DNA of 64,000 nt from Rufibacter immobilis (GTDB lineage: Bacteria; Bacteroidota; Bacteroidia; Cytophagales; Hymenobacteraceae), in contig NZ_RJJE01000009.1 of NCBI RefSeq assembly GCF_003721565.1, positions 372,001 through 436,000 on the forward strand. The letters are read 5' to 3'. Below, piece by piece: positions 1 through 64,000 of the stretch; within the stretch, counting starts at the first letter, position 1; the number at the start of each line of letters is the position of its first letter. The position numbers and the translations under genes are program-made. The notes under the pieces are model-generated. The model had not been told where the DNA came from, made no database searches, and was given only the letters and a program-made list of their open reading frames with translations.

Positions 1-765
1 TTTATGGTACACGCCGCCGTCCTGCGGGTCCTGCATGGTGAGCATCCAGCGGAGGTTCCACAGCACCTCGTCCAGGAGATCGGGCACCTGGTTTCCGCTT
101 TCCGGAATGTTCAGAGACTGCTTCTGGAAGTACTCCGGAAAATCCTCATACCCCGACAGCAAAGTACCCATGGTGATGCCGCTGTTCACAATGTACTTGT
201 TATAATCTCCGGCATCATACCAACCCCGGGGCGAGGAAATCACGGAGCCGGCGGGCCGCTGGGGCGAGGCCGCCGACGGGTGGATGAGCACCTGCGTGTC
301 TGGGTGCCCGGCGGGCCGGGGCCACTGGCCTGCATACTGCTGGGGCAGTTCTGAAAACGTACGCTGGTAGTAAAACCCTTTGATGGAAGCCGCCGCCACC
401 GCCTCATGCACCTTGGGTTTCACCTCAAATGTGTACGAGGTTCCCTTGCCGGGTATTTCCAGCACAAAGGTTCCAGTTTGCCGCAGTGAACTGAAATCAG
501 CGACCCGCGTCGGTTTTTTGGAGAACTCGGCCGGTTTCATGGGAGCGAGTTTGCCGCTGAAAACGGTTTTCTTCCCGTCTGCGGTCTTCACGTGAAACAC
601 GGTCTCCTTCAGCTCGCCCACCACTACCGCCACTTTGGGGGCCGCCGGGTAAAAGCCCACTTGGTTTAACCTGATTTCCTCTGAAGGGGCCTGTGCCATT
701 GCCGCTCGCCCCGTACCTCCTAACAGAAGGCCCAGCAGCAGCGGACGCCAAAATTTCTTGCGCAT
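1..765 (-). CDS. GH9 endoglucanase / xyloglucanase, N-terminal 255 residues (runs off left edge)
   Basis: Partial gene: the start codon is the ATG at 765 and the frame stays open to base 1. It begins with a signal peptide (MRKKFWRPLLLGLLLGG, cleavage near AMAQA), then an Ig-like CelD_N domain starting EEIRLNQVGFYP, then the start of the GH9 (alpha/alpha)6 barrel with its hallmark YDAGDYNKY, which carries the catalytic base Asp, and LRWMLTMQDPQDGGVYHK. The catalytic Glu lies outside the window. GH9 enzymes are inverting endo-beta-1,4-glucanases; next to GH74 the likely substrate is xyloglucan (inference). The ATG directly abuts the TAA stop of the GH74 gene, so the two are probably translated together. 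It is the last visible gene of the locus. Confidence 0.9.
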   Translation of the reverse strand, partial: MRKKFWRPLLLGLLLGGTGRAAMAQAPSEEIRLNQVGFYPAAPKVAVVVGELKETVFHVKTADGKKTVFSGKLAPMKPAEFSKKPTRVADFSSLRQTGTFVLEIPGKGTSYTFEVKPKVHEAVAAASIKGFYYQRTFSELPQQYAGQWPRPAGHPDTQVLIHPSAASPQRPAGSVISSPRGWYDAGDYNKYIVNSGITMGTLLSGYEDFPEYFQKQSLNIPESGNQVPDLLDEVLWNLRWMLTMQDPQDGGVYHK

Positions 766-3222
766 TTATTGTTTTATGATTTTAACCGTTCTCTCTTTGT
801 CTTTCCACTGAGTTTTGAGCAAGTACAAACCTACCGGAAGCTTACCCCCTACCTCACTGGTACCGGTGCTGGTGCCCGCCTCCAGCAATACCCCCGCCAC
901 GTTTCTGATCTCATACCGGAACGGGTGCGCTGCCTGCACTTTTATACTCTTTTGAAATGGATTGGGCCAATACCGTAACGCTATCCGTTCTTCTTCAGAT
1001 GCACTGTTGACAATGCCACTGCTGTTCCCGTAGATGATTCCGCGCCCAGCCGTAGCCAGGTAGACGCGCCCGTACACCCGCGGGTCACCGGTGATGTCAT
1101 TGATGCCGCCAAAGTGGTGTTGGTCATCGTTGAGACGGACCCAGGTGGTGCCTTCATCGTCTGAGCGGAAGAAGCCCAGCAAGTTATCTACTTTCCCAAC
1201 CAGATAGACTGCCGGATAGGTCTTGCCCTCCTTCGGCTTCCCGAACCCTACTTTAGTGGCCTCCTGCACATGGGCAAGACGGGTAAAAGAGGCTCCTGAG
1301 TTAGTGGACCGGTACAAGCCGTTGGTGGTATGGGTAAGCCAGAGGTCGCCTTCCTTGCCGTACGCCGGTACAGCATTGGCGGCCCACATTTGCCAGCTGG
1401 CCAGCGCAGGCAGATTGGAAGCCCCGGTGGTGAACGAAGCACCGCCGTCTGTACTTACCAACACCCTCCCGGCCTCAGCATCATATACATAGAATTTCTG
1501 CGGATTAACTCTATCTGCCATGGGTTTGAGTCCTGCTCTGGAGACACCGGCGGAGGCTGTCCAGGTAGTGCCCCGGTTGCGGGAATAATACACAGATACC
1601 GCATTGTTTCCCGGAGCCCACACCAAGGTACTGCCGTCGGCGGAAACTGCCACCACGCCGCCGCCCGTAGTGCCCGCCGGGAAACTCCCGAAGGAGGTCC
1701 AGGTAGTGCCGCCGTCTCTGGAGTAGGCACCATATTTCCCCTCGGCGCCGTAGTGGACGCGCGCCATGAATTCGGGTTGGTTGGGGGCGTAGTCAATCCA
1801 GGTGTTGGTGCCGAAGCGGGGAGTCAATCGGCCCGTAGCCGGAGATGCGTCCAGGTTATCGTGCCGGAAACCGTCTATATCCCCGATGGCGCTGACCAGA
1901 GACGCCCCGCTTGGCGGACTGATGAGCTTGAGCGGCACGGTTTCCTCCAAGCCTTTGTTTTGGAACGCCCAGGCGACGGGTTGGTTCTGGTCTGCTGCCT
2001 GTAGGTTGGTAGTATGGAAAACTCCGTAGCCGGTGATAAACCAAGCCTGGTTCGCGTCCAGAGGGTTGATCTCCACATCTCCTATCCAGTGCGGGTTGGA
2101 CGCCTGGGCGTAGGGCGCGGTGGCATGGTCACGGGTTCCGGGACCCAGCACAGCGCGCCAGGTGGCACCGCCGTCGGTACTGTGGTAGATTTCATCATTG
2201 GGCCACCAGCGGTTTAAGGTGGAAACGAGCAGGGTGTTGGGGTTTTGGGCATCCAGGCTCAATCCGGCGAAGCCGCCTTGCCCGGCGGGCAGCGTCAGTT
2301 GGGTCCAGGCGCCGGTGGCGGGGTTGAATTTGCGCACGGCTCCGCCGGTTACGCCGTTGGGGCCGGGGCCGTTGGCGTACGTGACAAAGAGCGTTCCATC
2401 TGCCGCCAGTTGGGCATGGTGCGGCATGTACTCTGTGTTCTGGTTGGGCAGGGCTTCCCAGGTGGTGCCGCCGTTGGTAGTGCGGTACAGGTTGGCGCTG
2501 CCGGTTCTGAGCACGCTCACGTAGATGGTGGGTGTGGCCGTGCCAGCAGTGCCGCTGCTTTTATCCAGAAGCACAAACCCGATGCCCCCGCTGCCTACCG
2601 CGGTGCTACCGACCGGAAAAGTGTTCACCTTGCTCCAGCCAGCGCCCGCATCTGTGCTGCGCCACAGGCCATCAGTAGAGGTTCCCAGGTACAGCAGGCT
2701 ACCCAAATTAGGGTCTACCTGCAACCGCTCACCGGTGGACCGTCCGTCTTCGTTTCCGCCCAGGCGGATGGGCAGGTTAGTGCGCCGCCAGGTTTTGCCC
2801 CGGTCTCCCGAAGCCAGCACCGCGCCCATGCCCGCCCAGGACTGGGAATACAAGCCCGTGGCCAGGTAAAGTTTATCTGCATTGGTTGGGTCCAGCGCCA
2901 GACTTAGGACACCCATCTGGTTTTCATCTTGGCGGGTGAGGTGGTCCAGCAGCGGAACCCAGGTGGCGGCGGCGGCATCCCAGCGGAAGGCTCCGCCTAC
3001 ATCGGTACGGGCGTAGAGCAGGTTCCTTTCAGAGGGATGGTACACCAAGCCCGTCACAAAACCGCCTCCGTTGATCTGCACGTTCTTCCAGGTATAGGTT
3101 TCCTGCGCCTGCGCCATACTCTGGGCATTATTCAGGAGCACCAGCAGCAAGACCACCAGAACCCGGCGCAGGCGCTTGGCAAAGAAAGCTGGGGCAAACG
3201 TCATCGGGGAAAGTGGGTGCAT
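766..3222 (-). CDS. GH74 xyloglucan-specific endoglucanase with type IX secretion tail
   Basis: 818 aa. Signal peptide at residues 14-40; the body is a tandem seven-bladed propeller rich in Asp-box turns (STDGG, TTNGG, SRDGG). GH74 hallmarks are visible: the N-terminal GGGFVTGLVYHP...LLYARTDVGGAFRWD, with D74 as one expected catalytic Asp, and GDIDGFRHD at 447-455, which matches the second catalytic Asp region. The last ~75 residues (YWPNPF ... GLYLLKTQWKDKERTVKIIKQ) are a Por/type IX sorting domain, so the enzyme should be exported across the outer membrane and act outside the cell. It would cut the beta-1,4-glucan backbone of xyloglucan. M7 is an alternative start. An intergenic stretch with three 38-bp repeats separates it from GH95. 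Confidence 0.93.
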   Translation of the reverse strand: MHPLSPMTFAPAFFAKRLRRVLVVLLLVLLNNAQSMAQAQETYTWKNVQINGGGFVTGLVYHPSERNLLYARTDVGGAFRWDAAAATWVPLLDHLTRQDENQMGVLSLALDPTNADKLYLATGLYSQSWAGMGAVLASGDRGKTWRRTNLPIRLGGNEDGRSTGERLQVDPNLGSLLYLGTSTDGLWRSTDAGAGWSKVNTFPVGSTAVGSGGIGFVLLDKSSGTAGTATPTIYVSVLRTGSANLYRTTNGGTTWEALPNQNTEYMPHHAQLAADGTLFVTYANGPGPNGVTGGAVRKFNPATGAWTQLTLPAGQGGFAGLSLDAQNPNTLLVSTLNRWWPNDEIYHSTDGGATWRAVLGPGTRDHATAPYAQASNPHWIGDVEINPLDANQAWFITGYGVFHTTNLQAADQNQPVAWAFQNKGLEETVPLKLISPPSGASLVSAIGDIDGFRHDNLDASPATGRLTPRFGTNTWIDYAPNQPEFMARVHYGAEGKYGAYSRDGGTTWTSFGSFPAGTTGGGVVAVSADGSTLVWAPGNNAVSVYYSRNRGTTWTASAGVSRAGLKPMADRVNPQKFYVYDAEAGRVLVSTDGGASFTTGASNLPALASWQMWAANAVPAYGKEGDLWLTHTTNGLYRSTNSGASFTRLAHVQEATKVGFGKPKEGKTYPAVYLVGKVDNLLGFFRSDDEGTTWVRLNDDQHHFGGINDITGDPRVYGRVYLATAGRGIIYGNSSGIVNSASEEERIALRYWPNPFQKSIKVQAAHPFRYEIRNVAGVLLEAGTSTGTSEVGGKLPVGLYLLKTQWKDKERTVKIIKQ

Positions 3223-3252
3223 GAGTCTGGCGTGGGCTGTGAACTGAAAGTG

Positions 3253-3290
3253 CGTTTAGCGGCTCTTTTTCCAAAAAGAGCCGCTAAACA
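3253..3290. repeat. 38-bp palindromic repeat, copy 1
   Basis: Arms CGTTTAGCGGCTC and GAGCCGCTAAACA pair around a T-run/CC/A-run centre. It lies 30 bp upstream of the GH74 start. Confidence 0.85.
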
Positions 3291-3416
3291 GAATTGTACT
3301 ACCTATAACCTAGTGGTAAAGATAAAGACAGCACCCAAGCCGCGGGGGTATCAAATGTTTCCAATCACGGTGCTAAATGTTACCTGCACCGTTGAAAGCA
3401 GAATAAACCAGAAAGG

Positions 3417-3454
3417 CGTTTAGGGGCCGTTTTCGGAAAAAGAGCCGCTAAACG
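3417..3454. repeat. 38-bp palindromic repeat, copy 2 (extended stem)
   Basis: Core arms CGTTTAGGGGC and GCCGCTAAACG. The stem continues 5 bp into unique flank (AAAGG before, CCTTT after). Confidence 0.85.
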
Positions 3455-3526
3455 CCTTTTCCGCTGCGGAAAGCACAGTTGGCGCAACCCAGCATTTCCT
3501 TCGGTGGATTTAGGCGGCAGTTTTCT

Positions 3527-3563
3527 GGTTTAAGGCAAATTCCTGAAAAAGAGCTCCTAAACG
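3527..3563. repeat. 38-bp repeat, copy 3 (variant II, degenerate left arm)
   Basis: The right half GAAAAAGAGCTCCTAAACG is kept while the left half has drifted to GGTTTAAGGCAAATT. This asymmetric form recurs at 41515, 44097 and elsewhere. It ends 37 bp downstream of the GH95 stop. Confidence 0.7.
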
Positions 3564-3599
3564 GAACGCTGCCTCCCTGATCTATACAAGCCGGGAAGA

Positions 3600-6005
3600 T
3601 CATAGATTCGCCCTGAACACCAGACGCACTTCCTTGCCCGCGGGTAAGTTCACTTTCTGCCCGGCTGTTTTTCCGCCGGAAACGAGGGACATACCTTTGG
3701 GTGCCTGCACCATGATCTCCTGCTTCTGGCTGGCTTTCAGCACGGCGGTCACTTCGTCTTTGCTCCAGGCCAGATTCTCCACCGTTACCCCGCCCCGCAG
3801 AAGCAGCCCCGAGATGCTGCCGGTTTCCCAGGCTTGGGGTTTGGCGGGCAGCAGTTTCACCAGATCCGGCTCAGAGTAGACCAAGGCGCGCATGATCACG
3901 GAAGGGTAACCGCCGCTGAGGTCCAGGTTGAACAGATTGCCCGGGTTGTGGTAGGTGGCCAGGCCGTTGGTCCAGTAGTAGCGGGCCAGCCAGTCTATGA
4001 GTTGGGCGGTGGTGGCGGCGTCTTCCAGGTTAGCGGTCACAAACGCCATCTGCGCCAACCCAAACACCATCTCGCCCCCGTTCTCGCGGTAGCGGAACTT
4101 CATTTTCTCCTCTATCACCTTGCGGGCCCCGGCCAGCAACTGTGGGTTGTTTTTAAAATCAGGGTCTAGCTGGTCATAGAGGCTGTAGAGGTGCGAGACG
4201 TGGCGGTGCTGGTGGTTGTTCTGGAGGCCGGGCCAGAGCCATTCCTTCAGCGCACCAGCCTCGTCCAGCTCATAGGGGGGCATTTTGGAGAGCATCTGCC
4301 GCCATTTCCGCACCTGTGCTTTGTCTGTGCTCAGTTCCTGCGCCGCCGCCACGCAGTTGCGCAGCAGTTGTTTGGCCAGCATCACATCCATGGTGGCGTT
4401 GATGCTGGCCTGCGAGGTTGAGTTGGCCGGGTTGTTCTCCGGCGAGTACGACGGATTGAACACGTATTTCCCGTCTTGGCCTTGGGTGAGGAAATCTTCA
4501 TAGAACAGCGCGGCCTCTTTCATAAACGGATAAGCGCGCTCCCGCAGGAACTTCCGGTCACGGGTGTGGAGCCAGTAGTCATGGTAGAAACTGGCCGTCC
4601 AGCCGGCGCCGCCGGTCCAGAGGCTCAGGCACCAGACGGGGTCAAAGTGGTTGTCCCAGCCGTGGCTGCTGGTATGCGACGGCACATGGATGCCCCGCGT
4701 CCCGAACATCTTCCGGGCGTTGTCTCTGTAAAACGGCAACCGCTTGTCATGGTAATCAAAGTAGGCGAGCATCAGCTCCGGGGTGCGGCTGGTGAGCAAC
4801 GCCGAGATGGCGACTTCCACGTTTCCGTCATGGGTGAAATCTGCCGACCACGGCGGAGTCCAGGTGCCGCCCCAGATGCCCTGCAAATTAGGCGGATTAA
4901 TGCCCGTGGCCGAGATGATGTGGTAGCGGGCGGCATCAAACTGCGTCTGGATAATGGCCGGAGATACTTTGCCGTGCTGCGCCACCTGGTTCATGGTCTC
5001 GCTGAACAGAGGTTCCCGCGTTCCGTTATCGCCCAGGTCCAGCTGCACGCGGTTGAACAGCTCACCGTGCACCCGGCGGTGCCGAGCCACCAGGGCTGCG
5101 TACTCCGCGGGCAAGCCCGATAAATGCTGTTTGAGCTGCTCCACCTGCGACGTGGCGTAGTCATAACTGGCGTTGATCTTGATAAAAACCAGCACCTCGT
5201 CTGCATTCTGCACCACCATTTCGCTTCCCTGCGCACGCGAGCTGCCGCCCTTCACCTCTACCCGGCCTACGCCCTCATAGCCTTGCAGGCTGCCGGTCCA
5301 GCGCTTTTTGTAGCCGCTCCGGTAGGTGAGCCATTGGCCTTGGGCGGCAATGTCTACGCTTTCTATGGTCTTGTTGATCTGCTCCCACTGCTGCCACTCC
5401 ACCGGCCGCCGCGCGAAGGAAATACGGCCGTTAATCTTGCCGGTGCCTTTCAGGGAAATCACCACGGCGCTGTCGGGGCGGGACACGAAGACGGAGCGGG
5501 TGTAGGTTCCGTGTTGATCGGTCCAGACCACTTTGGCCTCGCCGGTCTCAAAATCTACCGTACGGGCGTATTTCTGCACGTTGCTGGGCTCCAGCCGCAT
5601 TCTTACATCAAAGGCCGGTACGTAAGGATTAGACCACAGATGTCCGCCGTAGCCTTCCTTCAGGCTCTGCTCCACCGGTATCTTGGCGGCTTCTTCGTAC
5701 TTGCCCTGCAAGATTAAAGCGCGTATCTCGGCTAAGCGGCTGGCCTGGTCAATGGGTGGTTTGGGCTCAGTTGCGGGCAGATAGAGCTGGGCCTGGTTCA
5801 GGATGATGGTTTCATCATGCGGGTTGCCCATGACCATGGCGCCCATGGCCCCATTTCCGCTCAGGAGCGCATGTTCCCAGGCCGGAGCCGGCAACCAACT
5901 GGCAAATCCTTTCTTGGGAACCTGAAACGGATCTGCCTGCCCCAGCACCAGAGTAGTTCTGAAAACCAGGGCAAACAGCAGCAAGAGCACGGAACGTGGG
6001 AGCAT
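3600..6005 (-). CDS. GH95-like alpha-L-fucosidase (divergent)
   Basis: 801 aa from the ATG at 6005, chosen because it opens a clean signal peptide (MLPRSVLLLLFALVF); the longer frame would need a TTG start. The GH95 layout is visible: N-terminal beta domain (LSGNGAMGAMVMGN), then an (alpha/alpha)6 barrel with LQGIWGGTWTPPW, YSPENNP (expected general acid Glu) and HRHVSHLY, and a C-terminal beta domain. The usual NINTEMNYW segment reads HDGNVEVAISAL here: the first of the two catalytic Asn of characterised GH95 fucosidases appears to be Asp, the second Asn is kept. In a xyloglucan locus the expected role is removal of terminal L-fucose (or L-galactose) from side chains in the periplasm. No lipobox or type IX tail. 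Confidence 0.8.
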   Translation of the reverse strand: MLPRSVLLLLFALVFRTTLVLGQADPFQVPKKGFASWLPAPAWEHALLSGNGAMGAMVMGNPHDETIILNQAQLYLPATEPKPPIDQASRLAEIRALILQGKYEEAAKIPVEQSLKEGYGGHLWSNPYVPAFDVRMRLEPSNVQKYARTVDFETGEAKVVWTDQHGTYTRSVFVSRPDSAVVISLKGTGKINGRISFARRPVEWQQWEQINKTIESVDIAAQGQWLTYRSGYKKRWTGSLQGYEGVGRVEVKGGSSRAQGSEMVVQNADEVLVFIKINASYDYATSQVEQLKQHLSGLPAEYAALVARHRRVHGELFNRVQLDLGDNGTREPLFSETMNQVAQHGKVSPAIIQTQFDAARYHIISATGINPPNLQGIWGGTWTPPWSADFTHDGNVEVAISALLTSRTPELMLAYFDYHDKRLPFYRDNARKMFGTRGIHVPSHTSSHGWDNHFDPVWCLSLWTGGAGWTASFYHDYWLHTRDRKFLRERAYPFMKEAALFYEDFLTQGQDGKYVFNPSYSPENNPANSTSQASINATMDVMLAKQLLRNCVAAAQELSTDKAQVRKWRQMLSKMPPYELDEAGALKEWLWPGLQNNHQHRHVSHLYSLYDQLDPDFKNNPQLLAGARKVIEEKMKFRYRENGGEMVFGLAQMAFVTANLEDAATTAQLIDWLARYYWTNGLATYHNPGNLFNLDLSGGYPSVIMRALVYSEPDLVKLLPAKPQAWETGSISGLLLRGGVTVENLAWSKDEVTAVLKASQKQEIMVQAPKGMSLVSGGKTAGQKVNLPAGKEVRLVFRANL

Positions 6006-6062
6006 GGACGGAATCAAATAAGGTTCTGCAACAATCGGTAGCCAGCCCAACGGGCTAGCTGG

Positions 6063-6100
6063 CGTTTAGCGCCTGTTTTTGGAAAAAGAGCCCCTAAACG
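6063..6100. repeat. 38-bp palindromic repeat, copy 4, supplies the esterase stop codon
   Basis: Arms CGTTTAGCGCCTG and GAGCCCCTAAACG. Read on the minus strand, its end gives GTT TAG, the last codon and stop of the SGNH esterase at 6094-6099. The rest lies in the spacer before GH95. Confidence 0.88.
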
Positions 6101-6780
6101 GCTTTACTTCTCTTGGCTTTCTTCTTCATCTTCTTGGGCAGCGCTTTCCGTACCTCGGCCGCCAGCAGCGCCGCCCCTTCTTCGTTGGGGTGAATGGCGT
6201 CATAGGTGAGGCTGGCTTTACCCAGGAAAGGCGTGTACAGGTCAATGGTCTGGGCCTTGGTCTGCCGCGCCACCTGCTGCACCGCCGGAATGATCTCGTT
6301 TTTCACGATGCTGCCCGTAATGCCCCACTTGTCTTCAAAGGCCGGGAGCGGCAGGCACACGTACACTTTGGGTTTGGACGGCAGGTTCTGGAAGGAGTTC
6401 ACCAACTCCACGTAGTTGGGCACAAACTCGTCTTTGAATTTCCAGTTCTGGGGTTTGGAATCATTGGTGCCCAGCTTGATGATGACAATATCGGGCTGCC
6501 AGCCCAGAGCATCTTGGTATTGAGCCTCTTTCCAGTACGGGAAGTCGCCTTTCTTGAGCAGCGTGCGGCTGCCTACCCCGTAGTTGCGCACCTCAAAAGA
6601 TTCGCCCAGCAACTGCTGCAAGGCCATGGGATACGTCTGTTTCAGCCGGGTTCCGGCCGTGATGCTGTTGCCCACGCAGGCTACCTTTATCTTGTTTTGG
6701 GCCTGGGCCTGCACCCCGATCAGGAGGCAAACCGCTACCGCAAAAGCCCGGAGGAAGGATGGGGTCATCTGGTTGTTCAT
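6094..6780 (-). CDS. SGNH/GDSL-family esterase, probable xyloglucan acetylesterase
   Basis: 228 aa with a signal peptide (cleavage near VQAQA). All four SGNH blocks are visible: GNSIT with Ser39, NYGVG with Gly, GTND with Asn106, and DAIHPNEEG with Asp194 and His197 completing the triad. This is the small single-domain periplasmic type. In this locus it most plausibly removes acetyl groups from xyloglucan oligosaccharides (inference; the substrate cannot be read from the sequence). The C-terminus is a Lys-rich tail whose last codon and TAG stop come from a palindromic repeat, so the original end of the gene may have been replaced. M5 is an alternative start. Confidence 0.87.
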   Translation of the reverse strand: MNNQMTPSFLRAFAVAVCLLIGVQAQAQNKIKVACVGNSITAGTRLKQTYPMALQQLLGESFEVRNYGVGSRTLLKKGDFPYWKEAQYQDALGWQPDIVIIKLGTNDSKPQNWKFKDEFVPNYVELVNSFQNLPSKPKVYVCLPLPAFEDKWGITGSIVKNEIIPAVQQVARQTKAQTIDLYTPFLGKASLTYDAIHPNEEGAALLAAEVRKALPKKMKKKAKRSKAV

Positions 6781-6796
6781 GGTTTAAATGGTTTCT

Positions 6797-6833
6797 GGTT
6801 CAGGCGTAATTTCGGAAAAAGAGGCGCTAAACA
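6797..6833. repeat. 38-bp repeat, copy 5 (variant II)
   Basis: Right half GGAAAAAGAGGCGCTAAAC is kept; the left half GGTTCAGGCGTAATT is diverged. It lies just upstream of the esterase start. Confidence 0.65.
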
Positions 6834-6886
6834 CAGTTCTATTTTTACTGCATCCGGAGATGGCCGAAGATTTTCTGCTGCCAGAC

Positions 6887-6924
6887 CGTTTAGCGGCTCT
6901 TTTTCCGAAAACTGCCCCTAAACG
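6887..6924. repeat. 38-bp palindromic repeat, copy 6
   Basis: Arms CGTTTAGCGGCTC and ACTGCCCCTAAACG with centre TTTTCCGAAA. It ends 13 bp before the GH2 stop. Confidence 0.85.
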
Positions 6925-6937
6925 CCGCCGCGCCCTT

Positions 6938-9388
6938 CTACTTCACCTGAACCATGACGGTGGCCGGTTGCAAGCCTTCAGACGTGGCGGTGAGTTTCAC
7001 GGTGCCTGCTTTTTCCTGGGCCTGTAGAATGGCCAAGCAGAGCCCGTTGAAGGCCCTGCGGTGATTGGCTTTGAACGATTCCAGACTGGTCTGGTGCCCG
7101 TTGTCTACCCCCGCCAGGGTGGCGTTGCCGTCTATCTTAAAATGTACCAGGTTGTTGGCGCGGGGCACCAGATTGCCGTCTTGGTCCAGGATTTTCACCG
7201 TCACGAAGGACAGGTCCCGGCCATCGGCCGAAAGTTGGGTGCGGTCGGCTTCCAGCACTATTTTGGCGGCGACCCCGGCGGTTCTGATTTCCCTGGTGAG
7301 CACCTCTTTCCCGTTGGCCCTGGAAACCGCCCGCAGCGTTCCAGGCTGGAATGGCAGCCGCCACTGTACGTGCAGATCATCGCCCTGCTTTTTCTTTATG
7401 CCCAGTGATTTCCCGTTCAGGAACAGTTCCACCTCATCGGCGCGGTTGTAGTAGGCCCAGACATCCACGGTTTGGCCGGGTTGCCAGTTCCAGTGCGGGA
7501 AAAGGTGCAGCACGGGCTTGTCTGTCCACTCGCTTTGGTACATATAATAAGTGTCTTTGGGGAAGCCGGCCAAATCCACCACGCCAAAGTAGGAACTGCG
7601 GGCGGGCCAGCCGTACGGGGTGGGTTCACCCAGATAGTCAAAGCCGGTCCAGATGAACATGCCTGAGAGGTGTGGGTGCTTTTTCATGAGCTTCCAGGTT
7701 TCCTCGTGGGTGGAGCCCCAGGGCGTGCTCACGTTGTCATAGGCAGACACGGTGAGGTCTTCGTTCCCCTGGGTGAAGGGCAAATCCCAGCGGTACGGCC
7801 AGCGGCGGATGCTGTCTGAGGGCATGTCATAGTGCCCGCGGGTGGCCAGGGCCGAGGTAGTCTCCGTGGCGATGAATTTCTGGTTGGGGAAGCTCTGCGG
7901 AAACTTCTCAAAGTCCTGGTGGTGGTAATTGAAGCCCACCAAATCCAGCCCGCCGGATTGGTAAATGCTGTTGTGCGGATAGGGCTCGTTCAAGCCTGCC
8001 GTGATGGGCCGGGTGGCATCCAGTTTTTTCACAATGCCGGCCAACTCAGTGGCAATGGCCTTGCCCTCGGGCCCCCACTGCTCCGGTATCTCATTCCCGA
8101 TGCTCCAGATGAACACGCTGGGGTGGTTGCGGTCGCGCTTGATGAAATCCTCCAGATCACGGCGGTGCCACTGGTCCCAGGCCAGGCTGTAGTCAAACTT
8201 GCTTTTCTCTTTCTTCCACATATCAAAGGCCTCGTCCATGACAATAAAGCCCATCTTATCGCAGAGGTCCAGCAGCTCTGGGGCGGGTGGGTTGTGCGAG
8301 GTCCGGATGGCGTTCACCCCCATGCCGCGCATGATCTCCAACTGCCGCTCCAGCGCCCGCACGTTAATGGCCGCGCCCAAGGCACCCAAGTCATGGTGGT
8401 TGCACACGCCCAGAATCTTCATGGGGGTTCCGTTCAGAGAAAAGCCTTTCTGCGCGTCAAAGTGAAAGGTCCGAATGCCCAACGGTGTCTCGTAGTTGTC
8501 TACCACGGTTCCAGCTTGCTCCACCCGGGTCACCACTTTGTAGAGATGCGGTTCTTGGGTTGACCAGAGTTTGGGATTGGCCACGGTGAGTTCCTGTTTC
8601 ACCTCGGTGAGGGAATCAGACAAGCCCAGTTCCTCCGTGGCTACGTGGGCTACCTCCTTGCCGTGCTGGTCATAGATGCGCGTGTGCAGCGTGAACTCCC
8701 CTTTCTGCTGCCGGGCGTTCACCAGACTTGTGCTGATACGCACTTTCGCCGATTCTCTGGAGACCTGCGGCGTGGTCACGAAGGTACCGTACTGCGCCAC
8801 GTGCACCGGATTGGTTTTCACGAGCCACACGTTACGGTAAATGCCCGAACCGGAGTACCAGCGCGAGTTGGGTTGCTGCGAATTGTCTACCCGCACGGCC
8901 AGCACGTTGGATTGCTGCCCATAGCGCAGGTGCGGCGTGAGGTCATACCGGAACGAGATATAGCCGTTGGGCCGCTTGCCCAGATAGTGGCCGTTGATCC
9001 AGACCTCTGAGTTGGTGTACACGCCGTCAAAGTCAATGAAGAACAGTTTGCTTTTGTCTGCCTCTTCCACCCTGAAGGTTTTGCGGTACCAACCAATACC
9101 GCCGGGCAAAGCGCCCCCGCCTACTCCGGCCGGGTGCTTCTGGTCAAACTGGCCTTCAATACTCCAGTCATGGGGCAGGTGAAGTTTGCGCCACTGGCGG
9201 TCATCAAAAGCTGGATCTTTGGCCTTGGCATTATCACCCAGGAGGAAGGTCCAGTTTCTGGTGAAGTCTATTCTTTGCCGCACCGGCGCCTCCTCTGCTG
9301 ACTTGCAGGCAGTAAAACCGATGAACAGCAACAGGGCAAGCGCCCCCATGAGACGGGAAAGGGAGAAAGGAAGTGTTTTTTTTTGCAT
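6938..9388 (-). CDS. GH2 beta-galactosidase, lipoprotein
   Basis: 816 aa lipoprotein: signal sequence with lipobox GFTAC, acylated Cys28. Domains in order: sugar-binding jelly roll (35-190), Ig-like sandwich (195-305), TIM barrel (310-600) with acid/base E433 in GNEIPE and nucleophile E509 in IATETTS, then a DUF4982-type domain and a C-terminal Ig-like (Big-1-type) domain from ~710. It is predicted to take terminal beta-D-galactose from xyloglucan side chains on the periplasmic or outer-membrane face. It lies between the SGBP and esterase genes on the same strand; both spacers carry palindromic repeats, which may shape mRNA ends. Confidence 0.92.
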   Translation of the reverse strand: MQKKTLPFSLSRLMGALALLLFIGFTACKSAEEAPVRQRIDFTRNWTFLLGDNAKAKDPAFDDRQWRKLHLPHDWSIEGQFDQKHPAGVGGGALPGGIGWYRKTFRVEEADKSKLFFIDFDGVYTNSEVWINGHYLGKRPNGYISFRYDLTPHLRYGQQSNVLAVRVDNSQQPNSRWYSGSGIYRNVWLVKTNPVHVAQYGTFVTTPQVSRESAKVRISTSLVNARQQKGEFTLHTRIYDQHGKEVAHVATEELGLSDSLTEVKQELTVANPKLWSTQEPHLYKVVTRVEQAGTVVDNYETPLGIRTFHFDAQKGFSLNGTPMKILGVCNHHDLGALGAAINVRALERQLEIMRGMGVNAIRTSHNPPAPELLDLCDKMGFIVMDEAFDMWKKEKSKFDYSLAWDQWHRRDLEDFIKRDRNHPSVFIWSIGNEIPEQWGPEGKAIATELAGIVKKLDATRPITAGLNEPYPHNSIYQSGGLDLVGFNYHHQDFEKFPQSFPNQKFIATETTSALATRGHYDMPSDSIRRWPYRWDLPFTQGNEDLTVSAYDNVSTPWGSTHEETWKLMKKHPHLSGMFIWTGFDYLGEPTPYGWPARSSYFGVVDLAGFPKDTYYMYQSEWTDKPVLHLFPHWNWQPGQTVDVWAYYNRADEVELFLNGKSLGIKKKQGDDLHVQWRLPFQPGTLRAVSRANGKEVLTREIRTAGVAAKIVLEADRTQLSADGRDLSFVTVKILDQDGNLVPRANNLVHFKIDGNATLAGVDNGHQTSLESFKANHRRAFNGLCLAILQAQEKAGTVKLTATSEGLQPATVMVQVK

Positions 9389-9481
9389 AGCGAAAGGAGA
9401 CCTGTGACAGATCTGCGGGAGCAGGAAGGTTCAACCAAAGCAGAACCGTTGAATTATCTTTAGGAAAATATCCTTGCTTTC

Positions 9482-9519
9482 CGTTTAGGGGCTGTTTTTG
9501 GAAAAAGAGCCCCTAAACG
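9482..9519. repeat. 38-bp palindromic repeat, copy 7 (extended stem)
   Basis: Near-perfect arms CGTTTAGGGGCTG and GAGCCCCTAAACG. Unique flanks extend the stem by 9 bp: CTTGCTTTC before and GAAAGCAAG after. This is the strongest case of copy-specific stem growth in the window. Confidence 0.92.
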
Positions 9520-9555
9520 GAAAGCAAGTTTTACGTTGATAGGAGGTGAAAACGC

Positions 9556-10938
9556 TTAATTACCCAACACATAATGGAAGGCCAGCCACTCGTCTTTGGT
9601 GGCATCATAACTGGTTCCAAACCAAATGCCTTTGGACTGGTAAGCCGTAGGAAACGCTTTCACCACCTTGATGGTGTTGGTAGAGGGGCTCATCCAGTGG
9701 CCCGCGTTCTGCAGCAGCGTATTGTTGCCGCTTAGCACAATCTCATTGGTGTCCTCATTAATGGTGAAGGTGCCCGTGGTGGTTTGCCCGTTCTGGAAGC
9801 GAGTGTAGTTGAGACCCCCAAATTGGTCAAACCTGATCCAGGAATTGGCCACGGCGGCATCCCAGGTGTTGTTCCAGCCCCAGTCGCGGGAGGCGGCGTG
9901 GCCGGTGGTCCAGCCTTTGCCTTTGGCAATCCAGTCTACGGGGTTACCGGCGGCATCCAGCTTCCACATACGTCCGGAGAAAGATCCGCCCGTGATCATG
10001 TTCAGCAGTTCGCCCGGCTGGAACGTGGGGTCGAAACCTTCGTCTGGGCCGGTTTCCACGGGTGCTTCCGGCACATAATTGTCGGCGTATTCTTTGGAGA
10101 TGTAGTTCCAGACGTACAGGTAGTCACCTTCAGAGTTGGTTCTTCTCACGCCAATCTGCAGTGATTTCTCCGTGAGTGACAGCACCACCAGATTAGAGTT
10201 CCAGTTAGAGGCATTGGCAATAAAGCTGGGCGAGCGCAAAATGGTACCGCCCGTGGTGCTGATGGTGTGCCCAACCGCGTCAAACGCGTACGTTCCCTTT
10301 TCATCTTTGCCCTCAGATACTTTATGGGTGGAAAAGAAAGGTCCACCCTTCAGGCTGAAGGTCATGGTGCTGGCCATGTCGGCTTCGGGGATAATCCAGC
10401 TGTTATCTGCATAGCTAGGGGCCCAACCAAGTTTGGCGGTTCCATCCTGCATGTTCTCCCAGGTGGTGAGGGGCTCATAGTAATACAGCGGCCCATCAAA
10501 CACCCCGTGTTTCCCGTAGTCCAGAATCCAGGTTTTCTCCTGCCCCACCCCGCCGGTTAAATACGTCCAGAGCGGATCATTCACGTAACTGAAGTTGTCT
10601 TCCGTCACCTGAATGGTAATGGGATCTGCTTCTACCACCCCGCCGCCGCTCACCGCCGAGAATTTGATCACATACTCCCCTTTGAAGGCAAAACGGACGG
10701 TGTCAACCGTTTTAGTGGAGCGGCCAGTGCCATAGTCCCACATGGAAATGGTGCCCGGGGTTTCATTGATGAGGATGACCGTGTTCCCCCCCGCGTCAAG
10801 GTTCTTGGGCTGCTCTACCCTGTACGTGAGCTCAGACTTGTTCAGCAACCGGCCCAGTTCCTGGTCATCGTCCTGACAGGAGGTGCCAAACAGCACGGGC
10901 ACCAGCAGGAGGTAAAATAATAACTTTATACGTTTCAT
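9556..10938 (-). CDS. Surface glycan-binding lipoprotein (SusE/F position) with PKD-like domain
   Basis: 460 aa. Lipoprotein signal ending FGTSC (Cys21), followed by acidic QDDDQE, which fits a surface-export signal for Bacteroidota lipoproteins. Residues ~45-112 form a PKD/Ig-like domain (VRFAFKGEYVIKFSAVSGGG). The rest is rich in Trp and Tyr (WTYLTGGVGQEKTWILDYGKHGVFDGPLYYYEP; WNNTWDAAVANSW), as in carbohydrate-binding domains. Its position directly after susD is the slot of surface glycan-binding proteins, so it probably holds xyloglucan at the cell surface. There are no enzyme motifs. Confidence 0.82.
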   Translation of the reverse strand: MKRIKLLFYLLLVPVLFGTSCQDDDQELGRLLNKSELTYRVEQPKNLDAGGNTVILINETPGTISMWDYGTGRSTKTVDTVRFAFKGEYVIKFSAVSGGGVVEADPITIQVTEDNFSYVNDPLWTYLTGGVGQEKTWILDYGKHGVFDGPLYYYEPLTTWENMQDGTAKLGWAPSYADNSWIIPEADMASTMTFSLKGGPFFSTHKVSEGKDEKGTYAFDAVGHTISTTGGTILRSPSFIANASNWNSNLVVLSLTEKSLQIGVRRTNSEGDYLYVWNYISKEYADNYVPEAPVETGPDEGFDPTFQPGELLNMITGGSFSGRMWKLDAAGNPVDWIAKGKGWTTGHAASRDWGWNNTWDAAVANSWIRFDQFGGLNYTRFQNGQTTTGTFTINEDTNEIVLSGNNTLLQNAGHWMSPSTNTIKVVKAFPTAYQSKGIWFGTSYDATKDEWLAFHYVLGN

Positions 10939-11034
10939 CTGTGTATGTTTTTAATGGTCAGACTAAAGCCGGGGCTCCTGTTCCTATAGGTTTGCCCGCC
11001 CAGGCTTCTTCTTTCATATTAAATCTGAAGCTGC

Positions 11035-12624
11035 TTACCAGCCCGCATTCTGTTTCAGCATCCCATTTGACAGCGTAACCTGGTTGTATGGGATCTGCTG
11101 CAAGCCCTTCGTCTGGAGGACCTTTTCAGCCGAAATGGTTTTGGTAGTGGGTACGCCCCCGTTTTCCAGGGTAGTGGTCTCTGCAATAGCGGCAGCGGCC
11201 ACATTGAGACCCTGGCGCAGTAAATCAAAGTAGCGGTGGCCTTCACCGGCAAATTCCAGACGACGTTCATTCATGATATTCGCCTGCGACACAGACAAAG
11301 CCGTGAATTTGCTCTGGTAAGCCCGCCGGCGCACTTTGTCAAAATAAGCCTGGGCGTTGGGGCTTCCCAACTCAGCAGCCATCAACAATACATCTGCGTA
11401 GCGAATAGAGACGTAATCTTGGTATTGCCCTATCATGAAATTGACAGCACCCATGTTCACCGGCAGGCTGTTGCCCTGTTCATCTACCAGAGGGCTGTAT
11501 TTCTTGATGTAGTACCCAGTGTATTCCCGTTGTTTGGGTTTGTTCTTAAAATCGATCTTTTCTCCGGCTATGGAAATGATAGACGCTACTTTGCGGGTGT
11601 CATTGTCACTGAACGCGTTCCAGAGCTTTGGATTGACCGTGGCCCCGCCCCAGCCGTTTCCATACGGATAGCTGAACTGCTCACGCATGCCGGTCATTAC
11701 CATCCAATGGTTACCGTCTGTATTGCCGTCATAATTGCTGGTGTGGCTGTATTTGATAGCAAACACGGTTTCTTTGTTGTCTTCGCCGGCGTAATTGGAG
11801 AGGGAGGCAGCGGGCCACAGTTTGGCATAATCGTCCACCAAATCAAAACCACCGTTGGTGATCACGTCCTCCACATAAGCGAGTGCCTGCGTTTTATCTA
11901 CCTCGCCCACCAGATCAGCTTTACCGTAGTACCCAGTGTAATACAGGAACACCCGCCCCAGTAAAGCCTCGGCCGCCCATTTGGTTACCCGGCCGTAAGT
12001 AGCAGTACTCTGTGCCGTGTAGGGTGTAGCCGCTAAGTTGCTTGCCGCAAACTTGAGATCCTGAGCAATGACTTTGTACACCTCATCTGGATTGGCCTGC
12101 GGTAAGTTCTCCGCAGAGGGCTCAGTGAGAAGCGGGATATTTCCCCATAGACGCACCATGTCAAAGTACAGGTAAGCACGCAGAAAACGGGCTTCAGCCT
12201 CATAGGTGTTGCGCAGATTTGCTTGGTTCCCCCACTCAATCTGATCCATTTTGCCAATGAGCACGTTGCACCGGTACACGGCAGCATAATAAGCCGTCCA
12301 GTTTGGGCCGAACAGATTACGGTCTGCGGGAGAACGGTTCATGTCAAACTCATCAATGGCCTGATGATTAAAACCATCGGCGTTCCCGGTGCCGCCAAAG
12401 CTGTTGTCAGACATAATTTCTGAGGCCACGGGCAAACTGATGCCATCTGCCCAGACCCGCTGTAGGCCGTCATAACACCCTACCAGAGCTTTGAAAGCAT
12501 CATCTGGGGTGCGGTAAAAATTGGTTTCAGTTAACTGCGTAATAGGCTCCGTCTCCAGAAAATCCTGGCAGGCGTTTAATGAGAGCATTCCTAACGCCAG
12601 CGCTATTGTTTTTATGTTTTTCAT
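11035..12624 (-). CDS. SusD/RagB-family outer-membrane glycan-binding lipoprotein
   Basis: 529 aa from the ATG at 12624 (a TTG three codons earlier is less likely). Lipobox SLNAC with Cys19, then the SusD N-terminal region DFLETEP...LTETNFYRTPDDAFKALVGCYDGL and TPR-like helices (EARFLRAYLYFDMVRLWGNIPLL). The C-terminus has the typical NERRLEFAGEGHRYFDLLRQG. SusD forms the lid over its SusC partner and presents oligosaccharides for import. Only 18 bp separate it from the upstream susC, so the two form the usual pair. Confidence 0.95.
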   Translation of the reverse strand: MKNIKTIALALGMLSLNACQDFLETEPITQLTETNFYRTPDDAFKALVGCYDGLQRVWADGISLPVASEIMSDNSFGGTGNADGFNHQAIDEFDMNRSPADRNLFGPNWTAYYAAVYRCNVLIGKMDQIEWGNQANLRNTYEAEARFLRAYLYFDMVRLWGNIPLLTEPSAENLPQANPDEVYKVIAQDLKFAASNLAATPYTAQSTATYGRVTKWAAEALLGRVFLYYTGYYGKADLVGEVDKTQALAYVEDVITNGGFDLVDDYAKLWPAASLSNYAGEDNKETVFAIKYSHTSNYDGNTDGNHWMVMTGMREQFSYPYGNGWGGATVNPKLWNAFSDNDTRKVASIISIAGEKIDFKNKPKQREYTGYYIKKYSPLVDEQGNSLPVNMGAVNFMIGQYQDYVSIRYADVLLMAAELGSPNAQAYFDKVRRRAYQSKFTALSVSQANIMNERRLEFAGEGHRYFDLLRQGLNVAAAAIAETTTLENGGVPTTKTISAEKVLQTKGLQQIPYNQVTLSNGMLKQNAGW

Positions 12625-12642
12625 GTTTTTCAAGGCTAAAGG

Positions 12643-15600
12643 TTAGAATCTCACGTTGGCCCCCAACATCATGGTTCTGGGGCGAGGGTAATACCCCACA
12701 TCTACCCCTTGGGCAAAACCGTCTGTGTAGCCAATCTCTGGGTCCATGCCATCATAATTGGTGAAGGTGTAGAGGTTCAGAACAGAGGCGAAGATTCTGA
12801 ATTGGCGGGCACGCGCGTTTTGTTTGAGCAACTGACCTAAGTTGTAGCCCACCGTCACGGTACTGATTCTCAGGAAATCGCCATCTTGGATGTAGAGATC
12901 AGAAAAATTGGTCCAGTTACGGGAATCCTGCGTTACCCGCGGAACAGTATTAGATGTACCGGGCCCGTGCCAGCGGTCCAGAATGGCAGCTGTGTAATTG
13001 GCCAACGGATTGGCTTGGTTGCGGTAAGACTGCACCAATTGGTTTCCGGCTACGCCTGTGGCTTGCAAAGAGAAATCGAAGCCTTTGTAATCAGCGGAGA
13101 TATTGAACCCAAAGGTGAACTTGGGGTTAGGGTTCCCTATCATGGTTTTATCCTGCTCATTGATTTGCCCGTCACCATTCACGTCTACATAGCGCACATC
13201 ACCGGGCTGCGCTGTAGGCTGGATCAACGTACCCTCATTGGAGGTGTAAGCATTCACTTCTGCCTCTGTCTGGAATATCCCGGCTGTTTTATAGCCCCAG
13301 AAATACCCAATGGGATAGCCGTTCTGTGCCCGGTAAAACTCTGGCGCATTGTCATAAAGCTGATTAATGGCCCCGTGGATAATTTTATCTGCCGTGGGTA
13401 TTTCACCTACTTCATTTTTATTATAGGCTCCGTTTACACCAATGCGATAGTTAAGGGCGCCCAGGTTGCTGTTATAGGTCAAGGCAACTTCTACCCCTCT
13501 GTTTTGCACGTTCCCCCCATTGATATAAGGAGGTAATGCCCCGGCTGTTGCCAGAATAGGAGCTTCTATAAGCCAGTCTTTGCTCGTTTTGGTGTACCAG
13601 TCAAAGTTGAAGTCAAGCTTACCGTTGAGGAAACGGGCATCAAAGCCTATATTGGTTTGTTCTGAGGTCTCCCATTTCAGGTTAGGATTACCCAACCGAC
13701 TAGTGTAAGCGCCGGGAGTAAGCACATCGCCGGAGGTGGGATTGGCTGGATCTGGCCCAAAAACATAATTGGTGTTGGTGAAGGTAACCGGCGCCAAATA
13801 TTGGAAGAATCCGGCGTTGAGGTTCCCTACCTGCCCCCAACTGGCTCTCAGTTTGAAGAACGAAAGCCAATCCTGTGTACCGGAGAGGAACTGTTCATTG
13901 GTAAGCACCCACCCCACCGATACTGAAGGGAAATATCCCCACCGATCCAGGAAGCGGGAAGAACCGTCTGCCCTGAAAGTGGCGTTCAACAAATAGGTTT
14001 CTTTAAAATTGTAGCTAACCCTGCCAAAGTAGGATAATCGTTTGTCTTCGTCGGTTGGTCCTCCACCAAGGGTCATGTTGGGTACCCCTTCAGTATTGGT
14101 GGCGTTGGATAGCCAGGCATAGCGTAAATCACCTATGACCAAGTTACGATTAGAGCCGTTGATGCCGGAGCCCAGCATTTGGAAGGCTGATGAACCAGCC
14201 ATTACCTCTAGGTTGTGGTTTTCGCCCACCGTAAATCCATAGCTTAGGAGATTGTCAAACATTAGTGTCCTGCCTTTGTTCATGGACTGGCTTACCCGGG
14301 TATAATCACTGAATGAATAGGCAGACAATGAATAGATGGGCAAATAGGAGCGGCTTTCATTGGCATAGTAATCAATGCCCAGACTGGTCCTGAACCGCAG
14401 GTTTTTAATAGGCTCCAGCACCAGGTACACATCACCAATGAGACGCTGATTGTTGCGTCTGTTCTGGTTCCCGTACACCATGAGGGCGTAGGGGTTGGCC
14501 TCACCCGAGTTCCAGGTAGATTCGCTGTTGTCAAAGAATTTACCTTCCTCATCATACATGGGTACAAAAGGACTGGTGTTGAAGGCTGCACGCAGTGTAT
14601 TGTTGTATTGGTTTCCCACCCCAATCCCGTTGTTGTTCACATACGCGAAGTTCAGGTGCTGCCCCAACTTCAAGACATCTTTCAGCAGCGTATGCTCTGT
14701 GTTGATGCGGAAATTGTAGCGCTCATAGTTAGATAACTTTCTTCCGCCTACAATCCCTTCCTGGCCGGTATAAGCCAAAGACGTGGAAAAGATAGAACTT
14801 TGGGACCCACCGGAAACCCCCAAAGAATAATTCTGGGTAACGGCGTCTTTGACAAACATCTCATCTATCCAGTTAGTGTTTACCGGCAGGGTGGCAATCT
14901 CCTCATTGGTAAACCATGGCAGGTTACCTGAATTGATAGCGGCCTCATTCATGATAGAAGCATATTCTTTGGCATCCAGTACCCGGGCTTTTCTAGCCAG
15001 ATTCTGTATTCCGTAATAGGTGTCAAAGGTAGTTTGGGTAGGCTGGTTAGACCTTCCCTGTTTGGTGGTTACCAGCACCACCCCATTCGCCGCCTGGGAA
15101 CCATAGATAGCCGCTGAGGCTGCATCCTTCAGCACGTCAATAGATTCAATATCGGCGGGGTTCAAGTAGCTGATATCACCGGTAATCACACCGTCTACCA
15201 CGTACAGCGGAGAGGTGCCATGGATTGTACCTACTCCTCTGATTAGTACCCGCATGCCTTCTCCCGGCTGCCCGGAAGAGGAGGCAATCTGCACCCCAGG
15301 CGTCTGTCCCTGTAGGGCCTGCAAGGCATTGATGGTATTCTGCTTCTGGAGGTCCTCGCCCTTCACCTGAGTGGTGGCTCCGGTGACCAGTTTTTTCTCC
15401 TGCACGCCGTAACCAATCACCACCACTTCCTCTAAGGCTTTGGTGTCTGCCCTCAAGGCCACGTTCAGCTGGGTTCTGCCGTTCACGGCCACTTCCTGGG
15501 TGAGATAGCCTATGTAGGTCACCACCAGTGTCTCATTCCCTGTGGGCAAATTCAGCTGGAAATTACCTTCAGCGTCTGTGGCGGTGGCCAGGGTGGCATT

Positions 15601-15735
15601 TCCCTTCACACTGATGGTGGCACCGGGCACCCCGCTCCCGTCTTCCTGGGAGGTAATCCGCCCCCGCACGGTTTGCTGGGCATAGGCTACTCCGCACAAA
15701 CAGAGCAACCAGGCAATCAGTAGAAATTTTCTCAT
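12643..15735 (-). CDS. SusC/RagA-family TonB-dependent transporter
   Basis: 1030 aa. Signal peptide (MRKFLLIAWLLCLCGVAYA), a CarboxypepD_reg-like Ig domain (residues ~22-100, QTVRGRITSQEDGSGVPGATISVKG), then the SusC signature EEVVVIGYGVQEKK leading into the plug (~115-230, PLYVVDGVITGD; IYGSQAANGVVLVTTK), then a 22-strand-type beta-barrel ending in an aromatic residue (MMLGANVRF). It imports oligosaccharides across the outer membrane using TonB energy. The classical TonB box is not separable by eye. Partner susD follows directly; a GH31 gene lies upstream. Confidence 0.96.
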   Translation of the reverse strand: MRKFLLIAWLLCLCGVAYAQQTVRGRITSQEDGSGVPGATISVKGNATLATATDAEGNFQLNLPTGNETLVVTYIGYLTQEVAVNGRTQLNVALRADTKALEEVVVIGYGVQEKKLVTGATTQVKGEDLQKQNTINALQALQGQTPGVQIASSSGQPGEGMRVLIRGVGTIHGTSPLYVVDGVITGDISYLNPADIESIDVLKDAASAAIYGSQAANGVVLVTTKQGRSNQPTQTTFDTYYGIQNLARKARVLDAKEYASIMNEAAINSGNLPWFTNEEIATLPVNTNWIDEMFVKDAVTQNYSLGVSGGSQSSIFSTSLAYTGQEGIVGGRKLSNYERYNFRINTEHTLLKDVLKLGQHLNFAYVNNNGIGVGNQYNNTLRAAFNTSPFVPMYDEEGKFFDNSESTWNSGEANPYALMVYGNQNRRNNQRLIGDVYLVLEPIKNLRFRTSLGIDYYANESRSYLPIYSLSAYSFSDYTRVSQSMNKGRTLMFDNLLSYGFTVGENHNLEVMAGSSAFQMLGSGINGSNRNLVIGDLRYAWLSNATNTEGVPNMTLGGGPTDEDKRLSYFGRVSYNFKETYLLNATFRADGSSRFLDRWGYFPSVSVGWVLTNEQFLSGTQDWLSFFKLRASWGQVGNLNAGFFQYLAPVTFTNTNYVFGPDPANPTSGDVLTPGAYTSRLGNPNLKWETSEQTNIGFDARFLNGKLDFNFDWYTKTSKDWLIEAPILATAGALPPYINGGNVQNRGVEVALTYNSNLGALNYRIGVNGAYNKNEVGEIPTADKIIHGAINQLYDNAPEFYRAQNGYPIGYFWGYKTAGIFQTEAEVNAYTSNEGTLIQPTAQPGDVRYVDVNGDGQINEQDKTMIGNPNPKFTFGFNISADYKGFDFSLQATGVAGNQLVQSYRNQANPLANYTAAILDRWHGPGTSNTVPRVTQDSRNWTNFSDLYIQDGDFLRISTVTVGYNLGQLLKQNARARQFRIFASVLNLYTFTNYDGMDPEIGYTDGFAQGVDVGYYPRPRTMMLGANVRF

Positions 15736-15796
15736 AGGATATTGTTCATCACGTTTGAATAAAGTAGGAATCAGGTCTATCTATAGAAGAATAGGG

Positions 15797-18652
15797 CTAT
15801 TTCAATTTCACGGCTTTAGCGCTGCCCGTATAGGCAATGGTGGCATCTGGCTGGGCATCAAACTGTAGTTTCTTGGCTTTGCCGGGCTGCACGTACACCA
15901 CCTGAAAAGTGCGGTTCCTGAGCATGCCGTTGAACTCGCCCTGGCGTTTGCCCAGGGTTAGGGTTTTAGAGGCCTCCTGATAGGTGATAGGAATGGTGGC
16001 GAACTTGCCTTTCTCGTAGTTGTAGTTAGTGTTCTCGTCTTCGTAGAGTTCAAAGGAGGCATCTTTGCCGCCGTACACGTAGAGGGTGATGGTTTCGGCG
16101 GGCTTCTCTGCCGTGTATTGCAGTTCGGGGCCAAACGGCAGAATGGAACCTTCTTTCACGAAGAGCGGCAGGCGCTCATAAGGGGCATCGGCGGTAATCT
16201 GTTTGCCGCCTTTCTGGTAAGAACCGTCATAGAGGTTGTACCAGCCGGTGTTGGCGGGCAGATAAAGATTTCGTTTGGTGGCTCCCTTCACATACACCGG
16301 ATTCACGAGCAGGCTGGGCCCGAACATAAACTGATCCCCTATGTTGTGCACGTTCTTGTCTGCACCAAAATCCATGACCAGCGGCCGCATGATGGTTCCG
16401 TGCTGGTGGTACACTTGCCCTGTGAGGGAGTAGATGTACGGCATTAGTCTATAGCGCAGCTTGTTGTAATAGACAATGGACTGATATGCCTTATGGTCTT
16501 CGGGCGCAATATTGAACACCTCCCGGAACGGATATTGGCCGTGCGAGCGGTACAGGGGCGTGAAGGTGCCGTACTGGTACCAGCGGGTGTTCAGCTCACG
16601 CCACTCTTCCTGGGCTGCCGGCGTCATGGGACCACGGTCATACTTGTTCTCCACGAAAAAACCGCCAATGTCGGTGGTCCAGTAAGGCAGGCCGGAGAGG
16701 GAGAAGTTGAGCCCGGCCGGAATCTGGCGGCCCATTTCCTCAAAGGTGGCGGCAATGTCTCCGCTCCAGGTGGCGGCTCCGTAGCGCTGCAAGCCCCCGA
16801 AGGCGGAACGGGTCAGGATGAACACCCGGTCATTGGGGTTGGTGCTGCGCTGGCCCTCATAGATCCCTTTGTTGTGCTGCAGCACGTACGCGTTGAAATA
16901 CTTATCGGCGGAGCCGAGGTAAGTGGGGTTCATGAGCGCCTTGCGGTGCGCAATAGAGGTATTGGAGAGAATATCGGGTTCAGAGGCATCCTGCCACCAG
17001 GCGTCAATGCCCATTTTGTACAGTTTCTCATTGATGAGGTTCCAGAACATGCGGCGCCCCTCTGGGTTGAAGGCGTCATAGAACGTAGACACGTAGCCTT
17101 TGCCAATCCAGTCTCTGATTTGTTCATTGATGCTGGTTTTGTAGAGCAGGCCTTTCTGGTCGAACTGTTTGTAAGCCTCAATGCCTTCGTAGAATTTGGG
17201 CCAGGTGGAGATCATGATCTGCGCCTTGTTGGCGTGCACCTCGTCTATCATGGCCTGCGCGTTGGGGAACCGGGTTTTGTCAAATTCCTGGCTGCCCCAT
17301 TTGTCCTCTTCCCAGTAAGACCAGTCCAGCACGATGTTGTCCAGCGGAATCTGGCGTTTCCGGAATTCCTTCACCACGCCCAGCAGCTCCTCCTGCGTTT
17401 TGTAGCGCTCGCGGCTTTGCCAGAACCCCATGGCCCACTTGGGCATGACCTGCGCGGCGCCCGTCAGCTGCCGATAGCCGCCAATGACGCCGTCTAAGTT
17501 CTTGCCGTAGACAAAGTAGTAGTCCATTCTGTCACCGGCCTCTGAGGCAAAGGCGATTTTGTTTAGATCTTGTGCGGGTTGCGGGGTTAAGTACCGCAGG
17601 GCCAGATAAGAAACGCCGCCGTCTGGGTTCCACTCTATCTTGAACGCGTGCTTCTGCCCTTTCTGGAGCGGCGCTTTGAAAACCGACATGCCCGGGTTCC
17701 AGGCTTCGCGCCAACGGTCCAGCAGCAGCTTGTTGTCTATCCATACTTTCACGTAGCCGCTGGAAGGCATCTCAAAGCGGTGGTCGCCGGTGGCGTCGCT
17801 CTCAATGAAGCCTTCCCAGGTCATGAGTCCTCCTTCCAGCTTGTAACCCTGCGGAAATCTCTTCTGATCTTGCAGAAACTCGTAGTTGATCTCGGTCTCC
17901 TGCCGCACAATAGGTTTCTGGCCAGACGTTGCATCAAAAGCATAGGTGGCGGTGAGGCCGCCGGGCTTCTGGTCTTTGCCGTAGAGTTTCAGTTTGGACA
18001 GCGGCTGGTACGGGCGCACATCGCCAAACTTGGTAATAGAGTTATTGTCCCACAGAATGCCGTAGTTTTTGCTGGACACCAGAAACGGCACCACCGCCAC
18101 TGAATTGTACTGGGTGAGGTCTACCTGCCACCCCCGGTAGTTCATGAGGCCCGCCTGGTGCTGTCCCAGCCCATAGAAGGCTTCATTGGGCTCCACATTA
18201 AACGCTTTCTGCAAGCGGTAACTCTGCTCCTTGCCCAGGTTCACGGGAGCAAATGCCTCCCGGCCCTGGTTGTTTTCCTGTAACAGCACGTTGCCGTTTC
18301 TGTCATAGAAAGTGACGGCTCCATTGTCTGCCGCCACTTCCACGCGCAGGTCCTTGGTGTTCAGGACCAGGGTTTTGCCTTTCTCCTGGAATTGCCAGTC
18401 AGTTTTTCCGTTTTTGTTTTCCAGCACCATGAGACTGGGCTCCTGCGAGAACTGCTCTACCGGCGTAGCTTTCACCTGAATGATGTTGTCGGCCAACACC
18501 CGAAGCTGCACCATCTGCGGGTCTCCGCTGGCGGCTTTCTCCAGTTTCACCAATACCCCATCGTCCAGTTTCTGGTAATTCTTTACCGCCGGTTCCTTAA
18601 AGGAGAAAAGCGTGGCCACAAGGGCTAAACAAAGCGTGTTTCTAATCTTCAT
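15797..18652 (-). CDS. GH31 alpha-xylosidase with PA14 insert
   Basis: 951 aa from the ATG at 18652, which opens a signal peptide (MKIRNTLCLALVATLFSF); the longer frame needs a GTG and adds a non-signal N-terminus. Domains: N-terminal beta-sandwich (AFYGLGQHQ), a PA14 domain inserted at ~256-356 (GGLMTWEGFIESDATGDHRF), then the GH31 barrel with nucleophile D555 in WWQDASEPD and acid/base D632 in TWSGDIAATFE, then C-terminal beta domains. The PA14 insert is characteristic of xyloglucan-specific alpha-xylosidases, which remove xylose from the non-reducing end of oligosaccharides. It lies 61 bp upstream of susC and is the first structural gene after the regulator. Confidence 0.93.
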   Translation of the reverse strand: MKIRNTLCLALVATLFSFKEPAVKNYQKLDDGVLVKLEKAASGDPQMVQLRVLADNIIQVKATPVEQFSQEPSLMVLENKNGKTDWQFQEKGKTLVLNTKDLRVEVAADNGAVTFYDRNGNVLLQENNQGREAFAPVNLGKEQSYRLQKAFNVEPNEAFYGLGQHQAGLMNYRGWQVDLTQYNSVAVVPFLVSSKNYGILWDNNSITKFGDVRPYQPLSKLKLYGKDQKPGGLTATYAFDATSGQKPIVRQETEINYEFLQDQKRFPQGYKLEGGLMTWEGFIESDATGDHRFEMPSSGYVKVWIDNKLLLDRWREAWNPGMSVFKAPLQKGQKHAFKIEWNPDGGVSYLALRYLTPQPAQDLNKIAFASEAGDRMDYYFVYGKNLDGVIGGYRQLTGAAQVMPKWAMGFWQSRERYKTQEELLGVVKEFRKRQIPLDNIVLDWSYWEEDKWGSQEFDKTRFPNAQAMIDEVHANKAQIMISTWPKFYEGIEAYKQFDQKGLLYKTSINEQIRDWIGKGYVSTFYDAFNPEGRRMFWNLINEKLYKMGIDAWWQDASEPDILSNTSIAHRKALMNPTYLGSADKYFNAYVLQHNKGIYEGQRSTNPNDRVFILTRSAFGGLQRYGAATWSGDIAATFEEMGRQIPAGLNFSLSGLPYWTTDIGGFFVENKYDRGPMTPAAQEEWRELNTRWYQYGTFTPLYRSHGQYPFREVFNIAPEDHKAYQSIVYYNKLRYRLMPYIYSLTGQVYHQHGTIMRPLVMDFGADKNVHNIGDQFMFGPSLLVNPVYVKGATKRNLYLPANTGWYNLYDGSYQKGGKQITADAPYERLPLFVKEGSILPFGPELQYTAEKPAETITLYVYGGKDASFELYEDENTNYNYEKGKFATIPITYQEASKTLTLGKRQGEFNGMLRNRTFQVVYVQPGKAKKLQFDAQPDATIAYTGSAKAVKLK

Positions 18653-18888
18653 TAGACTGTCTGGTAAGTGTACGTTTCTGCCTTCCCTGACCAGACGCCA
18701 TGCCACTAGGAGCCGTGCCTCCACCGTCAGAAAAGAACAGGATGAAGGTAACCAGCCCCCAAAAAGAAGCTATGCATCAAATGTTTCCTATGTATGCTGC
18801 ATTGGTTAACAATTGAAAAAAAACGCATTTACAGACTCCTAACACAGGTTTATTTTCACAAAATGTTAATTACACCCAACAGTAAATC

Positions 18889-18926
18889 TGTTTAGAGCCT
18901 GTTTTTGGAAAAAGAGCCCCTAAACG
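18889..18926. repeat. 38-bp palindromic repeat, copy 8 (end of composite A)
   Basis: Arms TGTTTAGAGCCTG and GAGCCCCTAAACG. Confidence 0.85.
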
Positions 18927-19486
18927 GAAATCCTGAATCCTGAGTCTAAAATTTAGCATGGGCGAAGAGGCCAGGGACGGGAAAAGGCGCAGACCCTCGC
19001 AGGTCCTCCAGACGCTACGAGGTCTTTTGAGTAGACGGTAACGCGGTAACAGGCGAATTGTACCCACCCCAACCCCTCCGAGGAGGGGAGTATCTGCACG
19101 AGTAAGAAAGTCGCTTATTATCTTTGTTCAAACAGAAAGTCTTTGGCCGCCTCTACGCCCAAATAAGCAGAAATGCTGTATTACTTCCGCTATGCAACAA
19201 ATTCCCCTCCCTGGAGGGGTAGGGGTGGGTTTACATCTGCTGAGCTACAGCCAGAATCTGCAACTGCTCCCATCATCCGCACCTATTCCAGTCTTTCCTT
19301 CGAGCGCCTCGCTTGTGGCCACAGAATAGCAGAAACTAAGAATGAACTGCATTACTTGGCCGCAAGGGCAGTGCGAGAGGGGAAGACGGGGCCCCGCGGC
19401 CGTGAGCGCTTACCGGAAAAGATGAAACAACATAGCTCTTAAAGCCATAGACAAACGCCACCGCCAAGGCATCAGCAAAAGAAATC

Positions 19487-19524
19487 TGTTTTGGGTTAAT
19501 TTTCAGAAAAAGAGCCGCTAAACG
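19487..19524. repeat. 38-bp repeat, copy 9 (variant II, other end of composite A)
   Basis: Right half GAAAAAGAGCCGCTAAACG is kept; left half TGTTTTGGGTTAATT is diverged. It lies 22 bp beyond the regulator stop. Confidence 0.7.
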
Positions 19525-19546
19525 GAAATTCTCTACCGCCCTCGGT

Positions 19547-22500
19547 TCAGACGGTGGGCTGTGATTGCCGGCTTTCGGCGTAGACGGAAGGCAGCACGCC
19601 GTACTGCTCCCTGAAGTACTTGGAGAAATACCTGGGATTGTTGAAGCCCACGGCATAGGCCACCTCGGCCACGGTTAACTGGCTTTTCACCAGCAGCTGC
19701 GCCGCACGCTCCAGACGGATTTTCCGGATGAACTCCACCGGCGACTGCCCCGTGAGCGCCACAATCTTCTTGTACAGGTACACGCGGCTCATGCCCAGTT
19801 CCTTGCTCATCATCTCCACCGAGAACTCAGGGCAGTCCATGTTCTCCTCTACCAACTTGATGGCGTTCTGGATGAGCTTGTCATCCAGGGAGACAATGTC
19901 AACGGCGCTGGTCTGCACACTGATTTTCTTCCCGTACGCCTTCTGCAACAACTGGCACTGCGCAATGAGGTTGGTCATGCGGGAAAGGAGCAGCTCAAAG
20001 TTGAACGGCTTGGTAATATAGTCGTTGGCGCCAATGCCCAGGCCCTTCAGTTTCTGTTCCTCGGCGGTTTGGGCGGTGAGCAGCACAAACGGGATATGGG
20101 AGGTACGGGCATCGGCTTTAATTTTCTTGCAGAACTCTATGCCGTTCAGCTCGGGCATCATGAGGTCGCTCACAATGAGGTCTGGCATACAGGAAAGGGT
20201 CTTCTGCCAACCTTCCTTCCCGTTCTTGGCCTCTACCACCGTAAAGTGGGCACTCAGGCTCTCGCGCAGATAAGTCCTGAAATCTTCGCTGTCCTCCACC
20301 AGCAGCACGGTTAATGCATGGTCTGCTTCCGTCAAAACAGGCTTTCCCGCCACCTTGGGCACGGGCACCAGGGTCTCAGAAAGTTCAGAGGTTTCGGGCA
20401 CATCCTGTCCGGTGCCGGCCACTTTGATGGGCAGCGTAACGGTGAAGCAGCTGCCCTGGCCCAGTTCGCTCTGCACCTGAATCATGCCGCCGTGGATCTT
20501 CACGAACTCTCTGGTAATAGACAACCCAATGCCGCTGCCCTGGTTCACCAGATTGTCGGGCACGTCTTCCCGGAAGAAACGGTCAAAGATTTTTTCCTGA
20601 TTCTCTCTGGAGATCCCAATGCCCGTATCAGAAACCCTAATCTCCAGCAGGTGCAGCCCCGCCGAGGCGGAGTCGTTCTCGTGGCAGCGCACTTCCACTT
20701 TAATGTAGCCGTTCTCCGGAGTGAACTTGAAAGCGTTGGAGAGCAAGTTGAACAGGATCTTGCCCAGCTTGTCCATGTCAAAGGAAGCGTGCAGCTCCCG
20801 CACACTGGTCTCAAAGGACAGTTTCACGTGGTTTTTCTCCGATAAATCTGAGAACGAGTACACCGATTCTTTGATGAACTTGATGATGTTGCCCACCGAA
20901 GGCGCAAAGGCCACCTCCTCCACCTCCAGCTTGCGGAAGTCCAGCAGTTGGTTTACCAGATGCAGCAGGCGTTTGGCGTTGCGGTTGATCATCTGGAACT
21001 GCTTTGTCTGGTCTTCGTCCTGACTGGTAGCCAATAATTTTTCCAACGGGGCCAGAATAAGAGTGAGCGGCGTCCGGAACTCATGGCTGATGTTGGTGAA
21101 GAACTTGATTTTCATGAGGTGCAGTTCGCGCATGTGCCTCACCTCACGGCGCTCCCGCTCCAGCGCAAATTTGGCGTTGGCTTTCTGTTTCTCCACGCGC
21201 CGAACCAGTAACAGCACACCCAGCACCAGTAGAAAGTACGTCACATACGCCCCGTTGCTGCGCCAGAACGGCACCTCCACTTCAATGTTCAACTGAATTC
21301 CTTTCTGGTTCCAGACCCCGTCATTGTTGGCGGCCTTAACCTTGAGCTGGTATTGGCCGGGGTCCAGGTTGGTGTAGGTGATGCGGCGGTTGTTCCCGTC
21401 TGTGGTGTGCCACTCCTTGTCAAAGCCTTCCAGCATGTACTGGTACTGGTTTTTCTCTGAATGGAAGAAATTGAGGGCGGCAAACTCCACCGTGAACATG
21501 TTCTGGTCATGCTGGAGGGTAATCTGCTTAGTGGCCGAAAGGGCCTGGGGCAAAATAATACTGCCGTCTACCGCCTCCCCCACCCCAAGGCTCTTGCTGA
21601 ACAGCTGGAAATCTGTGAACACCATGGCCGGAGCCACCGAATTGGACCGCAACTGGTCCGGCTGAAAAATATTGAAGCCGTTGGGCCCTCCAAACACTAC
21701 CTCGCCCCGGCGGGTGAGGTACGCCGCGTTCTCATTGAAGGCTTTGCCCTGCAAGCCGTCAGATTCATCGTAACTGTGGGCTTGCAGGTACATGCTGCCG
21801 GGGTGCTGCCCTTTCACTTCCAGTTTGGAAATCCCGTTGGGCGTGCTCACCCACAGGTTCTGCTGCTGGTCCTCCAGCAGGTTGAGGATGATGTTGTCGG
21901 GTAGGCCTTGTTCTTTGGTGAACAGCCGGAACGTGTTGGTCTGAGGGTTGAACAGGTTCAGTCCTTCGTTGGTGCCTATCCACATATTGCCGCGGCTGTC
22001 CTGCAAAATGGCCAACACACTGTTGCTGCTGAGGCTGCGGGAGTTCTGGGGGGCGTTCTGGTAACGGGTCACGTTTCTGGTGTTGGCATCCAGCACCTCC
22101 ACCCCAATGTCGCCGCCCACCCAGAGGTTTCCCTTGGAGTCTTGGGCAATGGCCGCCACGTATTGCGTCTCCAGGCCTTTCTGCCGGTTGGTACGGTTAA
22201 AAGTATGGAACTTGCCGGTTTTGGGGTCCAGCAACTGCAACCCGCCGCGCATGGTGCCCACCCAAAGCCGGTTCTGCTTGTCCTGGAACAGTTCCCACAC
22301 ATTTTCATGGCTCAGGCTGAAAGGATCTTTCGGCTCCGGCAGATAACGGGTGAATTTCTGGCCATCGTACTTGTTCAGGCCGCCCAGGTAGGTGCCAATC
22401 CAAAGATTTTGCTCGTGGTCTAAGAGCAGGCTCACAATTACGTTGCTGCTGAGGCTCTTGGGATCTTTAGGATTGTGCTGAAAACGGGTGTACTGGCCGG

Positions 22501-23704
22501 TAGTCCTGTTCCAGTACAGCAAGCCGCCGCCGTTGGTGCCCAGCCAGAGGTTTCCCTGCGCATCTTCCACAAACCGGTTGATGTCATCATAGGGCAAACT
22601 GCCATTTACCGTGAGTTGGTGCTGGTGGTGCTGGAACCTGAGCAGGTTCTGGTGGTAGTAATTGACGCCTTTTTTATACGAACCTAGCCAAATAATGCCT
22701 TCACGGTCTTTGTAGATGGAGATAAGGCTGTTGTGCGAGAGGCTGTTCTTCACCTCAGGACAATTGGTGATATATCGCACCGAAAAGTCTTTCTTATTGA
22801 TGAGGTTTAGGCCGCCGTGGTCAGTGGCCAGCCACAGGGTACCGTCTTCATTTTCCACTATGCCCCGCACCAGATTAGAGTTCAGTCTGTTTAGGGGCGC
22901 ATTTTCGTAAAACTGCCTCAAAACGCGCTGTTGGGGTTTGTACAGAAAAGCCCCAATGCTCTCATAGGAAGCGTAAAGCCACAGCTCGTCGTCACGGTCT
23001 ATGGTCATCCCGTACCCCGATGGCTTGTAATTGAATTGCTTCGCTACCCTTGTCTCCCGCGCTTCCACTTTCAGGGTCTTTGCGTTTAGCTGCTCCAGTA
23101 CCCCGTTGGCATGCAAGACCCAAATGGTGCCCTGCCGGGTGAAAGCCAAGGCATTCACGTGATTGGAAGCAATAGCCGCAGTGTCTGCCGCCGCCCATTT
23201 CAACCGGGTGACTGCTTTAGTCTTAGGAGTATAGCGGCTAATACCTTGGCCATTCTGCAGGAACCAGTAGTTTCCGGCTTTGTCGGTAATGATCTCACTG
23301 ACTGGGGCCTGGGGCAGCCTGAACTTCTGCAGCAGCGGGGCATAGTTTCGGTCAAAGCGATCTTCCTGCGGGTAATAGACCGTGAGCCCTTTCTGGGAAA
23401 CGATCCAGATGTTGCCTTCAGGGTCTTCAAAGAGTTTGGTGATGTTGTTGTCGAGGAGCGAGGCCGAGGAGCGGGAGTTGTGCCGGAAAGTTTTGACGCT
23501 GTACCCGTCAAAACGGTTGAGGCCCGAGGCAGTGCCAATCCAGATATAGCCCTGACGGTCTTTCAGGAAAGCAGTGACCTGGTTATGGGACAGGCCTTTG
23601 TTCACGTCCAGGTGCAGGAACCGGTGCTGCTCCGGCAGGTTTGCCCATGCTGCGGCAAAGACCGCATGCAAGAGCATCAGGGTAAAAGTAAAAACAAGAC
23701 GCAT
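19547..23704 (-). CDS. Hybrid two-component system sensor/regulator (HTCS) of the xyloglucan locus
   Basis: 1385 aa one-protein signalling system. Signal peptide; periplasmic double propeller made of ~14 Reg_prop repeats (residues ~35-640, e.g. YIWIGTASGLNRFDGY); Y_Y_Y domain (~735-800); one membrane helix (~815-835); HisKA with phospho-His H874 in NISHEFRTPL; HATPase (GIGISRENQEKIF, GSGIGLSI); receiver with D1180 in DLIVSDLMMPE; C-terminal AraC-type HTH (GMSRVYLYKKIVALTGQSP ... VAYAVGFNNPRYFSKYF). HTCS proteins bind an oligosaccharide in the periplasm and switch on the neighbouring locus, here most likely xyloglucan oligosaccharides. Odd point: bases 22887-22925 inside the frame match the 38-bp palindrome and encode VLRQFYENAPLNR (about residues 261-273) between propeller blades. 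Confidence 0.96.
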   Translation of the reverse strand: MRLVFTFTLMLLHAVFAAAWANLPEQHRFLHLDVNKGLSHNQVTAFLKDRQGYIWIGTASGLNRFDGYSVKTFRHNSRSSASLLDNNITKLFEDPEGNIWIVSQKGLTVYYPQEDRFDRNYAPLLQKFRLPQAPVSEIITDKAGNYWFLQNGQGISRYTPKTKAVTRLKWAAADTAAIASNHVNALAFTRQGTIWVLHANGVLEQLNAKTLKVEARETRVAKQFNYKPSGYGMTIDRDDELWLYASYESIGAFLYKPQQRVLRQFYENAPLNRLNSNLVRGIVENEDGTLWLATDHGGLNLINKKDFSVRYITNCPEVKNSLSHNSLISIYKDREGIIWLGSYKKGVNYYHQNLLRFQHHQHQLTVNGSLPYDDINRFVEDAQGNLWLGTNGGGLLYWNRTTGQYTRFQHNPKDPKSLSSNVIVSLLLDHEQNLWIGTYLGGLNKYDGQKFTRYLPEPKDPFSLSHENVWELFQDKQNRLWVGTMRGGLQLLDPKTGKFHTFNRTNRQKGLETQYVAAIAQDSKGNLWVGGDIGVEVLDANTRNVTRYQNAPQNSRSLSSNSVLAILQDSRGNMWIGTNEGLNLFNPQTNTFRLFTKEQGLPDNIILNLLEDQQQNLWVSTPNGISKLEVKGQHPGSMYLQAHSYDESDGLQGKAFNENAAYLTRRGEVVFGGPNGFNIFQPDQLRSNSVAPAMVFTDFQLFSKSLGVGEAVDGSIILPQALSATKQITLQHDQNMFTVEFAALNFFHSEKNQYQYMLEGFDKEWHTTDGNNRRITYTNLDPGQYQLKVKAANNDGVWNQKGIQLNIEVEVPFWRSNGAYVTYFLLVLGVLLLVRRVEKQKANAKFALERERREVRHMRELHLMKIKFFTNISHEFRTPLTLILAPLEKLLATSQDEDQTKQFQMINRNAKRLLHLVNQLLDFRKLEVEEVAFAPSVGNIIKFIKESVYSFSDLSEKNHVKLSFETSVRELHASFDMDKLGKILFNLLSNAFKFTPENGYIKVEVRCHENDSASAGLHLLEIRVSDTGIGISRENQEKIFDRFFREDVPDNLVNQGSGIGLSITREFVKIHGGMIQVQSELGQGSCFTVTLPIKVAGTGQDVPETSELSETLVPVPKVAGKPVLTEADHALTVLLVEDSEDFRTYLRESLSAHFTVVEAKNGKEGWQKTLSCMPDLIVSDLMMPELNGIEFCKKIKADARTSHIPFVLLTAQTAEEQKLKGLGIGANDYITKPFNFELLLSRMTNLIAQCQLLQKAYGKKISVQTSAVDIVSLDDKLIQNAIKLVEENMDCPEFSVEMMSKELGMSRVYLYKKIVALTGQSPVEFIRKIRLERAAQLLVKSQLTVAEVAYAVGFNNPRYFSKYFREQYGVLPSVYAESRQSQPTV
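22887..22925. repeat. 38-bp palindromic repeat copy inside the HTCS coding region
   Basis: Plus strand reads CTGTTTAGGGGCGC, then ATTTTCGTAAAA, then CTGCCTCAAAACG. It matches the consensus at roughly 30 of 38 positions while keeping the reading frame open. It is the only copy found wholly inside a gene. Confidence 0.65.
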
Positions 23705-24165
23705 GACTATTCCTTTACTTTAGACCTTCTGCAAACCCAGCCCATTCTTTACTCTCGGCGCAAGATTTCCGGAAGGCAAAGGAACTCCGCCTCCCGGAAA
23801 ATCTTTAAGTCACAAACAACTCAATTTCTACGCAAGATAACATTTTTACCAAATTATTAGAACATTTTATAAGATATCGCAACCACAGGCCTTCATAAAT
23901 TATTTTCATTGATATTTTTTCAACACTCATTTCTCCCGGCTTGACAACCTTGATTTCTAGTAAGGGAATTTCTCATTCTATTTTTTCATGGCTTTTCTGC
24001 CAAAGCAAGCGCTTTGCGTTTAGGGGCTGTTTTTGGAAAAACAGCCCCTAAACGCAAAATTTTCACCCCATGCCTTGCGGGAACATCTCTTGGCCCCAAG
24101 CCACAGTCGCCTATGTTCCCGCCCCAAATGACATCGTTTAAAAATTGTTTCTGTAACTTTGCCCT
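23705..24165. other. Divergent intergenic region, HTCS / lpxD
   Basis: An A/T-rich spacer that must hold the promoters of both divergent genes. It contains palindrome copy 24018-24055. A TAACTTTG box at 24154-24161 sits only 4 bp before the lpxD ATG with no matching upstream TTG box, so it is not called as a promoter. Confidence 0.6.
24018..24055. repeat. 38-bp palindromic repeat, perfect-arm copy
   Basis: Arms CGTTTAGGGGCTG and CAGCCCCTAAACG are exact complements. Flanks TTTG and CAAA add 4 bp of stem. It comes close to the family consensus. Confidence 0.93.
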
Positions 24166-25188
24166 ATGGAATTTACGGTACAACAGATTGCTGATTTGCT
24201 CCAGGGCCAAGTGCAGGGAGACGGAAATGCCAAGGTGCATACCTTAGCTAAAATTGAGGAAGGAACCCCCGGTGCGCTGTCTTTCCTGTCTAACGCCAAA
24301 TATGAACCCTACCTCTACACCACAGGGGCAACGGCGGTCATTGTGTCCAAAACCCTAGAGATAAAACAACCTGTTGCGGCTAACCTCATTCTGGTAGATG
24401 ATCCGTATTCTTCCTTCTCCACATTATTAGAAGTGTACCAACAAGCGGTAGCCGCCGCCAGAGAAGGCGTGGAAGAACCCTGCTACATGGGCCAGAACTC
24501 CACCATTGGCGAGCGCCATTACCGCGGGGCTTTCTCTTATATTGGCAAGAACTGCAAGATTGGCAACGGGGTACACCTTTACCCTCACGCTTATATAGGA
24601 GACAACGTCACCATTGGGGACAACACCATCATCTACGCCGGGGCCAAGATCTATCCAGACACGGTGATTGGCAAATCTTGTACCATTCATGCAGGCGCCG
24701 TCATTGGCAGCGACGGCTTTGGCTTCGCGCCGCAGAAAGACGGGTCGTACAAAGCCATCCCGCAGATTGGGAACGTGGTACTGGAAGACCATGTGAGCAT
24801 TGGCGCCAACACCACCGTGGACTGCGCCACCATGGGTTCCACCATCATCCGGACGGGCACCAAGATCGACAACCTGGTGCAGGTGGCACACAACGTGGAA
24901 ATCGGACGGCACACTGTGGTGGCAGCCCAGACAGCTTTCGCCGGTTCGTCTAAAGTGGGGAATTATTGCACTATTGCCGGGCAAGTAGGCGTGGTGGGAC
25001 ACATCAGCATTGCCGATAGGACCATTGTTGGCGCTAAATCAGGCATTTCCAAAAACATCAAAGAAGAAGGGACTTTCGTGCAGGGAGCGCCCGCTTTCGA
25101 CTATAAACAGAATCTAAGGGCCATGGCCGTTTTCCGGAAACTGCCCGAGTTACAGAAACAGATAGAGGAACTCAGAGAAAAGCTTTAA
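24166..25188 (+). CDS. lpxD: UDP-3-O-acylglucosamine N-acyltransferase
   Basis: 340 aa. The N-terminal MEFTVQQIADLLQG uridine-binding domain is the standard LpxD start, followed by a left-handed beta-helix of hexapeptide repeats (IGDNVTIGDNTIIYAGAKI) and the catalytic-His region LVQVAHNVEIGRH, with a C-terminal helix. It adds the N-linked 3-hydroxyacyl chain, the third step of lipid A synthesis, in the cytosol. It heads the lpxD-lpxC/fabZ-lpxA cluster, 31 bp before the next gene. Confidence 0.96.
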   Translation: MEFTVQQIADLLQGQVQGDGNAKVHTLAKIEEGTPGALSFLSNAKYEPYLYTTGATAVIVSKTLEIKQPVAANLILVDDPYSSFSTLLEVYQQAVAAAREGVEEPCYMGQNSTIGERHYRGAFSYIGKNCKIGNGVHLYPHAYIGDNVTIGDNTIIYAGAKIYPDTVIGKSCTIHAGAVIGSDGFGFAPQKDGSYKAIPQIGNVVLEDHVSIGANTTVDCATMGSTIIRTGTKIDNLVQVAHNVEIGRHTVVAAQTAFAGSSKVGNYCTIAGQVGVVGHISIADRTIVGAKSGISKNIKEEGTFVQGAPAFDYKQNLRAMAVFRKLPELQKQIEELREKL

Positions 25189-25219
25189 CTTTAGCCCCGC
25201 TTTACCTATTTAGTGCTTC

Positions 25220-26614
25220 ATGAACGATAAACAGCATACCATAAAGGCGCCGGTAACGGTCTCTGGGATTGGATTGCATACGGGGGTGGTGTCAAACATG
25301 ACGTTTATGCCCGCTCCTATCAACCACGGGTATAAATTTCAGCGCATTGATTTACCTGACCAACCAATTGTAGACGCCGATGTAGACAACGTGGTAGACC
25401 TTTCCCGCGGTACTACCATTGAGCAGAACGGTGCCCGCGTGAACACCGTGGAGCACGTGCTGGCCGCACTGGTAGGTCTGGAAATAGATAACGTCCTTAT
25501 CCAGATAGATGGCCCAGAGCCGCCCATTATGGACGGTTCTTCCATCCTCTTCGTGAAACCTTTGCTGGAGGTAGGCCTGCAAGAGCAGAACGCCCTACGC
25601 AATTTCTTTGAAGTACCGGAGGAAATCATGTTCCGGGACGGTTCCCGCGAGACCGAGATCGCCATCCTTCCGCTAGATGATTACCGCGTGACCGTGATGG
25701 TAGACTACCACTCACCGGTTCTGGGGAGCCAGCACGCTTCCTTGACAGATCTTAGCCAGTTTAAAGACGAGATTGCCTCTTGCCGCACCTTCTGCTTTTT
25801 GCATGAGCTGGAAATGCTTTACAAGCAGAACCTGATCAAAGGCGGTGACCTGAGCAACGCCATTGTGGTGGTGGACCGCGTGGTAGAGGAAAACGAGCTG
25901 GATTATCTTTCTGACCTTCTCAAAAAGCCGAAGGTGGAAGTGAAGAAGGAAGGAATTCTGAATAACGTAGACCTACGGTACAAAAACGAGCCTGCCCGCC
26001 ATAAACTTCTTGACCTCATCGGCGATTTAGCCTTAGTGGGCCGCCCACTCAAAGGACAGATTCTGGCCGCCAGACCCGGACACGCCTCCAACGTAGCTTT
26101 CGCCAAGAAAATCAAGAAGTACATCAAGGAAACTTCCGTGCGGAACGTGCCCGTGTATGACCCTAAGAAAACGCCCGTGATGGACGTAAACCGGATCATG
26201 CAGACCCTGCCGCACCGCTATCCGTTTGTATTGATTGACAAAATCATTCACTTGGACGAGACCACCGTTACCGGGGTGAAAAACGTAACCATGAATGAGT
26301 CCTTCTTCCAGGGGCACTTCCCGGGCAACCCAGTGATGCCGGGCGTGATCCAGATTGAGGCCATGGCGCAGACTGGCGGGATTTTTGTATTGAGCACCGT
26401 GCCAGACCCAGAAAATTACTGGACCTACTTTATGGGTATTGACAAATGCCGCTTCAGACGTAAAGTTGTACCGGGAGACACCATAGTTTTCAAATGCGAA
26501 CTGTTGGCACCTATTAAACGGGGCATTGCCAGAATGCAAGGCCAAGCCTATGTGGGCGGACAATTGGTGATGGAGGCCGAGATGTTAGCAAGTATCGTAA
26601 GAAAAGACGCATGA
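25220..26614 (+). CDS. lpxC/fabZ: Bifunctional LpxC deacetylase / FabZ dehydratase fusion
   Basis: 464 aa fusion typical of Bacteroidota. Residues ~5-305 are LpxC: GIGLHTG, zinc-site VEHVLAAL, and KNEPARHKLLDLIGDLALVG with His and Asp. Residues ~320-464 are FabZ, a hot-dog fold with MQTLPHRYPFVLID and the catalytic His/Glu of HFPGNPVMPGVIQIEAMAQ. LpxC performs the committed deacetylation of lipid A synthesis; FabZ dehydrates 3-hydroxyacyl-ACP, so the fusion ties lipid A and fatty acid synthesis together. The stop overlaps the lpxA start (ATGA). Confidence 0.96.
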   Translation: MNDKQHTIKAPVTVSGIGLHTGVVSNMTFMPAPINHGYKFQRIDLPDQPIVDADVDNVVDLSRGTTIEQNGARVNTVEHVLAALVGLEIDNVLIQIDGPEPPIMDGSSILFVKPLLEVGLQEQNALRNFFEVPEEIMFRDGSRETEIAILPLDDYRVTVMVDYHSPVLGSQHASLTDLSQFKDEIASCRTFCFLHELEMLYKQNLIKGGDLSNAIVVVDRVVEENELDYLSDLLKKPKVEVKKEGILNNVDLRYKNEPARHKLLDLIGDLALVGRPLKGQILAARPGHASNVAFAKKIKKYIKETSVRNVPVYDPKKTPVMDVNRIMQTLPHRYPFVLIDKIIHLDETTVTGVKNVTMNESFFQGHFPGNPVMPGVIQIEAMAQTGGIFVLSTVPDPENYWTYFMGIDKCRFRRKVVPGDTIVFKCELLAPIKRGIARMQGQAYVGGQLVMEAEMLASIVRKDA

Positions 26615-27402
26615 ACCAGCCTTTAGCCTACATTCACCCAGAAGCTAAAATCGCTACCAATGTAGTAGTGGAGCCTTTCACCACCATCTCTAAGAACGTG
26701 GAAATTGGCGAAGGCACCTGGATTGGCCCCAACGTGACCATCATGGAAGGCGCCCGTATTGGCAAGAACTGCCAGATCTTCCCGGGTGCGGTGATTTCGG
26801 CCCCGCCGCAGGACCTTAAGTACAAAGGAGAGCCCTCTACCGTTACCATTGGGGATAACACCATCATCAGAGAATGCGTGACCTTGAACCGTGGTACAGC
26901 CCTAGATAAAAACACCACCGCCATTGGTTCTAACTGCCTCATTATGGCATATGTGCACGTGGCACATGACTGTATCATTGGCAACAACGTGATTGTGGCC
27001 AACGGAGTGCAGTTGGCCGGCCATATTGTGGTGCATGACCATGTGTTCATTGGCGGAACTTCTGCCGTGCACCAGTTTGTGAGCATTGGTGCCCATGCCA
27101 TGGTGTCTGGTGGTTCTTTGGTGCGCAAAGACGTGCCGCCTTTCATTAAGGCTGCGCGCGAGCCGCTTTCCTACGCCGGCGTGAATTCCATTGGCCTGCG
27201 CCGAAGAGGGTTCACCAATGAGCAGATCAATGATATTCAGCAAATCTACCGTATCCTGTTCATGAGTGGCTTGAACACGGCCTCAGCGGTGGAGAAGATT
27301 GAGATAGACCTTTCGCCTAGCCCAGAGCGCGATGAAATCGTGAACTTTGTGCGTAACTCAGGTAGAGGCATCATCAAAGGGTACCAGAAAGATGCAGATT
27401 AA
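26611..27402 (+). CDS. lpxA: UDP-N-acetylglucosamine acyltransferase
   Basis: 263 aa, the normal LpxA length. Left-handed beta-helix repeats (IHPEAKIATNVVVEPF; IGEGTWIGPNVTI), the catalytic His region MAYVHVAHDCIIGN, the substrate loop HQFVSIGAHAMVSGGS, and the C-terminal helical part (REPLSYAGVNSIGLRRRGF). It catalyses the first step of lipid A synthesis. Start overlaps the lpxC/fabZ stop by 4 bp; its 3' end overlaps the next gene by 11 bp, so all may be translationally coupled. Confidence 0.97.
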   Translation: MNQPLAYIHPEAKIATNVVVEPFTTISKNVEIGEGTWIGPNVTIMEGARIGKNCQIFPGAVISAPPQDLKYKGEPSTVTIGDNTIIRECVTLNRGTALDKNTTAIGSNCLIMAYVHVAHDCIIGNNVIVANGVQLAGHIVVHDHVFIGGTSAVHQFVSIGAHAMVSGGSLVRKDVPPFIKAAREPLSYAGVNSIGLRRRGFTNEQINDIQQIYRILFMSGLNTASAVEKIEIDLSPSPERDEIVNFVRNSGRGIIKGYQKDAD

Positions 27403-28033
27403 GCTTTCCTCTTTAGGCAAGCGTTTCAATTACGAGTGGATTTTCCGGAATCTGTCCTATGAGTTTGTCTCAGGCAAGGCCTACGCCGTGCTGGGGCACA
27501 ATGGGTCCGGGAAATCCACTTTGCTTTCTTTGATCAGCGGGTACCAGCTTCCGTCTGAGGGAACGGTCTCCTACTTTATGGGAAACTCAGAAGTACCCGT
27601 AGACCAACTCTACCGCCATCTAGCGCTGGCCGCTCCTTACCAGGATCTGCTGGAGGAACTTACCCTGGAGGAGATGGTCTTATTCCACACCCGCTTCAAA
27701 CCCTTGCGCGGGATTACCCCGCAACAACTCCCAGATTTGCTCCAACTGCAGCCCGCGCGCCACAAACTTGTGCGGGATTTCTCCTCGGGCATGCGGCAAC
27801 GCCTGAAGCTGGGGCTGGCCCTTTACTCAGACACACCGCTCCTGCTCCTGGATGAGCCCACCACCAACCTGGACCAAGCCGGCGTAAACTGGTACCTGGA
27901 GCACCTGGACCGTAACCGTCAAGGGCGTTTGGTCTTGATTGGCTCCAATGTGCCGCATGAGTACAGCTTCTGCGACGAGCAACTCCCCATCCATCAGTTT
28001 CACTACAAAGCCCCGGAGCGGAAGAGAAGTTAA
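27392..28033 (+). CDS. ABC transporter ATP-binding protein
   Basis: 213 aa from the ATG at 27392 (MQIKLSSLGKRF), chosen over a longer non-ATG start lying within lpxA. Walker A GHNGSGKST, a Q-loop near AAPYQDLLEELTLEEM, signature FSSGMRQRLKLGLAL and Walker B LLLLDEPTTNLD; the usual H-loop residue after Walker B looks like Asn (LIGSNVPHE). No permease lies nearby, so the substrate is unknown. The 11-bp overlap with lpxA links it to envelope synthesis, which is suggestive but not proof of a role there. Confidence 0.88.
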   Translation: MQIKLSSLGKRFNYEWIFRNLSYEFVSGKAYAVLGHNGSGKSTLLSLISGYQLPSEGTVSYFMGNSEVPVDQLYRHLALAAPYQDLLEELTLEEMVLFHTRFKPLRGITPQQLPDLLQLQPARHKLVRDFSSGMRQRLKLGLALYSDTPLLLLDEPTTNLDQAGVNWYLEHLDRNRQGRLVLIGSNVPHEYSFCDEQLPIHQFHYKAPERKRS

Positions 28034-28082
28034 CCACAGCCTGGCTTGTCTTCTCTTGTTCGTTCTCCAGCAGGTCTCTGAG

Positions 28083-28120
28083 CGTTTAGGGGCTGTTTTT
28101 CCAAAATCAGGCTCTAAACG
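28083..28120. repeat. 38-bp palindromic repeat
   Basis: Arms CGTTTAGGGGCTG and CAGGCTCTAAACG. It lies 50 bp after the ABC ATPase stop. Confidence 0.85.
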
Positions 28121-28211
28121 CCTTCTCGCCACTTTACACATTTTACCCTGCAGCGGTCTGCCATGTAGGCTGAAGAAGCTTTTCCTGCTTCTCCTCTGAC
28201 TCCTGCATTTG

Positions 28212-28249
28212 CATTTAGGGGCTGTTTTTGGAAAAACACCTCCGAAACG
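28212..28249. repeat. 38-bp palindromic repeat, right arm degraded
   Basis: Left arm CATTTAGGGGCTG is intact; the right arm has changed to CACCTCCGAAACG. Confidence 0.75.
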
Positions 28250-28279
28250 TATCCTCGCATGAACTTTCAAAAGGTAAAA

Positions 28280-28351
28280 GTAGGGGCAATCCTTGTGGTT
28301 GCCCTTTTTACCGATACCACCGTGCAGGGCAACCACAAGGATTGCCCCTAC
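28280..28351. repeat. Long inverted repeat, family 2, copy 1
   Basis: Two perfect 25-bp arms (28280-28304 starting GTAGGGGCAATCC, and 28327-28351) around a 22-bp loop. A near-identical pair of arms occurs at 60815-60914. It lies 12 bp from a terminator. Confidence 0.88.
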
Positions 28352-28362
28352 TCAGCGAAGAT

Positions 28363-28392
28363 GAAAAAAGCCACCCTTGCCAGGTGGCTTTC
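28363..28392 (-). terminator. Intrinsic terminator of the erythromycin-esterase family gene
   Basis: Minus strand: stem AAAGCCACCTGG / CAAGGGTGGCTTT followed by a T-run. It is 60 bp beyond the stop at 28453. Confidence 0.8.
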
Positions 28393-28452
28393 CCATATAT
28401 GTAGTAAGACGGCGCAGTTACTGCTTTAAAACAGTTTAAAACCTCTTTTGTT

Positions 28453-29733
28453 TTACTCGTTGGCCGGGTACATTTCCGGTGGTTCTTTCTCCTTTGTTTT
28501 GAGAATGAACGGCCTGAGGGCTTCCGTCTCATCCAGGTACAGGAAAGCATCATACCGCTCAGGAATAATGGTAGGCACATAATTACCGTACTTCTCGCGG
28601 TTAGGGTCATAGACCACCCCAATAGCGCGGTGCGCGATCTGCTGCCTTACCTCATTGATCTCCCTAAGTTCGCGGGAAAGCAGAAGTTTATCTGAAGTTC
28701 CCAGACTGTGCAACCAGTGTTCCCAGGAGCCTTCGCGGGCCGGCGGAACCTCCATTTTCTTCATGGGCGCGCCCCAGGATTCACCGGCAATCACGGAACC
28801 TTCATAAGACCCAAATCCGGCCAGGTAGACATTCTCTCTGCCGTACTGCTCGCGGGCCAATTGCCCAATGTTCACCATTCCGGCCCGGGCCATGTCTGTG
28901 AAACGGGCATCGCCAACGTGGGTGTTGTGTTCCCAGATAATGGCTTTGGCATCTGGACCGTGGAATTCAAGGAGCCGGTTGAGGGTTTCCATCATGTGTT
29001 CATCGCGCACGTTCCAGGAGCTGCCACCGCCTCTCACCATGGCTTTGTAGTAGCGTTCAGCGTTTACGGCCACCAAGGCGTTCTGCTCGGCATCAAAGAC
29101 GGCCTCAGAGTTGGTAGGATCGCCTTGTTCCCGTTTCCCCAGCTCCTGCAGCATAGAGATCACCTCCTCTTCGCAGTCTTCAGACACGTAGGCCACGGCG
29201 CGGGCATATTCCTGCGGATCAGAGCTGTAGGGCTCAAAGCATTTGAACGCTTCTTTGGCCGCTTTCACAGCCTGCCCGTCTTTCTTCTCCAGGTACTTCA
29301 TGATGCGTTGCAGAGAATCCCAGAGGCTGTACACGTCCAAACCGTAGAAGCCTATCTTGTTGGTATTAGGCCGGTCATTGTGTTCTTTGAGCCATTCCAC
29401 CAGGGCAGCCACTTCCCAGTTACCCCACATCCAGGTGGGCCAGCGGTTGAAGTGCTTGAGCACGTCAGACACCTTGGTGCCGGGCTTGCAGTATCCTCTA
29501 ATGAATTTGTTTATCTGGTAGCAATCTGGCCAGTCACCTTCCACGGCAATGAACGTGAAGCCCTTTTCCTCAATGAGGCGTTTGGAGATGGCGGTGCGCC
29601 AGGAATAGTATTCTGAGGTACCGTGCGAGGCTTCGCCTAACATCACGATGCGGGCATTCCCGATATCCTCCAGCAGAACATCTAAATCAGCTTTGTTCTC
29701 TAGCCGGTGGTACGGCAGTTTCAAATAAGTCAT
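28453..29733 (-). CDS. Erythromycin esterase family protein
   Basis: 426 aa from the ATG at 29733; a longer form would need TTG. Family hallmarks are IVMLGEASHGTSEYY, VEGDWPDCYQINKFI, YGLDVYSLWDS and IWEHNTHVGDAR, with the His and Glu residues expected at the active site of EreA/EreB-like enzymes. Many members of this broad family are not macrolide esterases and their natural substrates are unknown, so resistance should not be assumed. It is a single-gene unit with its own terminator. Confidence 0.88.
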   Translation of the reverse strand: MTYLKLPYHRLENKADLDVLLEDIGNARIVMLGEASHGTSEYYSWRTAISKRLIEEKGFTFIAVEGDWPDCYQINKFIRGYCKPGTKVSDVLKHFNRWPTWMWGNWEVAALVEWLKEHNDRPNTNKIGFYGLDVYSLWDSLQRIMKYLEKKDGQAVKAAKEAFKCFEPYSSDPQEYARAVAYVSEDCEEEVISMLQELGKREQGDPTNSEAVFDAEQNALVAVNAERYYKAMVRGGGSSWNVRDEHMMETLNRLLEFHGPDAKAIIWEHNTHVGDARFTDMARAGMVNIGQLAREQYGRENVYLAGFGSYEGSVIAGESWGAPMKKMEVPPAREGSWEHWLHSLGTSDKLLLSRELREINEVRQQIAHRAIGVVYDPNREKYGNYVPTIIPERYDAFLYLDETEALRPFILKTKEKEPPEMYPANE

Positions 29734-29927
29734 GGAATTAAGAGGCAATAATGAACTCCCTGCCTTTTACCCCGCATTGCCTGAGAAGGTTTACCCGTTT
29801 TAAGCCTATTTTTTCAAAAAAAGGTCAAAACTAGAATTTACCTCCAAGCGACTCCTCCTCGTTTTGTAAGCGGATTGTCTAACATTTACCGCTGGCTCAT
29901 TTCTCAAAATTCCGGCAGATCAGAAAT

Positions 29928-29970
29928 AAAAAAGGCTGGTAGGTTCTGCCGAAGCGAACGTACCAGCCTT
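29928..29970 (-). terminator. Intrinsic terminator of the DUF4197 gene
   Basis: Minus strand: stem AAGGCTGGTACG / CCTACCAGCCTT with a T-run after it, 25 bp past the stop at 29995. Confidence 0.85.
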
Positions 29971-29994
29971 GTTAATGGCAAATGATAGAGCAGA

Positions 29995-30741
29995 TTATCT
30001 GGACCCGAAGACGCGTCTCAGAAGCTCCGTGGTTCTTGCCACTGGGTTCTCCCGTATGTTGGCTTCCTCCTGGGCTACCAAGGTAAAGAGACCGTCAATG
30101 GCTTTCTGGGTGGCGTAGGATTCCAGGTCTGGGTTCACTTTCTTCACCAGCGGAATCTTGTTGTACCGGGTTACCAGTTCTGAGTAATATTTGGTGGCGC
30201 TCACTTTGTCCAGAGACTGCTTCATGATAGGGCTGAAGGTTGCCGTAAGCTGGCTGGTGGTGGTGCGCTTCAGAAACTGGGTGGCCGCATCTTTCTCCCC
30301 GCGCAGGATATTCCAGGCATCGGCAATGGTGAGCTGTTTAATGGCGTTCAGAAAAATAGGGGCAGCGCTTTTGGCGGCGTCCTCGGCTCCGCGGTTCAGG
30401 CTCAGGATAAATTTATCTACCTCATTGCCCAAGCCAAGGGAACGGAGCGTGCTTTCCACGCGCTGCACATCTGGCGGAAACGGAATTCTGATCAAGCTGT
30501 TCTTATAGAAACCATCTGTCTGCGAAGCCTCATTTGCGCCCTTGGTTACCCCCTGCGACAAAGCCTGTTTCAGGCCAGAGGCCACTTCAGACTGCGTAAG
30601 GGTACCGGTCTGGCCGGTCTGTTGCATTACCCCGCCCAATGCCTGCTGTACCTGGGCGGTGGTGCAGGAAGAAAGGCCAACCAAAATAAAGGTGCCCAAA
30701 ACAAATACCGGCGAGACTAGTTTCTTTATACGTGCGTACAT
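29995..30741 (-). CDS. DUF4197 domain lipoprotein
   Basis: 248 aa from the ATG at 30741, chosen because it gives a proper lipoprotein signal (MYARIKKL...LVGLSSC, Cys26); an ATG at 30783 adds 14 residues. The body is helical DUF4197 (EVASGLKQALSQGVTKGANEAS; IRIPFPPDVQRVESTLRSLGLGNEVDKF; PDLESYATQKAIDGLFTLVAQEEANIRENP). It is a periplasmic-facing or envelope lipoprotein of unknown function. It is divergent from cinA; the 58-bp gap must contain both promoters. Confidence 0.88.
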   Translation of the reverse strand: MYARIKKLVSPVFVLGTFILVGLSSCTTAQVQQALGGVMQQTGQTGTLTQSEVASGLKQALSQGVTKGANEASQTDGFYKNSLIRIPFPPDVQRVESTLRSLGLGNEVDKFILSLNRGAEDAAKSAAPIFLNAIKQLTIADAWNILRGEKDAATQFLKRTTTSQLTATFSPIMKQSLDKVSATKYYSELVTRYNKIPLVKKVNPDLESYATQKAIDGLFTLVAQEEANIRENPVARTTELLRRVFGSR

Positions 30742-30799
30742 GTGTATTACTTTTGTTCTACAAAGGTGAAAAGGCTTACGCATAAATCAAGCCAAATAA

Positions 30800-32062
30800 A
30801 TGGAAAAAGAAATCTCAGCAGAAATCATCACAATTGGCGATGAGCTTCTGTACGGCCAAGTGATTGACACCAACTCCGCCTGGATGGGCCAGGAACTAGG
30901 GAAAATAGGCATCAAGGTAAAGCAGATCACCAGCATCTCAGACAACCCAGACGCCATCTGCGCCACCTTAACCCAGGCCATCTCGCGCGCACAGGTGATT
31001 CTGATTACGGGCGGATTGGGCCCCACCAAAGACGATCTTACCAAACACACGCTGGCCCGCTACTTTAACACCCAGTTGCAGTTGCACCAACCGTCTTTAG
31101 ACGATGTGGAAGCAATTTTCAAGCGCTACAACCGCCCCATGCTGGAGGTAAACCGGCAGCAGGCGTTTCTGCCCGCTTCCTGCACCCCCATCCGCAATGC
31201 GCTGGGTACCGCTCCCGGCATGCTGTTTAAGGAACAAGGCGCTTTGATTGTGTCTATGCCGGGCGTGCCATTTGAGATGAAGCAGATGATGACAGATTCT
31301 ATCCTGCCCCGCCTGCAACAGCATTTCCAACTGCCCCAGATCATCCATAAAGTAGTGCAGACCATTGGCATTGGCGAGTCTTTTCTGGCCGAAGCCATCG
31401 CCGATTGGGAAGACAACCTCCCGCCTAACCTCAAACTGGCGTACCTGCCCCACCTGGCCGGCGTGCGTCTGCGCTTAACGGGCATGTCAGACGGAAACAG
31501 TGACCTAGAAACACAGCTGCAACTTGAGGTGGACAAACTCACCCATCTTATCTCTGAGCATATTTTCGCCTACGGCGAAGTGACGCTGGAAGAAGCCATT
31601 GGCCAGTTGCTCAAAGACCGCAACCTCACCATCTCCACCGCCGAAAGCTGCACCGGAGGCCTGGTGGCCCATAAACTGACCAGCGTACCCGGCAGCTCCG
31701 CCTACTTCATGGGCAGCGTGGTGGCGTACAGCAACGGGGTAAAACAGGCGCAATTGGGGGTATCGGCCCAAACTTTGGAGACACACGGAGCCGTGAGTGA
31801 GGAAACCGTACGTGCCATGGCCCAGGGCGTGCGCCAGCTGCTGAATACTGATATAGGCATTGCCACCAGCGGCATTGCCGGACCAGACGGCGGCACCCCT
31901 GAAAAACCGGTGGGCACCATCTGGATCGCCTACGCAGATGCCCACCAAACCATTGCCAAAAAACTCAGCTACAACAAAACCCGCCTGCTCAACATTGAGT
32001 ACACGGTGCTGCAGGTCTTAAATCTGGTGCGGCAAAGTTTGCCGAAGCGGGTTGAGGAATAA
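30800..32062 (+). CDS. cinA: CinA-like protein (competence/damage-inducible protein A)
   Basis: 420 aa, full-length two-domain form. The N-terminal MoCF/COG1058 domain (ITIGDELLYGQVIDTN; ITGGLGPTKDDLT) is associated with ADP-ribose pyrophosphatase activity. The C-terminal CinA domain (TAESCTGGLVAHKLTSVPGSS; IATSGIAGPDGGTPEKPVGT) is the nicotinamide mononucleotide deamidase. It recycles pyridine nucleotides in the cytosol. Its end overlaps the likely promoter of the E2 gene. Confidence 0.95.
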   Translation: MEKEISAEIITIGDELLYGQVIDTNSAWMGQELGKIGIKVKQITSISDNPDAICATLTQAISRAQVILITGGLGPTKDDLTKHTLARYFNTQLQLHQPSLDDVEAIFKRYNRPMLEVNRQQAFLPASCTPIRNALGTAPGMLFKEQGALIVSMPGVPFEMKQMMTDSILPRLQQHFQLPQIIHKVVQTIGIGESFLAEAIADWEDNLPPNLKLAYLPHLAGVRLRLTGMSDGNSDLETQLQLEVDKLTHLISEHIFAYGEVTLEEAIGQLLKDRNLTISTAESCTGGLVAHKLTSVPGSSAYFMGSVVAYSNGVKQAQLGVSAQTLETHGAVSEETVRAMAQGVRQLLNTDIGIATSGIAGPDGGTPEKPVGTIWIAYADAHQTIAKKLSYNKTRLLNIEYTVLQVLNLVRQSLPKRVEE

Positions 32063-32081
32063 GCAAAAAAGCATAAATTTG
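32052..32081 (+). promoter_or_regulatory. Candidate sigma-A-type promoter of the E2 gene
   Basis: TTG at 32052-32054, 19 bp spacer, then TAAATTTG at 32074-32081, fitting the Bacteroidota TTG / TAnnTTTG pattern. It is ~140 bp before the ATG and overlaps the cinA end. Confidence 0.4.
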
Positions 32082-32221
32082 CCTAACAACAGTTAGGTTC
32101 TCCTGAACTGGTGCCCGCTAGCAGTAAGCATTCCCTGTTTTTTCTGTATCATTGCAGGTACCTCTTCCCCCTAACTGGGGTATTCTATTCCTTGTAAACC
32201 AAAAACTGACGTACTCATACT

Positions 32222-33595
32222 ATGGCTCTTGTAGAAATGGTGATGCCCAAAATGGGCGAAAGTATCATGGAAGGCACCGTGCTTAAATGGTTAAAGCAAG
32301 TAGGTGATACCATTGAACAAGACGAGTCTGTGCTGGAAGTAGCCACTGACAAAGTAGACACAGAGGTGCCTGCCATACAAGGTGGGGTACTCAAAGAAAT
32401 ACTGGTGCAGGAAGGCCAGGTGGTAGCGGTAGGCGCTCCCATCGCCATCATTAGCACCGGCGGTGACGATGACCAACCGGCCTCTTCTGCCGCTCCGGCC
32501 CAGGAAACTGCGCCTGCCGCAGCTCCGGTAGCTGCCCAGGCCGCCGAAGCGCCTCAGGCCACTGCCCAAACTTCCCAGCGTCTGGAGCAACCTGCTTCGG
32601 GCCGTTTCTATTCTCCGCTGGTCATGAACATTGCCCGCGAAGAAGGCATTTCCATGCAAGAGCTGGAATACATTCCGGGTACCGGAAAAGAGGGCCGCGT
32701 GTCTAAGAAAGACATTCTGGAGTACGTAGCTAACCGCCAAAGCGGAGGCACGCAGACTCCTCAGCCAGCGGCTAGCCAGACAGCTGCCGCCCTGGCCCCG
32801 CAAGCCCAGGCAGCGGCACCGCAGCAAGCTTCTCCAGCTGTACAAGCTCCGGCGGCAGCCACCGCTCCGGCTCAGTCTTACAGCGGCAACGTGGAGATCA
32901 TTGAAATGGACCGCATGCGCAAGATGATTTCGCAGCGCATGGTAGACAGCAAGCGGATCTCTCCGCACGTGACTTCGTTTGTGGAAGCCGATGTGACCAA
33001 TATTGTGAACTGGCGCAACAAGCACAAAGATGCCTACAAGAAGCGCGAGGGCGAGAACCTCACCTTCACGCCTATCTTCATTGAGGCCATCGTGAAAGCC
33101 ATCAAGGACTTCCCTATGATCAACGTGAGCGTAGACGGTGACAAAATCATCAAGAAGCGCGACATCAACATTGGGGTAGCCGTGGCCTTGCCAAGCGGAA
33201 ACCTGATTGTACCAGTTATCCATAACGCCGACCAGATGAACCTCAACGGTCTGTCTAAAAAGCTGAATGACCTGGCCAACCGCGCCCGTATCAATAAACT
33301 GACTGCGGCTGATTTAGCTGATCCAACTTACACCGTTTCTAACGTTGGTTCTTTCGGGAACGTGATGGGTACGCCTATCATCATGCAGCCGCAGGTAGCT
33401 ATTCTGGCGGTGGGTGCCATCAAGAAGAAACCGGCCGTGATTGAGACTCCGGAAGGCGACCTGATCGGGATCCGTCAGTTCATGTTCCTGTCGCACAGCT
33501 ATGACCACCGCGTGGTAGATGGCTCTTTGGGTGGCATGTTCGTACGCCGCGTGGCGGATTATCTGGAAGGCTTTGACCCCAATACGGCCATCTAA
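32222..33595 (+). CDS. 2-oxoacid dehydrogenase E2 (dihydrolipoamide acyltransferase)
   Basis: 457 aa. The lipoyl domain (1-78) has K44 in EVATDKVDTE; an Ala/Pro-rich linker follows; the E1/E3-binding domain is at ~128-165 (YSPLVMNIAREEGISMQELEYIPGTGKEGRVSKKD), then a second Ala/Pro/Gln linker; the catalytic acyltransferase core starts near 225 and has the active-site SYDHRVVDGSLGGMF. It works in the cytosolic multi-enzyme complex. Whether it belongs to the pyruvate, 2-oxoglutarate or branched-chain complex cannot be settled here because E1 and E3 are not adjacent; the sequence style resembles branched-chain/general E2. Confidence 0.92.
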   Translation: MALVEMVMPKMGESIMEGTVLKWLKQVGDTIEQDESVLEVATDKVDTEVPAIQGGVLKEILVQEGQVVAVGAPIAIISTGGDDDQPASSAAPAQETAPAAAPVAAQAAEAPQATAQTSQRLEQPASGRFYSPLVMNIAREEGISMQELEYIPGTGKEGRVSKKDILEYVANRQSGGTQTPQPAASQTAAALAPQAQAAAPQQASPAVQAPAAATAPAQSYSGNVEIIEMDRMRKMISQRMVDSKRISPHVTSFVEADVTNIVNWRNKHKDAYKKREGENLTFTPIFIEAIVKAIKDFPMINVSVDGDKIIKKRDINIGVAVALPSGNLIVPVIHNADQMNLNGLSKKLNDLANRARINKLTAADLADPTYTVSNVGSFGNVMGTPIIMQPQVAILAVGAIKKKPAVIETPEGDLIGIRQFMFLSHSYDHRVVDGSLGGMFVRRVADYLEGFDPNTAI

Positions 33596-33624
33596 GTTAA
33601 GATTTGAGAATCATCTCCTAAATA

Positions 33625-33659
33625 AGAAAGCCTCTCCTTTGCCGGAGAGGCTTTCTTTA
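33625..33659 (+). terminator. Intrinsic terminator after the E2 gene
   Basis: Stem AAAGCCTCTCC / GGAGAGGCTTT with A- and T-runs, 30 bp past the stop. A 38-bp repeat follows 7 bp later. Confidence 0.88.
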
Positions 33660-33666
33660 TGGCTTC

Positions 33667-33704
33667 CGTTTAGGGGCTGTTTTTGGAAAAAGAGCCCCTA
33701 AACG
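33667..33704. repeat. 38-bp palindromic repeat
   Basis: Arms CGTTTAGGGGCTG and GAGCCCCTAAACG. It is directly behind the E2 terminator. Confidence 0.92.
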
Positions 33705-33784
33705 AAAATGCACAACCCGCCCTGCCAGAATATAGTAAAAGCCTTATCTTACCAGATCATTCTTCCGTTACACCTAAGCCAACT

Positions 33785-34327
33785 ATGAAAAATACGCTCT
33801 TATTGATCATCATTGCTTTTCTACTGTTTCTGGCCATCTTTTTCTACTGGCGAAACAGCCAGGCCGAAAGCCAGTTAGCGGCCGCCAACGAGAAAATAAC
33901 CAGTCTGGAGCAACAGGTACGGCGCTTCACGCAACCGGCCCCTATGGACTCTTTGCCTCCCAAGCAATCTGAACAGCCCGCGCTGCAAACCCCTGAAAAA
34001 GTAGAACCCGTCACGCCACCGGAATCTACTTCCTTTGAAGAAGAAATTGGCACCTTGACGGAGGGAGACATTCAGCGGCTGAAGCGCAAAGGCCTTAAAA
34101 ACCCGGAGGCTGATCTCATGAACGACCTCATGCGCAAGCAGAAAAGTCTGCTCACCGCCACGGGTTCTATGGGCGGCACCATGGCCATTAGAGACATCCG
34201 TATCCTCAACGACCGCCACGCCATGGCCTATTATGAAGACGGGCACAACGGCGGTTACCTGCTGCTCAAATACGCCGTTAACAACGGCACCATCTCCTGG
34301 ACCAGATTAGATTCTTCTGACCTGTAG
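33785..34327 (+). CDS. Membrane-anchored protein of unknown function
   Basis: 180 aa from the ATG at 33785; a longer frame would start at a TTG inside the palindromic repeat. One N-terminal membrane helix (LLLIIIAFLLFLAIFFYW), a short coiled coil (AESQLAAANEKITSLEQQVRRF), a Pro/Glu-rich linker, then a compact C-terminal domain (LTEGDIQRLKRKGLKNPEADLMNDLMRKQ; AMAYYEDGHNGGYLLLKY). No family was recognised. The C-terminal domain probably faces the periplasm. The TAG stop directly abuts the next repeat. Confidence 0.75.
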   Translation: MKNTLLLIIIAFLLFLAIFFYWRNSQAESQLAAANEKITSLEQQVRRFTQPAPMDSLPPKQSEQPALQTPEKVEPVTPPESTSFEEEIGTLTEGDIQRLKRKGLKNPEADLMNDLMRKQKSLLTATGSMGGTMAIRDIRILNDRHAMAYYEDGHNGGYLLLKYAVNNGTISWTRLDSSDL

Positions 34328-34365
34328 CGTTTAGCGCCTCTTTTTAGAAAAAGAGCCCCTAAACG
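34328..34365. repeat. 38-bp palindromic repeat abutting a stop codon
   Basis: Arms CGTTTAGCGCCTC and GAGCCCCTAAACG. It starts at the base after the TAG at 34325-34327. Confidence 0.88.
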
Positions 34366-34392
34366 CACTTCGCCGCAATTTGCCTAAGCTAC

Positions 34393-34439
34393 AAAACAAA
34401 ATCGGCTGCTCTCTCTTTGAGGGCAGCCGATTTTGTTTT
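34393..34439. terminator. Bidirectional terminator between convergent genes
   Basis: Stem AAAACAAAATCGGCTG / CAGCCGATTTTGTTTT with A/T tails on both sides. It serves the 33785 gene and valS. Confidence 0.88.
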
Positions 34440-34453
34440 GGTATCTATTTAAG

Positions 34454-37087
34454 TTATTCGGCCGGTAAGGCGGCAAGGCTCTGCTCCAGCGCCGCGATTT
34501 TGGCTTCGGCGTCTGAACGTTTTTTGCGTTCGGCGTTGATGACCGCCTCCGGGGCTCCGGCCACGAAGCGCTCGTTGCTCAGTTTCTTCTCCACGCTGGC
34601 CAGGAAGCCTTTGGTATAGTCCAGTTCCTTCAGGATGCGTTCGCGCTCGGCGGCGGCGTCAATGTTGCCTTCCATGGGGATGAAGAACTCGGAGCTGTCC
34701 ACCACAAAGGAAAGGGCGTTGTCCAGTTGCTGTTCGGTCTCCTGAATCTCCGAGAGGTTGGCCAGTTTGCTCACCAGCGTTTCATACCCGGCAATGGCGT
34801 TTTTGCCCTCTACCAGACGCACGTGCAGTTCCAGCTTTTTGGCCGGAGAGATATTCTTGCTGTTACGCATGTTTCTCACCTGCCCTACCACGTTGAGCAC
34901 GTACTCCGTTTGCTTGAGCAGATCGGCGTCTACCCGGCCCGCTTGCGGCCACGAAGCCACCACCAGACAGTCTTTAGGCGCGCGTTCTTTCATAGTGTTC
35001 CAGATTTCCTCCGTGATGAACGGCATGAACGGGTGCAACACCTTCATAAGCTTCTCCAGGAACTCATTTGTAGCCTGCAAAGTAGCCGCATCAATGGGTG
35101 ACCCGAAGGCTGGTTTGATCATCTCCAGGTAGTTGGAGCAGAAATCATCCCACACCAGTTTGTAGACCGTGAGCAAGGCATCGGAAATCCGGAACTTGTC
35201 AAAGTGATCTTCCAGCACATTCAATGCTTCGTTGAACTTGGAATCAAACCACTTAATGGCTTTCTCGTTGGGGTTGGGCAGGGTTTCGTCTACTTCCCAG
35301 CCGTTGATGAGCCGGAAGGCGTTCCAGATTTTGTTGCTGAAGTTACGGCCCTGCTCGCAGAGTTTCTCGTCAAACAGCAGGTCATTCCCGGCGGGTGAGC
35401 TGAAGAGCATACCGGCACGCACGCCATCGGCGCCGTACTGGTCCATCAGTACCAACGGATCTGGCGAGTTGCCCAATGATTTGGACATTTTTCGGCCCTG
35501 CGCATCACGCACAATACCGGTGAGGTACACGTTCTGGAACGGAAGCTCCTTGCGGAACTCATAACCGGCCATGATCATGCGGGCCACCCAGAAGAACAGA
35601 ATCTCAGGGGCCGTTACCAGGTCATTGGTGGGATAATAATACAGAATCTCTTCGTTGTCTGGGTCCTTGAAACCATCAAACACGGAGATAGGCCACAGCC
35701 AGGAAGAGAACCAGGTATCCAGCACGTCTTCATCCTGACGCAAATCAGAGAGCTGCAGATCTGGGTTTCCGGTTTTGGTGCGGGCTTCGGTCAAGGCTTC
35801 CTCGGCGGTACGCGCTACCACAAACGTGCCGTCTGGCAGGTAATAGGCCGGAATCTGTTGGCCCCACCACAGCTGACGCGAGATACACCAGTCATGCACG
35901 TTCTCCATCCAGGAGCGGTACATGTTCTTGAACTTAGGCGGGTGCAGTTTGATGGTGTCGTTCATGACGTTCTCCAGGGCCGGTTTGGCCATTTGGTCCA
36001 TCTTGCACCACCACTGCATGGAAAGCTTGGGCTCAATCACGGCATCGGTGCGCTCAGAGAAACCTACGTTAGTCACAGAGTCTTCCACCTTCTCCAGCAG
36101 CCCGGCGGCCTCCAGGTCCTTGGTGATTTTCTTGCGCACCACAAAGCGGTCTTCGCCCACGTACAGGCCTGCGCGCTCATGAATGGTACCGTTGTCGTTG
36201 AGCACGTCAATGCTAGGCAGGTTGTGTTTCACGCCCAGTTCATAGTCATTGATGTCATGCGCGGGCGTCACTTTCAGCACGCCGGTCCCGAATTCAATGT
36301 CTACGTACTCGTCAAAGATGATAGGAATGGCACGGTTCACCAGCGGAATAATGGCTTTCTTGCCGGCCAGGTGTTTGTAGCGCTCATCTGCGGGGTGCAC
36401 GCAGATGGCCACGTCGCCCATGATGGTCTCGGGGCGTTTGGTAGCCACGGTGAGCACTTCGTCTGATCCTTCAATGCCGTAGCGCAGGTAGTACAGTTTG
36501 CCGTTCACCTGCTTGAAGTTCACCTCCTCATCTGACAGCGCGGTGAGGCCCTGGGGGTCCCAGTTCACCATGCGCACGCCGCGGTAGATCTGGCCTTTGC
36601 GGTACAGGTCCACGAACACGTCAATCACCGCCTGCGTCAGGTCTGGCTCCATGGTGAAGCGGGTGCGATCCCAGTCGCAGGAGGCGCCCAGTTTCTTCAG
36701 CTGATCCAGAATGATGCCGCCGTATTTCTCTTTCCACTCAAAGGCGTACTGCAGGAACTCCTCGCGGGTAAGGTCACTTTTATTGATACCTTTCTCCTTG
36801 AGCATGTTCACCACGCGCGCCTCGGTGGCGATGGAGGCATGGTCTGTGCCGGGCACCCAGCACGCTTCTTTGCCCTGCATTCTTGCGCGGCGCACCAGCA
36901 CGTCCTGAATGGTGTTGTTGAGCATGTGGCCCATGTGCAGCACGCCCGTTACGTTGGGCGGCGGAATCACCACGGTGTAGGGCTGCTTCTTAGGGTTTGG
37001 CTTGGACTTGAAAAAGCCGCGCTCCAGCCAGGTGGCGTACCACTTGTCTTCTACTTCTTTGGGGTTATAGGTCTTCGGAATCGACAT
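34454..37087 (-). CDS. valS: Valyl-tRNA synthetase
   Basis: 877 aa class I synthetase. The HIGH-type motif is in [10 protein letters not shown] and the KMSKS motif in [14 protein letters not shown]. The editing domain CP1 is present, the anticodon-binding domain follows, and a C-terminal coiled coil ([17 protein letters not shown]...[11 protein letters not shown]) is complete. It charges tRNA-Val in the cytosol. It is a single gene with its terminator shared with the convergent neighbour. Upstream (37097-37124) are two tandem 14-bp units GTATCAGGTAGCAC. Confidence 0.97.
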
Positions 37088-37096
37088 CTTGTTTTG

Positions 37097-37124
37097 GTAT
37101 CAGGTAGCACGTATCAGGTAGCAC
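37097..37124. repeat. Tandem pair of 14-bp units upstream of valS
   Basis: GTATCAGGTAGCAC occurs twice head to tail. Related copies occur at 49815-49833 (reverse) and 58256-58282, always outside genes. Confidence 0.7.
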
Positions 37125-37226
37125 GAAAATGTAGATCACCTGACGCAACGCCACAATTGAAAAGCAAAAATAGCAAATTACAAGACTTCAGGTGCCAGAT
37201 ATTAGCGGCCGCGCCGAAGGCTTTGC

Positions 37227-37264
37227 TGTTTTGGGGCTAATTCCGGAAAAAGAGCCGCTAAACG
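37227..37264. repeat. 38-bp repeat (variant II)
   Basis: Right half GGAAAAAGAGCCGCTAAACG is kept; left half TGTTTTGGGGCTAATTCC is diverged. Confidence 0.75.
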
Positions 37265-37315
37265 GAAATCACCGCCGCTGCGTCTTCTCTTTCCTCAAGC
37301 TTAAATGAGCATTTC

Positions 37316-37353
37316 TGTTTAGGTCCTGTTTTTTGGAAAAGAGCCCCTAAACG
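37316..37353. repeat. 38-bp palindromic repeat
   Basis: Arms TGTTTAGGTCCTG and GAGCCCCTAAACG. It is 50 bp from the ferredoxin terminator. Confidence 0.82.
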
Positions 37354-37403
37354 CCGTTCTATCTCTGGAGCTGCGGAGAAGATGGCTTCAGGATAAAAAC
37401 AGA

Positions 37404-37428
37404 AAAACCCGCACGGGGCGGGTCTTCT
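37404..37428 (-). terminator. Intrinsic terminator of the ferredoxin gene
   Basis: Minus strand: GACCCGCCCC / GTGCGGGTTTTT, 20 bp after the stop at 37449. Confidence 0.85.
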
Positions 37429-37448
37429 CAAAAGCTTCTATGAACAGT

Positions 37449-37817
<369 letters not shown>

Positions 37818-37919
37818 TTAGTAATTTTGCACCACTATAGGTACGCCATTCTGCGCGCAAAAGTAATACCTAGCGCGCATTGAATCAAACGTTTCTCACG
37901 CATCCACTGTTACTCCTTC

Positions 37920-38939
37920 ATGTTAACTTTAGAAAACAGAATTTCCGCATTCATAAAATTAGGCGATTATCTCCGGAATCTTCCGGAGGAAGAGCGCGAA
38001 TACCTGGCCCGCCGGGCGGGTCAGCACAATAACTTCTTTGACCTGCCTAATGTTTCAGCGGCCCTGGACGGACTTGCCGGCATGTTGGGAAAAGAGCAAC
38101 TCACGGCTTGGGTAAACCGGTATGATTTGCCGCAGGTGAATGAGAACCCCAAGAAAGTGGGCGTGGTGATGGCGGGCAATATCCCAGCGGTGGGGTTCCA
38201 TGATGCGCTCTGTATTCTGCTGGCCGGCCATGTGCTGCAGGCCAAACCTAGCTCAGACGATCCTTTCCTGCTGCCCCACCTGCTGGGCAAACTGGTGGAG
38301 ATAGAACCTGGTTTTGAGCCGCAGATCCAACTGGTGCAGATGCTGAAAGATTCTGAGGCCATCATTGCCACCGGCTCAGACAACACCGCCCGTTATTTTG
38401 AGTATTATTTCGCCAAACGCCCCCACATCATCAGAAAGAACCGCACCAGCGTAGCCGTGCTCACCGGCAAAGAAACCAAGGAAGAACTTACCGCCTTAGG
38501 CGATGACATTCTGCGCTACTACGGCCTGGGCTGCCGCAACGTGGCCAAGGCCTACGTGCCCGAAGGGTATGATTTCACTCCGTTCTTTGAGGCCATTGAA
38601 TACAAGAAGGAAGTTGTGAACCACCACAAGTACCAGAACAACTATGACTACAACAAGTCAATTTACCTAGTAAACGGCGTACCGCACCTGGACAACGGTT
38701 TCCTGATGGTGACCGAGAGTAAACAGTTGGTCTCCCCCATCTCCGTGCTGTTCTATGAAACCTATGCCACTAAGCAGGACCTTGCACAGAAGCTGGAGGC
38801 GGTGCATGAAAAATTGCAGTGTGTGGTTTCCAAAGAAGGAGACTGGGAAAACAGCTTCGCGTTTGGGCAGGCCCAGTGCCCGGCCGTCAGTGATTATGCA
38901 GACGGCATAGACACCATGGAATTCCTGAAAAAGTTGTAA
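37920..38939 (+). CDS. Acyl-CoA reductase, LuxC-like
   Basis: 339 aa in the aldehyde-dehydrogenase superfamily of LuxC-type acyl-CoA reductases: KKVGVVMAGNIPAVGFHDALCILLAGH, nucleotide-site region DSEAIIATGSDNTARYFEYYF, and the catalytic-Cys segment ILRYYGLGCRNVAKAYVP. It would reduce an acyl-CoA (or acyl-thioester) to the aldehyde. Shorter than LuxC (~480 aa), as in the other Bacteroidota versions. No bioluminescence genes are nearby, so light production is not implied. The divergent partner is a ferredoxin. Confidence 0.85.
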   Translation: MLTLENRISAFIKLGDYLRNLPEEEREYLARRAGQHNNFFDLPNVSAALDGLAGMLGKEQLTAWVNRYDLPQVNENPKKVGVVMAGNIPAVGFHDALCILLAGHVLQAKPSSDDPFLLPHLLGKLVEIEPGFEPQIQLVQMLKDSEAIIATGSDNTARYFEYYFAKRPHIIRKNRTSVAVLTGKETKEELTALGDDILRYYGLGCRNVAKAYVPEGYDFTPFFEAIEYKKEVVNHHKYQNNYDYNKSIYLVNGVPHLDNGFLMVTESKQLVSPISVLFYETYATKQDLAQKLEAVHEKLQCVVSKEGDWENSFAFGQAQCPAVSDYADGIDTMEFLKKL

Positions 38940-38942
38940 ATC

Positions 38943-38979
38943 CGTTTGGGGCCAATTTTGGAAAAACAGGCTCTAAACG
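38943..38979. repeat. 38-bp repeat (variant II-like)
   Basis: Arms CGTTTGGGGCC and CAGGCTCTAAACG, centre AATTTTGGAAAAA. It starts 3 bp after the acyl-CoA reductase stop. Confidence 0.8.
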
Positions 38980-39017
38980 GCTTTTTCAAGATTTGCAACT
39001 GATTTTTTCCAGCCTTA

Positions 39018-39044
39018 TTGTGCTAAATACCGTTTGTATTTTTG
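39018..39044 (+). promoter_or_regulatory. Candidate promoter of the 99-aa gene
   Basis: TTG at 39018-39020 and TATTTTTG at 39037-39044, spacer 16 bp, 49 bp before the ATG at 39094. Confidence 0.35.
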
Positions 39045-39093
39045 ATAAGTTATTTATTCATTGGTCTACAGACTAACATTAAACACGCTTACC

Positions 39094-39393
39094 ATGGAAA
39101 AGATTGTGCCCCACCACCAACTGATAGAGAAGGAAATTATTCCGCAACTGCAGTTCCGCCAAGAGGATGTGCTTCAGGAAAAAGAGTTAAAGGTGAGACG
39201 TCAGCATGACTTGGAACGGGCCAGCCGCCTAGGCAATGGGTACCAAGGCAAAGTGGAGCTTACGTTTCAGGTAGCCACCGGAGACATTCTCCGCGTACAG
39301 ACTACCATCTGGCAGGTAGACAAGGAGTTTACCACCATCAAGTCTGGGGTTACCTTGCCCACGCACGCCATTTTAGGAGTGGAGTTTTTCTAA
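39094..39393 (+). CDS. Small conserved-looking protein of unknown function
   Basis: 99 aa from the first ATG (MEKIVPHHQLIEKEI); the upstream extension would need TTG. The N-terminal half is charged and helical; the C-terminal half looks like an all-beta fold (GKVELTFQVATGDILRVQTTIWQVDKEFTTIKSGVTLPTHAILGVEF), reminiscent of small beta-barrel domains, but no family was recognised. No signal peptide. It has its own promoter and a clean terminator, which supports a real gene. Confidence 0.8.
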   Translation: MEKIVPHHQLIEKEIIPQLQFRQEDVLQEKELKVRRQHDLERASRLGNGYQGKVELTFQVATGDILRVQTTIWQVDKEFTTIKSGVTLPTHAILGVEFF

Positions 39394-39419
39394 TCACGTA
39401 ATGTTTACAATTATACAGC

Positions 39420-39456
39420 AGAAAGGCCTTTGGTGCTCAACCAAAGGCCTTTCTTA
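39420..39456. terminator. Bidirectional terminator
   Basis: Stem AGAAAGGCCTTTGGT / ACCAAAGGCCTTTCT with a TGCTCA-type loop, between convergent genes. Confidence 0.92.
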
Positions 39457-39473
39457 TTGGAGGAAGTTAGCTC

Positions 39474-40337
39474 CTAGATACGGTCCAGCACTTTCAGGAT
39501 AAGGTCATCAATCACCTCATCGGCGTTCTGGGCAAACTGGTGGGTGATGCGGTTGGCCACAATGGCGTTGAGCGACAGCACCTCATGCCCCAGCAGGCGG
39601 CCCAGGCTGTAGATACCGGCCGTTTCCATCTCAAAATTGGTGAACCGAACATCTTCAAACCGGAAGGCGCTCAATTTTTCAATGACGGCTTCAATCTTGG
39701 GTTGCAGGCGCAGCAAGCGGCCCTGCGGGGCATAGAAACCGGGGCAGGTAAACGTGTTCCCCGGAATCATGTCATACGCGATCTGCTCCCGCAGCAAATC
39801 TGAGCCTTTCACGCAGTAGGGCAGAAAACCCAGGCCCAGCGCCAATTGCAGGTTCACAGCGATCTCGGTTTCATAGCCGGTTTCCATGAGCGGGTAAAAC
39901 TGCATGAGCGTATCCAGCCCCACCGCGTACTCTGTGGCCAGGTGACTGCCCAACGGCACACTTTCCTGCAAAGCCCCGGAGGTGCCTATGCGCACTATTT
40001 TAAGGGAGATGCGGTCTTCGGGCTCCAGCGCTTCGCGGCTCACAAAATCTATGTTCACCAGCGCGTCCAGCTCATTGAGCACAATGTCGATGTTGTCGGT
40101 GCCAATGCCCGTAGATACCACAGAGATACGCTTGCCTTTGTAATAGCCCGTGTGGGTCACGAACTCACGCTTGGCCACCTGCACCTCAATGGAATCAAAA
40201 TGACGGCTCACGCGGGCCACGCGGTCCTGGTCGCCCACGGTGATGATGGTATCGGAAATCATCTCGGGCAGCAGGTTCAGGTGGTAGATACTGCCGTCGG
40301 GGTTCAGGATTAACTCAGATTCCGGAATTCGGGCCAT
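39474..40337 (-). CDS. Uridine phosphorylase-like nucleoside phosphorylase
   Basis: 287 aa. NP-I family features: TVGDQDRVARVSRHF (phosphate-loop region), VVSTGIGTDNIDIVLNEL, IVRIGTSGALQESVPLGS, and the substrate motif FEMETAGIY. It splits pyrimidine nucleosides with phosphate to base plus ribose-1-phosphate in the cytosol. The exact base preference cannot be read. It is a single gene with terminator downstream. Confidence 0.88.
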   Translation of the reverse strand: MARIPESELILNPDGSIYHLNLLPEMISDTIITVGDQDRVARVSRHFDSIEVQVAKREFVTHTGYYKGKRISVVSTGIGTDNIDIVLNELDALVNIDFVSREALEPEDRISLKIVRIGTSGALQESVPLGSHLATEYAVGLDTLMQFYPLMETGYETEIAVNLQLALGLGFLPYCVKGSDLLREQIAYDMIPGNTFTCPGFYAPQGRLLRLQPKIEAVIEKLSAFRFEDVRFTNFEMETAGIYSLGRLLGHEVLSLNAIVANRITHQFAQNADEVIDDLILKVLDRI

Positions 40338-40403
40338 AGGTTCATAGTTTTAGTAGGTGGTGTATTTCTTTTTCCGTCGTTGGCGGAAGATGCAAGCTGG
40401 AAA

Positions 40404-40450
40404 CAAAAGCGCCTGATGCTGCTGTATCTCCGCAACATCAGGCGCTTTGG
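40404..40450 (-). terminator. Intrinsic terminator of trhO
   Basis: Stem CAAAGCGCCTGATG / CATCAGGCGCTTTTG, 18 bp beyond the trhO stop. Confidence 0.88.
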
Positions 40451-40467
40451 TCACAAAATCATTTTAT

Positions 40468-41436
40468 TTATACGGCCTTGGGTTGCTCCGTCTTGCGGCG
40501 GTTCAAGCCTTTGTACGGGTTGTAGCCGTTGGTGTTTTTCTGGTAATAACCGGTACCGTCATACGGCCGCTTGTCTGGGTGCTCCTGGCAGGTGGTGGAG
40601 CAGGCGCCGTCCATTTTGGTACCGCAGGCTTCGCAGATAGGCACGTGCAGGTTGCAGTGCGGGTTGGCGCAGTTCACCATTCTGGCCGAGGGCGTGCTGC
40701 ACACGTGGCACCTTGAAATCACGACCGGGTTCACCTTGTTCACGTCTACGGCCACGCGGTTGTCAAAGACGTAGCATTTGCCCTCAAAATCTTCGCCGCC
40801 GACTTCCATGCCGTATTTGATGATGCCGCCGTGCAGCTGGTACACGTTCTCAAAACCTTTCTCCAGCAGGAACGCGCTGGCCTTCTCGCACTTGATGCCG
40901 CCGGTGCAGTACGTCAGGATTTTCTTGCCGTCGTACTTTTCTTTGAGCTCGTCCAGCTTCTCCGGGAACTCCCGGAAGTTCTCAATATCCAGGGTGACGG
41001 CGTTCTTGAATTTACCCATGCTGTGCTCATAGTCTGAGCGCACATCCAGAATGACCACGTCTTCCTGGTCTTTCATCTCCTTGAACTCCTGCGGCGACAG
41101 GTGCACTCCGGTACGTTCTGTGGGATCTATGTTGTGCAGGCCCGCGTGCACAATCTCGGGCTTGTGGCGCACGTGCAGTTTGGTGAAGGCGTGCTCGTCG
41201 GCGTAGTCCACTTTGAAGTCGATGCCTTCAAAACGGGGATCTGCTTTCACGGCGGCCATGTAGGCTTCGCAGTCTTCTACCAGCCCAGAGATGGTTCCGT
41301 TCAAGCCCTCGGCGGCCACAATAATGCGGCCCAGCAGGTTCAGGTTAAGACACAGCAGGTGGTGCTCTTCGCGGAACAGTTCTGGGTCTTCAATCTTGGT
41401 GTAGTGGTAATAGAGTAAGATACTGTACTTTTTCAT
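40468..41436 (-). CDS. trhO: tRNA uridine(34) hydroxylase (rhodanese family)
   Basis: 322 aa. The N-terminal acylphosphatase-like domain (ILLYYHYTKIEDPELF; AAEGLNGTISG) is followed by a rhodanese domain with DVRSDYEHSMGKFKNAV and the active-site Cys in YCTGGIKCEKASAFL. A C-terminal Cys-rich stretch (CHVCSTP, CANPHC, CEACG, CSTTC) may bind zinc. TrhO makes 5-hydroxyuridine at tRNA position 34 without needing iron-sulfur enzymes. Single gene. Confidence 0.93.
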   Translation of the reverse strand: MKKYSILLYYHYTKIEDPELFREEHHLLCLNLNLLGRIIVAAEGLNGTISGLVEDCEAYMAAVKADPRFEGIDFKVDYADEHAFTKLHVRHKPEIVHAGLHNIDPTERTGVHLSPQEFKEMKDQEDVVILDVRSDYEHSMGKFKNAVTLDIENFREFPEKLDELKEKYDGKKILTYCTGGIKCEKASAFLLEKGFENVYQLHGGIIKYGMEVGGEDFEGKCYVFDNRVAVDVNKVNPVVISRCHVCSTPSARMVNCANPHCNLHVPICEACGTKMDGACSTTCQEHPDKRPYDGTGYYQKNTNGYNPYKGLNRRKTEQPKAV

Positions 41437-41514
41437 ACGGCTTAGTTTCAGACTAAGTGTAAAATGGATATTAAGATTCTAGACGTTAGACTTTCGTTAT
41501 TAAGTTCCTTCGCT

Positions 41515-41552
41515 GGTCTCAGGCAAATTTAGGAAAAACAGCCCTAAAACGG
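41515..41552. repeat. 38-bp repeat (variant II)
   Basis: Left half GGTCTCAGGCAAATTT diverged; right half GGAAAAACAGCCCTAAAACG kept. Confidence 0.7.
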
Positions 41553-41736
41553 AAAAATGGCATTCATCAAGAATTAAACTTGAATTCCATGATCTTAGAG
41601 CTATTTAGTTGTTATGCTGAATAATCACAATCTAACTTAGCTCTCAGGTTGAATGGCACTTGCCCTAACCAAAGAGCGATTAGCTTGCCCACATGACCTT
41701 TTCAGAATAAACCTGCTAAGGACTTCTATTTCCCTG

Positions 41737-42039
41737 CTAATTTTCTTTCTGTTTAAGTAAATGGTCAACATTGGCAATTCCTAAACCTGCCAATACGCGC
41801 GTTTGCACTGTTAAAGCTCCAATTAAACGTACCTCTGGCTGAGGCCATTTCCTAATCAAGGTGGGGATTGCCAGAATGCAGGCTTCTTCGGCTTTGTCTG
41901 GGTGTTCCTGAATGTCAATTATCTCAAGCTGGTAATCACCAGGGAAGTATTTTTTGAGGATAGCATTTAAATTTTCTTCAGCACCAACAGATGTAGTGCT
42001 GTTTCTATTTATAAATAGTTGTATCCAATAATTAGTCAT
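41737..42039 (-). CDS. kaiB: KaiB-like circadian clock protein
   Basis: 100 aa, the size of cyanobacterial KaiB. The thioredoxin-like fold start YWIQLFINRNSTTS, EIIDIQEHPDKAEEACILAIPTLIRKWPQPEVRLIG matches the KaiB core (VIDVLKNPxxAEEDxILATPTL), and the C-terminal half contains the fold-switching region LVxTRVLAGLGI. KaiB binds the KaiC CI ring and paces its ATPase cycle. Here it is second in a kaiC-kaiB unit, 65 bp behind kaiC, the reverse of the usual kaiB-kaiC order. No kaiA was seen. The region is clearly more A/T-rich than its neighbours, which may point to transfer. Confidence 0.9.
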   Translation of the reverse strand: MTNYWIQLFINRNSTTSVGAEENLNAILKKYFPGDYQLEIIDIQEHPDKAEEACILAIPTLIRKWPQPEVRLIGALTVQTRVLAGLGIANVDHLLKQKEN

Positions 42040-42104
42040 TGTATTTTGTTCTAGGTGCTTCGCATTTTGTCTTTCATCAACCCCATTGCCTATCAGGTTC
42101 TTTG

Positions 42105-43556
42105 CTAGGCAACAATTGGGTTGTTAGAGAGCAGGCCGCTTATGCCTGTAATGGGTGCTCCAATGCGCATTCCTTCCTCATCTATTAAGATTCTGCGGAT
42201 ATAAGCATCATGTCTGGAGCCGCGCATTTTAAGCATTGTAATACTGCGTTGCATTTCACCAGTCAACTCAACATACCTCAGCAAAATGATGGTGTCTGTA
42301 ATGGTGGCAATGTCACCTTCTGTGATAGAGGCGCCTCCAGTGAGCATATGCGTAGTGGCAGAGAACATAGAGGTGATTCCCTCGTGCTTCAAAAAATTAG
42401 TGAGCGCCACCACAAATTCCTGGAACCCTCTCTCAGATGGGTTGCGGGTCAAGGCCGAAATGCTATCAATGGCAATACGGTCTGGCTTAAATTCCTGAAC
42501 AAGGTCCTGAATGTTGATCAGATGATCTTCAAGCGAGCGGACCTCTGGGTAGTTTGATACCACCTTCAGGAAGCCATCTGCCTCCAACTGTTCCAGATCC
42601 TGGCCCCATCCTTTGGCATTCCTGAAAATCTGTTCACGGCTTTCTTCAAATGCCAAGAGCAGGCAGCGCTCGTTTTTATCTTTACCGCCATTCATGAAGT
42701 TAGCGGCCAGCAGCGTTTTGCCGGCACCCGTAGCTCCGGAGACTAAGACAATAGAGCCTTTGAAAAAACCGCCACCGCACATTTGGTCTAGTTCTTGAAC
42801 TCCAGAAGTAATGCGTTGGCTTGATGAATGCTGGTTCAGGTTCATGGCAGAGACAGGAACAATCACCACCGCCTTCATGGGCACAATGGTAAAAGGGTTT
42901 TCCCCTTTCACGTGGTTGCTGCCCCTGAATTTGAGAATTTCAATAGTGCGGCGGCGTCTTTCGTTGACAAGCACGTTGCGCAGAATCATGACATTGTCGG
43001 TTAGGAATTCTTCTACTCCGTACCTTGAAATGGCCCCGTACTCTTCTGTACGCTCTGTGGTGATAATGGCCGTGGTTTTCATTCGCCTAAGCGTCATAGA
43101 CACCTTAGACATTTCCTGCCGAATAATATTGTGCTCAGGAAAGTGGGTAAAGATGCTGCCAATAGAATCAATGACTACCCGCTGGGCTTTATTTTTGATG
43201 ATGGATCTCTCCAGCCTAACCCTGAAAGCGCTTAAGTCAAATTCGCCAATGGTAATCACGTCTTCTTCTTTGGCTGAGCCGTCTACAAACGTCCACTTCC
43301 CCTCAGATTCCCATTGGTCTATGTCCCAACCAAAGCTCTTTAGATCATTTCTGATATCTTCTACCTGTTCTTCAAAGGTAACGAATACCCCATTTTGGTT
43401 GAACTTAAGAATACCCATGGCCAAGAACTGAGCAGCAAACAATGTTTTGGCACTTCCAGAACTGCCAGCTAATAATGTGGTTCGGCCAATAGGCAAACCG
43501 CCCTCTGAAATAAGATCAAAAGCCGCAATACCTGTTTCTAATTTGGGGATGTTCAT
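42105..43556 (-). CDS. kaiC: KaiC-like double-domain ATPase
   Basis: 483 aa with both RecA-type domains. CI: P-loop GSSGSAKT at 31-38 (Ala36 where Gly is usual), catalytic EE at 62-63. Linker VNERRRRTIEILKFRGSNHVKGENPF. CII: P-loop GATGAGKT at 274-281, catalytic EE at 304-305. The phosphosite segment reads SITEGDIATITDT: aligned to SITDSHISTITDT of Synechococcus KaiC, T432 is kept (T418) but S431 is Ala417; T426 is kept (T412). After that the protein ends at NNPIVA and lacks the ~20-residue A-loop/tail that KaiA binds. It should be an ATPase with at most a one-site phosphorylation cycle, independent of KaiA. Followed by kaiB. Confidence 0.93.
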   Translation of the reverse strand: MNIPKLETGIAAFDLISEGGLPIGRTTLLAGSSGSAKTLFAAQFLAMGILKFNQNGVFVTFEEQVEDIRNDLKSFGWDIDQWESEGKWTFVDGSAKEEDVITIGEFDLSAFRVRLERSIIKNKAQRVVIDSIGSIFTHFPEHNIIRQEMSKVSMTLRRMKTTAIITTERTEEYGAISRYGVEEFLTDNVMILRNVLVNERRRRTIEILKFRGSNHVKGENPFTIVPMKAVVIVPVSAMNLNQHSSSQRITSGVQELDQMCGGGFFKGSIVLVSGATGAGKTLLAANFMNGGKDKNERCLLLAFEESREQIFRNAKGWGQDLEQLEADGFLKVVSNYPEVRSLEDHLINIQDLVQEFKPDRIAIDSISALTRNPSERGFQEFVVALTNFLKHEGITSMFSATTHMLTGGASITEGDIATITDTIILLRYVELTGEMQRSITMLKMRGSRHDAYIRRILIDEEGMRIGAPITGISGLLSNNPIVA

Positions 43557-44065
43557 AAATGTGTAGCTAAAAAAATGAAGGGCAGGCCGAAAGGTATCAG
43601 GCCTATAAGTGTGATAGACTAATTGTGTTCCAGTGTCAGGAAACAGAAGCAGTAAGGAAATGTCAAAAAAGGGAGGCAGAAGGAGTTATGAGTGCCTCAC
43701 AGAGATTGGTGTATTAGTAAAGGTACTATTTTATTTAACAGCAACCTATTTAATTCTTTGAAAAGATCAAATTTATGTTATAGGAGAGTGGCTGGGAGAA
43801 GGATTGATCTATTACTTGGAGTGAAAAAACGCCTTTAGGTCAAGATATGCGCATAAACCCATATACATAGAGCCAATTTATGTTTTTTAATTTCAGTATA
43901 TGAAGAAGTTACTTGCGCGCATTTCTGCAGAAGCAAAGAAATAGTCTTATTCTAGAAGAAGAAGAAGGGAAACTTGGAAGAAGACTCTAATGGTTTCTAT
44001 AAAATAAATAATAAAAAGATATTTCGAACCTGTTTGGAGTTTTCCTTTTCAATTATTGCCAATGG

Positions 44066-44182
44066 CATGGCTGGCGCAAGCGTCCGCTTGAACCACGGTT
44101 TCAGGCAAATTTTAGAAAAACAGCCTCTAAACAGAAGCTTCCTTGCCCACTAAGGCACAAGCGGACGCTTGCGCCAGCCATG
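44066..44182. repeat. Inverted repeat (25-bp perfect arms) enclosing a 38-bp repeat
   Basis: Arms 44066-44090 and 44158-44182 are exact complements (start CATGGCTGGCGCAAGC). Between them lies a variant-II palindrome copy at 44097-44133. Parts of the arm recur at 44278 and 44464. Confidence 0.88.
44097..44133. repeat. 38-bp repeat (variant II) inside the inverted repeat
   Basis: Left half GGTTTCAGGCAAATTTT, right half AGAAAAACAGCCTCTAAACA. Confidence 0.72.
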
Positions 44183-44571
44183 AGATAAAAACTTTAAACA
44201 GCTTCTTTCTGAAGGTAATAAGAACGCAAATTACTCTAAGAGCCTATTAAAGGTTTCTCATAAATGACCTAGACGACCTAAGCGTCCGCTTTCACCTCCG
44301 TTTTAAAGCTATTTAACGCCAATTGCGATGTTCACTGTAATTTATATGGTAACCCACCCCTCCCAAGAGGGTCAGGTGGGTTAAATTCCTAGAAGATGGT
44401 AATTCGCACCTTAGATTTTTATATAAGCAGACTTAAAACAGAAACAGTCTCTCCTGTTAAAAAACAAGTGGACGCTTGCGCCAGAGAAAGAGTTTCTTTT
44501 CTACCCGGAAGAAAATAATAAACAGGCTCTTCCTAAGAAAATAGTTATCCTAGTGGCGGCAACTAAGGAGG

Positions 44572-45204
44572 TTAAACAGGTTTGGCTGGGTTCCCGAAAA
44601 CCGTTTGCTTGGCGGGCACATCAGCGACTACCACGGCTCCGGCGCCAACCCGGGCGTTCTTGCCAATTTTGACGCCGGCTACCACCACGGCCCCGGTCCC
44701 AATGAAGGCTCCCTCGGCAATGGTCACACCGGCGTTCACCATGGCGCCGGCCCCTAGCTGCACGTTATCATCCAGCACGGCGGTGGTGTCTACCACGGCG
44801 CGGGCACCAATGATGCAGCCGTTCCCCACTTTGGCGTTGGCGTTCACAATGGCCCCAGCCTGCACAAAGTTGCCGTGGCCTAGCCAGGCGTGCTCAGACA
44901 CGTAGCTGAATTTGTGGATGGCGTTCACTGGCACCACTTTGTAATCTTCCTTGAGCATGTTGGTGAGGCTTTTGCGGGTGGCATTGTCTTCGGCGGCCAC
45001 AAACACATCACATTTCTTGCCCAGCATCTTGAGGAAATTCTCGTCCTCGGTGTTGCCCATCACGGTGATGTCGTTCACTTCTTTCTGCTGGAGGGCCACT
45101 TGGTCGTCCAGGAAGCAATACACAATTACATCGTTGCTCTGGAAGGCATCTAAGGCCAACACGCCCAACTCCTGGGCGCCTAATATAATAACTGGATTCT
45201 GCAT
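44572..45204 (-). CDS. NeuD-type sugar O-acyltransferase
   Basis: 210 aa. N-terminal Rossmann-like nucleotide/sugar-binding domain (PVIILGAQELGVLALDAF), then a left-handed beta-helix of hexapeptide repeats (GAIVNANAKVGNGCIIGARAVVDTTAVL) ending in the typical VVADVPAKQTVFGNPAKP. The catalytic His seems to be in the SEHAWLGHGNFVQAG turn. It transfers an acyl group, usually acetyl, to a nucleotide sugar for surface glycans. No glycan cluster surrounds it, so the acceptor is unknown. Confidence 0.85.
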   Translation of the reverse strand: MQNPVIILGAQELGVLALDAFQSNDVIVYCFLDDQVALQQKEVNDITVMGNTEDENFLKMLGKKCDVFVAAEDNATRKSLTNMLKEDYKVVPVNAIHKFSYVSEHAWLGHGNFVQAGAIVNANAKVGNGCIIGARAVVDTTAVLDDNVQLGAGAMVNAGVTIAEGAFIGTGAVVVAGVKIGKNARVGAGAVVVADVPAKQTVFGNPAKPV

Positions 45205-45267
45205 AGGTCTCTCTGGTTTGTATTGGAACTGGCCGCCGTTCCCGAATGGCTCAGGCGACCTGCTTTC

Positions 45268-45303
45268 CGTTTAGCGGCCGTTTTTCTGATTTACGGCCAA
45301 AAC
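45268..45303. repeat. 38-bp repeat (variant II, reverse orientation)
   Basis: CGTTTAGCGGCCGTTTTTC is the conserved half; TGATTTACGGCCAAAAC is the diverged half. Confidence 0.72.
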
Positions 45304-45341
45304 TATTCCGGTGCAAAAATAGGCAAAGAAAACGGAATAGC

Positions 45342-46649
45342 TTAGCCCCAGCGGTTTGCCAGCTTTCGGCCCCAGGCGGGCAAGGGTCCCCAGGCAATAA
45401 TCACCGTCAGAAAGAAGGGCAGCAGCGGCGCCCGGTACCGGTGCAGAGAACCCAGGTTGGGCGTGGGCAAGGTCACCAGCACCCCGGCCACGCAGAAAAA
45501 CACCAGCAACACCGCCAGAAATGAGGGCAGCGGCGGGAGTTTCCGTTCCTTTATCCTTTCTAAGAGGCACAGCAGTACCAGCAGGAAGAGCAACAGGTTC
45601 TCCAGGCCCATGGCCTGATAAGACAAAGGCCCCACTTCCCAGAGAAACGGACGGGAGAGCATCTGCCCCACTGCCTCCGGAGCGTGCAGGAGTACGGAAC
45701 CGAGGGTGGCCTGCAAGTCAGGGAAAGACAAATGGGGCTTGGAAAGATCTGTTTTCTCCAGAATGTTCCGGTAGTTCCAGAGGATGTGCCGGGCAAAGAA
45801 GCCCAGGTTGAACGTGGGGTGCGCGAACGAAGCAGCAAAGGCCCCTCCCCCCAGCAGTCCTAGCCACACCAGCAGCTGCCTATGCCGCGAACGCAGCCCT
45901 TCCACCCGTTCCGCAAGCCATTTGGTAAGCACATAAGTCCCCAGCAGCACCACTAGTACCGCCGCCAGAAAGAATTTAATGCGCCAGAGCAGCCAGACGC
46001 AGGGCAACAGGAACAGGATATATTTTCCGGACTCGGCAGAACTTTCCGTTTTATACAGCTTCAGGAATAAGCCTACCGTAAGGCAGAGACTACCCATGAA
46101 CAAGGCATCTTTGAGCACACCGCTGGCCCAGAAAACAGTAGAAGGAAAGAAGAGAAAGGCCACTGCCGCCGCCAGTCCATATGCCGGGAAATACGTTCTT
46201 AGCTGACCCACCAGAAACCAGCTCCCCCAGAAACTGAACAAAGACAAGTACAGCCCGCTCCCCCAATAAGAGTTGCCCGTAAGCAGGTACAACCCACTCA
46301 AGGGCTTCAGGAAGAAGAACGAGTTTGAATAGACCTTCCAGAGCAGCTTCACCTCGCTCACGTCATTCTGCCACAGAAACTTGAGGTACCAGGCTGGGTT
46401 CTCCTTAGCCGCAGTTACCACTTTCAGCGCCTCGGCGTGGTAGGACCAAGTATCGCCCATCTGGTGCCAGTTAGGGCCAATATTCAGGTAATGTTGGTAC
46501 AGCCAACCCAGCGCAACCCCGCAACCTAACTTCAGGAGCAAGGCAGTCCAGAAAACGGGTTTCAGGCCCGGTCCCTTCCCCACGGTCCGCCATAGCAGGT
46601 ACACCAGAAAAAGAAAAGCGGGAAGATGCAGCCAGGAGAGCAGGTTCAT
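45342..46649 (-). CDS. Polytopic membrane protein, possibly glycosyltransferase-like
   Basis: 435 aa from the ATG at 46649 (MNLLSWLHLPAFLFLVYLL), whose ATG overlaps the TGA of the upstream gene (ATGA). About ten hydrophobic segments, with a soluble loop after the first two (QMGDTWSYHAEALKVV) and the motif FFPSTVFWASGVLKDALFMGSL. This layout resembles dolichyl-type/GT-C membrane proteins, where an acidic residue in the first loop (here GDTWSY) is typical, but no family is certain. It is inner-membrane and translationally coupled to DUF2851. Confidence 0.78.
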   Translation of the reverse strand: MNLLSWLHLPAFLFLVYLLWRTVGKGPGLKPVFWTALLLKLGCGVALGWLYQHYLNIGPNWHQMGDTWSYHAEALKVVTAAKENPAWYLKFLWQNDVSEVKLLWKVYSNSFFFLKPLSGLYLLTGNSYWGSGLYLSLFSFWGSWFLVGQLRTYFPAYGLAAAVAFLFFPSTVFWASGVLKDALFMGSLCLTVGLFLKLYKTESSAESGKYILFLLPCVWLLWRIKFFLAAVLVVLLGTYVLTKWLAERVEGLRSRHRQLLVWLGLLGGGAFAASFAHPTFNLGFFARHILWNYRNILEKTDLSKPHLSFPDLQATLGSVLLHAPEAVGQMLSRPFLWEVGPLSYQAMGLENLLLFLLVLLCLLERIKERKLPPLPSFLAVLLVFFCVAGVLVTLPTPNLGSLHRYRAPLLPFFLTVIIAWGPLPAWGRKLANRWG

Positions 46650-47941
46650 GCCAGGGTGAGGTTCTGTTTCATCAGGCGGTGCCCAATGACGCAATGTACG
46701 CATTTCTTAGGTGCGCAGTATGTGTGGTAAAGTCCCAGCAACGCCTGCGAATCGGCGGCGGAGGCGTTGGGGAAGCCCAGCGGCGGGTACAAACGCGTAA
46801 TCTTGTTCTGCTCCTTGCCCAGTTCCTCCAAAAGCCGTACCGCCTTCTCTTGGAACGCCGCATTATCCATGCGCCGGCTGTAGGCCACCAGCAAGGGAGC
46901 CACCACATTGATCAACAGCCCGGCAATGCTTTCCTCCCCCATCTGAGGGAACGGCTGCGCCGATGGTTTCCCCACCGCGTAATGGGTTTGCCAATAGACC
47001 GGGGGCGTCTGCCGGAAAAAGCCGAAATACTCTTCCTTGGTCTCACAGGCCACCAATCCCGACCACAAATGCTCCTGGGCCTGCAACACCGCGTACCATT
47101 GCCCCAGCCGTATGCCCGGGAAATTGGCCGGTCTCAGCCGCAGCATGTTCCAGGCACTTATAGGCAGCGGAGCCTCCAGTTGGTGTTTATGGGCCAGAAA
47201 CGCATACTCTTTTGCCAGAACTTCGGCGTAGCCATCGTGAGCAATTTCCCCGGTTAGGAAACCCGCCTGCCCAAACACCAACGCCTCTAACTGCCCCGGG
47301 CTTTGCCGATAACGTTTCACTAAGCTATAGGGAAGCACTTGCGCCAGCCGTAGAAAGCCCTCCTGATTAATCTTAAACCCGAACCCCGCCGCCATGCTCT
47401 GGTAAACGGTGCTTTCCCAGTCCTGCTGGTTCTGCGCCAGACGTTCCAGCACCAGATCTGCTTTGAGCGTGAGCCGTTCCAGCAGGGTTTTGTCCATCAT
47501 GGCCGACTTAAAGATGCTCTCTACCTGCGGGGCCTGGGCGGCGCACGGAATGGCGGTTTGGCTCCACAGCAGTTCCTGGTACTGCGCCTGCACCGGCAGG
47601 GCCACCCGGTCCTTCAGCTCCAGGGTGGGCATGGGCGTGCCTTCTTCCCGATAGACCACTTCGTCGTTTTCCCACACCACATGCAGCACCACCTGGTTGT
47701 ATTTCTGGTCATGCTGATGCTGGTGGCGGCGCCAGTCTGAGGCTCTGAGATGCAGCTCCACACTGCCAATCCAGAGGTTCCCGCCTATGCGCAGGCGGGC
47801 GCTGGAAAAATCTGGCCCGGCGTCTGACCGGTTGTAGAACCCCGGGTGCAGCACGGCCACTTCCTCGCCCTGCGTGGTACAGAGGTCCTCCTTCCGGAAG
47901 TACTGGTATTGCCAGAGGTAGTGCAGGAAATCTTCTTTCAT
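46646..47941 (-). CDS. DUF2851 family protein
   Basis: 431 aa from the ATG at 47941 (MKEDFLHYLWQYQYFRKEDL); a longer frame starts inside the pyrF terminator and is not likely. DUF2851 features: HPGFYNRSDAGPDFSSARLRIGGNLWIGSVELHLRASDW and VVLHVVWENDEVV, and a C-terminal Cys group (HTYCAPKKCVHCVIGHRLM) that may bind metal. The N-terminal part, with D-GPDF and E-HL spaced like PD-(D/E)XK residues, could be nuclease-like (speculative). Soluble, no signal peptide. Its function is unknown. Confidence 0.85.
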   Translation of the reverse strand: MKEDFLHYLWQYQYFRKEDLCTTQGEEVAVLHPGFYNRSDAGPDFSSARLRIGGNLWIGSVELHLRASDWRRHQHQHDQKYNQVVLHVVWENDEVVYREEGTPMPTLELKDRVALPVQAQYQELLWSQTAIPCAAQAPQVESIFKSAMMDKTLLERLTLKADLVLERLAQNQQDWESTVYQSMAAGFGFKINQEGFLRLAQVLPYSLVKRYRQSPGQLEALVFGQAGFLTGEIAHDGYAEVLAKEYAFLAHKHQLEAPLPISAWNMLRLRPANFPGIRLGQWYAVLQAQEHLWSGLVACETKEEYFGFFRQTPPVYWQTHYAVGKPSAQPFPQMGEESIAGLLINVVAPLLVAYSRRMDNAAFQEKAVRLLEELGKEQNKITRLYPPLGFPNASAADSQALLGLYHTYCAPKKCVHCVIGHRLMKQNLTLA

Positions 47942-47942
47942 A

Positions 47943-48000
47943 AAAAAACAGCCTCCCGGGTTTACTCTGCACATACGCAGCAGAACCCGAAAGGCTGTTT
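47943..48000 (-). terminator. Terminator of pyrF
   Basis: Long hairpin: AAACAGCCTTTCGGGTT pairs with AACCCGGGAGGCTGTTT around an inner CTGCTGCG/TGCAGAG stem, ending in a T-run on the minus strand. A 38-bp repeat lies between it and the pyrF stop. Confidence 0.85.
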
Positions 48001-48001
48001 C

Positions 48002-48039
48002 CGTTTTGGGGCCGTTTTTGGAAAAAGAGCCGCTAAACG
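48002..48039. repeat. 38-bp palindromic repeat
   Basis: Arms CGTTTTGGGGCCG and GAGCCGCTAAACG, 4 bp from the pyrF stop. Confidence 0.85.
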
Positions 48040-48043
48040 GCTA

Positions 48044-48871
48044 TTACGGCAGGTACTCGTTCAGGTAACGGTCCATCTGCTGCTGCACCTCCAGCGCGGC
48101 GGCGCGGGCTTTCTCCGCGAAGTCTTCGCCCTGCGAGGCGTAAATAATCTGTCTGGATGAGTTCACCAGCAACCCGCATTCTTTGTTCATCCCGAACTTG
48201 GAGATTTCCTCCAGGCTTCCGCCCTGCGCGCCCACGCCGGGCACCAGCAGGAAATGGTCGGGGGCCAGTTGCCGGATGCGCTCCACATAGTCGTGGCGGG
48301 TGGCGCCTACCACGTACATCATGTTTTCGGCGGAGCCCCAGGTCTGGCTGTTATGGATCACTTTCTCAAACATGAAATACGATTTGCCTTCAGACACCAC
48401 GCTCAGCAGCTGGAAATCTTCGTGGCCCGGGTTGGAGGTGAGCGCCAGCAGGATGACCCACTTGTTGGGGAACTGCAGAAACGGCGACACGGAGTCGACG
48501 CCCATGTACGGGGCCACGGTGATGGAATCAAAGTTCATCTGGTCAAAAAACGCGCGGGCATACAGCTCCGAGGTGTTTCCAATGTCGCCACGCTTGGCAT
48601 CGGCGATGGTGAAGAGCTCCTCCGGAATCACGCTCAGGGTCCGCTCCAGACTTACCCAGCCTTTGGGGCCGTGGGCCTCATAGAACGCGATGTTGGGCTT
48701 ATAAGCCACGCACAGGTCTGCCGTTGCCTCAATGATCTGCCGGTTGAACTCATAGAGGGGGTCTTCCAACTGCAACAGGTGCGGCGGTATTTTCTTGATG
48801 TCTGTGTCTAACCCAATGCACAGGTAAGACCGTTTGCGCTGTATCTGTTCAAAAAGCTGTTGTCTGGTCAT
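48044..48871 (-). CDS. pyrF: Orotidine 5'-phosphate decarboxylase (type 2)
   Basis: 275 aa. Type 2 [18 protein letters not shown], active-site [12 protein letters not shown] with the Lys/Asp pair, [14 protein letters not shown] and VPGVGAQGG. It makes UMP, the last step of pyrimidine synthesis, in the cytosol. pyrD lies 5 kb away, not in the same operon. Confidence 0.95.
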
Positions 48872-48907
48872 GGAAGGATCTAATTGATAGCGGACACAAA
48901 GCTAAAC

Positions 48908-48944
48908 CGTTTTTGCCTTTTTTTGTTGAAATGGCCGCTAAACG
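48908..48944. repeat. 38-bp repeat, degenerate (end of composite B)
   Basis: The right arm ATGGCCGCTAAACG is recognisable; the left arm CGTTTTTGCC is weak. Confidence 0.5.
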
Positions 48945-49653
48945 CAATGCTTTTAAGCTGATGCCTTGGAGTAACCGCTTGCCGCGTGGGTTCATAAACT
49001 TCACTATTCCATCTTTGGCGGTAAGCGCTCACGGCCGCGGGCCCCCTTCTTCCCCTCTCGCACTGCCCTTGCGGCCAAGCTAGTGCAGTTGGTGTTTAGC
49101 TCCCGCTATCCTTCGGCCACAAGCGAGGCGCTCGATGGGTAAGACTGGAATAGGTGCGTTTAGTAGAGGCTGTTGGAACTTGGCGGCTGAAACTCTGCTA
49201 ACGTAAACCCACCCCTACCCCTCCCAGGAGGGGAGTTCCGGTTCAAAGAGGATGAGGCGGCAATGATGGGAAAGGTGGTATAGGCGTGGAGACGGCAGAA
49301 GAATGACTGCGTGAGCTGACTTCATTAGTAATCTTTCCTTACTCGTGCAGATACTCCCCTCCTGGGAGGGGTAGGGGTGGGTTCTACGCGTATTAATCTT
49401 CCCGCGGTTCCCGGCGAGTCTGGAGACTCGCCCCATCCTTTGGCACGAGACAGAAGTCTTGCGTCAGCACTTGTTCAAACCATCAGCAGTAAGCAATCAA
49501 CAATCAACCAAAGACCTCGCAGCGTCTGGAGGACCTGTGAGCGTCTGCGCCAACTCCCGCCTCTGTCTTCCCAAATTAAGCCAAAACCAAACTCTAGACT
49601 CAGAACTCAAGACTCAGGACTTGTTTCAACCTACAGGCGTCCGCGCTGATTTG

Positions 49654-49691
49654 CGTTTAGCGGCTCTTTTTCTGGAATCTGGCCTAAAACA
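49654..49691. repeat. 38-bp repeat (other end of composite B)
   Basis: CGTTTAGCGGCTCTTTTTC half kept; TGGAATCTGGCCTAAAACA half diverged. Confidence 0.75.
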
Positions 49692-49740
49692 GAAGCCCGG
49701 CTACCTTCTGGCGAGAGCCGGGCATCGGGCCATGCATTTG

Positions 49741-49778
49741 CGTTTAGGGGCTGTTTTTGGAAAAACAGCCCCTAAACG
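49741..49778. repeat. 38-bp palindromic repeat, perfect arms, extended stem
   Basis: Exact arms CGTTTAGGGGCTG and CAGCCCCTAAACG. Unique flanks GCATTTG and CAAATGC extend the stem 7 bp. It directly adjoins the next terminator. Confidence 0.93.
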
Positions 49779-49779
49779 C

Positions 49780-49811
49780 AAATGCTCCCGCTATTCAGCG
49801 GGAGCATTTAT
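49780..49811 (-). terminator. Intrinsic terminator of the LolA-like gene
   Basis: Stem AAATGCTCCCGC / GCGGGAGCATTT, loop TATTCA, 22 bp past the stop at 49833. Confidence 0.88.
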
Positions 49812-49814
49812 CTT

Positions 49815-49833
49815 GATACGTGATACGTGCTAC
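49815..49833 (-). repeat. Copy of the GTAGCACGTATCA motif
   Basis: The minus strand carries GTAGCACGTATCACGTATC, sharing the motif at the join of the valS-upstream 14-bp units. It touches the stop of the LolA-like gene. Confidence 0.55.
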
Positions 49834-50486
49834 TATCTCAGGTCTACCACTTTCACGCCTTTGTACTTGCTCTTGTCAAAGGCAAAGGTGGTAGCCGTTA
49901 CCGGTGGGTTAGGAGTGAATTTGGTGATTTTGTAGGTGTAGCGGTTGCCGTTCTTCCGGAACATCTTCCATGACTTGATGGAGTTGTCTTTCTTGCTGAT
50001 GTGCAGCCTCACCTTGAAGATCTGGTTTTCGCGGTCGTTGGGGGTTAGGTCAATGACGTGTACGGCCTCACCGCCTTCTTTCTCCTCCCCGCCATACACG
50101 TACCGGTAACCTTTCTTGTAGAGCGTGTAGATCTGGTTTGGCGTCATTTCCTGCTCATCTGGGTCATTGTCTGAGACTGTCACTTCGTTCTCCTTTTTCA
50201 TGAAGGTCCAGATAGTGGCGCCGTTGTTGATGATTTCCTGCCCCGCTACCGCCAGGCGGTACTTGTTACCGGAAATGGTAATATCGCCGCTAATGGACTC
50301 CTTCACCTTGGCCGAAGGGCTTTCCAGGGTTTGGGTAAAATTCACTTTGAAAGCGTTGAGGGCCTGGTATTTTTTGCTCATCGCATCCAGGATCTTCTCG
50401 GCCTGTGGGTCTTTCTGCACGTTCTGGGCCTGGGTTAGTTGAACCACCGCCAGCAGGGCGAGCAGAAAAGAAAAGAATCGTTTCAT
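49833..50486 (-). CDS. LolA-like outer-membrane lipoprotein carrier protein
   Basis: 217 aa. Signal peptide (MKRFFSFLLALLAVVQLTQAQ), then the LolA/LolB half-barrel pattern: KILDAMSKKYQALNAFKVNFTQTLESP, GDITISGNKYRLAVAGQEIINNGATIWTF, VIDLTPNDRENQIFKVRLHISKKDNSIKSWKMF. A periplasmic chaperone moving lipoproteins to the outer membrane, or a related envelope carrier. It follows ftsK, 42 bp downstream, on the same strand, as lolA-type genes often do. Confidence 0.87.
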   Translation of the reverse strand: MKRFFSFLLALLAVVQLTQAQNVQKDPQAEKILDAMSKKYQALNAFKVNFTQTLESPSAKVKESISGDITISGNKYRLAVAGQEIINNGATIWTFMKKENEVTVSDNDPDEQEMTPNQIYTLYKKGYRYVYGGEEKEGGEAVHVIDLTPNDRENQIFKVRLHISKKDNSIKSWKMFRKNGNRYTYKITKFTPNPPVTATTFAFDKSKYKGVKVVDLR

Positions 50487-50528
50487 GTGTGTCTATTTAA
50501 GTTGAATATAAATGCCGTGTAAAATTTA

Positions 50529-53192
50529 CTACTGCATGCTATTCAATAACTGTTCCAAACTGTACTCATCTGGAATTAAAACTTCGCGGGCCTTGCTGCC
50601 TTCAAACGGCCCTACAACTCCGGCAGCCTCTAACTGGTCAATGAGGCGACCGGCGCGGTTGTAACCCAGCTTCAGGCGGCGTTGCAACAGAGAGGTACTG
50701 CCCTGCTGGTGCGTGACCACAATGCGGGCCGCCTCTTCAAACATGGCGTCTTTGTTGCTCGGGTCAAAGTCTGCTTTGTCATTGCCGCTCTCGTCGCCCA
50801 CAAATTCTGGCAGCAGATAAGCGTCTGGGTAACCCTGCTGCTCCCCAATGAACTCACAGATGCGGTCTACCTCGGGGGTATCCACAAACGCGCACTGCAC
50901 CCTGATCAGGTCAGAGCCCAACGAGAACAGCATATCGCCTTGGCCAATCAACTGATCGGCGCCGCCGGTATCCAGAATGGTACGGGAGTCAATCTTAGAC
51001 GTTACCTTAAAGGAAATACGGGCTGGGAAGTTGGCTTTGATGATACCCGTGATCACGTTTACCGACGGGCGCTGCGTAGCCACCACCAGGTGAATGCCAA
51101 TGGCCCGGGCCAGCTGCGCCAGACGCGCAATAGGCGTTTCCACCTCTTTCCCCGCCGTCATCATCAAGTCGGCTAACTCGTCAATGACCAGCACAATGAA
51201 CGGCATGAAGCGGTGGCCTTTCTTAGGGTTCAGCCGGCGTTCCACAAACTTGAGGTTGTACTCCTTCAGGTTGCGGCAACCGGCGTCTTTGAGCAAATCA
51301 TAACGCTGGTCCATCTCCATACAGAGCGAGTTCAGCGTGTTTACTACCTTTTTGGTATCGGTGATGATGGCCTCATCGGTATCAGGTAACTTGGCCAGGA
51401 AGTGACGCTCAATCTTGTTGAACAAAGACAATTCCACCTTCTTAGGGTCTACCAGCACAAACTTGAGCTGCGACGGGTGCCGCTTGTAGAGCAACGACGT
51501 GAGGATGGCGTTCAAGCCCACCGATTTCCCCTGGCCCGTGGCACCCGCCATGAGCAAGTGCGGCATTTTGGCTAAGTCAGCGATGAAGACTTCATTGGTG
51601 ATGGTCTTCCCGAAGGCAATAGGCAGATCCATCTCGCTTTTCAGGAATTTCTCAGTGCTCAGGATAGATTTAATGGACACCATCTCCTTCTTCTTGTTGG
51701 GCACCTCAATCCCGATGGTTCCCTTGCCCGGAATGGGCGCAATGATCCGGATGCCCAAGGCTGCCAAACTCAACGCGATGTCATCTTCCAAGCTCTTGAT
51801 TTTGGAGATACGTACCCCGGCATCGGGCACAATTTCATAGAGGGTCACGGTGGGGCCAATGGTAGCCTTGATGCTGGCAATGCCTATGTTGTAATTGCCC
51901 AAGGTTTCTACAATGCGGTCTTTGTTGGCCTCCAGCTCTTCTTTGCTCACCTGCACTTTGCCCACGCCGTAGTCAATGAGCAGCTCCAGTGACGGATACT
52001 GGTAACGCGGCAGGTCAAGGGTAGGGTCATAATTCTCGCTCACCAGGTCATCAGATTCTTCCTCTGCGGCTACCTTTTCAATGGCCAGGTCCAGTTCAGC
52101 AGAGGGCTCTTCCTCTTCAATGAGTACGTCATCGTCCTGCTCCACTTCCAGAGACAGAGGCACGGCTGCCAGGGGCACCACAGGTTTGGCCGTCACTGGA
52201 CCTTCATTAAAAGCAAACAGGTTCTCTTCCCGGGTTTGCACCTCTTCCTCCGGCTCCTCCTCGTAGAAATCGTCCTGCTCCGGTTCCTCTTCCTGGTGGT
52301 AGAGGTCTTCCTCATAAGGTTCTTCTTCCTCCTCAGGCTGGGCCTGCAAGGCAAACGGGGCCGGATACTCAGGTTCCTCCTCAAAAGTACCCGATGGATT
52401 GGTTAAGTGGTTCATGCCCATTGAGGGCGAAGCGTAGACATTGCCTTCGGGCTTTTCGGCCACGGGAGCCGCCGGAGCTGTCTGCCTGGCAAATCTGGGG
52501 CGGCCCAGCGTGGTGATGTTGAAGAAGAACATGACAAAGGCCACCAGCGCGAACGCCATGAGCAGCCCCGTTCCCCAGCCCAGCAAGCTTTGCAGCCACA
52601 GAGCCGTCTCAAACCCGATGGCCCCGCTCAGGAAACCGTACGTATCTGTAGCCTGGTTCAGCAGCACCAGGTAACCGGCGGTTATGCAGCCCCACAGCAA
52701 CCCGAACAAACATAGCGTTACCACAGAAGACAGCGTGATGGACGTGCGCCGGAAAACGATCTTGTAACCGATGTAGAACACCACCGGCACAAAAAAGAAG
52801 GAGGCCACCCCAAACCATTGATTGATGAAGTAATCTGAGATCCAGGCCCCAAACAGGCCCAGCCAGTTTTCTGACTCCAGCCCAGATTCCTTCACGTCCT
52901 GCGCCGTTACAGACTCTACCACGCTTTGGTCTGCGGTGCCCGTGAACAGGAAAGAGACAAACGCGATGGTGAGGTACAGCGAAGACAGCAGAAAGAAAAA
53001 CCCGATGAACAGCTGCAGCCGCCTATCTTTCAAAAAATTAAAGGAAATCTGCGGTTTGGGGAAAGACTTTCTGGGTTTGGCCTCTTTGGGGGCGCGTGTC
53101 TCTGTCTTTCCCTTCGGTTCATTTTGGCTCCGGGGCGTATTCTTAGGCCGCGGACCAGTCCCTACATCGCGTTTATATGTGTTCGTTGCCAT
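50529..53192 (-). CDS. ftsK: DNA translocase FtsK/SpoIIIE
   Basis: 887 aa from the ATG at 53192 (an upstream TTG would add 6 residues). Basic N-terminal tail; four membrane helices (LQLFIGFFFLLSSLYLTIAF onward); a very acidic Glu/Asp-rich linker (residues ~285-380); motor domain with Walker A GATGQGKSVGLNA, FVLVDPKKVELSLF and Walker B IVLVIDELADLM; C-terminal gamma winged helix (GSTSLLQRRLKLGYNRAGRLIDQLE) that reads KOPS sites. It pumps chromosomal DNA through the closing septum. Confidence 0.96.
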   Translation of the reverse strand: MATNTYKRDVGTGPRPKNTPRSQNEPKGKTETRAPKEAKPRKSFPKPQISFNFLKDRRLQLFIGFFFLLSSLYLTIAFVSFLFTGTADQSVVESVTAQDVKESGLESENWLGLFGAWISDYFINQWFGVASFFFVPVVFYIGYKIVFRRTSITLSSVVTLCLFGLLWGCITAGYLVLLNQATDTYGFLSGAIGFETALWLQSLLGWGTGLLMAFALVAFVMFFFNITTLGRPRFARQTAPAAPVAEKPEGNVYASPSMGMNHLTNPSGTFEEEPEYPAPFALQAQPEEEEEPYEEDLYHQEEEPEQDDFYEEEPEEEVQTREENLFAFNEGPVTAKPVVPLAAVPLSLEVEQDDDVLIEEEEPSAELDLAIEKVAAEEESDDLVSENYDPTLDLPRYQYPSLELLIDYGVGKVQVSKEELEANKDRIVETLGNYNIGIASIKATIGPTVTLYEIVPDAGVRISKIKSLEDDIALSLAALGIRIIAPIPGKGTIGIEVPNKKKEMVSIKSILSTEKFLKSEMDLPIAFGKTITNEVFIADLAKMPHLLMAGATGQGKSVGLNAILTSLLYKRHPSQLKFVLVDPKKVELSLFNKIERHFLAKLPDTDEAIITDTKKVVNTLNSLCMEMDQRYDLLKDAGCRNLKEYNLKFVERRLNPKKGHRFMPFIVLVIDELADLMMTAGKEVETPIARLAQLARAIGIHLVVATQRPSVNVITGIIKANFPARISFKVTSKIDSRTILDTGGADQLIGQGDMLFSLGSDLIRVQCAFVDTPEVDRICEFIGEQQGYPDAYLLPEFVGDESGNDKADFDPSNKDAMFEEAARIVVTHQQGSTSLLQRRLKLGYNRAGRLIDQLEAAGVVGPFEGSKAREVLIPDEYSLEQLLNSMQ

Positions 53193-53276
53193 GCTGTCTC
53201 CAAACTTCAAATCTACACTATTCCAATCAATAAGCCGTACACATTCTCTCTGTATATGGTTTATTCTATATAGTAA

Positions 53277-54305
53277 TTAACTGAGTAGGCGCTCGTTAAT
53301 CCGTTTAATCAATCCCGGTCCTTCGTAAATGAAGCCGGTGTATAATTGCACCAGATCTGCCCCGGCGGCCAGCTTCTCCAAAGCGTCTTCGAGGGTCATG
53401 ATTCCGCCCACGCCTACCAATCGCACCTCCTGGGGCAGCTGTTGGCGCAGGTACCTGAGTACTTGGGTAGAGGCGCTGGTGAGTGGTTTGCCGCTTAATC
53501 CACCGGCTCCCATTTCCTCCACGGCTTTAACCGGAGTCCTAAGCCCGGCCCGGCTAATGGTGGTGTTGGTGCCAATCACGCCCGCTAACTTGGTCTGGGC
53601 GGTAATTTCCACAATATCATCCAGCTGGGCGTGGTTCAGGTCTGGCGCTATCTTCAGGAGCAGGGGCTTGGGCCTGGCTTTGCCGTGGTTGCGGTCCTGC
53701 AAATTGCTAAGCAGGTCGCGCAGGGGCTCTTTTTCCTGGAGGGCGCGCAGGTCTGGGGTATTGGGCGAGCTCACGTTCACCACAAAGTAATCTACCACGT
53801 CATACAGGGCATCAAAGCAGTAGAGATAATCCTGCAGGGCCTGCTCATTGGGCGTGACCTTGTTTTTCCCGATGTTGCCGCCCACAATCACGTGGCTCTT
53901 GCGGCTGCGCAGACGCTCTACGGCTTTGTCTACGCCTTCGTTGTTAAAGCCCATGCGGTTGATGATGGCCCCGTCCTGCGGTAACCGGAACAACCGCGGT
54001 TTGGGGTTGCCGGCCTGCGGTTTAGGCGTAAGCGTCCCGATCTCAATAAACCCGAAGCCCAGCTCCGCGAACTCATCTATCATGCGGGCATCTTTGTCAA
54101 AGCCTGCGGCCAGCCCCACCGGATTGGGGAACGTGAGCCCGAACACCTTCCGCTCCAGCCGTGGGTCTGCCACCTGAAACAGGTTCTGGCTAATGGTCTT
54201 GGCCAAGGGCAACTGGAAACCGGTTTTAAGCGCTGAAGTGGTGAAATGGTGCACCTTTTCAGGATCTACCTGAAAAAGCAACGGACGGATAATGTTTTTG
54301 TACAC
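53277..54305 (-). CDS. pyrD: Dihydroorotate dehydrogenase, quinone type (class 2)
   Basis: 342 aa starting at GTG (54303-54305). The start is firm: an in-frame TAA lies 33 bp upstream with no ATG between, and [22 protein letters not shown] is the normal class 2 N-terminal membrane-associating helix. FMN barrel features: [55 protein letters not shown] with the catalytic Ser, [33 protein letters not shown]. It oxidises dihydroorotate at the inner membrane and passes electrons to menaquinone. Confidence 0.96.
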
Positions 54306-54743
54306 GGCAAAAGAGGTTTGGGCAAAGATAAAGAATTAGCCTTCTTCTGGGGTGACCAAAGTAACTTATCTGCGGTTTTAAGAGACTTCCCTCAGCCTGC
54401 ACATCCTGACTGCGCTTTACCAGTTATTACCCGGCTCATTGACAGCAACTGTTTGCTCTCTGGCATTTTCCTCCTTCGGCCTAGGAGAACGAGAAAGTGA
54501 TACCGGTGAAATTTGGCATGTCCCATCCTCCATCTCACGGTAAGTTGCGTTTAGCGGCTGTTTTTCAAAAAAGAGCCGCTAAACGCAATGGTCTTAATTT
54601 ATCTGGGGAAAACAGTGCCTTTAAACCGTTTAAACTGGCTTTCCTCTTCTTATAGCCCAATAGATTTATTGAATAATCACAAAAAGCCAGAAATAGGCAC
54701 GGCTTTTGTAAAGCACGGCATGTACACACCAAAAGGGTAAGGA
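54306..54743. other. Divergent intergenic region, pyrD / GAF gene
   Basis: It holds one 38-bp repeat (54548-54585) and otherwise no recognisable gene, terminator or promoter. A weak variant-II-like remnant may lie at 54595-54630 (GGGGAAAACAGTGCCTTTAAACC). Confidence 0.55.
54548..54585. repeat. 38-bp palindromic repeat
   Basis: Arms CGTTTAGCGGCTG and GAGCCGCTAAACG; flanks TTG and CAA add 3 bp of stem. Confidence 0.9.
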
Positions 54744-55262
54744 ATGCTGAAGTCGTGGAATCCGAGAATAGAGGTAGCATGGTCAACGGAGGAGAAACTC
54801 ATTCTGGATGCAGCTGTTTTATTAGCCCAGCAGGTAAACCAAGAATCTTACATTAGCGACCTGCTCTCTTTCCTGCACCAACACTCTGGGGCAGATGTGG
54901 TCATGCTCTGCCGCAAAACTACGCTGCCCAAAGAAATGCAGGTGCGCCACCTCCTGCTCAAAGGTGAATCCATGGCGTTGCAAGCGTATTACCCGCTGCA
55001 AGGCACCCCTTGCGCCAACGTAAACCGGCACGGCATCCTGTATTTTGCAGAGGGCGTGCAGAAGCAATTCCCCCAAGACCACTATCTTCGCGTATTCAGG
55101 ATAGAAAGCTACTTTGGGGCTCCTATTCTGGGCGCTAGCGGGGAATTGGTGGGCATTGTATCGCTGTTGCACCACAAGCCGCTTCCGCACCCGCACCTGT
55201 TGGAGCTGCTGCTCACTATTCTTTCACCCCCACTGGAAACGTTGCTGGAAAAGCCCGTTTAG
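54744..55262 (+). CDS. GAF-domain-like protein
   Basis: 172 aa. The fold pattern fits a GAF/IclR-type sensor domain: helix (ILDAAVLLAQQVNQESYISDLLSFLHQHSGADVVMLCRK), central strand region (YYPLQGTPCANVNRHGILYFAEGVQKQFPQD with the GTPC motif common in bacterial GAF domains), then YFGAPILGASGELVGIVSLLHHKPL. No output domain is attached, so it may be a free ligand-binding or signalling partner. Followed 11 bp later by a zinc-ribbon gene. Confidence 0.78.
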   Translation: MLKSWNPRIEVAWSTEEKLILDAAVLLAQQVNQESYISDLLSFLHQHSGADVVMLCRKTTLPKEMQVRHLLLKGESMALQAYYPLQGTPCANVNRHGILYFAEGVQKQFPQDHYLRVFRIESYFGAPILGASGELVGIVSLLHHKPLPHPHLLELLLTILSPPLETLLEKPV

Positions 55263-55273
55263 TTGTACATGCC

Positions 55274-55570
55274 ATGAAAGCAAGCAAAAAATGTCCCCAC
55301 TGCGGCCAATGGTCGGCCTGGACCCACAACCCCTCTGACCGCTGCGACCACTGCCAAGGTCTCCTAGACCCCGCCGCCTTTGAACGGCAACAGGCCCAGG
55401 CCGAACGCAAGGAAGAGGAAGAAAAACGGTTCTCAGTGGACCTCATCCAGATCAACCCCGATGATTCTGCGCTGGTGAAGTTCTTCAAAAGCATAGGGCT
55501 GGGGTTTCAGCTGGCGTTTGTGGGCATTGTTTCCTTTATCTTATGGCTCATCGCGCTGCTAGCCGGGTAA
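55274..55570 (+). CDS. Zinc-ribbon membrane protein, unknown function
   Basis: 98 aa. N-terminal zinc ribbon with CPHCGQWS and CDHCQGLL, a Glu/Arg-rich helix (QQAQAERKEEEEKRF), and one C-terminal membrane helix (GFQLAFVGIVSFILWLIALLAG). Its stop lies 28 bp inside the next gene, so the two are coupled. Possibly a membrane-tethered metal-binding adaptor (inference). Confidence 0.75.
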   Translation: MKASKKCPHCGQWSAWTHNPSDRCDHCQGLLDPAAFERQQAQAERKEEEEKRFSVDLIQINPDDSALVKFFKSIGLGFQLAFVGIVSFILWLIALLAG

Positions 55571-55914
55571 ACTGGGCCACGTTCTCGCCCTTGTTCTGGC
55601 TGCTGGCCACCCTGTACCTGGGGCACCGCGCAACGGTTTGGCTGGATTTTCCCCGCCCCTCCTGGCTACAGTTTTACCTGGATGACCTCCTCTGCCTGCC
55701 GCTTCTCCTTACCGTTACCTTATTTCTGATGCGCCTGCTGTACGGCCCGCGCGTACGTTTCACGGTCTACCACGTGTTGTTTGTGGTGACCTACGTCTCG
55801 CTGGTGTTTGAGTGTCTCCTCCCCACCTTCATGCCCCGGTACACCGCAGACCTCTGGGACGTTCTCTGCTACGCCCTGGGCGGCGGCATTTTTCACCGTT
55901 TCCTGAACAGATAG
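55543..55914 (+). CDS. Small integral membrane protein, unknown function
   Basis: 123 aa with about three to four membrane segments (FSPLFWLLATLYLGHR; FYLDDLLCLPLLLTVTLFLMRLL; YHVLFVVTYVSLVFECLLPTF) and a conserved-looking DLWDVLCYALGGGIFHRFLNR end. It begins within the 3' end of the zinc-ribbon gene. No family was recognised. Confidence 0.72.
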   Translation: MAHRAASRVNWATFSPLFWLLATLYLGHRATVWLDFPRPSWLQFYLDDLLCLPLLLTVTLFLMRLLYGPRVRFTVYHVLFVVTYVSLVFECLLPTFMPRYTADLWDVLCYALGGGIFHRFLNR

Positions 55915-55921
55915 GCAAAGC

Positions 55922-55959
55922 CGTTTAGGGGCTCTTTTTCCAGAATCGGGGCCAAAACG
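55922..55959. repeat. 38-bp palindromic repeat (one arm diverged)
   Basis: CGTTTAGGGGCTCTTTTTC half kept; CAGAATCGGGGCCAAAACG half diverged. It is 7 bp after the preceding stop. Confidence 0.8.
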
Positions 55960-56008
55960 CCTGCCGGATGGGTTAACCACTTTCCGCGCCGCTGGGTATA
56001 AGGAGGCT

Positions 56009-56755
56009 ATGCAGGAACTAGGAAGCATCTACATAGGCACCTCTGGGTGGCACTACAACCACTGGAAAGGCAATTTCTACCCCAAGGGCGTTACGTCTGC
56101 GCAGTTCACAGAACATTATCTACGCTATTTCAAGACAGTGGAAATCAACAATTCCTTCTACCGCCTCCCAACCGCCCAGACGTTCGCCAACTGGCGCGCC
56201 AGCGTACCCCAAGACTTTCTTTTCGCCGTGAAGGCCAGCCGGTACATCACCCACATGAAAAAGCTGAAAGACGCACAACAGGGTTTAGCGCAGCTGCTGG
56301 GCAACGCGCAGGCGCTGGAAGAGAAACTGGGTCCTGTCCTGTTCCAACTGCCTCCGGCCTGGCGCCTGAACCTGGAACGCTTTGAGGAATTTCTGCGGGC
56401 GCTGCCGCCTTATTACCGCTACACATTTGAGTTCAGGGAGCCCAGCTGGTACCACCCGCAGGTGTATGACCTGCTACGCGCCCATAACCACGCCTTCTGC
56501 ATCTATGAGCTGGCCGGGCACATGTCTCCGCTGGAAGTCACCGCCAATTTTGTCTACGTCCGGCTGCACGGCCCCGAGGGGAAATATGCCGGCAGTTACT
56601 CAGAAAGCGCCCTGCAATGGTGGGCCAACACCTGCTGCACCTGGGCCGCAGAAGGCAAAGATGTGTATCTCTACTTCGATAATGACCAGAACGGATATGC
56701 CGCCTTCAACGCCATCCGGTTGCAGGAACTGGTTAGGTTTAATTCTGAGTCTTGA
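56009..56755 (+). CDS. DUF72 domain protein
   Basis: 248 aa TIM-barrel-like DUF72 (YecE-like): YIGTSGWHYNHWKGNFYP, HYLRYFKTVEINNSFYRLPTAQTFANW, KASRYITHMKKL, GPVLFQLPPAW and VYVRLHGPEGKYAGSYS near the end. The catalytic role is unknown for the family. No signal peptide. It is complete. Confidence 0.92.
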   Translation: MQELGSIYIGTSGWHYNHWKGNFYPKGVTSAQFTEHYLRYFKTVEINNSFYRLPTAQTFANWRASVPQDFLFAVKASRYITHMKKLKDAQQGLAQLLGNAQALEEKLGPVLFQLPPAWRLNLERFEEFLRALPPYYRYTFEFREPSWYHPQVYDLLRAHNHAFCIYELAGHMSPLEVTANFVYVRLHGPEGKYAGSYSESALQWWANTCCTWAAEGKDVYLYFDNDQNGYAAFNAIRLQELVRFNSES

Positions 56756-56785
56756 GTCTGCCGATTAGAAGAAGAAATGCCGTTG

Positions 56786-56823
56786 CGTTTAGGGGCCGTT
56801 TTTGGAAAAACGGCCCCTAAACG
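56786..56823. repeat. 38-bp palindromic repeat, extended stem
   Basis: Exact arms CGTTTAGGGGCCG and CGGCCCCTAAACG. Unique flanks GCCGTTG and CAACGGC extend the stem by 7 bp. Confidence 0.93.
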
Positions 56824-56849
56824 CAACGGCTCCGGCCATGTGTAAACCT

Positions 56850-57878
56850 TTAGTTTCTCGGCTCTAATCCATAGGCTTCGGCCAACAATTCATAGCTGCG
56901 CAGCCGGTCCTGGAAGTCATAGGTGATGGTGACTACCACAATCTCGTCTACATTATATTCCTCGGCCAGAGCGTCCAGCCTAGCTTTTACCTGGGCCGGG
57001 GTGCCCACCACGGTGCGCTGGCGGTTGTACTGGACCTGGGCCAGCTCGTCCTCGGCTAAATCGTCATAGAAGGCTTTGGCTGTCTCATAAGACGGCACGC
57101 CGCCCGCTTTGCCCTGCCGTATGTGCAGCATGAGCATGTCCATGGAAAGTTGCAGCTGCTGGGCTTTCTCCTCAGAATCGGCGCAGATCACAAAGATCCC
57201 GAAGTTACCCGCGGGCTCCTTCATCAGCGCCGAAGGGCTGAACCTGGATTGGTACGCGCGCATGACCTCGGCCCCGCCGTTGGGGTTGATGAAGTGGGCG
57301 AAGGAGAACCCCATCCCGAAGTGGGCCGCAAACACCCCGCTCTGCCCGCTGGAGCTGAGCAGCCAGCGTTCTGGGGTAGTGGCCGAACGGGGCGTTACTT
57401 TCACCCCGGCGGCTTCCGCGCCCTGGAGCCCGTCTTGCAGGTAACGGTCCAGGTCCATGAGCTGCCCAATAAAGTCCTGCTCGTTGAACTGGTTGTAAGG
57501 GTTGAGCAAAGCAGCGGTTTTGCGGTCGGTGCCGGGGGCGCGGCCAATGCCCAGGTCTATGCGGTTGGGGTAAAGGGTTTCCAGCAGGCGGAAGTTCTCG
57601 GCCACCTTGAGCGCGCTGTAGTGCGGCAGCATCACCCCACCCGAGCCTACGCGCAGGTGTTTGGTATGGGCCGCCAGGTGCGGAATCAGGACTTCGGGGG
57701 CGGGGCCCGCCAAGCCCAGGGAATTGTGGTGCTCTGACACCCAGTAACGCGTGTAGCCCAGCCTGTCGGAGAGTTGGGCCAGTTCCAGGGTTTCGCGCAG
57801 GGCCTGTTCGGCGGTGCCGCCCTCCCGTACCGGCGATTGGTCCAGCACGCTCAATTTTATCTTTCTTGCTTCTGCCAT
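56850..57878 (-). CDS. LLM-class flavin-dependent oxidoreductase
   Basis: 342 aa, single-component luciferase-like monooxygenase of the MsnO8 type: LSVLDQSPVREGGTAEQAL, YWVSEHHNSLGLAGPAPEVLI, LRVGSGGVMLPHYSALKVAENFRLLETLYPNRIDLGIGRAPGTD. It would use reduced FMN and O2 on an unknown substrate. The separate flavin reductase is not in the window. Confidence 0.9.
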   Translation of the reverse strand: MAEARKIKLSVLDQSPVREGGTAEQALRETLELAQLSDRLGYTRYWVSEHHNSLGLAGPAPEVLIPHLAAHTKHLRVGSGGVMLPHYSALKVAENFRLLETLYPNRIDLGIGRAPGTDRKTAALLNPYNQFNEQDFIGQLMDLDRYLQDGLQGAEAAGVKVTPRSATTPERWLLSSSGQSGVFAAHFGMGFSFAHFINPNGGAEVMRAYQSRFSPSALMKEPAGNFGIFVICADSEEKAQQLQLSMDMLMLHIRQGKAGGVPSYETAKAFYDDLAEDELAQVQYNRQRTVVGTPAQVKARLDALAEEYNVDEIVVVTITYDFQDRLRSYELLAEAYGLEPRN

Positions 57879-57923
57879 GTCTGTTCAGGTGGAGGTGAAG
57901 ATTTGTGTTTTTTGTGTTTTTTG

Positions 57924-57961
57924 CGTTTAGCGCCTGTTTTTCCAAAAATCGGCCCTAAACG
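57924..57961. repeat. 38-bp palindromic repeat
   Basis: Arms CGTTTAGCGCCTG and CGGCCCTAAACG, centre TTTTTCCAAAAAT. Confidence 0.85.
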
Positions 57962-58171
57962 GGAACCTCATCGGGTCGATGTCTTTTTCACGATAGCAAT
58001 GTCTGCTTGCGCCTACACTGTTAACCTATATACGGAACTTGCGCCAGGGATTAGCCGGCCGCAAGTAACCGAAACCGCAGACGTACCTGCCGCCCATATT
58101 TCTCCCGGAAGAAGCCCATCAAGGAGTTGGCAACTCACTGTTAATTGGGCGCAAGCTGCCGCGCTGGTTCC

Positions 58172-58208
58172 AGTTTACGGCTAATTTGCGAAAAACGGCC
58201 CCTAAACG
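58172..58208. repeat. 38-bp repeat (variant II)
   Basis: Left half AGTTTACGGCTAATTTG diverged; right half CGAAAAACGGCCCCTAAACG kept. Confidence 0.75.
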
Positions 58209-58257
58209 GCGTAACCTTAGCGGTATCATTGGGGTAAGCATAGCCTCTGATGCTCGT

Positions 58258-58337
58258 ATCAAGCAGCACGTATCAGGTAGCAAGACGCCATGTGCTGATC
58301 GGAAAGAGGTACAATCTCCTCTTACGTGCTGCTTGAT
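58258..58337. repeat. 15-bp inverted repeat upstream of the PBP gene
   Basis: Arms ATCAAGCAGCACGTA (58258-58272) and its exact complement (58323-58337), 50-bp loop holding another GTATCAGGTAGCA unit. Related to the valS-upstream tandem. Confidence 0.75.
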
Positions 58338-58360
58338 GCTGGTTACCAAAATCACACCGC

Positions 58361-60790
58361 ATGCCCCTTTTTAACTCCTACTTTGGTGCATTTTCTGTCT
58401 GGCTCAACACCCGCCGCAAAAGGTGGCTGGCGCGGCATGGGCAGAAACTCACCCTACACTACTGGAAGTCGCTGGACCGGAGAGGCTGGTTACGGGTACT
58501 GGGCAAAGGCCTGGCCGCCGGAGGCATGGTGTTTTTCCTGTTTTACCTGGCCGTGTACTTCGGGTTGTTCGGCTGGCTGCCCACCAAACGGCAGCTCAAG
58601 GAAGTGCAGAACTCCATGCCCTCCGAAGTCTACACCGCCGACAGCGTGCTTATTGGCCGCTACTTCATCCAGGACCGCACCAACGTAGCCTATGACCAGA
58701 TTGCCGAGCCCGCCATCCAGGCCCTGGTGGCCACCGAAGACGTCCGTTTCTATGACCACAGCGGCGTAGATTACCGCAGCGTGGCCCGCGTGTTCTTTAA
58801 AAGTCTGTTGCTGCAGAACGAAAGCTCCGGCGGGGGCAGCACCCTCAGCCAGCAGCTGGCCAAGAACCTGTTCCCGCGCAAAGACTTAGGGTTTCTCTCC
58901 ATGCCCGTGAATAAAATGCGCGAAGTGATTCTGGCCAAACGGTTTGAGGCGATCTATTCCAAAGAGGAAATTCTGGAGCTGTACCTCAACACGGTGCCCA
59001 TGGGCGGCAACGTGTACGGCATAGAATCGGCGGCGCGGCGCTTCTTCAGTACCTCGGCAGATTCTTTGAAAACCGAGGAAGCCGCCATGCTCATTGGCTT
59101 GCTCAAGGGCACCACCTATTACCACCCCAAACTGAACCCCGAGCGCGCGGTGCAGCGCCGCAACGTGGTGCTGGCCCAGATGGCTAAATACGGCTACCTC
59201 ACCCCCGCGCAGAAAGACTCCCTGCAGAAACTTCCGCTTAAGCTGGACTACAACCCTTACTCGCACCACAGCGGCCTGGCCACCTATTTCAGGGAACACC
59301 TGCGGGAGGAACTCAAGAAATGGGCCGCCAAACAGAAAAACCGCGAGGGCGATGCCTATAATCTTTACACCGACGGCCTCAAAATCTACACTACCCTAGA
59401 CAGCAAGATGCAGCGTTACGCAGAGCAGGCCCTGAAGCAGCGCATGTACGCCCTCCAGGTAGATTTTGACAAGCACTGGGGCAAAAAATCGCCGTGGGCG
59501 GGCCAGCCCGATGTGCTCAAAGCCGCCAAAGAACGCTCCCTCCGCTACAGACGCCACAAAGCCGCCGGCCTCTCAGACAAAGAGATTGACGAAATTTTCA
59601 ACACGCCCCGCAAGATGCAGGTGTTCAGGTGGAGCGGCGAAGTGACCCGCACCCTCAGCCCCATGGACTCGTTGCGGCACTACCTGCGCTACCTCAATGC
59701 CGGGTTTATTGCCCTAGAGCCCAACAGCGGCTACGTGCGGGCCTGGGTGGGCGGCATTAACCACAACTTCTTCCAGTATGACCATGTGCGGTCCAGGCGG
59801 CAGGTGGGCTCCACCTTCAAGCCCCTGGTGTACGCCACCGCGCTGGAGAAAGGCATTGCCCCCTGCTCCTACTTCCCCAATGACCGCCGCGTTTTCCCGG
59901 AGTACGACAACTGGTCGCCGCGCAACGCAGATGACCAGTACGGCGGGGCTTACTCCATGCTGGGGGCGCTCACGCACTCGGTGAACACGGTAGCCGTGAA
60001 CGTGGCGCTGCAAGCCGGCATTCCTGACGTAGTGAAAGTGGCCCATGACCTGGGCGTAACCGGAGAACTGCCCGCCACGCCTTCCCTCGCCCTCGGCACC
60101 GCCGATGCCAGTTTGCTGGAGATGGTGGCCGCCTACGCCGCTCTGGCCAACGGCGGGTACCAGATCACGCCCCGCTATCTGTTGCGCATCACAGACCGGC
60201 AGGGCAACGTGCTGCTGGACCAAACCAACGCCAACGGCCATGGCCGGCACGTGCTGTCTAACCAAACTACGTCTTTGCTGCGCCCCATGCTGGAGAATGT
60301 CATCAACGAGGGCACGGGCCGCCGCCTGCGCCACCAGTACCGCCTCACTATGGACATTGCCGGCAAAACCGGCACCACCCAATCGCAGGCCGATGGCTGG
60401 TTTATCGGGTTTACCCGTGATCTGGTGGCCGGTGCCTGGGTAGGGGGCGAAGACCGGCGCATCCGGTTCCGGGACCTGGAACAGGGCGGTGGGGCCAACA
60501 CGGCCTTGCCCATCTGGGGAAATTTCTTCCAGCGGCTCCAGAAAGACCGGGATTACCGCCGCTACGCCTCGGGCCGCTTCGCGCCGCTGCCGCCGTATCT
60601 GGAGGGCTATCTCAACTGCCCGCCGTACCAGCCACCGCTCCCCGTGGAGACCTTCCGGCCGGAAAGCGGTATTGAGCGCTTCTTTAAACGCGGCGGCAGA
60701 AAGCTGAAAGACCTGTTCAAACGGAAAGACAAAAAAGAGAAGAAAGACAAGGATAAAGGCAGAGGGCGTGGCCGCAGAGGCGAGGATTGA
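58361..60790 (+). CDS. Class A penicillin-binding protein (PBP1A-like)
   Basis: 809 aa. One N-terminal membrane helix (residues ~50-72), GT51 transglycosylase (~90-265) with catalytic E126 in TEDVRFYDHSGVD and GGSTLSQQLAKNLF, then a linker and the transpeptidase with active Ser484 in VGSTFKP, SVN in THSVNTVAVN, and KTGT in IAGKTGTTQSQADGWF. The C-terminus is a Lys/Arg-rich tail. It polymerises and crosslinks peptidoglycan on the periplasmic face. Single gene, divergent from the LLM gene. Confidence 0.95.
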   Translation: MPLFNSYFGAFSVWLNTRRKRWLARHGQKLTLHYWKSLDRRGWLRVLGKGLAAGGMVFFLFYLAVYFGLFGWLPTKRQLKEVQNSMPSEVYTADSVLIGRYFIQDRTNVAYDQIAEPAIQALVATEDVRFYDHSGVDYRSVARVFFKSLLLQNESSGGGSTLSQQLAKNLFPRKDLGFLSMPVNKMREVILAKRFEAIYSKEEILELYLNTVPMGGNVYGIESAARRFFSTSADSLKTEEAAMLIGLLKGTTYYHPKLNPERAVQRRNVVLAQMAKYGYLTPAQKDSLQKLPLKLDYNPYSHHSGLATYFREHLREELKKWAAKQKNREGDAYNLYTDGLKIYTTLDSKMQRYAEQALKQRMYALQVDFDKHWGKKSPWAGQPDVLKAAKERSLRYRRHKAAGLSDKEIDEIFNTPRKMQVFRWSGEVTRTLSPMDSLRHYLRYLNAGFIALEPNSGYVRAWVGGINHNFFQYDHVRSRRQVGSTFKPLVYATALEKGIAPCSYFPNDRRVFPEYDNWSPRNADDQYGGAYSMLGALTHSVNTVAVNVALQAGIPDVVKVAHDLGVTGELPATPSLALGTADASLLEMVAAYAALANGGYQITPRYLLRITDRQGNVLLDQTNANGHGRHVLSNQTTSLLRPMLENVINEGTGRRLRHQYRLTMDIAGKTGTTQSQADGWFIGFTRDLVAGAWVGGEDRRIRFRDLEQGGGANTALPIWGNFFQRLQKDRDYRRYASGRFAPLPPYLEGYLNCPPYQPPLPVETFRPESGIERFFKRGGRKLKDLFKRKDKKEKKDKDKGRGRGRRGED

Positions 60791-60814
60791 GGAAGCTGAA
60801 CTTCCTTGGCAAGT

Positions 60815-60914
60815 GTAGGGGCAATCCCTTGTGGTTGCCCTTTTTTGGGTTACTTCATCAAAAAACTACTTGCCGTACTTCTAGCGAAGGGCAACCACAA
60901 GGGATTGCCCCTAC
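60815..60914. repeat. Long inverted repeat, family 2, copy 2
   Basis: Perfect 26-bp arms (60815-60840 starting GTAGGGGCAATCCC, and 60889-60914) around a 48-bp loop. The arms match copy 1 (28280-28351) except one extra C per arm; the loops are unrelated. Confidence 0.9.
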
Positions 60915-60930
60915 AAGGGAAAGACCAATG

Positions 60931-60964
60931 AAAAAGCCTCACCGGTATTACCAGTGAGGCTTTT
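60931..60964 (+). terminator. Intrinsic terminator of the PBP gene
   Basis: Stem AAAAGCCTCACCGG / CCAGTGAGGCTTTT followed by CTTTATTT, 140 bp past the stop; also suitable for folB on the other strand. Confidence 0.85.
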
Positions 60965-60973
60965 CTTTATTTC

Positions 60974-61012
60974 CTGTTTAGGAGCCGTTTTTGGAAAAAG
61001 AGCCCCTAAACG
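60974..61012. repeat. 38-bp palindromic repeat
   Basis: Arms TGTTTAGGAGCCG and GAGCCCCTAAACG, 3 bp from the folB stop and 9 bp from the terminator. Confidence 0.85.
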
Positions 61013-61015
61013 CCA

Positions 61016-61387
61016 TTACAGTTGATACCACTCTTTGTTTTTCTCCAGCGTTACTTTGGCTTTGTGGCAGATGCCGCCCAGCGGTGGGTTGAACTTGGAG
61101 ACGCTCACTTTCACCTGCTCCACAAACGGGAACTCGCGGTACACGCCTTCAATGATACGGTGCCCCAGGTGTTCCAGTAAGCGGGCCGGTTGGCTCATCT
61201 CATGCAGTACCAGTTTGTAGAGCACTTCATAGTTCACCGTCTGGTCCAGGTTGTCTGAGGCGGCGGCATCTTGCAGGTCTATCTGGAGGTAGAGGTCTAC
61301 CCCGTACTTATTGCCTATTTTCTGCTCCTCATCATAAAACCCGTGGAAGGCGAAAAACTCCATGCCCTCCAGTGCAATCTGTCCCAT
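61016..61387 (-). CDS. folB: Dihydroneopterin aldolase
   Basis: 123 aa, the normal length. IALEGMEFFAFHGFYDEEQKIGNKYGVDLYLQID is the family N-terminal pattern with active-site Glu/Tyr, and the last part has LLEHLGHRIIEGVYREFPFVEQVKVSVSKFNPP with the catalytic Lys region. It makes 6-hydroxymethyl-dihydropterin for folate. It is the last gene of the WD40-DivIVA-folB unit, 9 bp behind the DivIVA stop. Confidence 0.95.
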   Translation of the reverse strand: MGQIALEGMEFFAFHGFYDEEQKIGNKYGVDLYLQIDLQDAAASDNLDQTVNYEVLYKLVLHEMSQPARLLEHLGHRIIEGVYREFPFVEQVKVSVSKFNPPLGGICHKAKVTLEKNKEWYQL

Positions 61388-61396
61388 GTAGTGCGC

Positions 61397-62422
61397 TTAG
61401 ATTTCGTCAAAGAACGAACCGCCGCTTACCGCAACCGCCGGGGCGGGTTTGGTTTGGGTGGTCATGGGCGGCTGCACCTCTGGGGTGGTAGGTACCGGTT
61501 GCTCACGCTCCGGCTCCGGTTCCTCTACAGGGGTTGGGCTTGGCGCCGGCGGAATATCTGGTTTTGGTTCCTCTCTCTTGGGAGGGTCAATGGAAGGCGT
61601 AGGAATGTGCGGTGGCACAATTTCTGGGGTGCGTGGCTGCACATCCGGGGCCGGATTGGGCGTATGGATCTCAGGGATGGTGCCCGGGGTAGACGGAATG
61701 GACTCGCGGCTGCCTCCGCCGCCAATGCCGTAGGCCTGCGGCTGGTCTGTCAACGCCGAAGCCGGAACAGGGGCCGGTTTAGCGGCTGGCGTTACGGGTT
61801 GTATGGGTGCTGTGGTGAATGCGTTCATGGTCGTATCTTTTTCGTTGTCGGGCCGTTGCACTTTTACCTGTGCGGCCCTCTGTAAGATACTGCCAATGGA
61901 GGTTTTGGGTTTTGCCTTGGTTTTCTCCACCTTGTCCAGCGCGTCGGAGGCCAGGTTCTGCAGGTCGCGCACCATGTTCTCCAGGTAGTCTTCCAGGCGC
62001 AGGTAATCCTGCTCCAGGTTCTTCACCTCCGTATGCATTTCAGACACGGTTTTCTCGGCCTGCTGATAGGCGTTCTCCAGCACCCCGTGGGCTTTCTGGC
62101 GGGCGGCTTCCAGCAGTTGGTCGGCTTTGAGCTGGGCTTCCCTAATCTGCAGATCGGCGGCTTTGGAGGCTTGTTCCACCATGCTGTTGCTGGTGTCTTC
62201 GGCGGTCTTGAGGGTTTTGTAGAGCGATGATTCCACCTCACGCAGTTTTTGGACTTCGCGGTTCGCCACTTCCAACTTCACTTTCAGGTCTTTGTTCTCG
62301 TCCTGCAACTTCTCCCACTGCTGCGAAAGCGTAAGCAGAAACGCCTGTACCTCATCTTTGTCCAAGCCCCTAAACGCTTTCTCAAACGTTTTCTGTCTGA
62401 TTTCTAACGGTGTAATCTTCAT
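61397..62422 (-). CDS. DivIVA-domain coiled-coil protein with Pro-rich tail
   Basis: 341 aa from the ATG at 62422, which overlaps the stop of the WD40 gene (ATGA). N-terminal DivIVA/GpsB signature (KITPLEIRQKTFEKAFRGLDKDEVQAFL), then a continuous coiled coil to ~190, then a long Pro/Thr/Glu-rich disordered tail (PTPVEEPEPEREQPVPTTPEVQPP) ending GGSFFDEI. DivIVA proteins bind curved membrane at poles or septa and recruit partners. The C-terminal PxxP repeats could be partner sites (inference). Confidence 0.88.
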   Translation of the reverse strand: MKITPLEIRQKTFEKAFRGLDKDEVQAFLLTLSQQWEKLQDENKDLKVKLEVANREVQKLREVESSLYKTLKTAEDTSNSMVEQASKAADLQIREAQLKADQLLEAARQKAHGVLENAYQQAEKTVSEMHTEVKNLEQDYLRLEDYLENMVRDLQNLASDALDKVEKTKAKPKTSIGSILQRAAQVKVQRPDNEKDTTMNAFTTAPIQPVTPAAKPAPVPASALTDQPQAYGIGGGGSRESIPSTPGTIPEIHTPNPAPDVQPRTPEIVPPHIPTPSIDPPKREEPKPDIPPAPSPTPVEEPEPEREQPVPTTPEVQPPMTTQTKPAPAVAVSGGSFFDEI

Positions 62423-63351
62423 ATTTCCTTCAAGGTTAACGCCCAAACCGCAATGCTGCGGTCATCACTACACGAAACTAACTGATTCCAATGACCCGAC
62501 CAAAACAATTTGTTCACGGAGGTGCCGTGCCCCGCGTGCCGGGCTTTGTCTATCACTTTTAAGAGTTTGAAGGTTTGGGCATCCCATACCTTCACAGATT
62601 TATCCATGCTGCAGGTGGCAAACAGCCGCCCGTTGGGGCTGAACGTGATGTGGTTTAGGGTAAACAGGTGGGCAATGACGCTGGTATGCTCTTGGTAGTG
62701 TTGGGTTACGTCCCAGACGCGTAAATGGGCATCGCGGCTGCCGCTGAGCAGGTAGTTTCTGTCTGGCGTGTAAGCCACCGTGAACACAGAACCGGTGTGC
62801 CCGGCCAAGGTCTGCTTTACTGCCAGAGTCTCCAGGTCCAGCACCAGAATCCTATGGTCGCTCAGGCCAACGGCCATCTCTTTTCCAGACGGGTGCAGCG
62901 CCAGGCAACGGACGCTTTTCTCAGAGAACCGCACCACTTTCTGCACGTCCAGCTTCTCTAACCCCACCACCGCCAACGTTCCGTCACCTAGCGCTAAAAA
63001 GATTTGCCGCCGTTCCCAGGAATAATGGATATCAAAAATGGCGGCAGCAGCGGGCAGCGGAATGGTTTTCACAATGGCTTTCGCGGCTAAATCCAATACC
63101 TCCAGACTGTTGTGGTTGTGCCCAATGAGCAGCCAGTTCTGTTCTGGCACGTATTTGAGCGCGTACACGCTGCTACTCACGCGAGCTACCAGCTCACCAT
63201 TCTCGGGTTGGCTCAGATCCCATTGCACTACGAGGCCATCGGCCCCGGCCGAGAAGAACTTCTGGGGTTCAGGAGCCCGCTCCAGCGTGTAAACGCAGTC
63301 GCGGTGACCGGTGAGCGTGGTGATTTTCTGAACCTGAAACGGGCTGGCCAT
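62419..63351 (-). CDS. WD40-repeat beta-propeller protein
   Basis: 310 aa with about seven WD40 blades (LTGHRDCVYTLER; GADGLVVQWDL; LAGHTGSVFTVAYTPDRNYLLSGSRDAHLRVWD; GRLFATCSMDKSVKVWD; LVSCSDDRSIAVWAL). No signal peptide, so cytosolic: a scaffold rather than an enzyme. Directly coupled to the DivIVA-domain gene by a 4-bp overlap, so the two probably work together. Confidence 0.92.
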   Translation of the reverse strand: MASPFQVQKITTLTGHRDCVYTLERAPEPQKFFSAGADGLVVQWDLSQPENGELVARVSSSVYALKYVPEQNWLLIGHNHNSLEVLDLAAKAIVKTIPLPAAAAIFDIHYSWERRQIFLALGDGTLAVVGLEKLDVQKVVRFSEKSVRCLALHPSGKEMAVGLSDHRILVLDLETLAVKQTLAGHTGSVFTVAYTPDRNYLLSGSRDAHLRVWDVTQHYQEHTSVIAHLFTLNHITFSPNGRLFATCSMDKSVKVWDAQTFKLLKVIDKARHAGHGTSVNKLFWSGHWNQLVSCSDDRSIAVWALTLKEI

Positions 63352-63380
63352 GGCGTATAGAAAAGTGGTGGGAACCTATT

Positions 63381-63415
63381 TTTGCCTAAATTTACCAAAA
63401 ACAGCTCATAAACCC
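63381..63415. repeat. Degenerate 38-bp repeat remnant (variant II)
   Basis: GCCTAAATTTACC then AAAAACAGCTCATAAAC resembles the variant-II form with several mismatches. It lies in the 84-bp divergent gap before the phosphopantetheinyl transferase gene. Confidence 0.4.
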
Positions 63416-63435
63416 GTTTCCCTAGGTTCTGCCGT

Positions 63436-64000
63436 ATGCCGCTTCACCTGCTAAAGCCTCTTCCATCTGGTTCACTTTTAGGTCTTTGGCGGGCAGAAGA
63501 AACGGTTGAGCAACTTCAGGCACAGTTACTATCGCTGCGCCCAGGCCACCAGATTCCCGCCTTCAAAGCCGAATCGCGCACCCATGAGTGGCTGGCGGCC
63601 CGCGTGCTGGCCTACACCCTGCTGGACCAACTGCAAGCTCCTTCCGTTAACCTGGAGACGCTGGAAACCGGAGAGCCGGTGTGTTCTGACCAGCGCTGGC
63701 AGGTTTCCCTCACGCACTCGGGAGCATGGGTGGGCGCGCTCGTCTCCAGTTCGCACAAGGTTGGCATAGATCTTGAACTAAAAGGAGAAAAGGTGCCGAA
63801 GCTGGCGCACCGGTTCCTGAACGAAAATGAACTGGCCTCGGCGGCCGGTCATCCAGACAAACTCCATCTGTACTGGAGCGCCAAGGAGACCCTGTATAAA
63901 GTATACCGGCAACGGCAGCTTTTCTTCAGGGAGAACCTGTTGCTGGAAGACTTCTACCTACAAGCGGCGGGCACTTTTGGGGGCCAGATTAGCACTCCTG
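63436..64000 (+). CDS. 4'-phosphopantetheinyl transferase superfamily protein (3' end outside window)
   Basis: 188 codons from the ATG at 63436 to the right edge with no stop. Family motifs: VSLTHSGAWVGALVSS, VGIDLELK (Mg-binding Asp) and YWSAKETLYKVYR with the catalytic Glu/Lys, all in the order of Sfp/EntD-type enzymes. It would load the phosphopantetheine arm onto a carrier protein. Which carrier (ACP or a secondary-metabolism PCP) cannot be told from the visible part. Divergent from the WD40 operon. Confidence 0.9.
   Translation, partial: MPLHLLKPLPSGSLLGLWRAEETVEQLQAQLLSLRPGHQIPAFKAESRTHEWLAARVLAYTLLDQLQAPSVNLETLETGEPVCSDQRWQVSLTHSGAWVGALVSSSHKVGIDLELKGEKVPKLAHRFLNENELASAAGHPDKLHLYWSAKETLYKVYRQRQLFFRENLLLEDFYLQAAGTFGGQISTP

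What the first reader, a model, noticed from the sequence alone, without database searches (positions are those of the whole stretch)
3253..63415. A dense family of 38-bp palindromes, ~32 copies in 64 kb
Copies share arms CGTTTAGGGGCTG / CAGCCCCTAAACG and a T5-GG-A5 centre, and average one per 2 kb. All but one lie between genes. A recurring variant II keeps one half (GGAAAAACAGCC..CTAAACG) and has a specifically altered other half containing AATT, so two subfamilies exist rather than random decay. No transposase or RAYT gene lies in the window. The hairpin could be a REP/BIME-like element moved by a genome-encoded Y1 transposase, an mRNA 3'-end stabiliser, or a nucleoid/protein binding site.
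Basis: seen in the sequence. Interest (0 to 1): 0.8.

Follow-up and report, generated by a model that had tools for sequence, protein, structure and literature searches.

The report
Genus-wide palindromes marking gene ends
In one bacterial genus, most of the gene ends examined carry a 38-letter DNA palindrome whose position is inherited while its wording differs from species to species, which fits a boundary mark better than a jumping element.

Summary
In detail: 33 copies in the window and 544 strict copies in the genome against 0 for the pattern read backwards; about 2,300 by extrapolation. The genus is Rufibacter or close kin. A capped model search is saturated in 16 of 16 genus genomes and 0 of 82 others, yet each species sampled has its own consensus. 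The copies do not look like recent insertions: G004/G014 share 65 occupied orthologous gaps and differ in 5. They sit at transcription-unit ends: 70 of 73 convergent gaps of 100-249 nt, 10 of 58 divergent ones. Between G004 and G014 only four TT/AA steps are conserved beyond the gap rate (0.94-0.96 against 0.76 for TT/AA nearby). Arms pair no better than swapped arms, except for an excess of near-perfect palindromes with paired flanks, as template switching would leave. 'Variant II' is an old arm beside a new arm. RAYT mobility and canonical termination do not suffice. Best reading: a DNA boundary element read by an unidentified protein; factor and function are unproven.

The parts
3253..3290 (.). 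38-bp element, both arms new type
   Evidence: PWM 55.1 bits, 16/17 arm pairs
3417..3454 (.). 38-bp element, both arms new type
   Evidence: PWM 54.6 bits, 14/17
3526..3563 (.). 38-bp element, hybrid old/new arm
   Evidence: PWM 31.6 bits, 7/17
6063..6100 (.). 38-bp element, both arms new type; overlaps the stop end of ORF 6094-6780 by 7 nt
   Evidence: PWM 58.1 bits, 14/17
6796..6833 (.). 38-bp element, hybrid old/new arm
   Evidence: PWM 33.9 bits, 10/17
6887..6924 (.). 38-bp element, both arms new type
   Evidence: PWM 53.4 bits, 14/17
9482..9519 (.). 38-bp element, both arms new type, palindrome runs on into the flanks
   Evidence: PWM 61.2 bits, 16/17; flanks CTTGCTTTC/GAAAGCAAG
18889..18926 (.). 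38-bp element, both arms new type
   Evidence: PWM 56.7 bits, 13/17
19487..19524 (.). 38-bp element, hybrid old/new arm
   Evidence: PWM 39.5 bits, 10/17
22888..22925 (.). 38-bp element, hybrid, the only copy inside a called gene (19547-23704)
   Evidence: PWM 41.3 bits, 11/17
24017..24054 (.). 38-bp element, perfect, divergent gap; related palindromes at about the same place in most congeners by eye
   Evidence: PWM 62.1 bits, 17/17; congener gaps
28083..28120 (.). 38-bp element, both arms new type, convergent gap
   Evidence: PWM 56.3 bits, 14/17; congeners
28212..28249 (.). 38-bp element, degenerate arms, same convergent gap
   Evidence: PWM 46.9 bits, 13/17
29796..29833 (.). 38-bp element, both arms old type
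   Evidence: PWM 31.0 bits, 10/17
33667..33704 (.). 38-bp element, both arms new type
   Evidence: PWM 61.2 bits, 16/17
34328..34365 (.). 38-bp element, both arms new type, begins at the base after a stop codon
   Evidence: PWM 56.2 bits, 15/17
37227..37264 (.). 38-bp element, hybrid old/new arm
   Evidence: PWM 46.5 bits, 11/17
37316..37353 (.). 38-bp element, both arms new type
   Evidence: PWM 49.7 bits, 13/17
38942..38979 (.). 38-bp element, hybrid, 2 nt after a stop codon
   Evidence: PWM 42.0 bits, 9/17
41514..41551 (.). 38-bp element, old-type arms
   Evidence: PWM 25.7 bits, 9/17
44096..44133 (.). 38-bp element, hybrid old/new arm
   Evidence: PWM 39.1 bits, 10/17
45268..45305 (.). 38-bp element, hybrid, weak
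   Evidence: PWM 15.5 bits, 5/17
48002..48039 (.). 38-bp element, hybrid (T6 arm and new arm)
   Evidence: PWM 55.5 bits, 13/17
48907..48944 (.). 38-bp element, hybrid, weak
   Evidence: PWM 24.0 bits, 8/17
49654..49691 (.). 38-bp element, hybrid
   Evidence: PWM 39.8 bits, 8/17
49741..49778 (.). 38-bp element, perfect palindrome, paired flanks
   Evidence: PWM 62.1 bits, 17/17; flanks
54548..54585 (.). 38-bp element, both arms new type, divergent gap
   Evidence: PWM 55.7 bits, 16/17
55922..55959 (.). 38-bp element, hybrid, 7 nt after a stop codon
   Evidence: PWM 46.0 bits, 10/17
56786..56823 (.). 38-bp element, perfect, convergent gap, paired flanks
   Evidence: PWM 57.2 bits, 17/17; flanks
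57924..57961 (.). 38-bp element, both arms new type, divergent gap
   Evidence: PWM 50.9 bits, 14/17
58171..58208 (.). 38-bp element, hybrid; its old arm is nearly identical in G002
   Evidence: PWM 37.9 bits, 9/17; G002 pair
60975..61012 (.). 38-bp element, both arms new type, 3 nt from a stop codon, convergent gap
   Evidence: PWM 54.2 bits, 13/17
63377..63414 (.). 38-bp element, old-type arms; left arm nearly identical in G002
   Evidence: PWM 19.9 bits, 8/17; G002 pair

Best explanation
The palindromes are vertically inherited DNA elements that mark the 3' boundaries of transcription units in this genus. Shown, in the stretches examined: fixed 38-nt length; placement at unit ends; conserved presence in orthologous gaps; strong conservation of four dinucleotide steps (TT at 4-5 and 15-16, AA at 23-24 and 34-35, about 4 and 15 bp either side of the dyad), while between G004 and G014 the bases in between drift at the rate of the gap; species-specific words between the steps; arm states in G000 that are independent of each other; an excess of near-perfect palindromes. 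Inferred: the symmetric TT/AA frame is read on double-stranded DNA by a protein dimer or tetramer common to the genus, which holds a boundary between neighbouring units (a roadblock to read-through, an anchor against supercoil spread, or both), besides ordinary intrinsic terminators. Also inferred: words replace one another arm by arm, and template switching perfects some palindromes. Why the words are uniform in some species and loose in others is not explained.
For: Placement, five species: convergent gaps of 100-249 nt occupied in 70 of 73, divergent ones of that size in 10 of 58; at 60-99 nt, convergent 14 of 20, tandem 19 of 75. Retention: G000 shares 50, 44, 43 and 47 occupied gaps with G002, G010, G014 and G005 and differs in 10, 6, 8 and 7, while the rest of the gap aligns at 0.53-0.56. 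Selection: scored in the partner genome without requiring detection there, frame identity in G004/G014 is 543/576 and 522/544 against 0.77 and 0.76 for TT/AA elsewhere in the gaps; other element positions (0.71, 0.73) match the rest (0.71, 0.72). Pairing: among copies with <=14 of 17 pairs, true and swapped arms agree (G002 9.84/9.84, G004 9.41/9.34, G014 9.57/9.58) or true is lower (G000 10.80/11.24, G012 11.77/12.40). Terminators coexist: in G000 64 of 183 ends with the element have one, 12 of 71 without; in tandem gaps the terminator comes first in 45 of 69. Solo arms are near background (G000 11 against 16 control). Genus limit.
Against: No binding protein was found; HU/IHF shows no gain in the genus. 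True arm pairs fold 1.4 to 3.8 kcal/mol better than swapped ones in all nine species tested, so a hairpin role is not excluded. In G006/G013 (10 elements) the in-between positions are also above the gap rate (0.82 against 0.68), so the words may be constrained there. Words drift in G004/G014 yet are uniform in G000 and G012, which a plain binding-site model does not predict. In G012 arms are positively associated (44/30/20 against 37/44/13). In G014 alone terminator-first is 8 against 9, and in G013 terminators are no commoner with the element (6/22 against 3/10). Solo arms show a small excess in G014 (48 against 28). Part of the gap agreement follows from gap type, since most unit ends are occupied. 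A 38-nt element hardly fits gaps under 40 nt, so its absence there is partly geometry. Gene and terminator calls are home-made.
Confidence: 0.45

Rival explanations
1. An RNA hairpin at mRNA 3' ends: transcripts running through the element fold into a stem that terminates, is cut, or blocks 3' exonucleases, as proposed for REPs.
For: Nearness to stop codons (46 of 196 tandem and convergent copies begin 0-9 nt after a stop in G000); true arm pairs fold 1.4-3.8 kcal/mol better than swapped arms in nine species; mean pairing above swapped arms at z 3.1-5.1 in four of seven species; covariation score across 102 genus copies 0.221 against 0.146 shuffled, partly species structure.
Against: The excess pairing is carried by a near-perfect class; other copies equal swapped arms or fall below. 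45% of G004 and 34% of G014 copies fold weaker than -8 kcal/mol. The best conserved positions are A/T steps, not the GC pairs that would hold a stem. T runs lie in the 5' arm, opposite to a canonical terminator. The element often lies beyond the terminator. 20 of 222 copies are in divergent gaps.
Confidence: 0.25
2. A REP/REPIN-like selfish family, either still mobile or rewriting existing copies in place (copying of arms between loci), with extragenic placement by selection against other sites.
For: Thousands of copies by extrapolation, species-specific consensus, strong linkage within arms, lineage-specific words (268/446 arms in G000, 105/188 in G012, 0-13 and 0-3 per other species), words loose in some species and uniform in others.
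Against: Few discordant orthologous gaps, little shared flank between loci (a modest excess exists), no tag, no RAYT link, arms changing singly rather than whole elements in G000, frame conservation.
Confidence: 0.17
3. A DNA uptake-type signal: biased uptake and recombination drive each arm towards the word read by a surface receptor, giving dialects as in Neisseriaceae.
For: Dialect-like words in many copies; inverted pairs at gene ends recall inverted DUS at terminators (passages of PMC3630211).
Against: Solo arms near background and few copies in genes (7 of 222), whereas DUS are also intragenic. The frame, not the word, is the conserved part in G004/G014.
Confidence: 0.06

Closest known systems
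REP/BIME elements and REPINs
   Same: Short extragenic palindromes in high copy, near gene ends, consensus particular to the species
   Different: No GTAG/CGTC tag, no RAYT dependence seen, gaps shared between species, nearly every convergent gap of 100 nt or more occupied (114 of 124), conserved TT/AA frame
DNA uptake sequence dialects of Neisseriaceae (PMC3630211, passages)
   Same: Thousands of copies whose word shifts between species; inverted pairs at gene ends
   Different: Two 19-nt arms at fixed spacing, solo arms near background, few copies in genes
Intrinsic bidirectional terminators
   Same: Inverted repeat, frequent in convergent gaps
   Different: T-rich left and A-rich right arm, no U-run after the stem; ordinary terminators are present besides
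Quasipalindrome correction by template switching (PMC8794818, abstract and start of introduction; PMC7202029, abstract start in listing)
   Same: Excess of near-perfect palindromes whose pairing runs into copy-specific flanks
   Different: Would explain the perfect minority only, not the spread of words between loci

Membership tests
REP / REPIN (RAYT-associated) | 20-40 bp extragenic palindrome in high copy (PMC3733652, abstract start) | tested here: met
   38 bp, 222 copies in 464 kb, 7 in called genes
REP / REPIN (RAYT-associated) | GTAG or CGTC tag at one end | tested here: not met
   12-nt windows at the ends: GTAG 12/446 and CGTC 3/446 in G000 against background 0.029 and 0.022; at or below background also in G012, G005, G013
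REP / REPIN (RAYT-associated) | Cognate RAYT gene in the genome, flanked by the repeat | tested here: not met
   G006 has no Y1_Tnp match at E <= 0.001 yet carries the family; around the single G000 RAYT the nearest copies lie about 260 bp off on either side and its immediate flanks are not multi-copy in 464 kb
REP / REPIN (RAYT-associated) | Insertion polymorphism between relatives | tested here: not met
   65 shared, 2 and 3 unshared gaps between G004 and G014; none of the five discordant alignments shows a clean empty site. Strain level not tested
Intrinsic terminator | GC stem followed by a U-run | tested here: not met
   Consensus has T runs in the 5' arm and A runs in the 3' arm, on both strands alike
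RNA structural element | Pairing maintained by compensatory change across copies | tested here: inconclusive
   z from -0.7 to 5.1 against swapped arms in seven species, carried by the near-perfect class; better folding than swapped arms; no Rfam match at gathering scores in the window
DNA uptake sequence | Motif also occurs singly and in genes | tested here: not met
   Arms outside elements near control (G000 11 against 16; G014 48 against 28 is a small excess); 7 of 222 copies in genes
DNA uptake sequence | Promotes DNA uptake | not testable with these tools
   Needs an assay
Protein-bound DNA boundary element | Bound by a specific protein | not testable with these tools
   Only one candidate family was looked at: HU/IHF (PF00216), 1-2 matches in genus and other genomes alike

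The most novel reading that the evidence does not exclude
A genus-wide transcription-unit boundary system: an invariant symmetric TT-N9-TT-N6-AA-N9-AA frame read on DNA by an unknown protein at nearly every unit end, overlaid by lineage-specific words that are rewritten arm by arm across some 2,000 fixed sites without moving them.
Probability: 0.35. Interest if true: 0.87.

Novelty: new variant of a known kind. Interest (0 to 1): 0.74.

Why it matters
Bacterial extragenic palindromes are usually read as mobile parasites or RNA hairpins. Here a genus carries one at most transcription-unit ends examined, with positions fixed by descent and words that change in concert. That gives a system for asking what holds neighbouring bacterial transcription units apart, how thousands of dispersed sites change together without moving, and how often template switching perfects palindromes in nature.

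Tried and rejected
RAYT mobility: tested by Y1_Tnp counts, tags, flanks and orthologous gaps; rejected as a sufficient cause. Known RNA family: none in Rfam at gathering scores in the window. Replacement of intrinsic terminators: canonical terminators at 182 of 380 convergent ends in nine genus genomes and 16 of 44 in six genomes of other genera (sums), so not rarer in the genus. Polarity of the better arm: 207 of 377 stop-proximal, p=0.06; G000 and G014 lean one way, G012 the other; not used. Single arms as units: near control, with small excesses in G014 (48 against 28, 18 against 4) and G004 (15 against 8 at one threshold). Conversion carrying flanks: best flank match between loci 11.62 against 11.30 expected in G000; 20 flanks with >=14/20 against 6.5 expected (G012 8 against 2.0, G014 2 against 1.7). 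Of the 13 G000 pairs listed, four involve elements that have a second element as their flank, and two pairs at 17-18 of 20 are unexplained. HU/IHF gain: none. Related family in G072: the loci fetched for its weak model hits hold a palindrome with the opposite build, or none. Empty sites: the five discordant G004/G014 gaps shown were rearranged, low scoring or unalignable. G012 shares only 2 orthologous gaps with G000 in the stretches held, so its retention was not tested.

Limits: gene and terminator calls were made by my own scripts. Figures for congeners other than searches come from 60-200 kb pieces of 8 of the 15 congeners. One search scored at most 68 candidates per genome with strict filters, so it shows saturation, not counts. 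In some searches the copies are those that the weight matrices found, which favours frame bases in the query genome. Paper searches: Rufibacter with repeat gave 13 papers, none about such repeats by title; Rufibacter with genome and intergenic gave 0; Hymenobacteraceae with palindrom gave 2, unrelated by title; further searches. Only open-licence full text was searched, so this is no proof of absence.
Full report
OBSERVATION. The window is G000:C1:372001-436000 of a 4.77-Mb genome. The half-site gives 42 matches at up to 2 mismatches against 2.1 expected. An iterated symmetric weight matrix finds 33 copies; the reversed sequence stays below 7.4 bits. A strict 36-base pattern finds 544 in the genome and 0 read backwards. 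In 464 kb around and including the window there are 222 copies, 7 of them in called genes, and no control hit; by extrapolation about 2,300 per genome. Contig G003:C10 has the length of an R. latericius contig, 1,022,735 bases.

RANGE. The own-species pattern is rare in congeners (0-15 copies in 15 genomes) and absent from 102 genomes of other genera. With an adaptive 38-position matrix the element appears at 38-69 per 100 kb in the seven genus members first sampled (reversed controls 0-8 hits) and at 66 and 63 in G002 and G010. Consensus arms differ, e.g. CGTTTAGGGGCTGTTTTT (G000), CGTTTTCGGGCTCATTTC (G012), CGTTTTTGGCCTGTTTTC (G013). De novo palindromes with T-rich left and A-rich right arms number 18 and 25 in 60 kb of G006 and G013 and 0-2 in 20-60 kb of seven genomes of other genera; terminator-type palindromes are found in six of those seven.

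PLACE. Over five species, convergent gaps of 100 nt or more hold an element in 114 of 124 cases. At 100-249 nt the figures are 70 of 73 convergent and 10 of 58 divergent; at 60-99 nt, 14 of 20 convergent and 19 of 75 tandem; tandem gaps under 60 nt, 8 of 172, where a 38-nt element often could not fit. In G000 46 of 196 tandem and convergent copies begin 0-9 nt after a stop codon. Intrinsic terminators stand at 182 of 380 convergent ends in nine genus genomes and 16 of 44 in six genomes of other genera, and are commoner where the element is in eight of nine (G000 64 of 183 against 12 of 71; G013 not). Over four species, in tandem gaps with both, the terminator comes first in 45 of 69 (G014 8 of 17); in convergent gaps in 55 of 100. 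The element marks unit ends without replacing terminators.

DESCENT. Orthologous gaps of 60 nt or more (both, first only, second only, neither): G004/G014 65, 2, 3, 28; G000/G002 50, 3, 7, 20; G000/G010 44, 0, 6, 20; G000/G014 43, 0, 8, 18; G000/G005 47, 4, 3, 26; G002/G010 40, 2, 4, 15; G002/G014 27, 2, 2, 13; G006/G013 12, 1, 1, 9. Part of this agreement follows from gap type, since most unit ends are occupied. Site-level descent: 66 of 73 G004 elements align on a G014 element. Old arms in G000 exceed random identity to their orthologous arm by 1.2-1.9 of 19 bases in four species, new arms by 0.2-0.5; new arms have fewer variable positions, which limits that comparison. Sites are old; new words are young.

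SELECTION. G004 elements were aligned into G014 and the reverse, without asking that the partner be detected. The eight frame bases are identical in 543 of 576 and 522 of 544 cases; TT/AA elsewhere in the same gaps give 0.767 and 0.755; the other element positions (0.71, 0.73) match the rest of the gap (0.71, 0.72). G006/G013, G000/G002 and G000/G005 agree for the frame (0.99, 0.81, 0.90 against 0.72, 0.58, 0.59). In G006/G013 (10 elements) the other positions are also above the gap (0.82 against 0.68), and slightly in G000/G005 (0.59 against 0.52). So the frame is constrained in every pair tested, and the words are free in G004/G014 but perhaps not everywhere.

ARMS. In G000, 86 copies have two new arms, 96 one and 40 none, close to independence (81, 106, 35), and bases within an arm are strongly linked. 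New words are private: 268 of 446 arms in G000 against 0-13 in each of eight other species; the G012 word in 105 of 188 arms against 0-3. G012 arms are positively associated (44/30/20 against 37/44/13). Loci share little sequence beyond the element.

PAIRING. Within species, mean pairing is close to or above that of swapped arms (z -0.7 to 5.1 in seven species). The distributions look like mixtures: copies with up to 14 pairs match swapped arms or fall below, and near-perfect ones are in excess (>=15 pairs: G014 13 against 1.3, G002 11 against 1.1, G010 8 against 2.2, G005 26 against 11.9, G004 4 against 0.6; 17 of 17 in G000 23 against 7.2). Perfect copies also have copy-specific paired flanks (first four flank pairs 0.78, 0.91, 0.91, 0.78 for identical new arms against 0.40, 0.31, 0.45, 0.27 in one-new copies). 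Template switching would leave this (mechanism from PMC8794818, abstract and start of introduction). Against my reading, true pairs fold 1.4-3.8 kcal/mol better than swapped ones in nine species; I attribute this to the perfect class and flanks but did not test it separately.

MOBILE-ELEMENT TEST. The genome has one Y1_Tnp match, a RAYT by NCBIfam (98.7 bits, cut-off 80), with NHLH and YIHQNP as PMC6006769 lists for a Bacteroidetes subclass (passages and section 25). Its immediate flanks are not repeated in 464 kb; the nearest palindromes are about 260 bp off on either side. G006 has no Y1_Tnp match, the other 15 genus genomes have 1-6, and G006 has the element. Tags are absent in four species.

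INTERPRETATION. Conserved place, a constrained symmetric A/T frame, weak dependence on pairing and coexistence with terminators point to a DNA-bound boundary element. The steps lie about 4 and 15 bp from the dyad, one helical turn apart on each side, and the length recalls an HU/IHF footprint (recalled, not tested); the genus has no extra HU. What rewrites the words, arm by arm and in some lineages only, is open: changed protein specificity and arm copying both need further evidence.

Noticed in passing
window 28276-28345: Inverted repeat GTAGGGGCAATCC...GGATTGCCCCTAC between an element and a terminator; dispersed: 8 blast pieces in 464 kb of G000, 12 in 200 kb of G010, 11 in 200 kb of G004, and similar sequence in several congeners in the same gap.
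   Followed up: partly
window 49008-49155: Another dispersed repeat of about 150 bp: 12 blast pieces in 464 kb of G000 and many matches in G002.
   Followed up: partly
window 49404-49469: A further dispersed repeat (GGCGAGTCTGGAGACTCGCC core), 7 blast pieces in 464 kb of G000, many in G010.
   Followed up: no
window 44061-44486: Short repeats containing CAAGCGTCCGCTT or GCGGACGCTTGCGCC (families D6, D8, D15) in a stretch without a called gene.
   Followed up: no
L059:16655-17200: The only Y1_Tnp match in this genome, a RAYT (181 aa), with GGATTTAnnAATCC-like inverted repeats upstream.
   Followed up: partly
L153 (G035), 1501-1536: One element-like palindrome in a genus that otherwise lacks the family; possible transfer.
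   Followed up: no
window 42105-43556 and 28453-29748: A KaiC-type ATPase and an erythromycin-esterase-domain protein, by Pfam.
   Followed up: no
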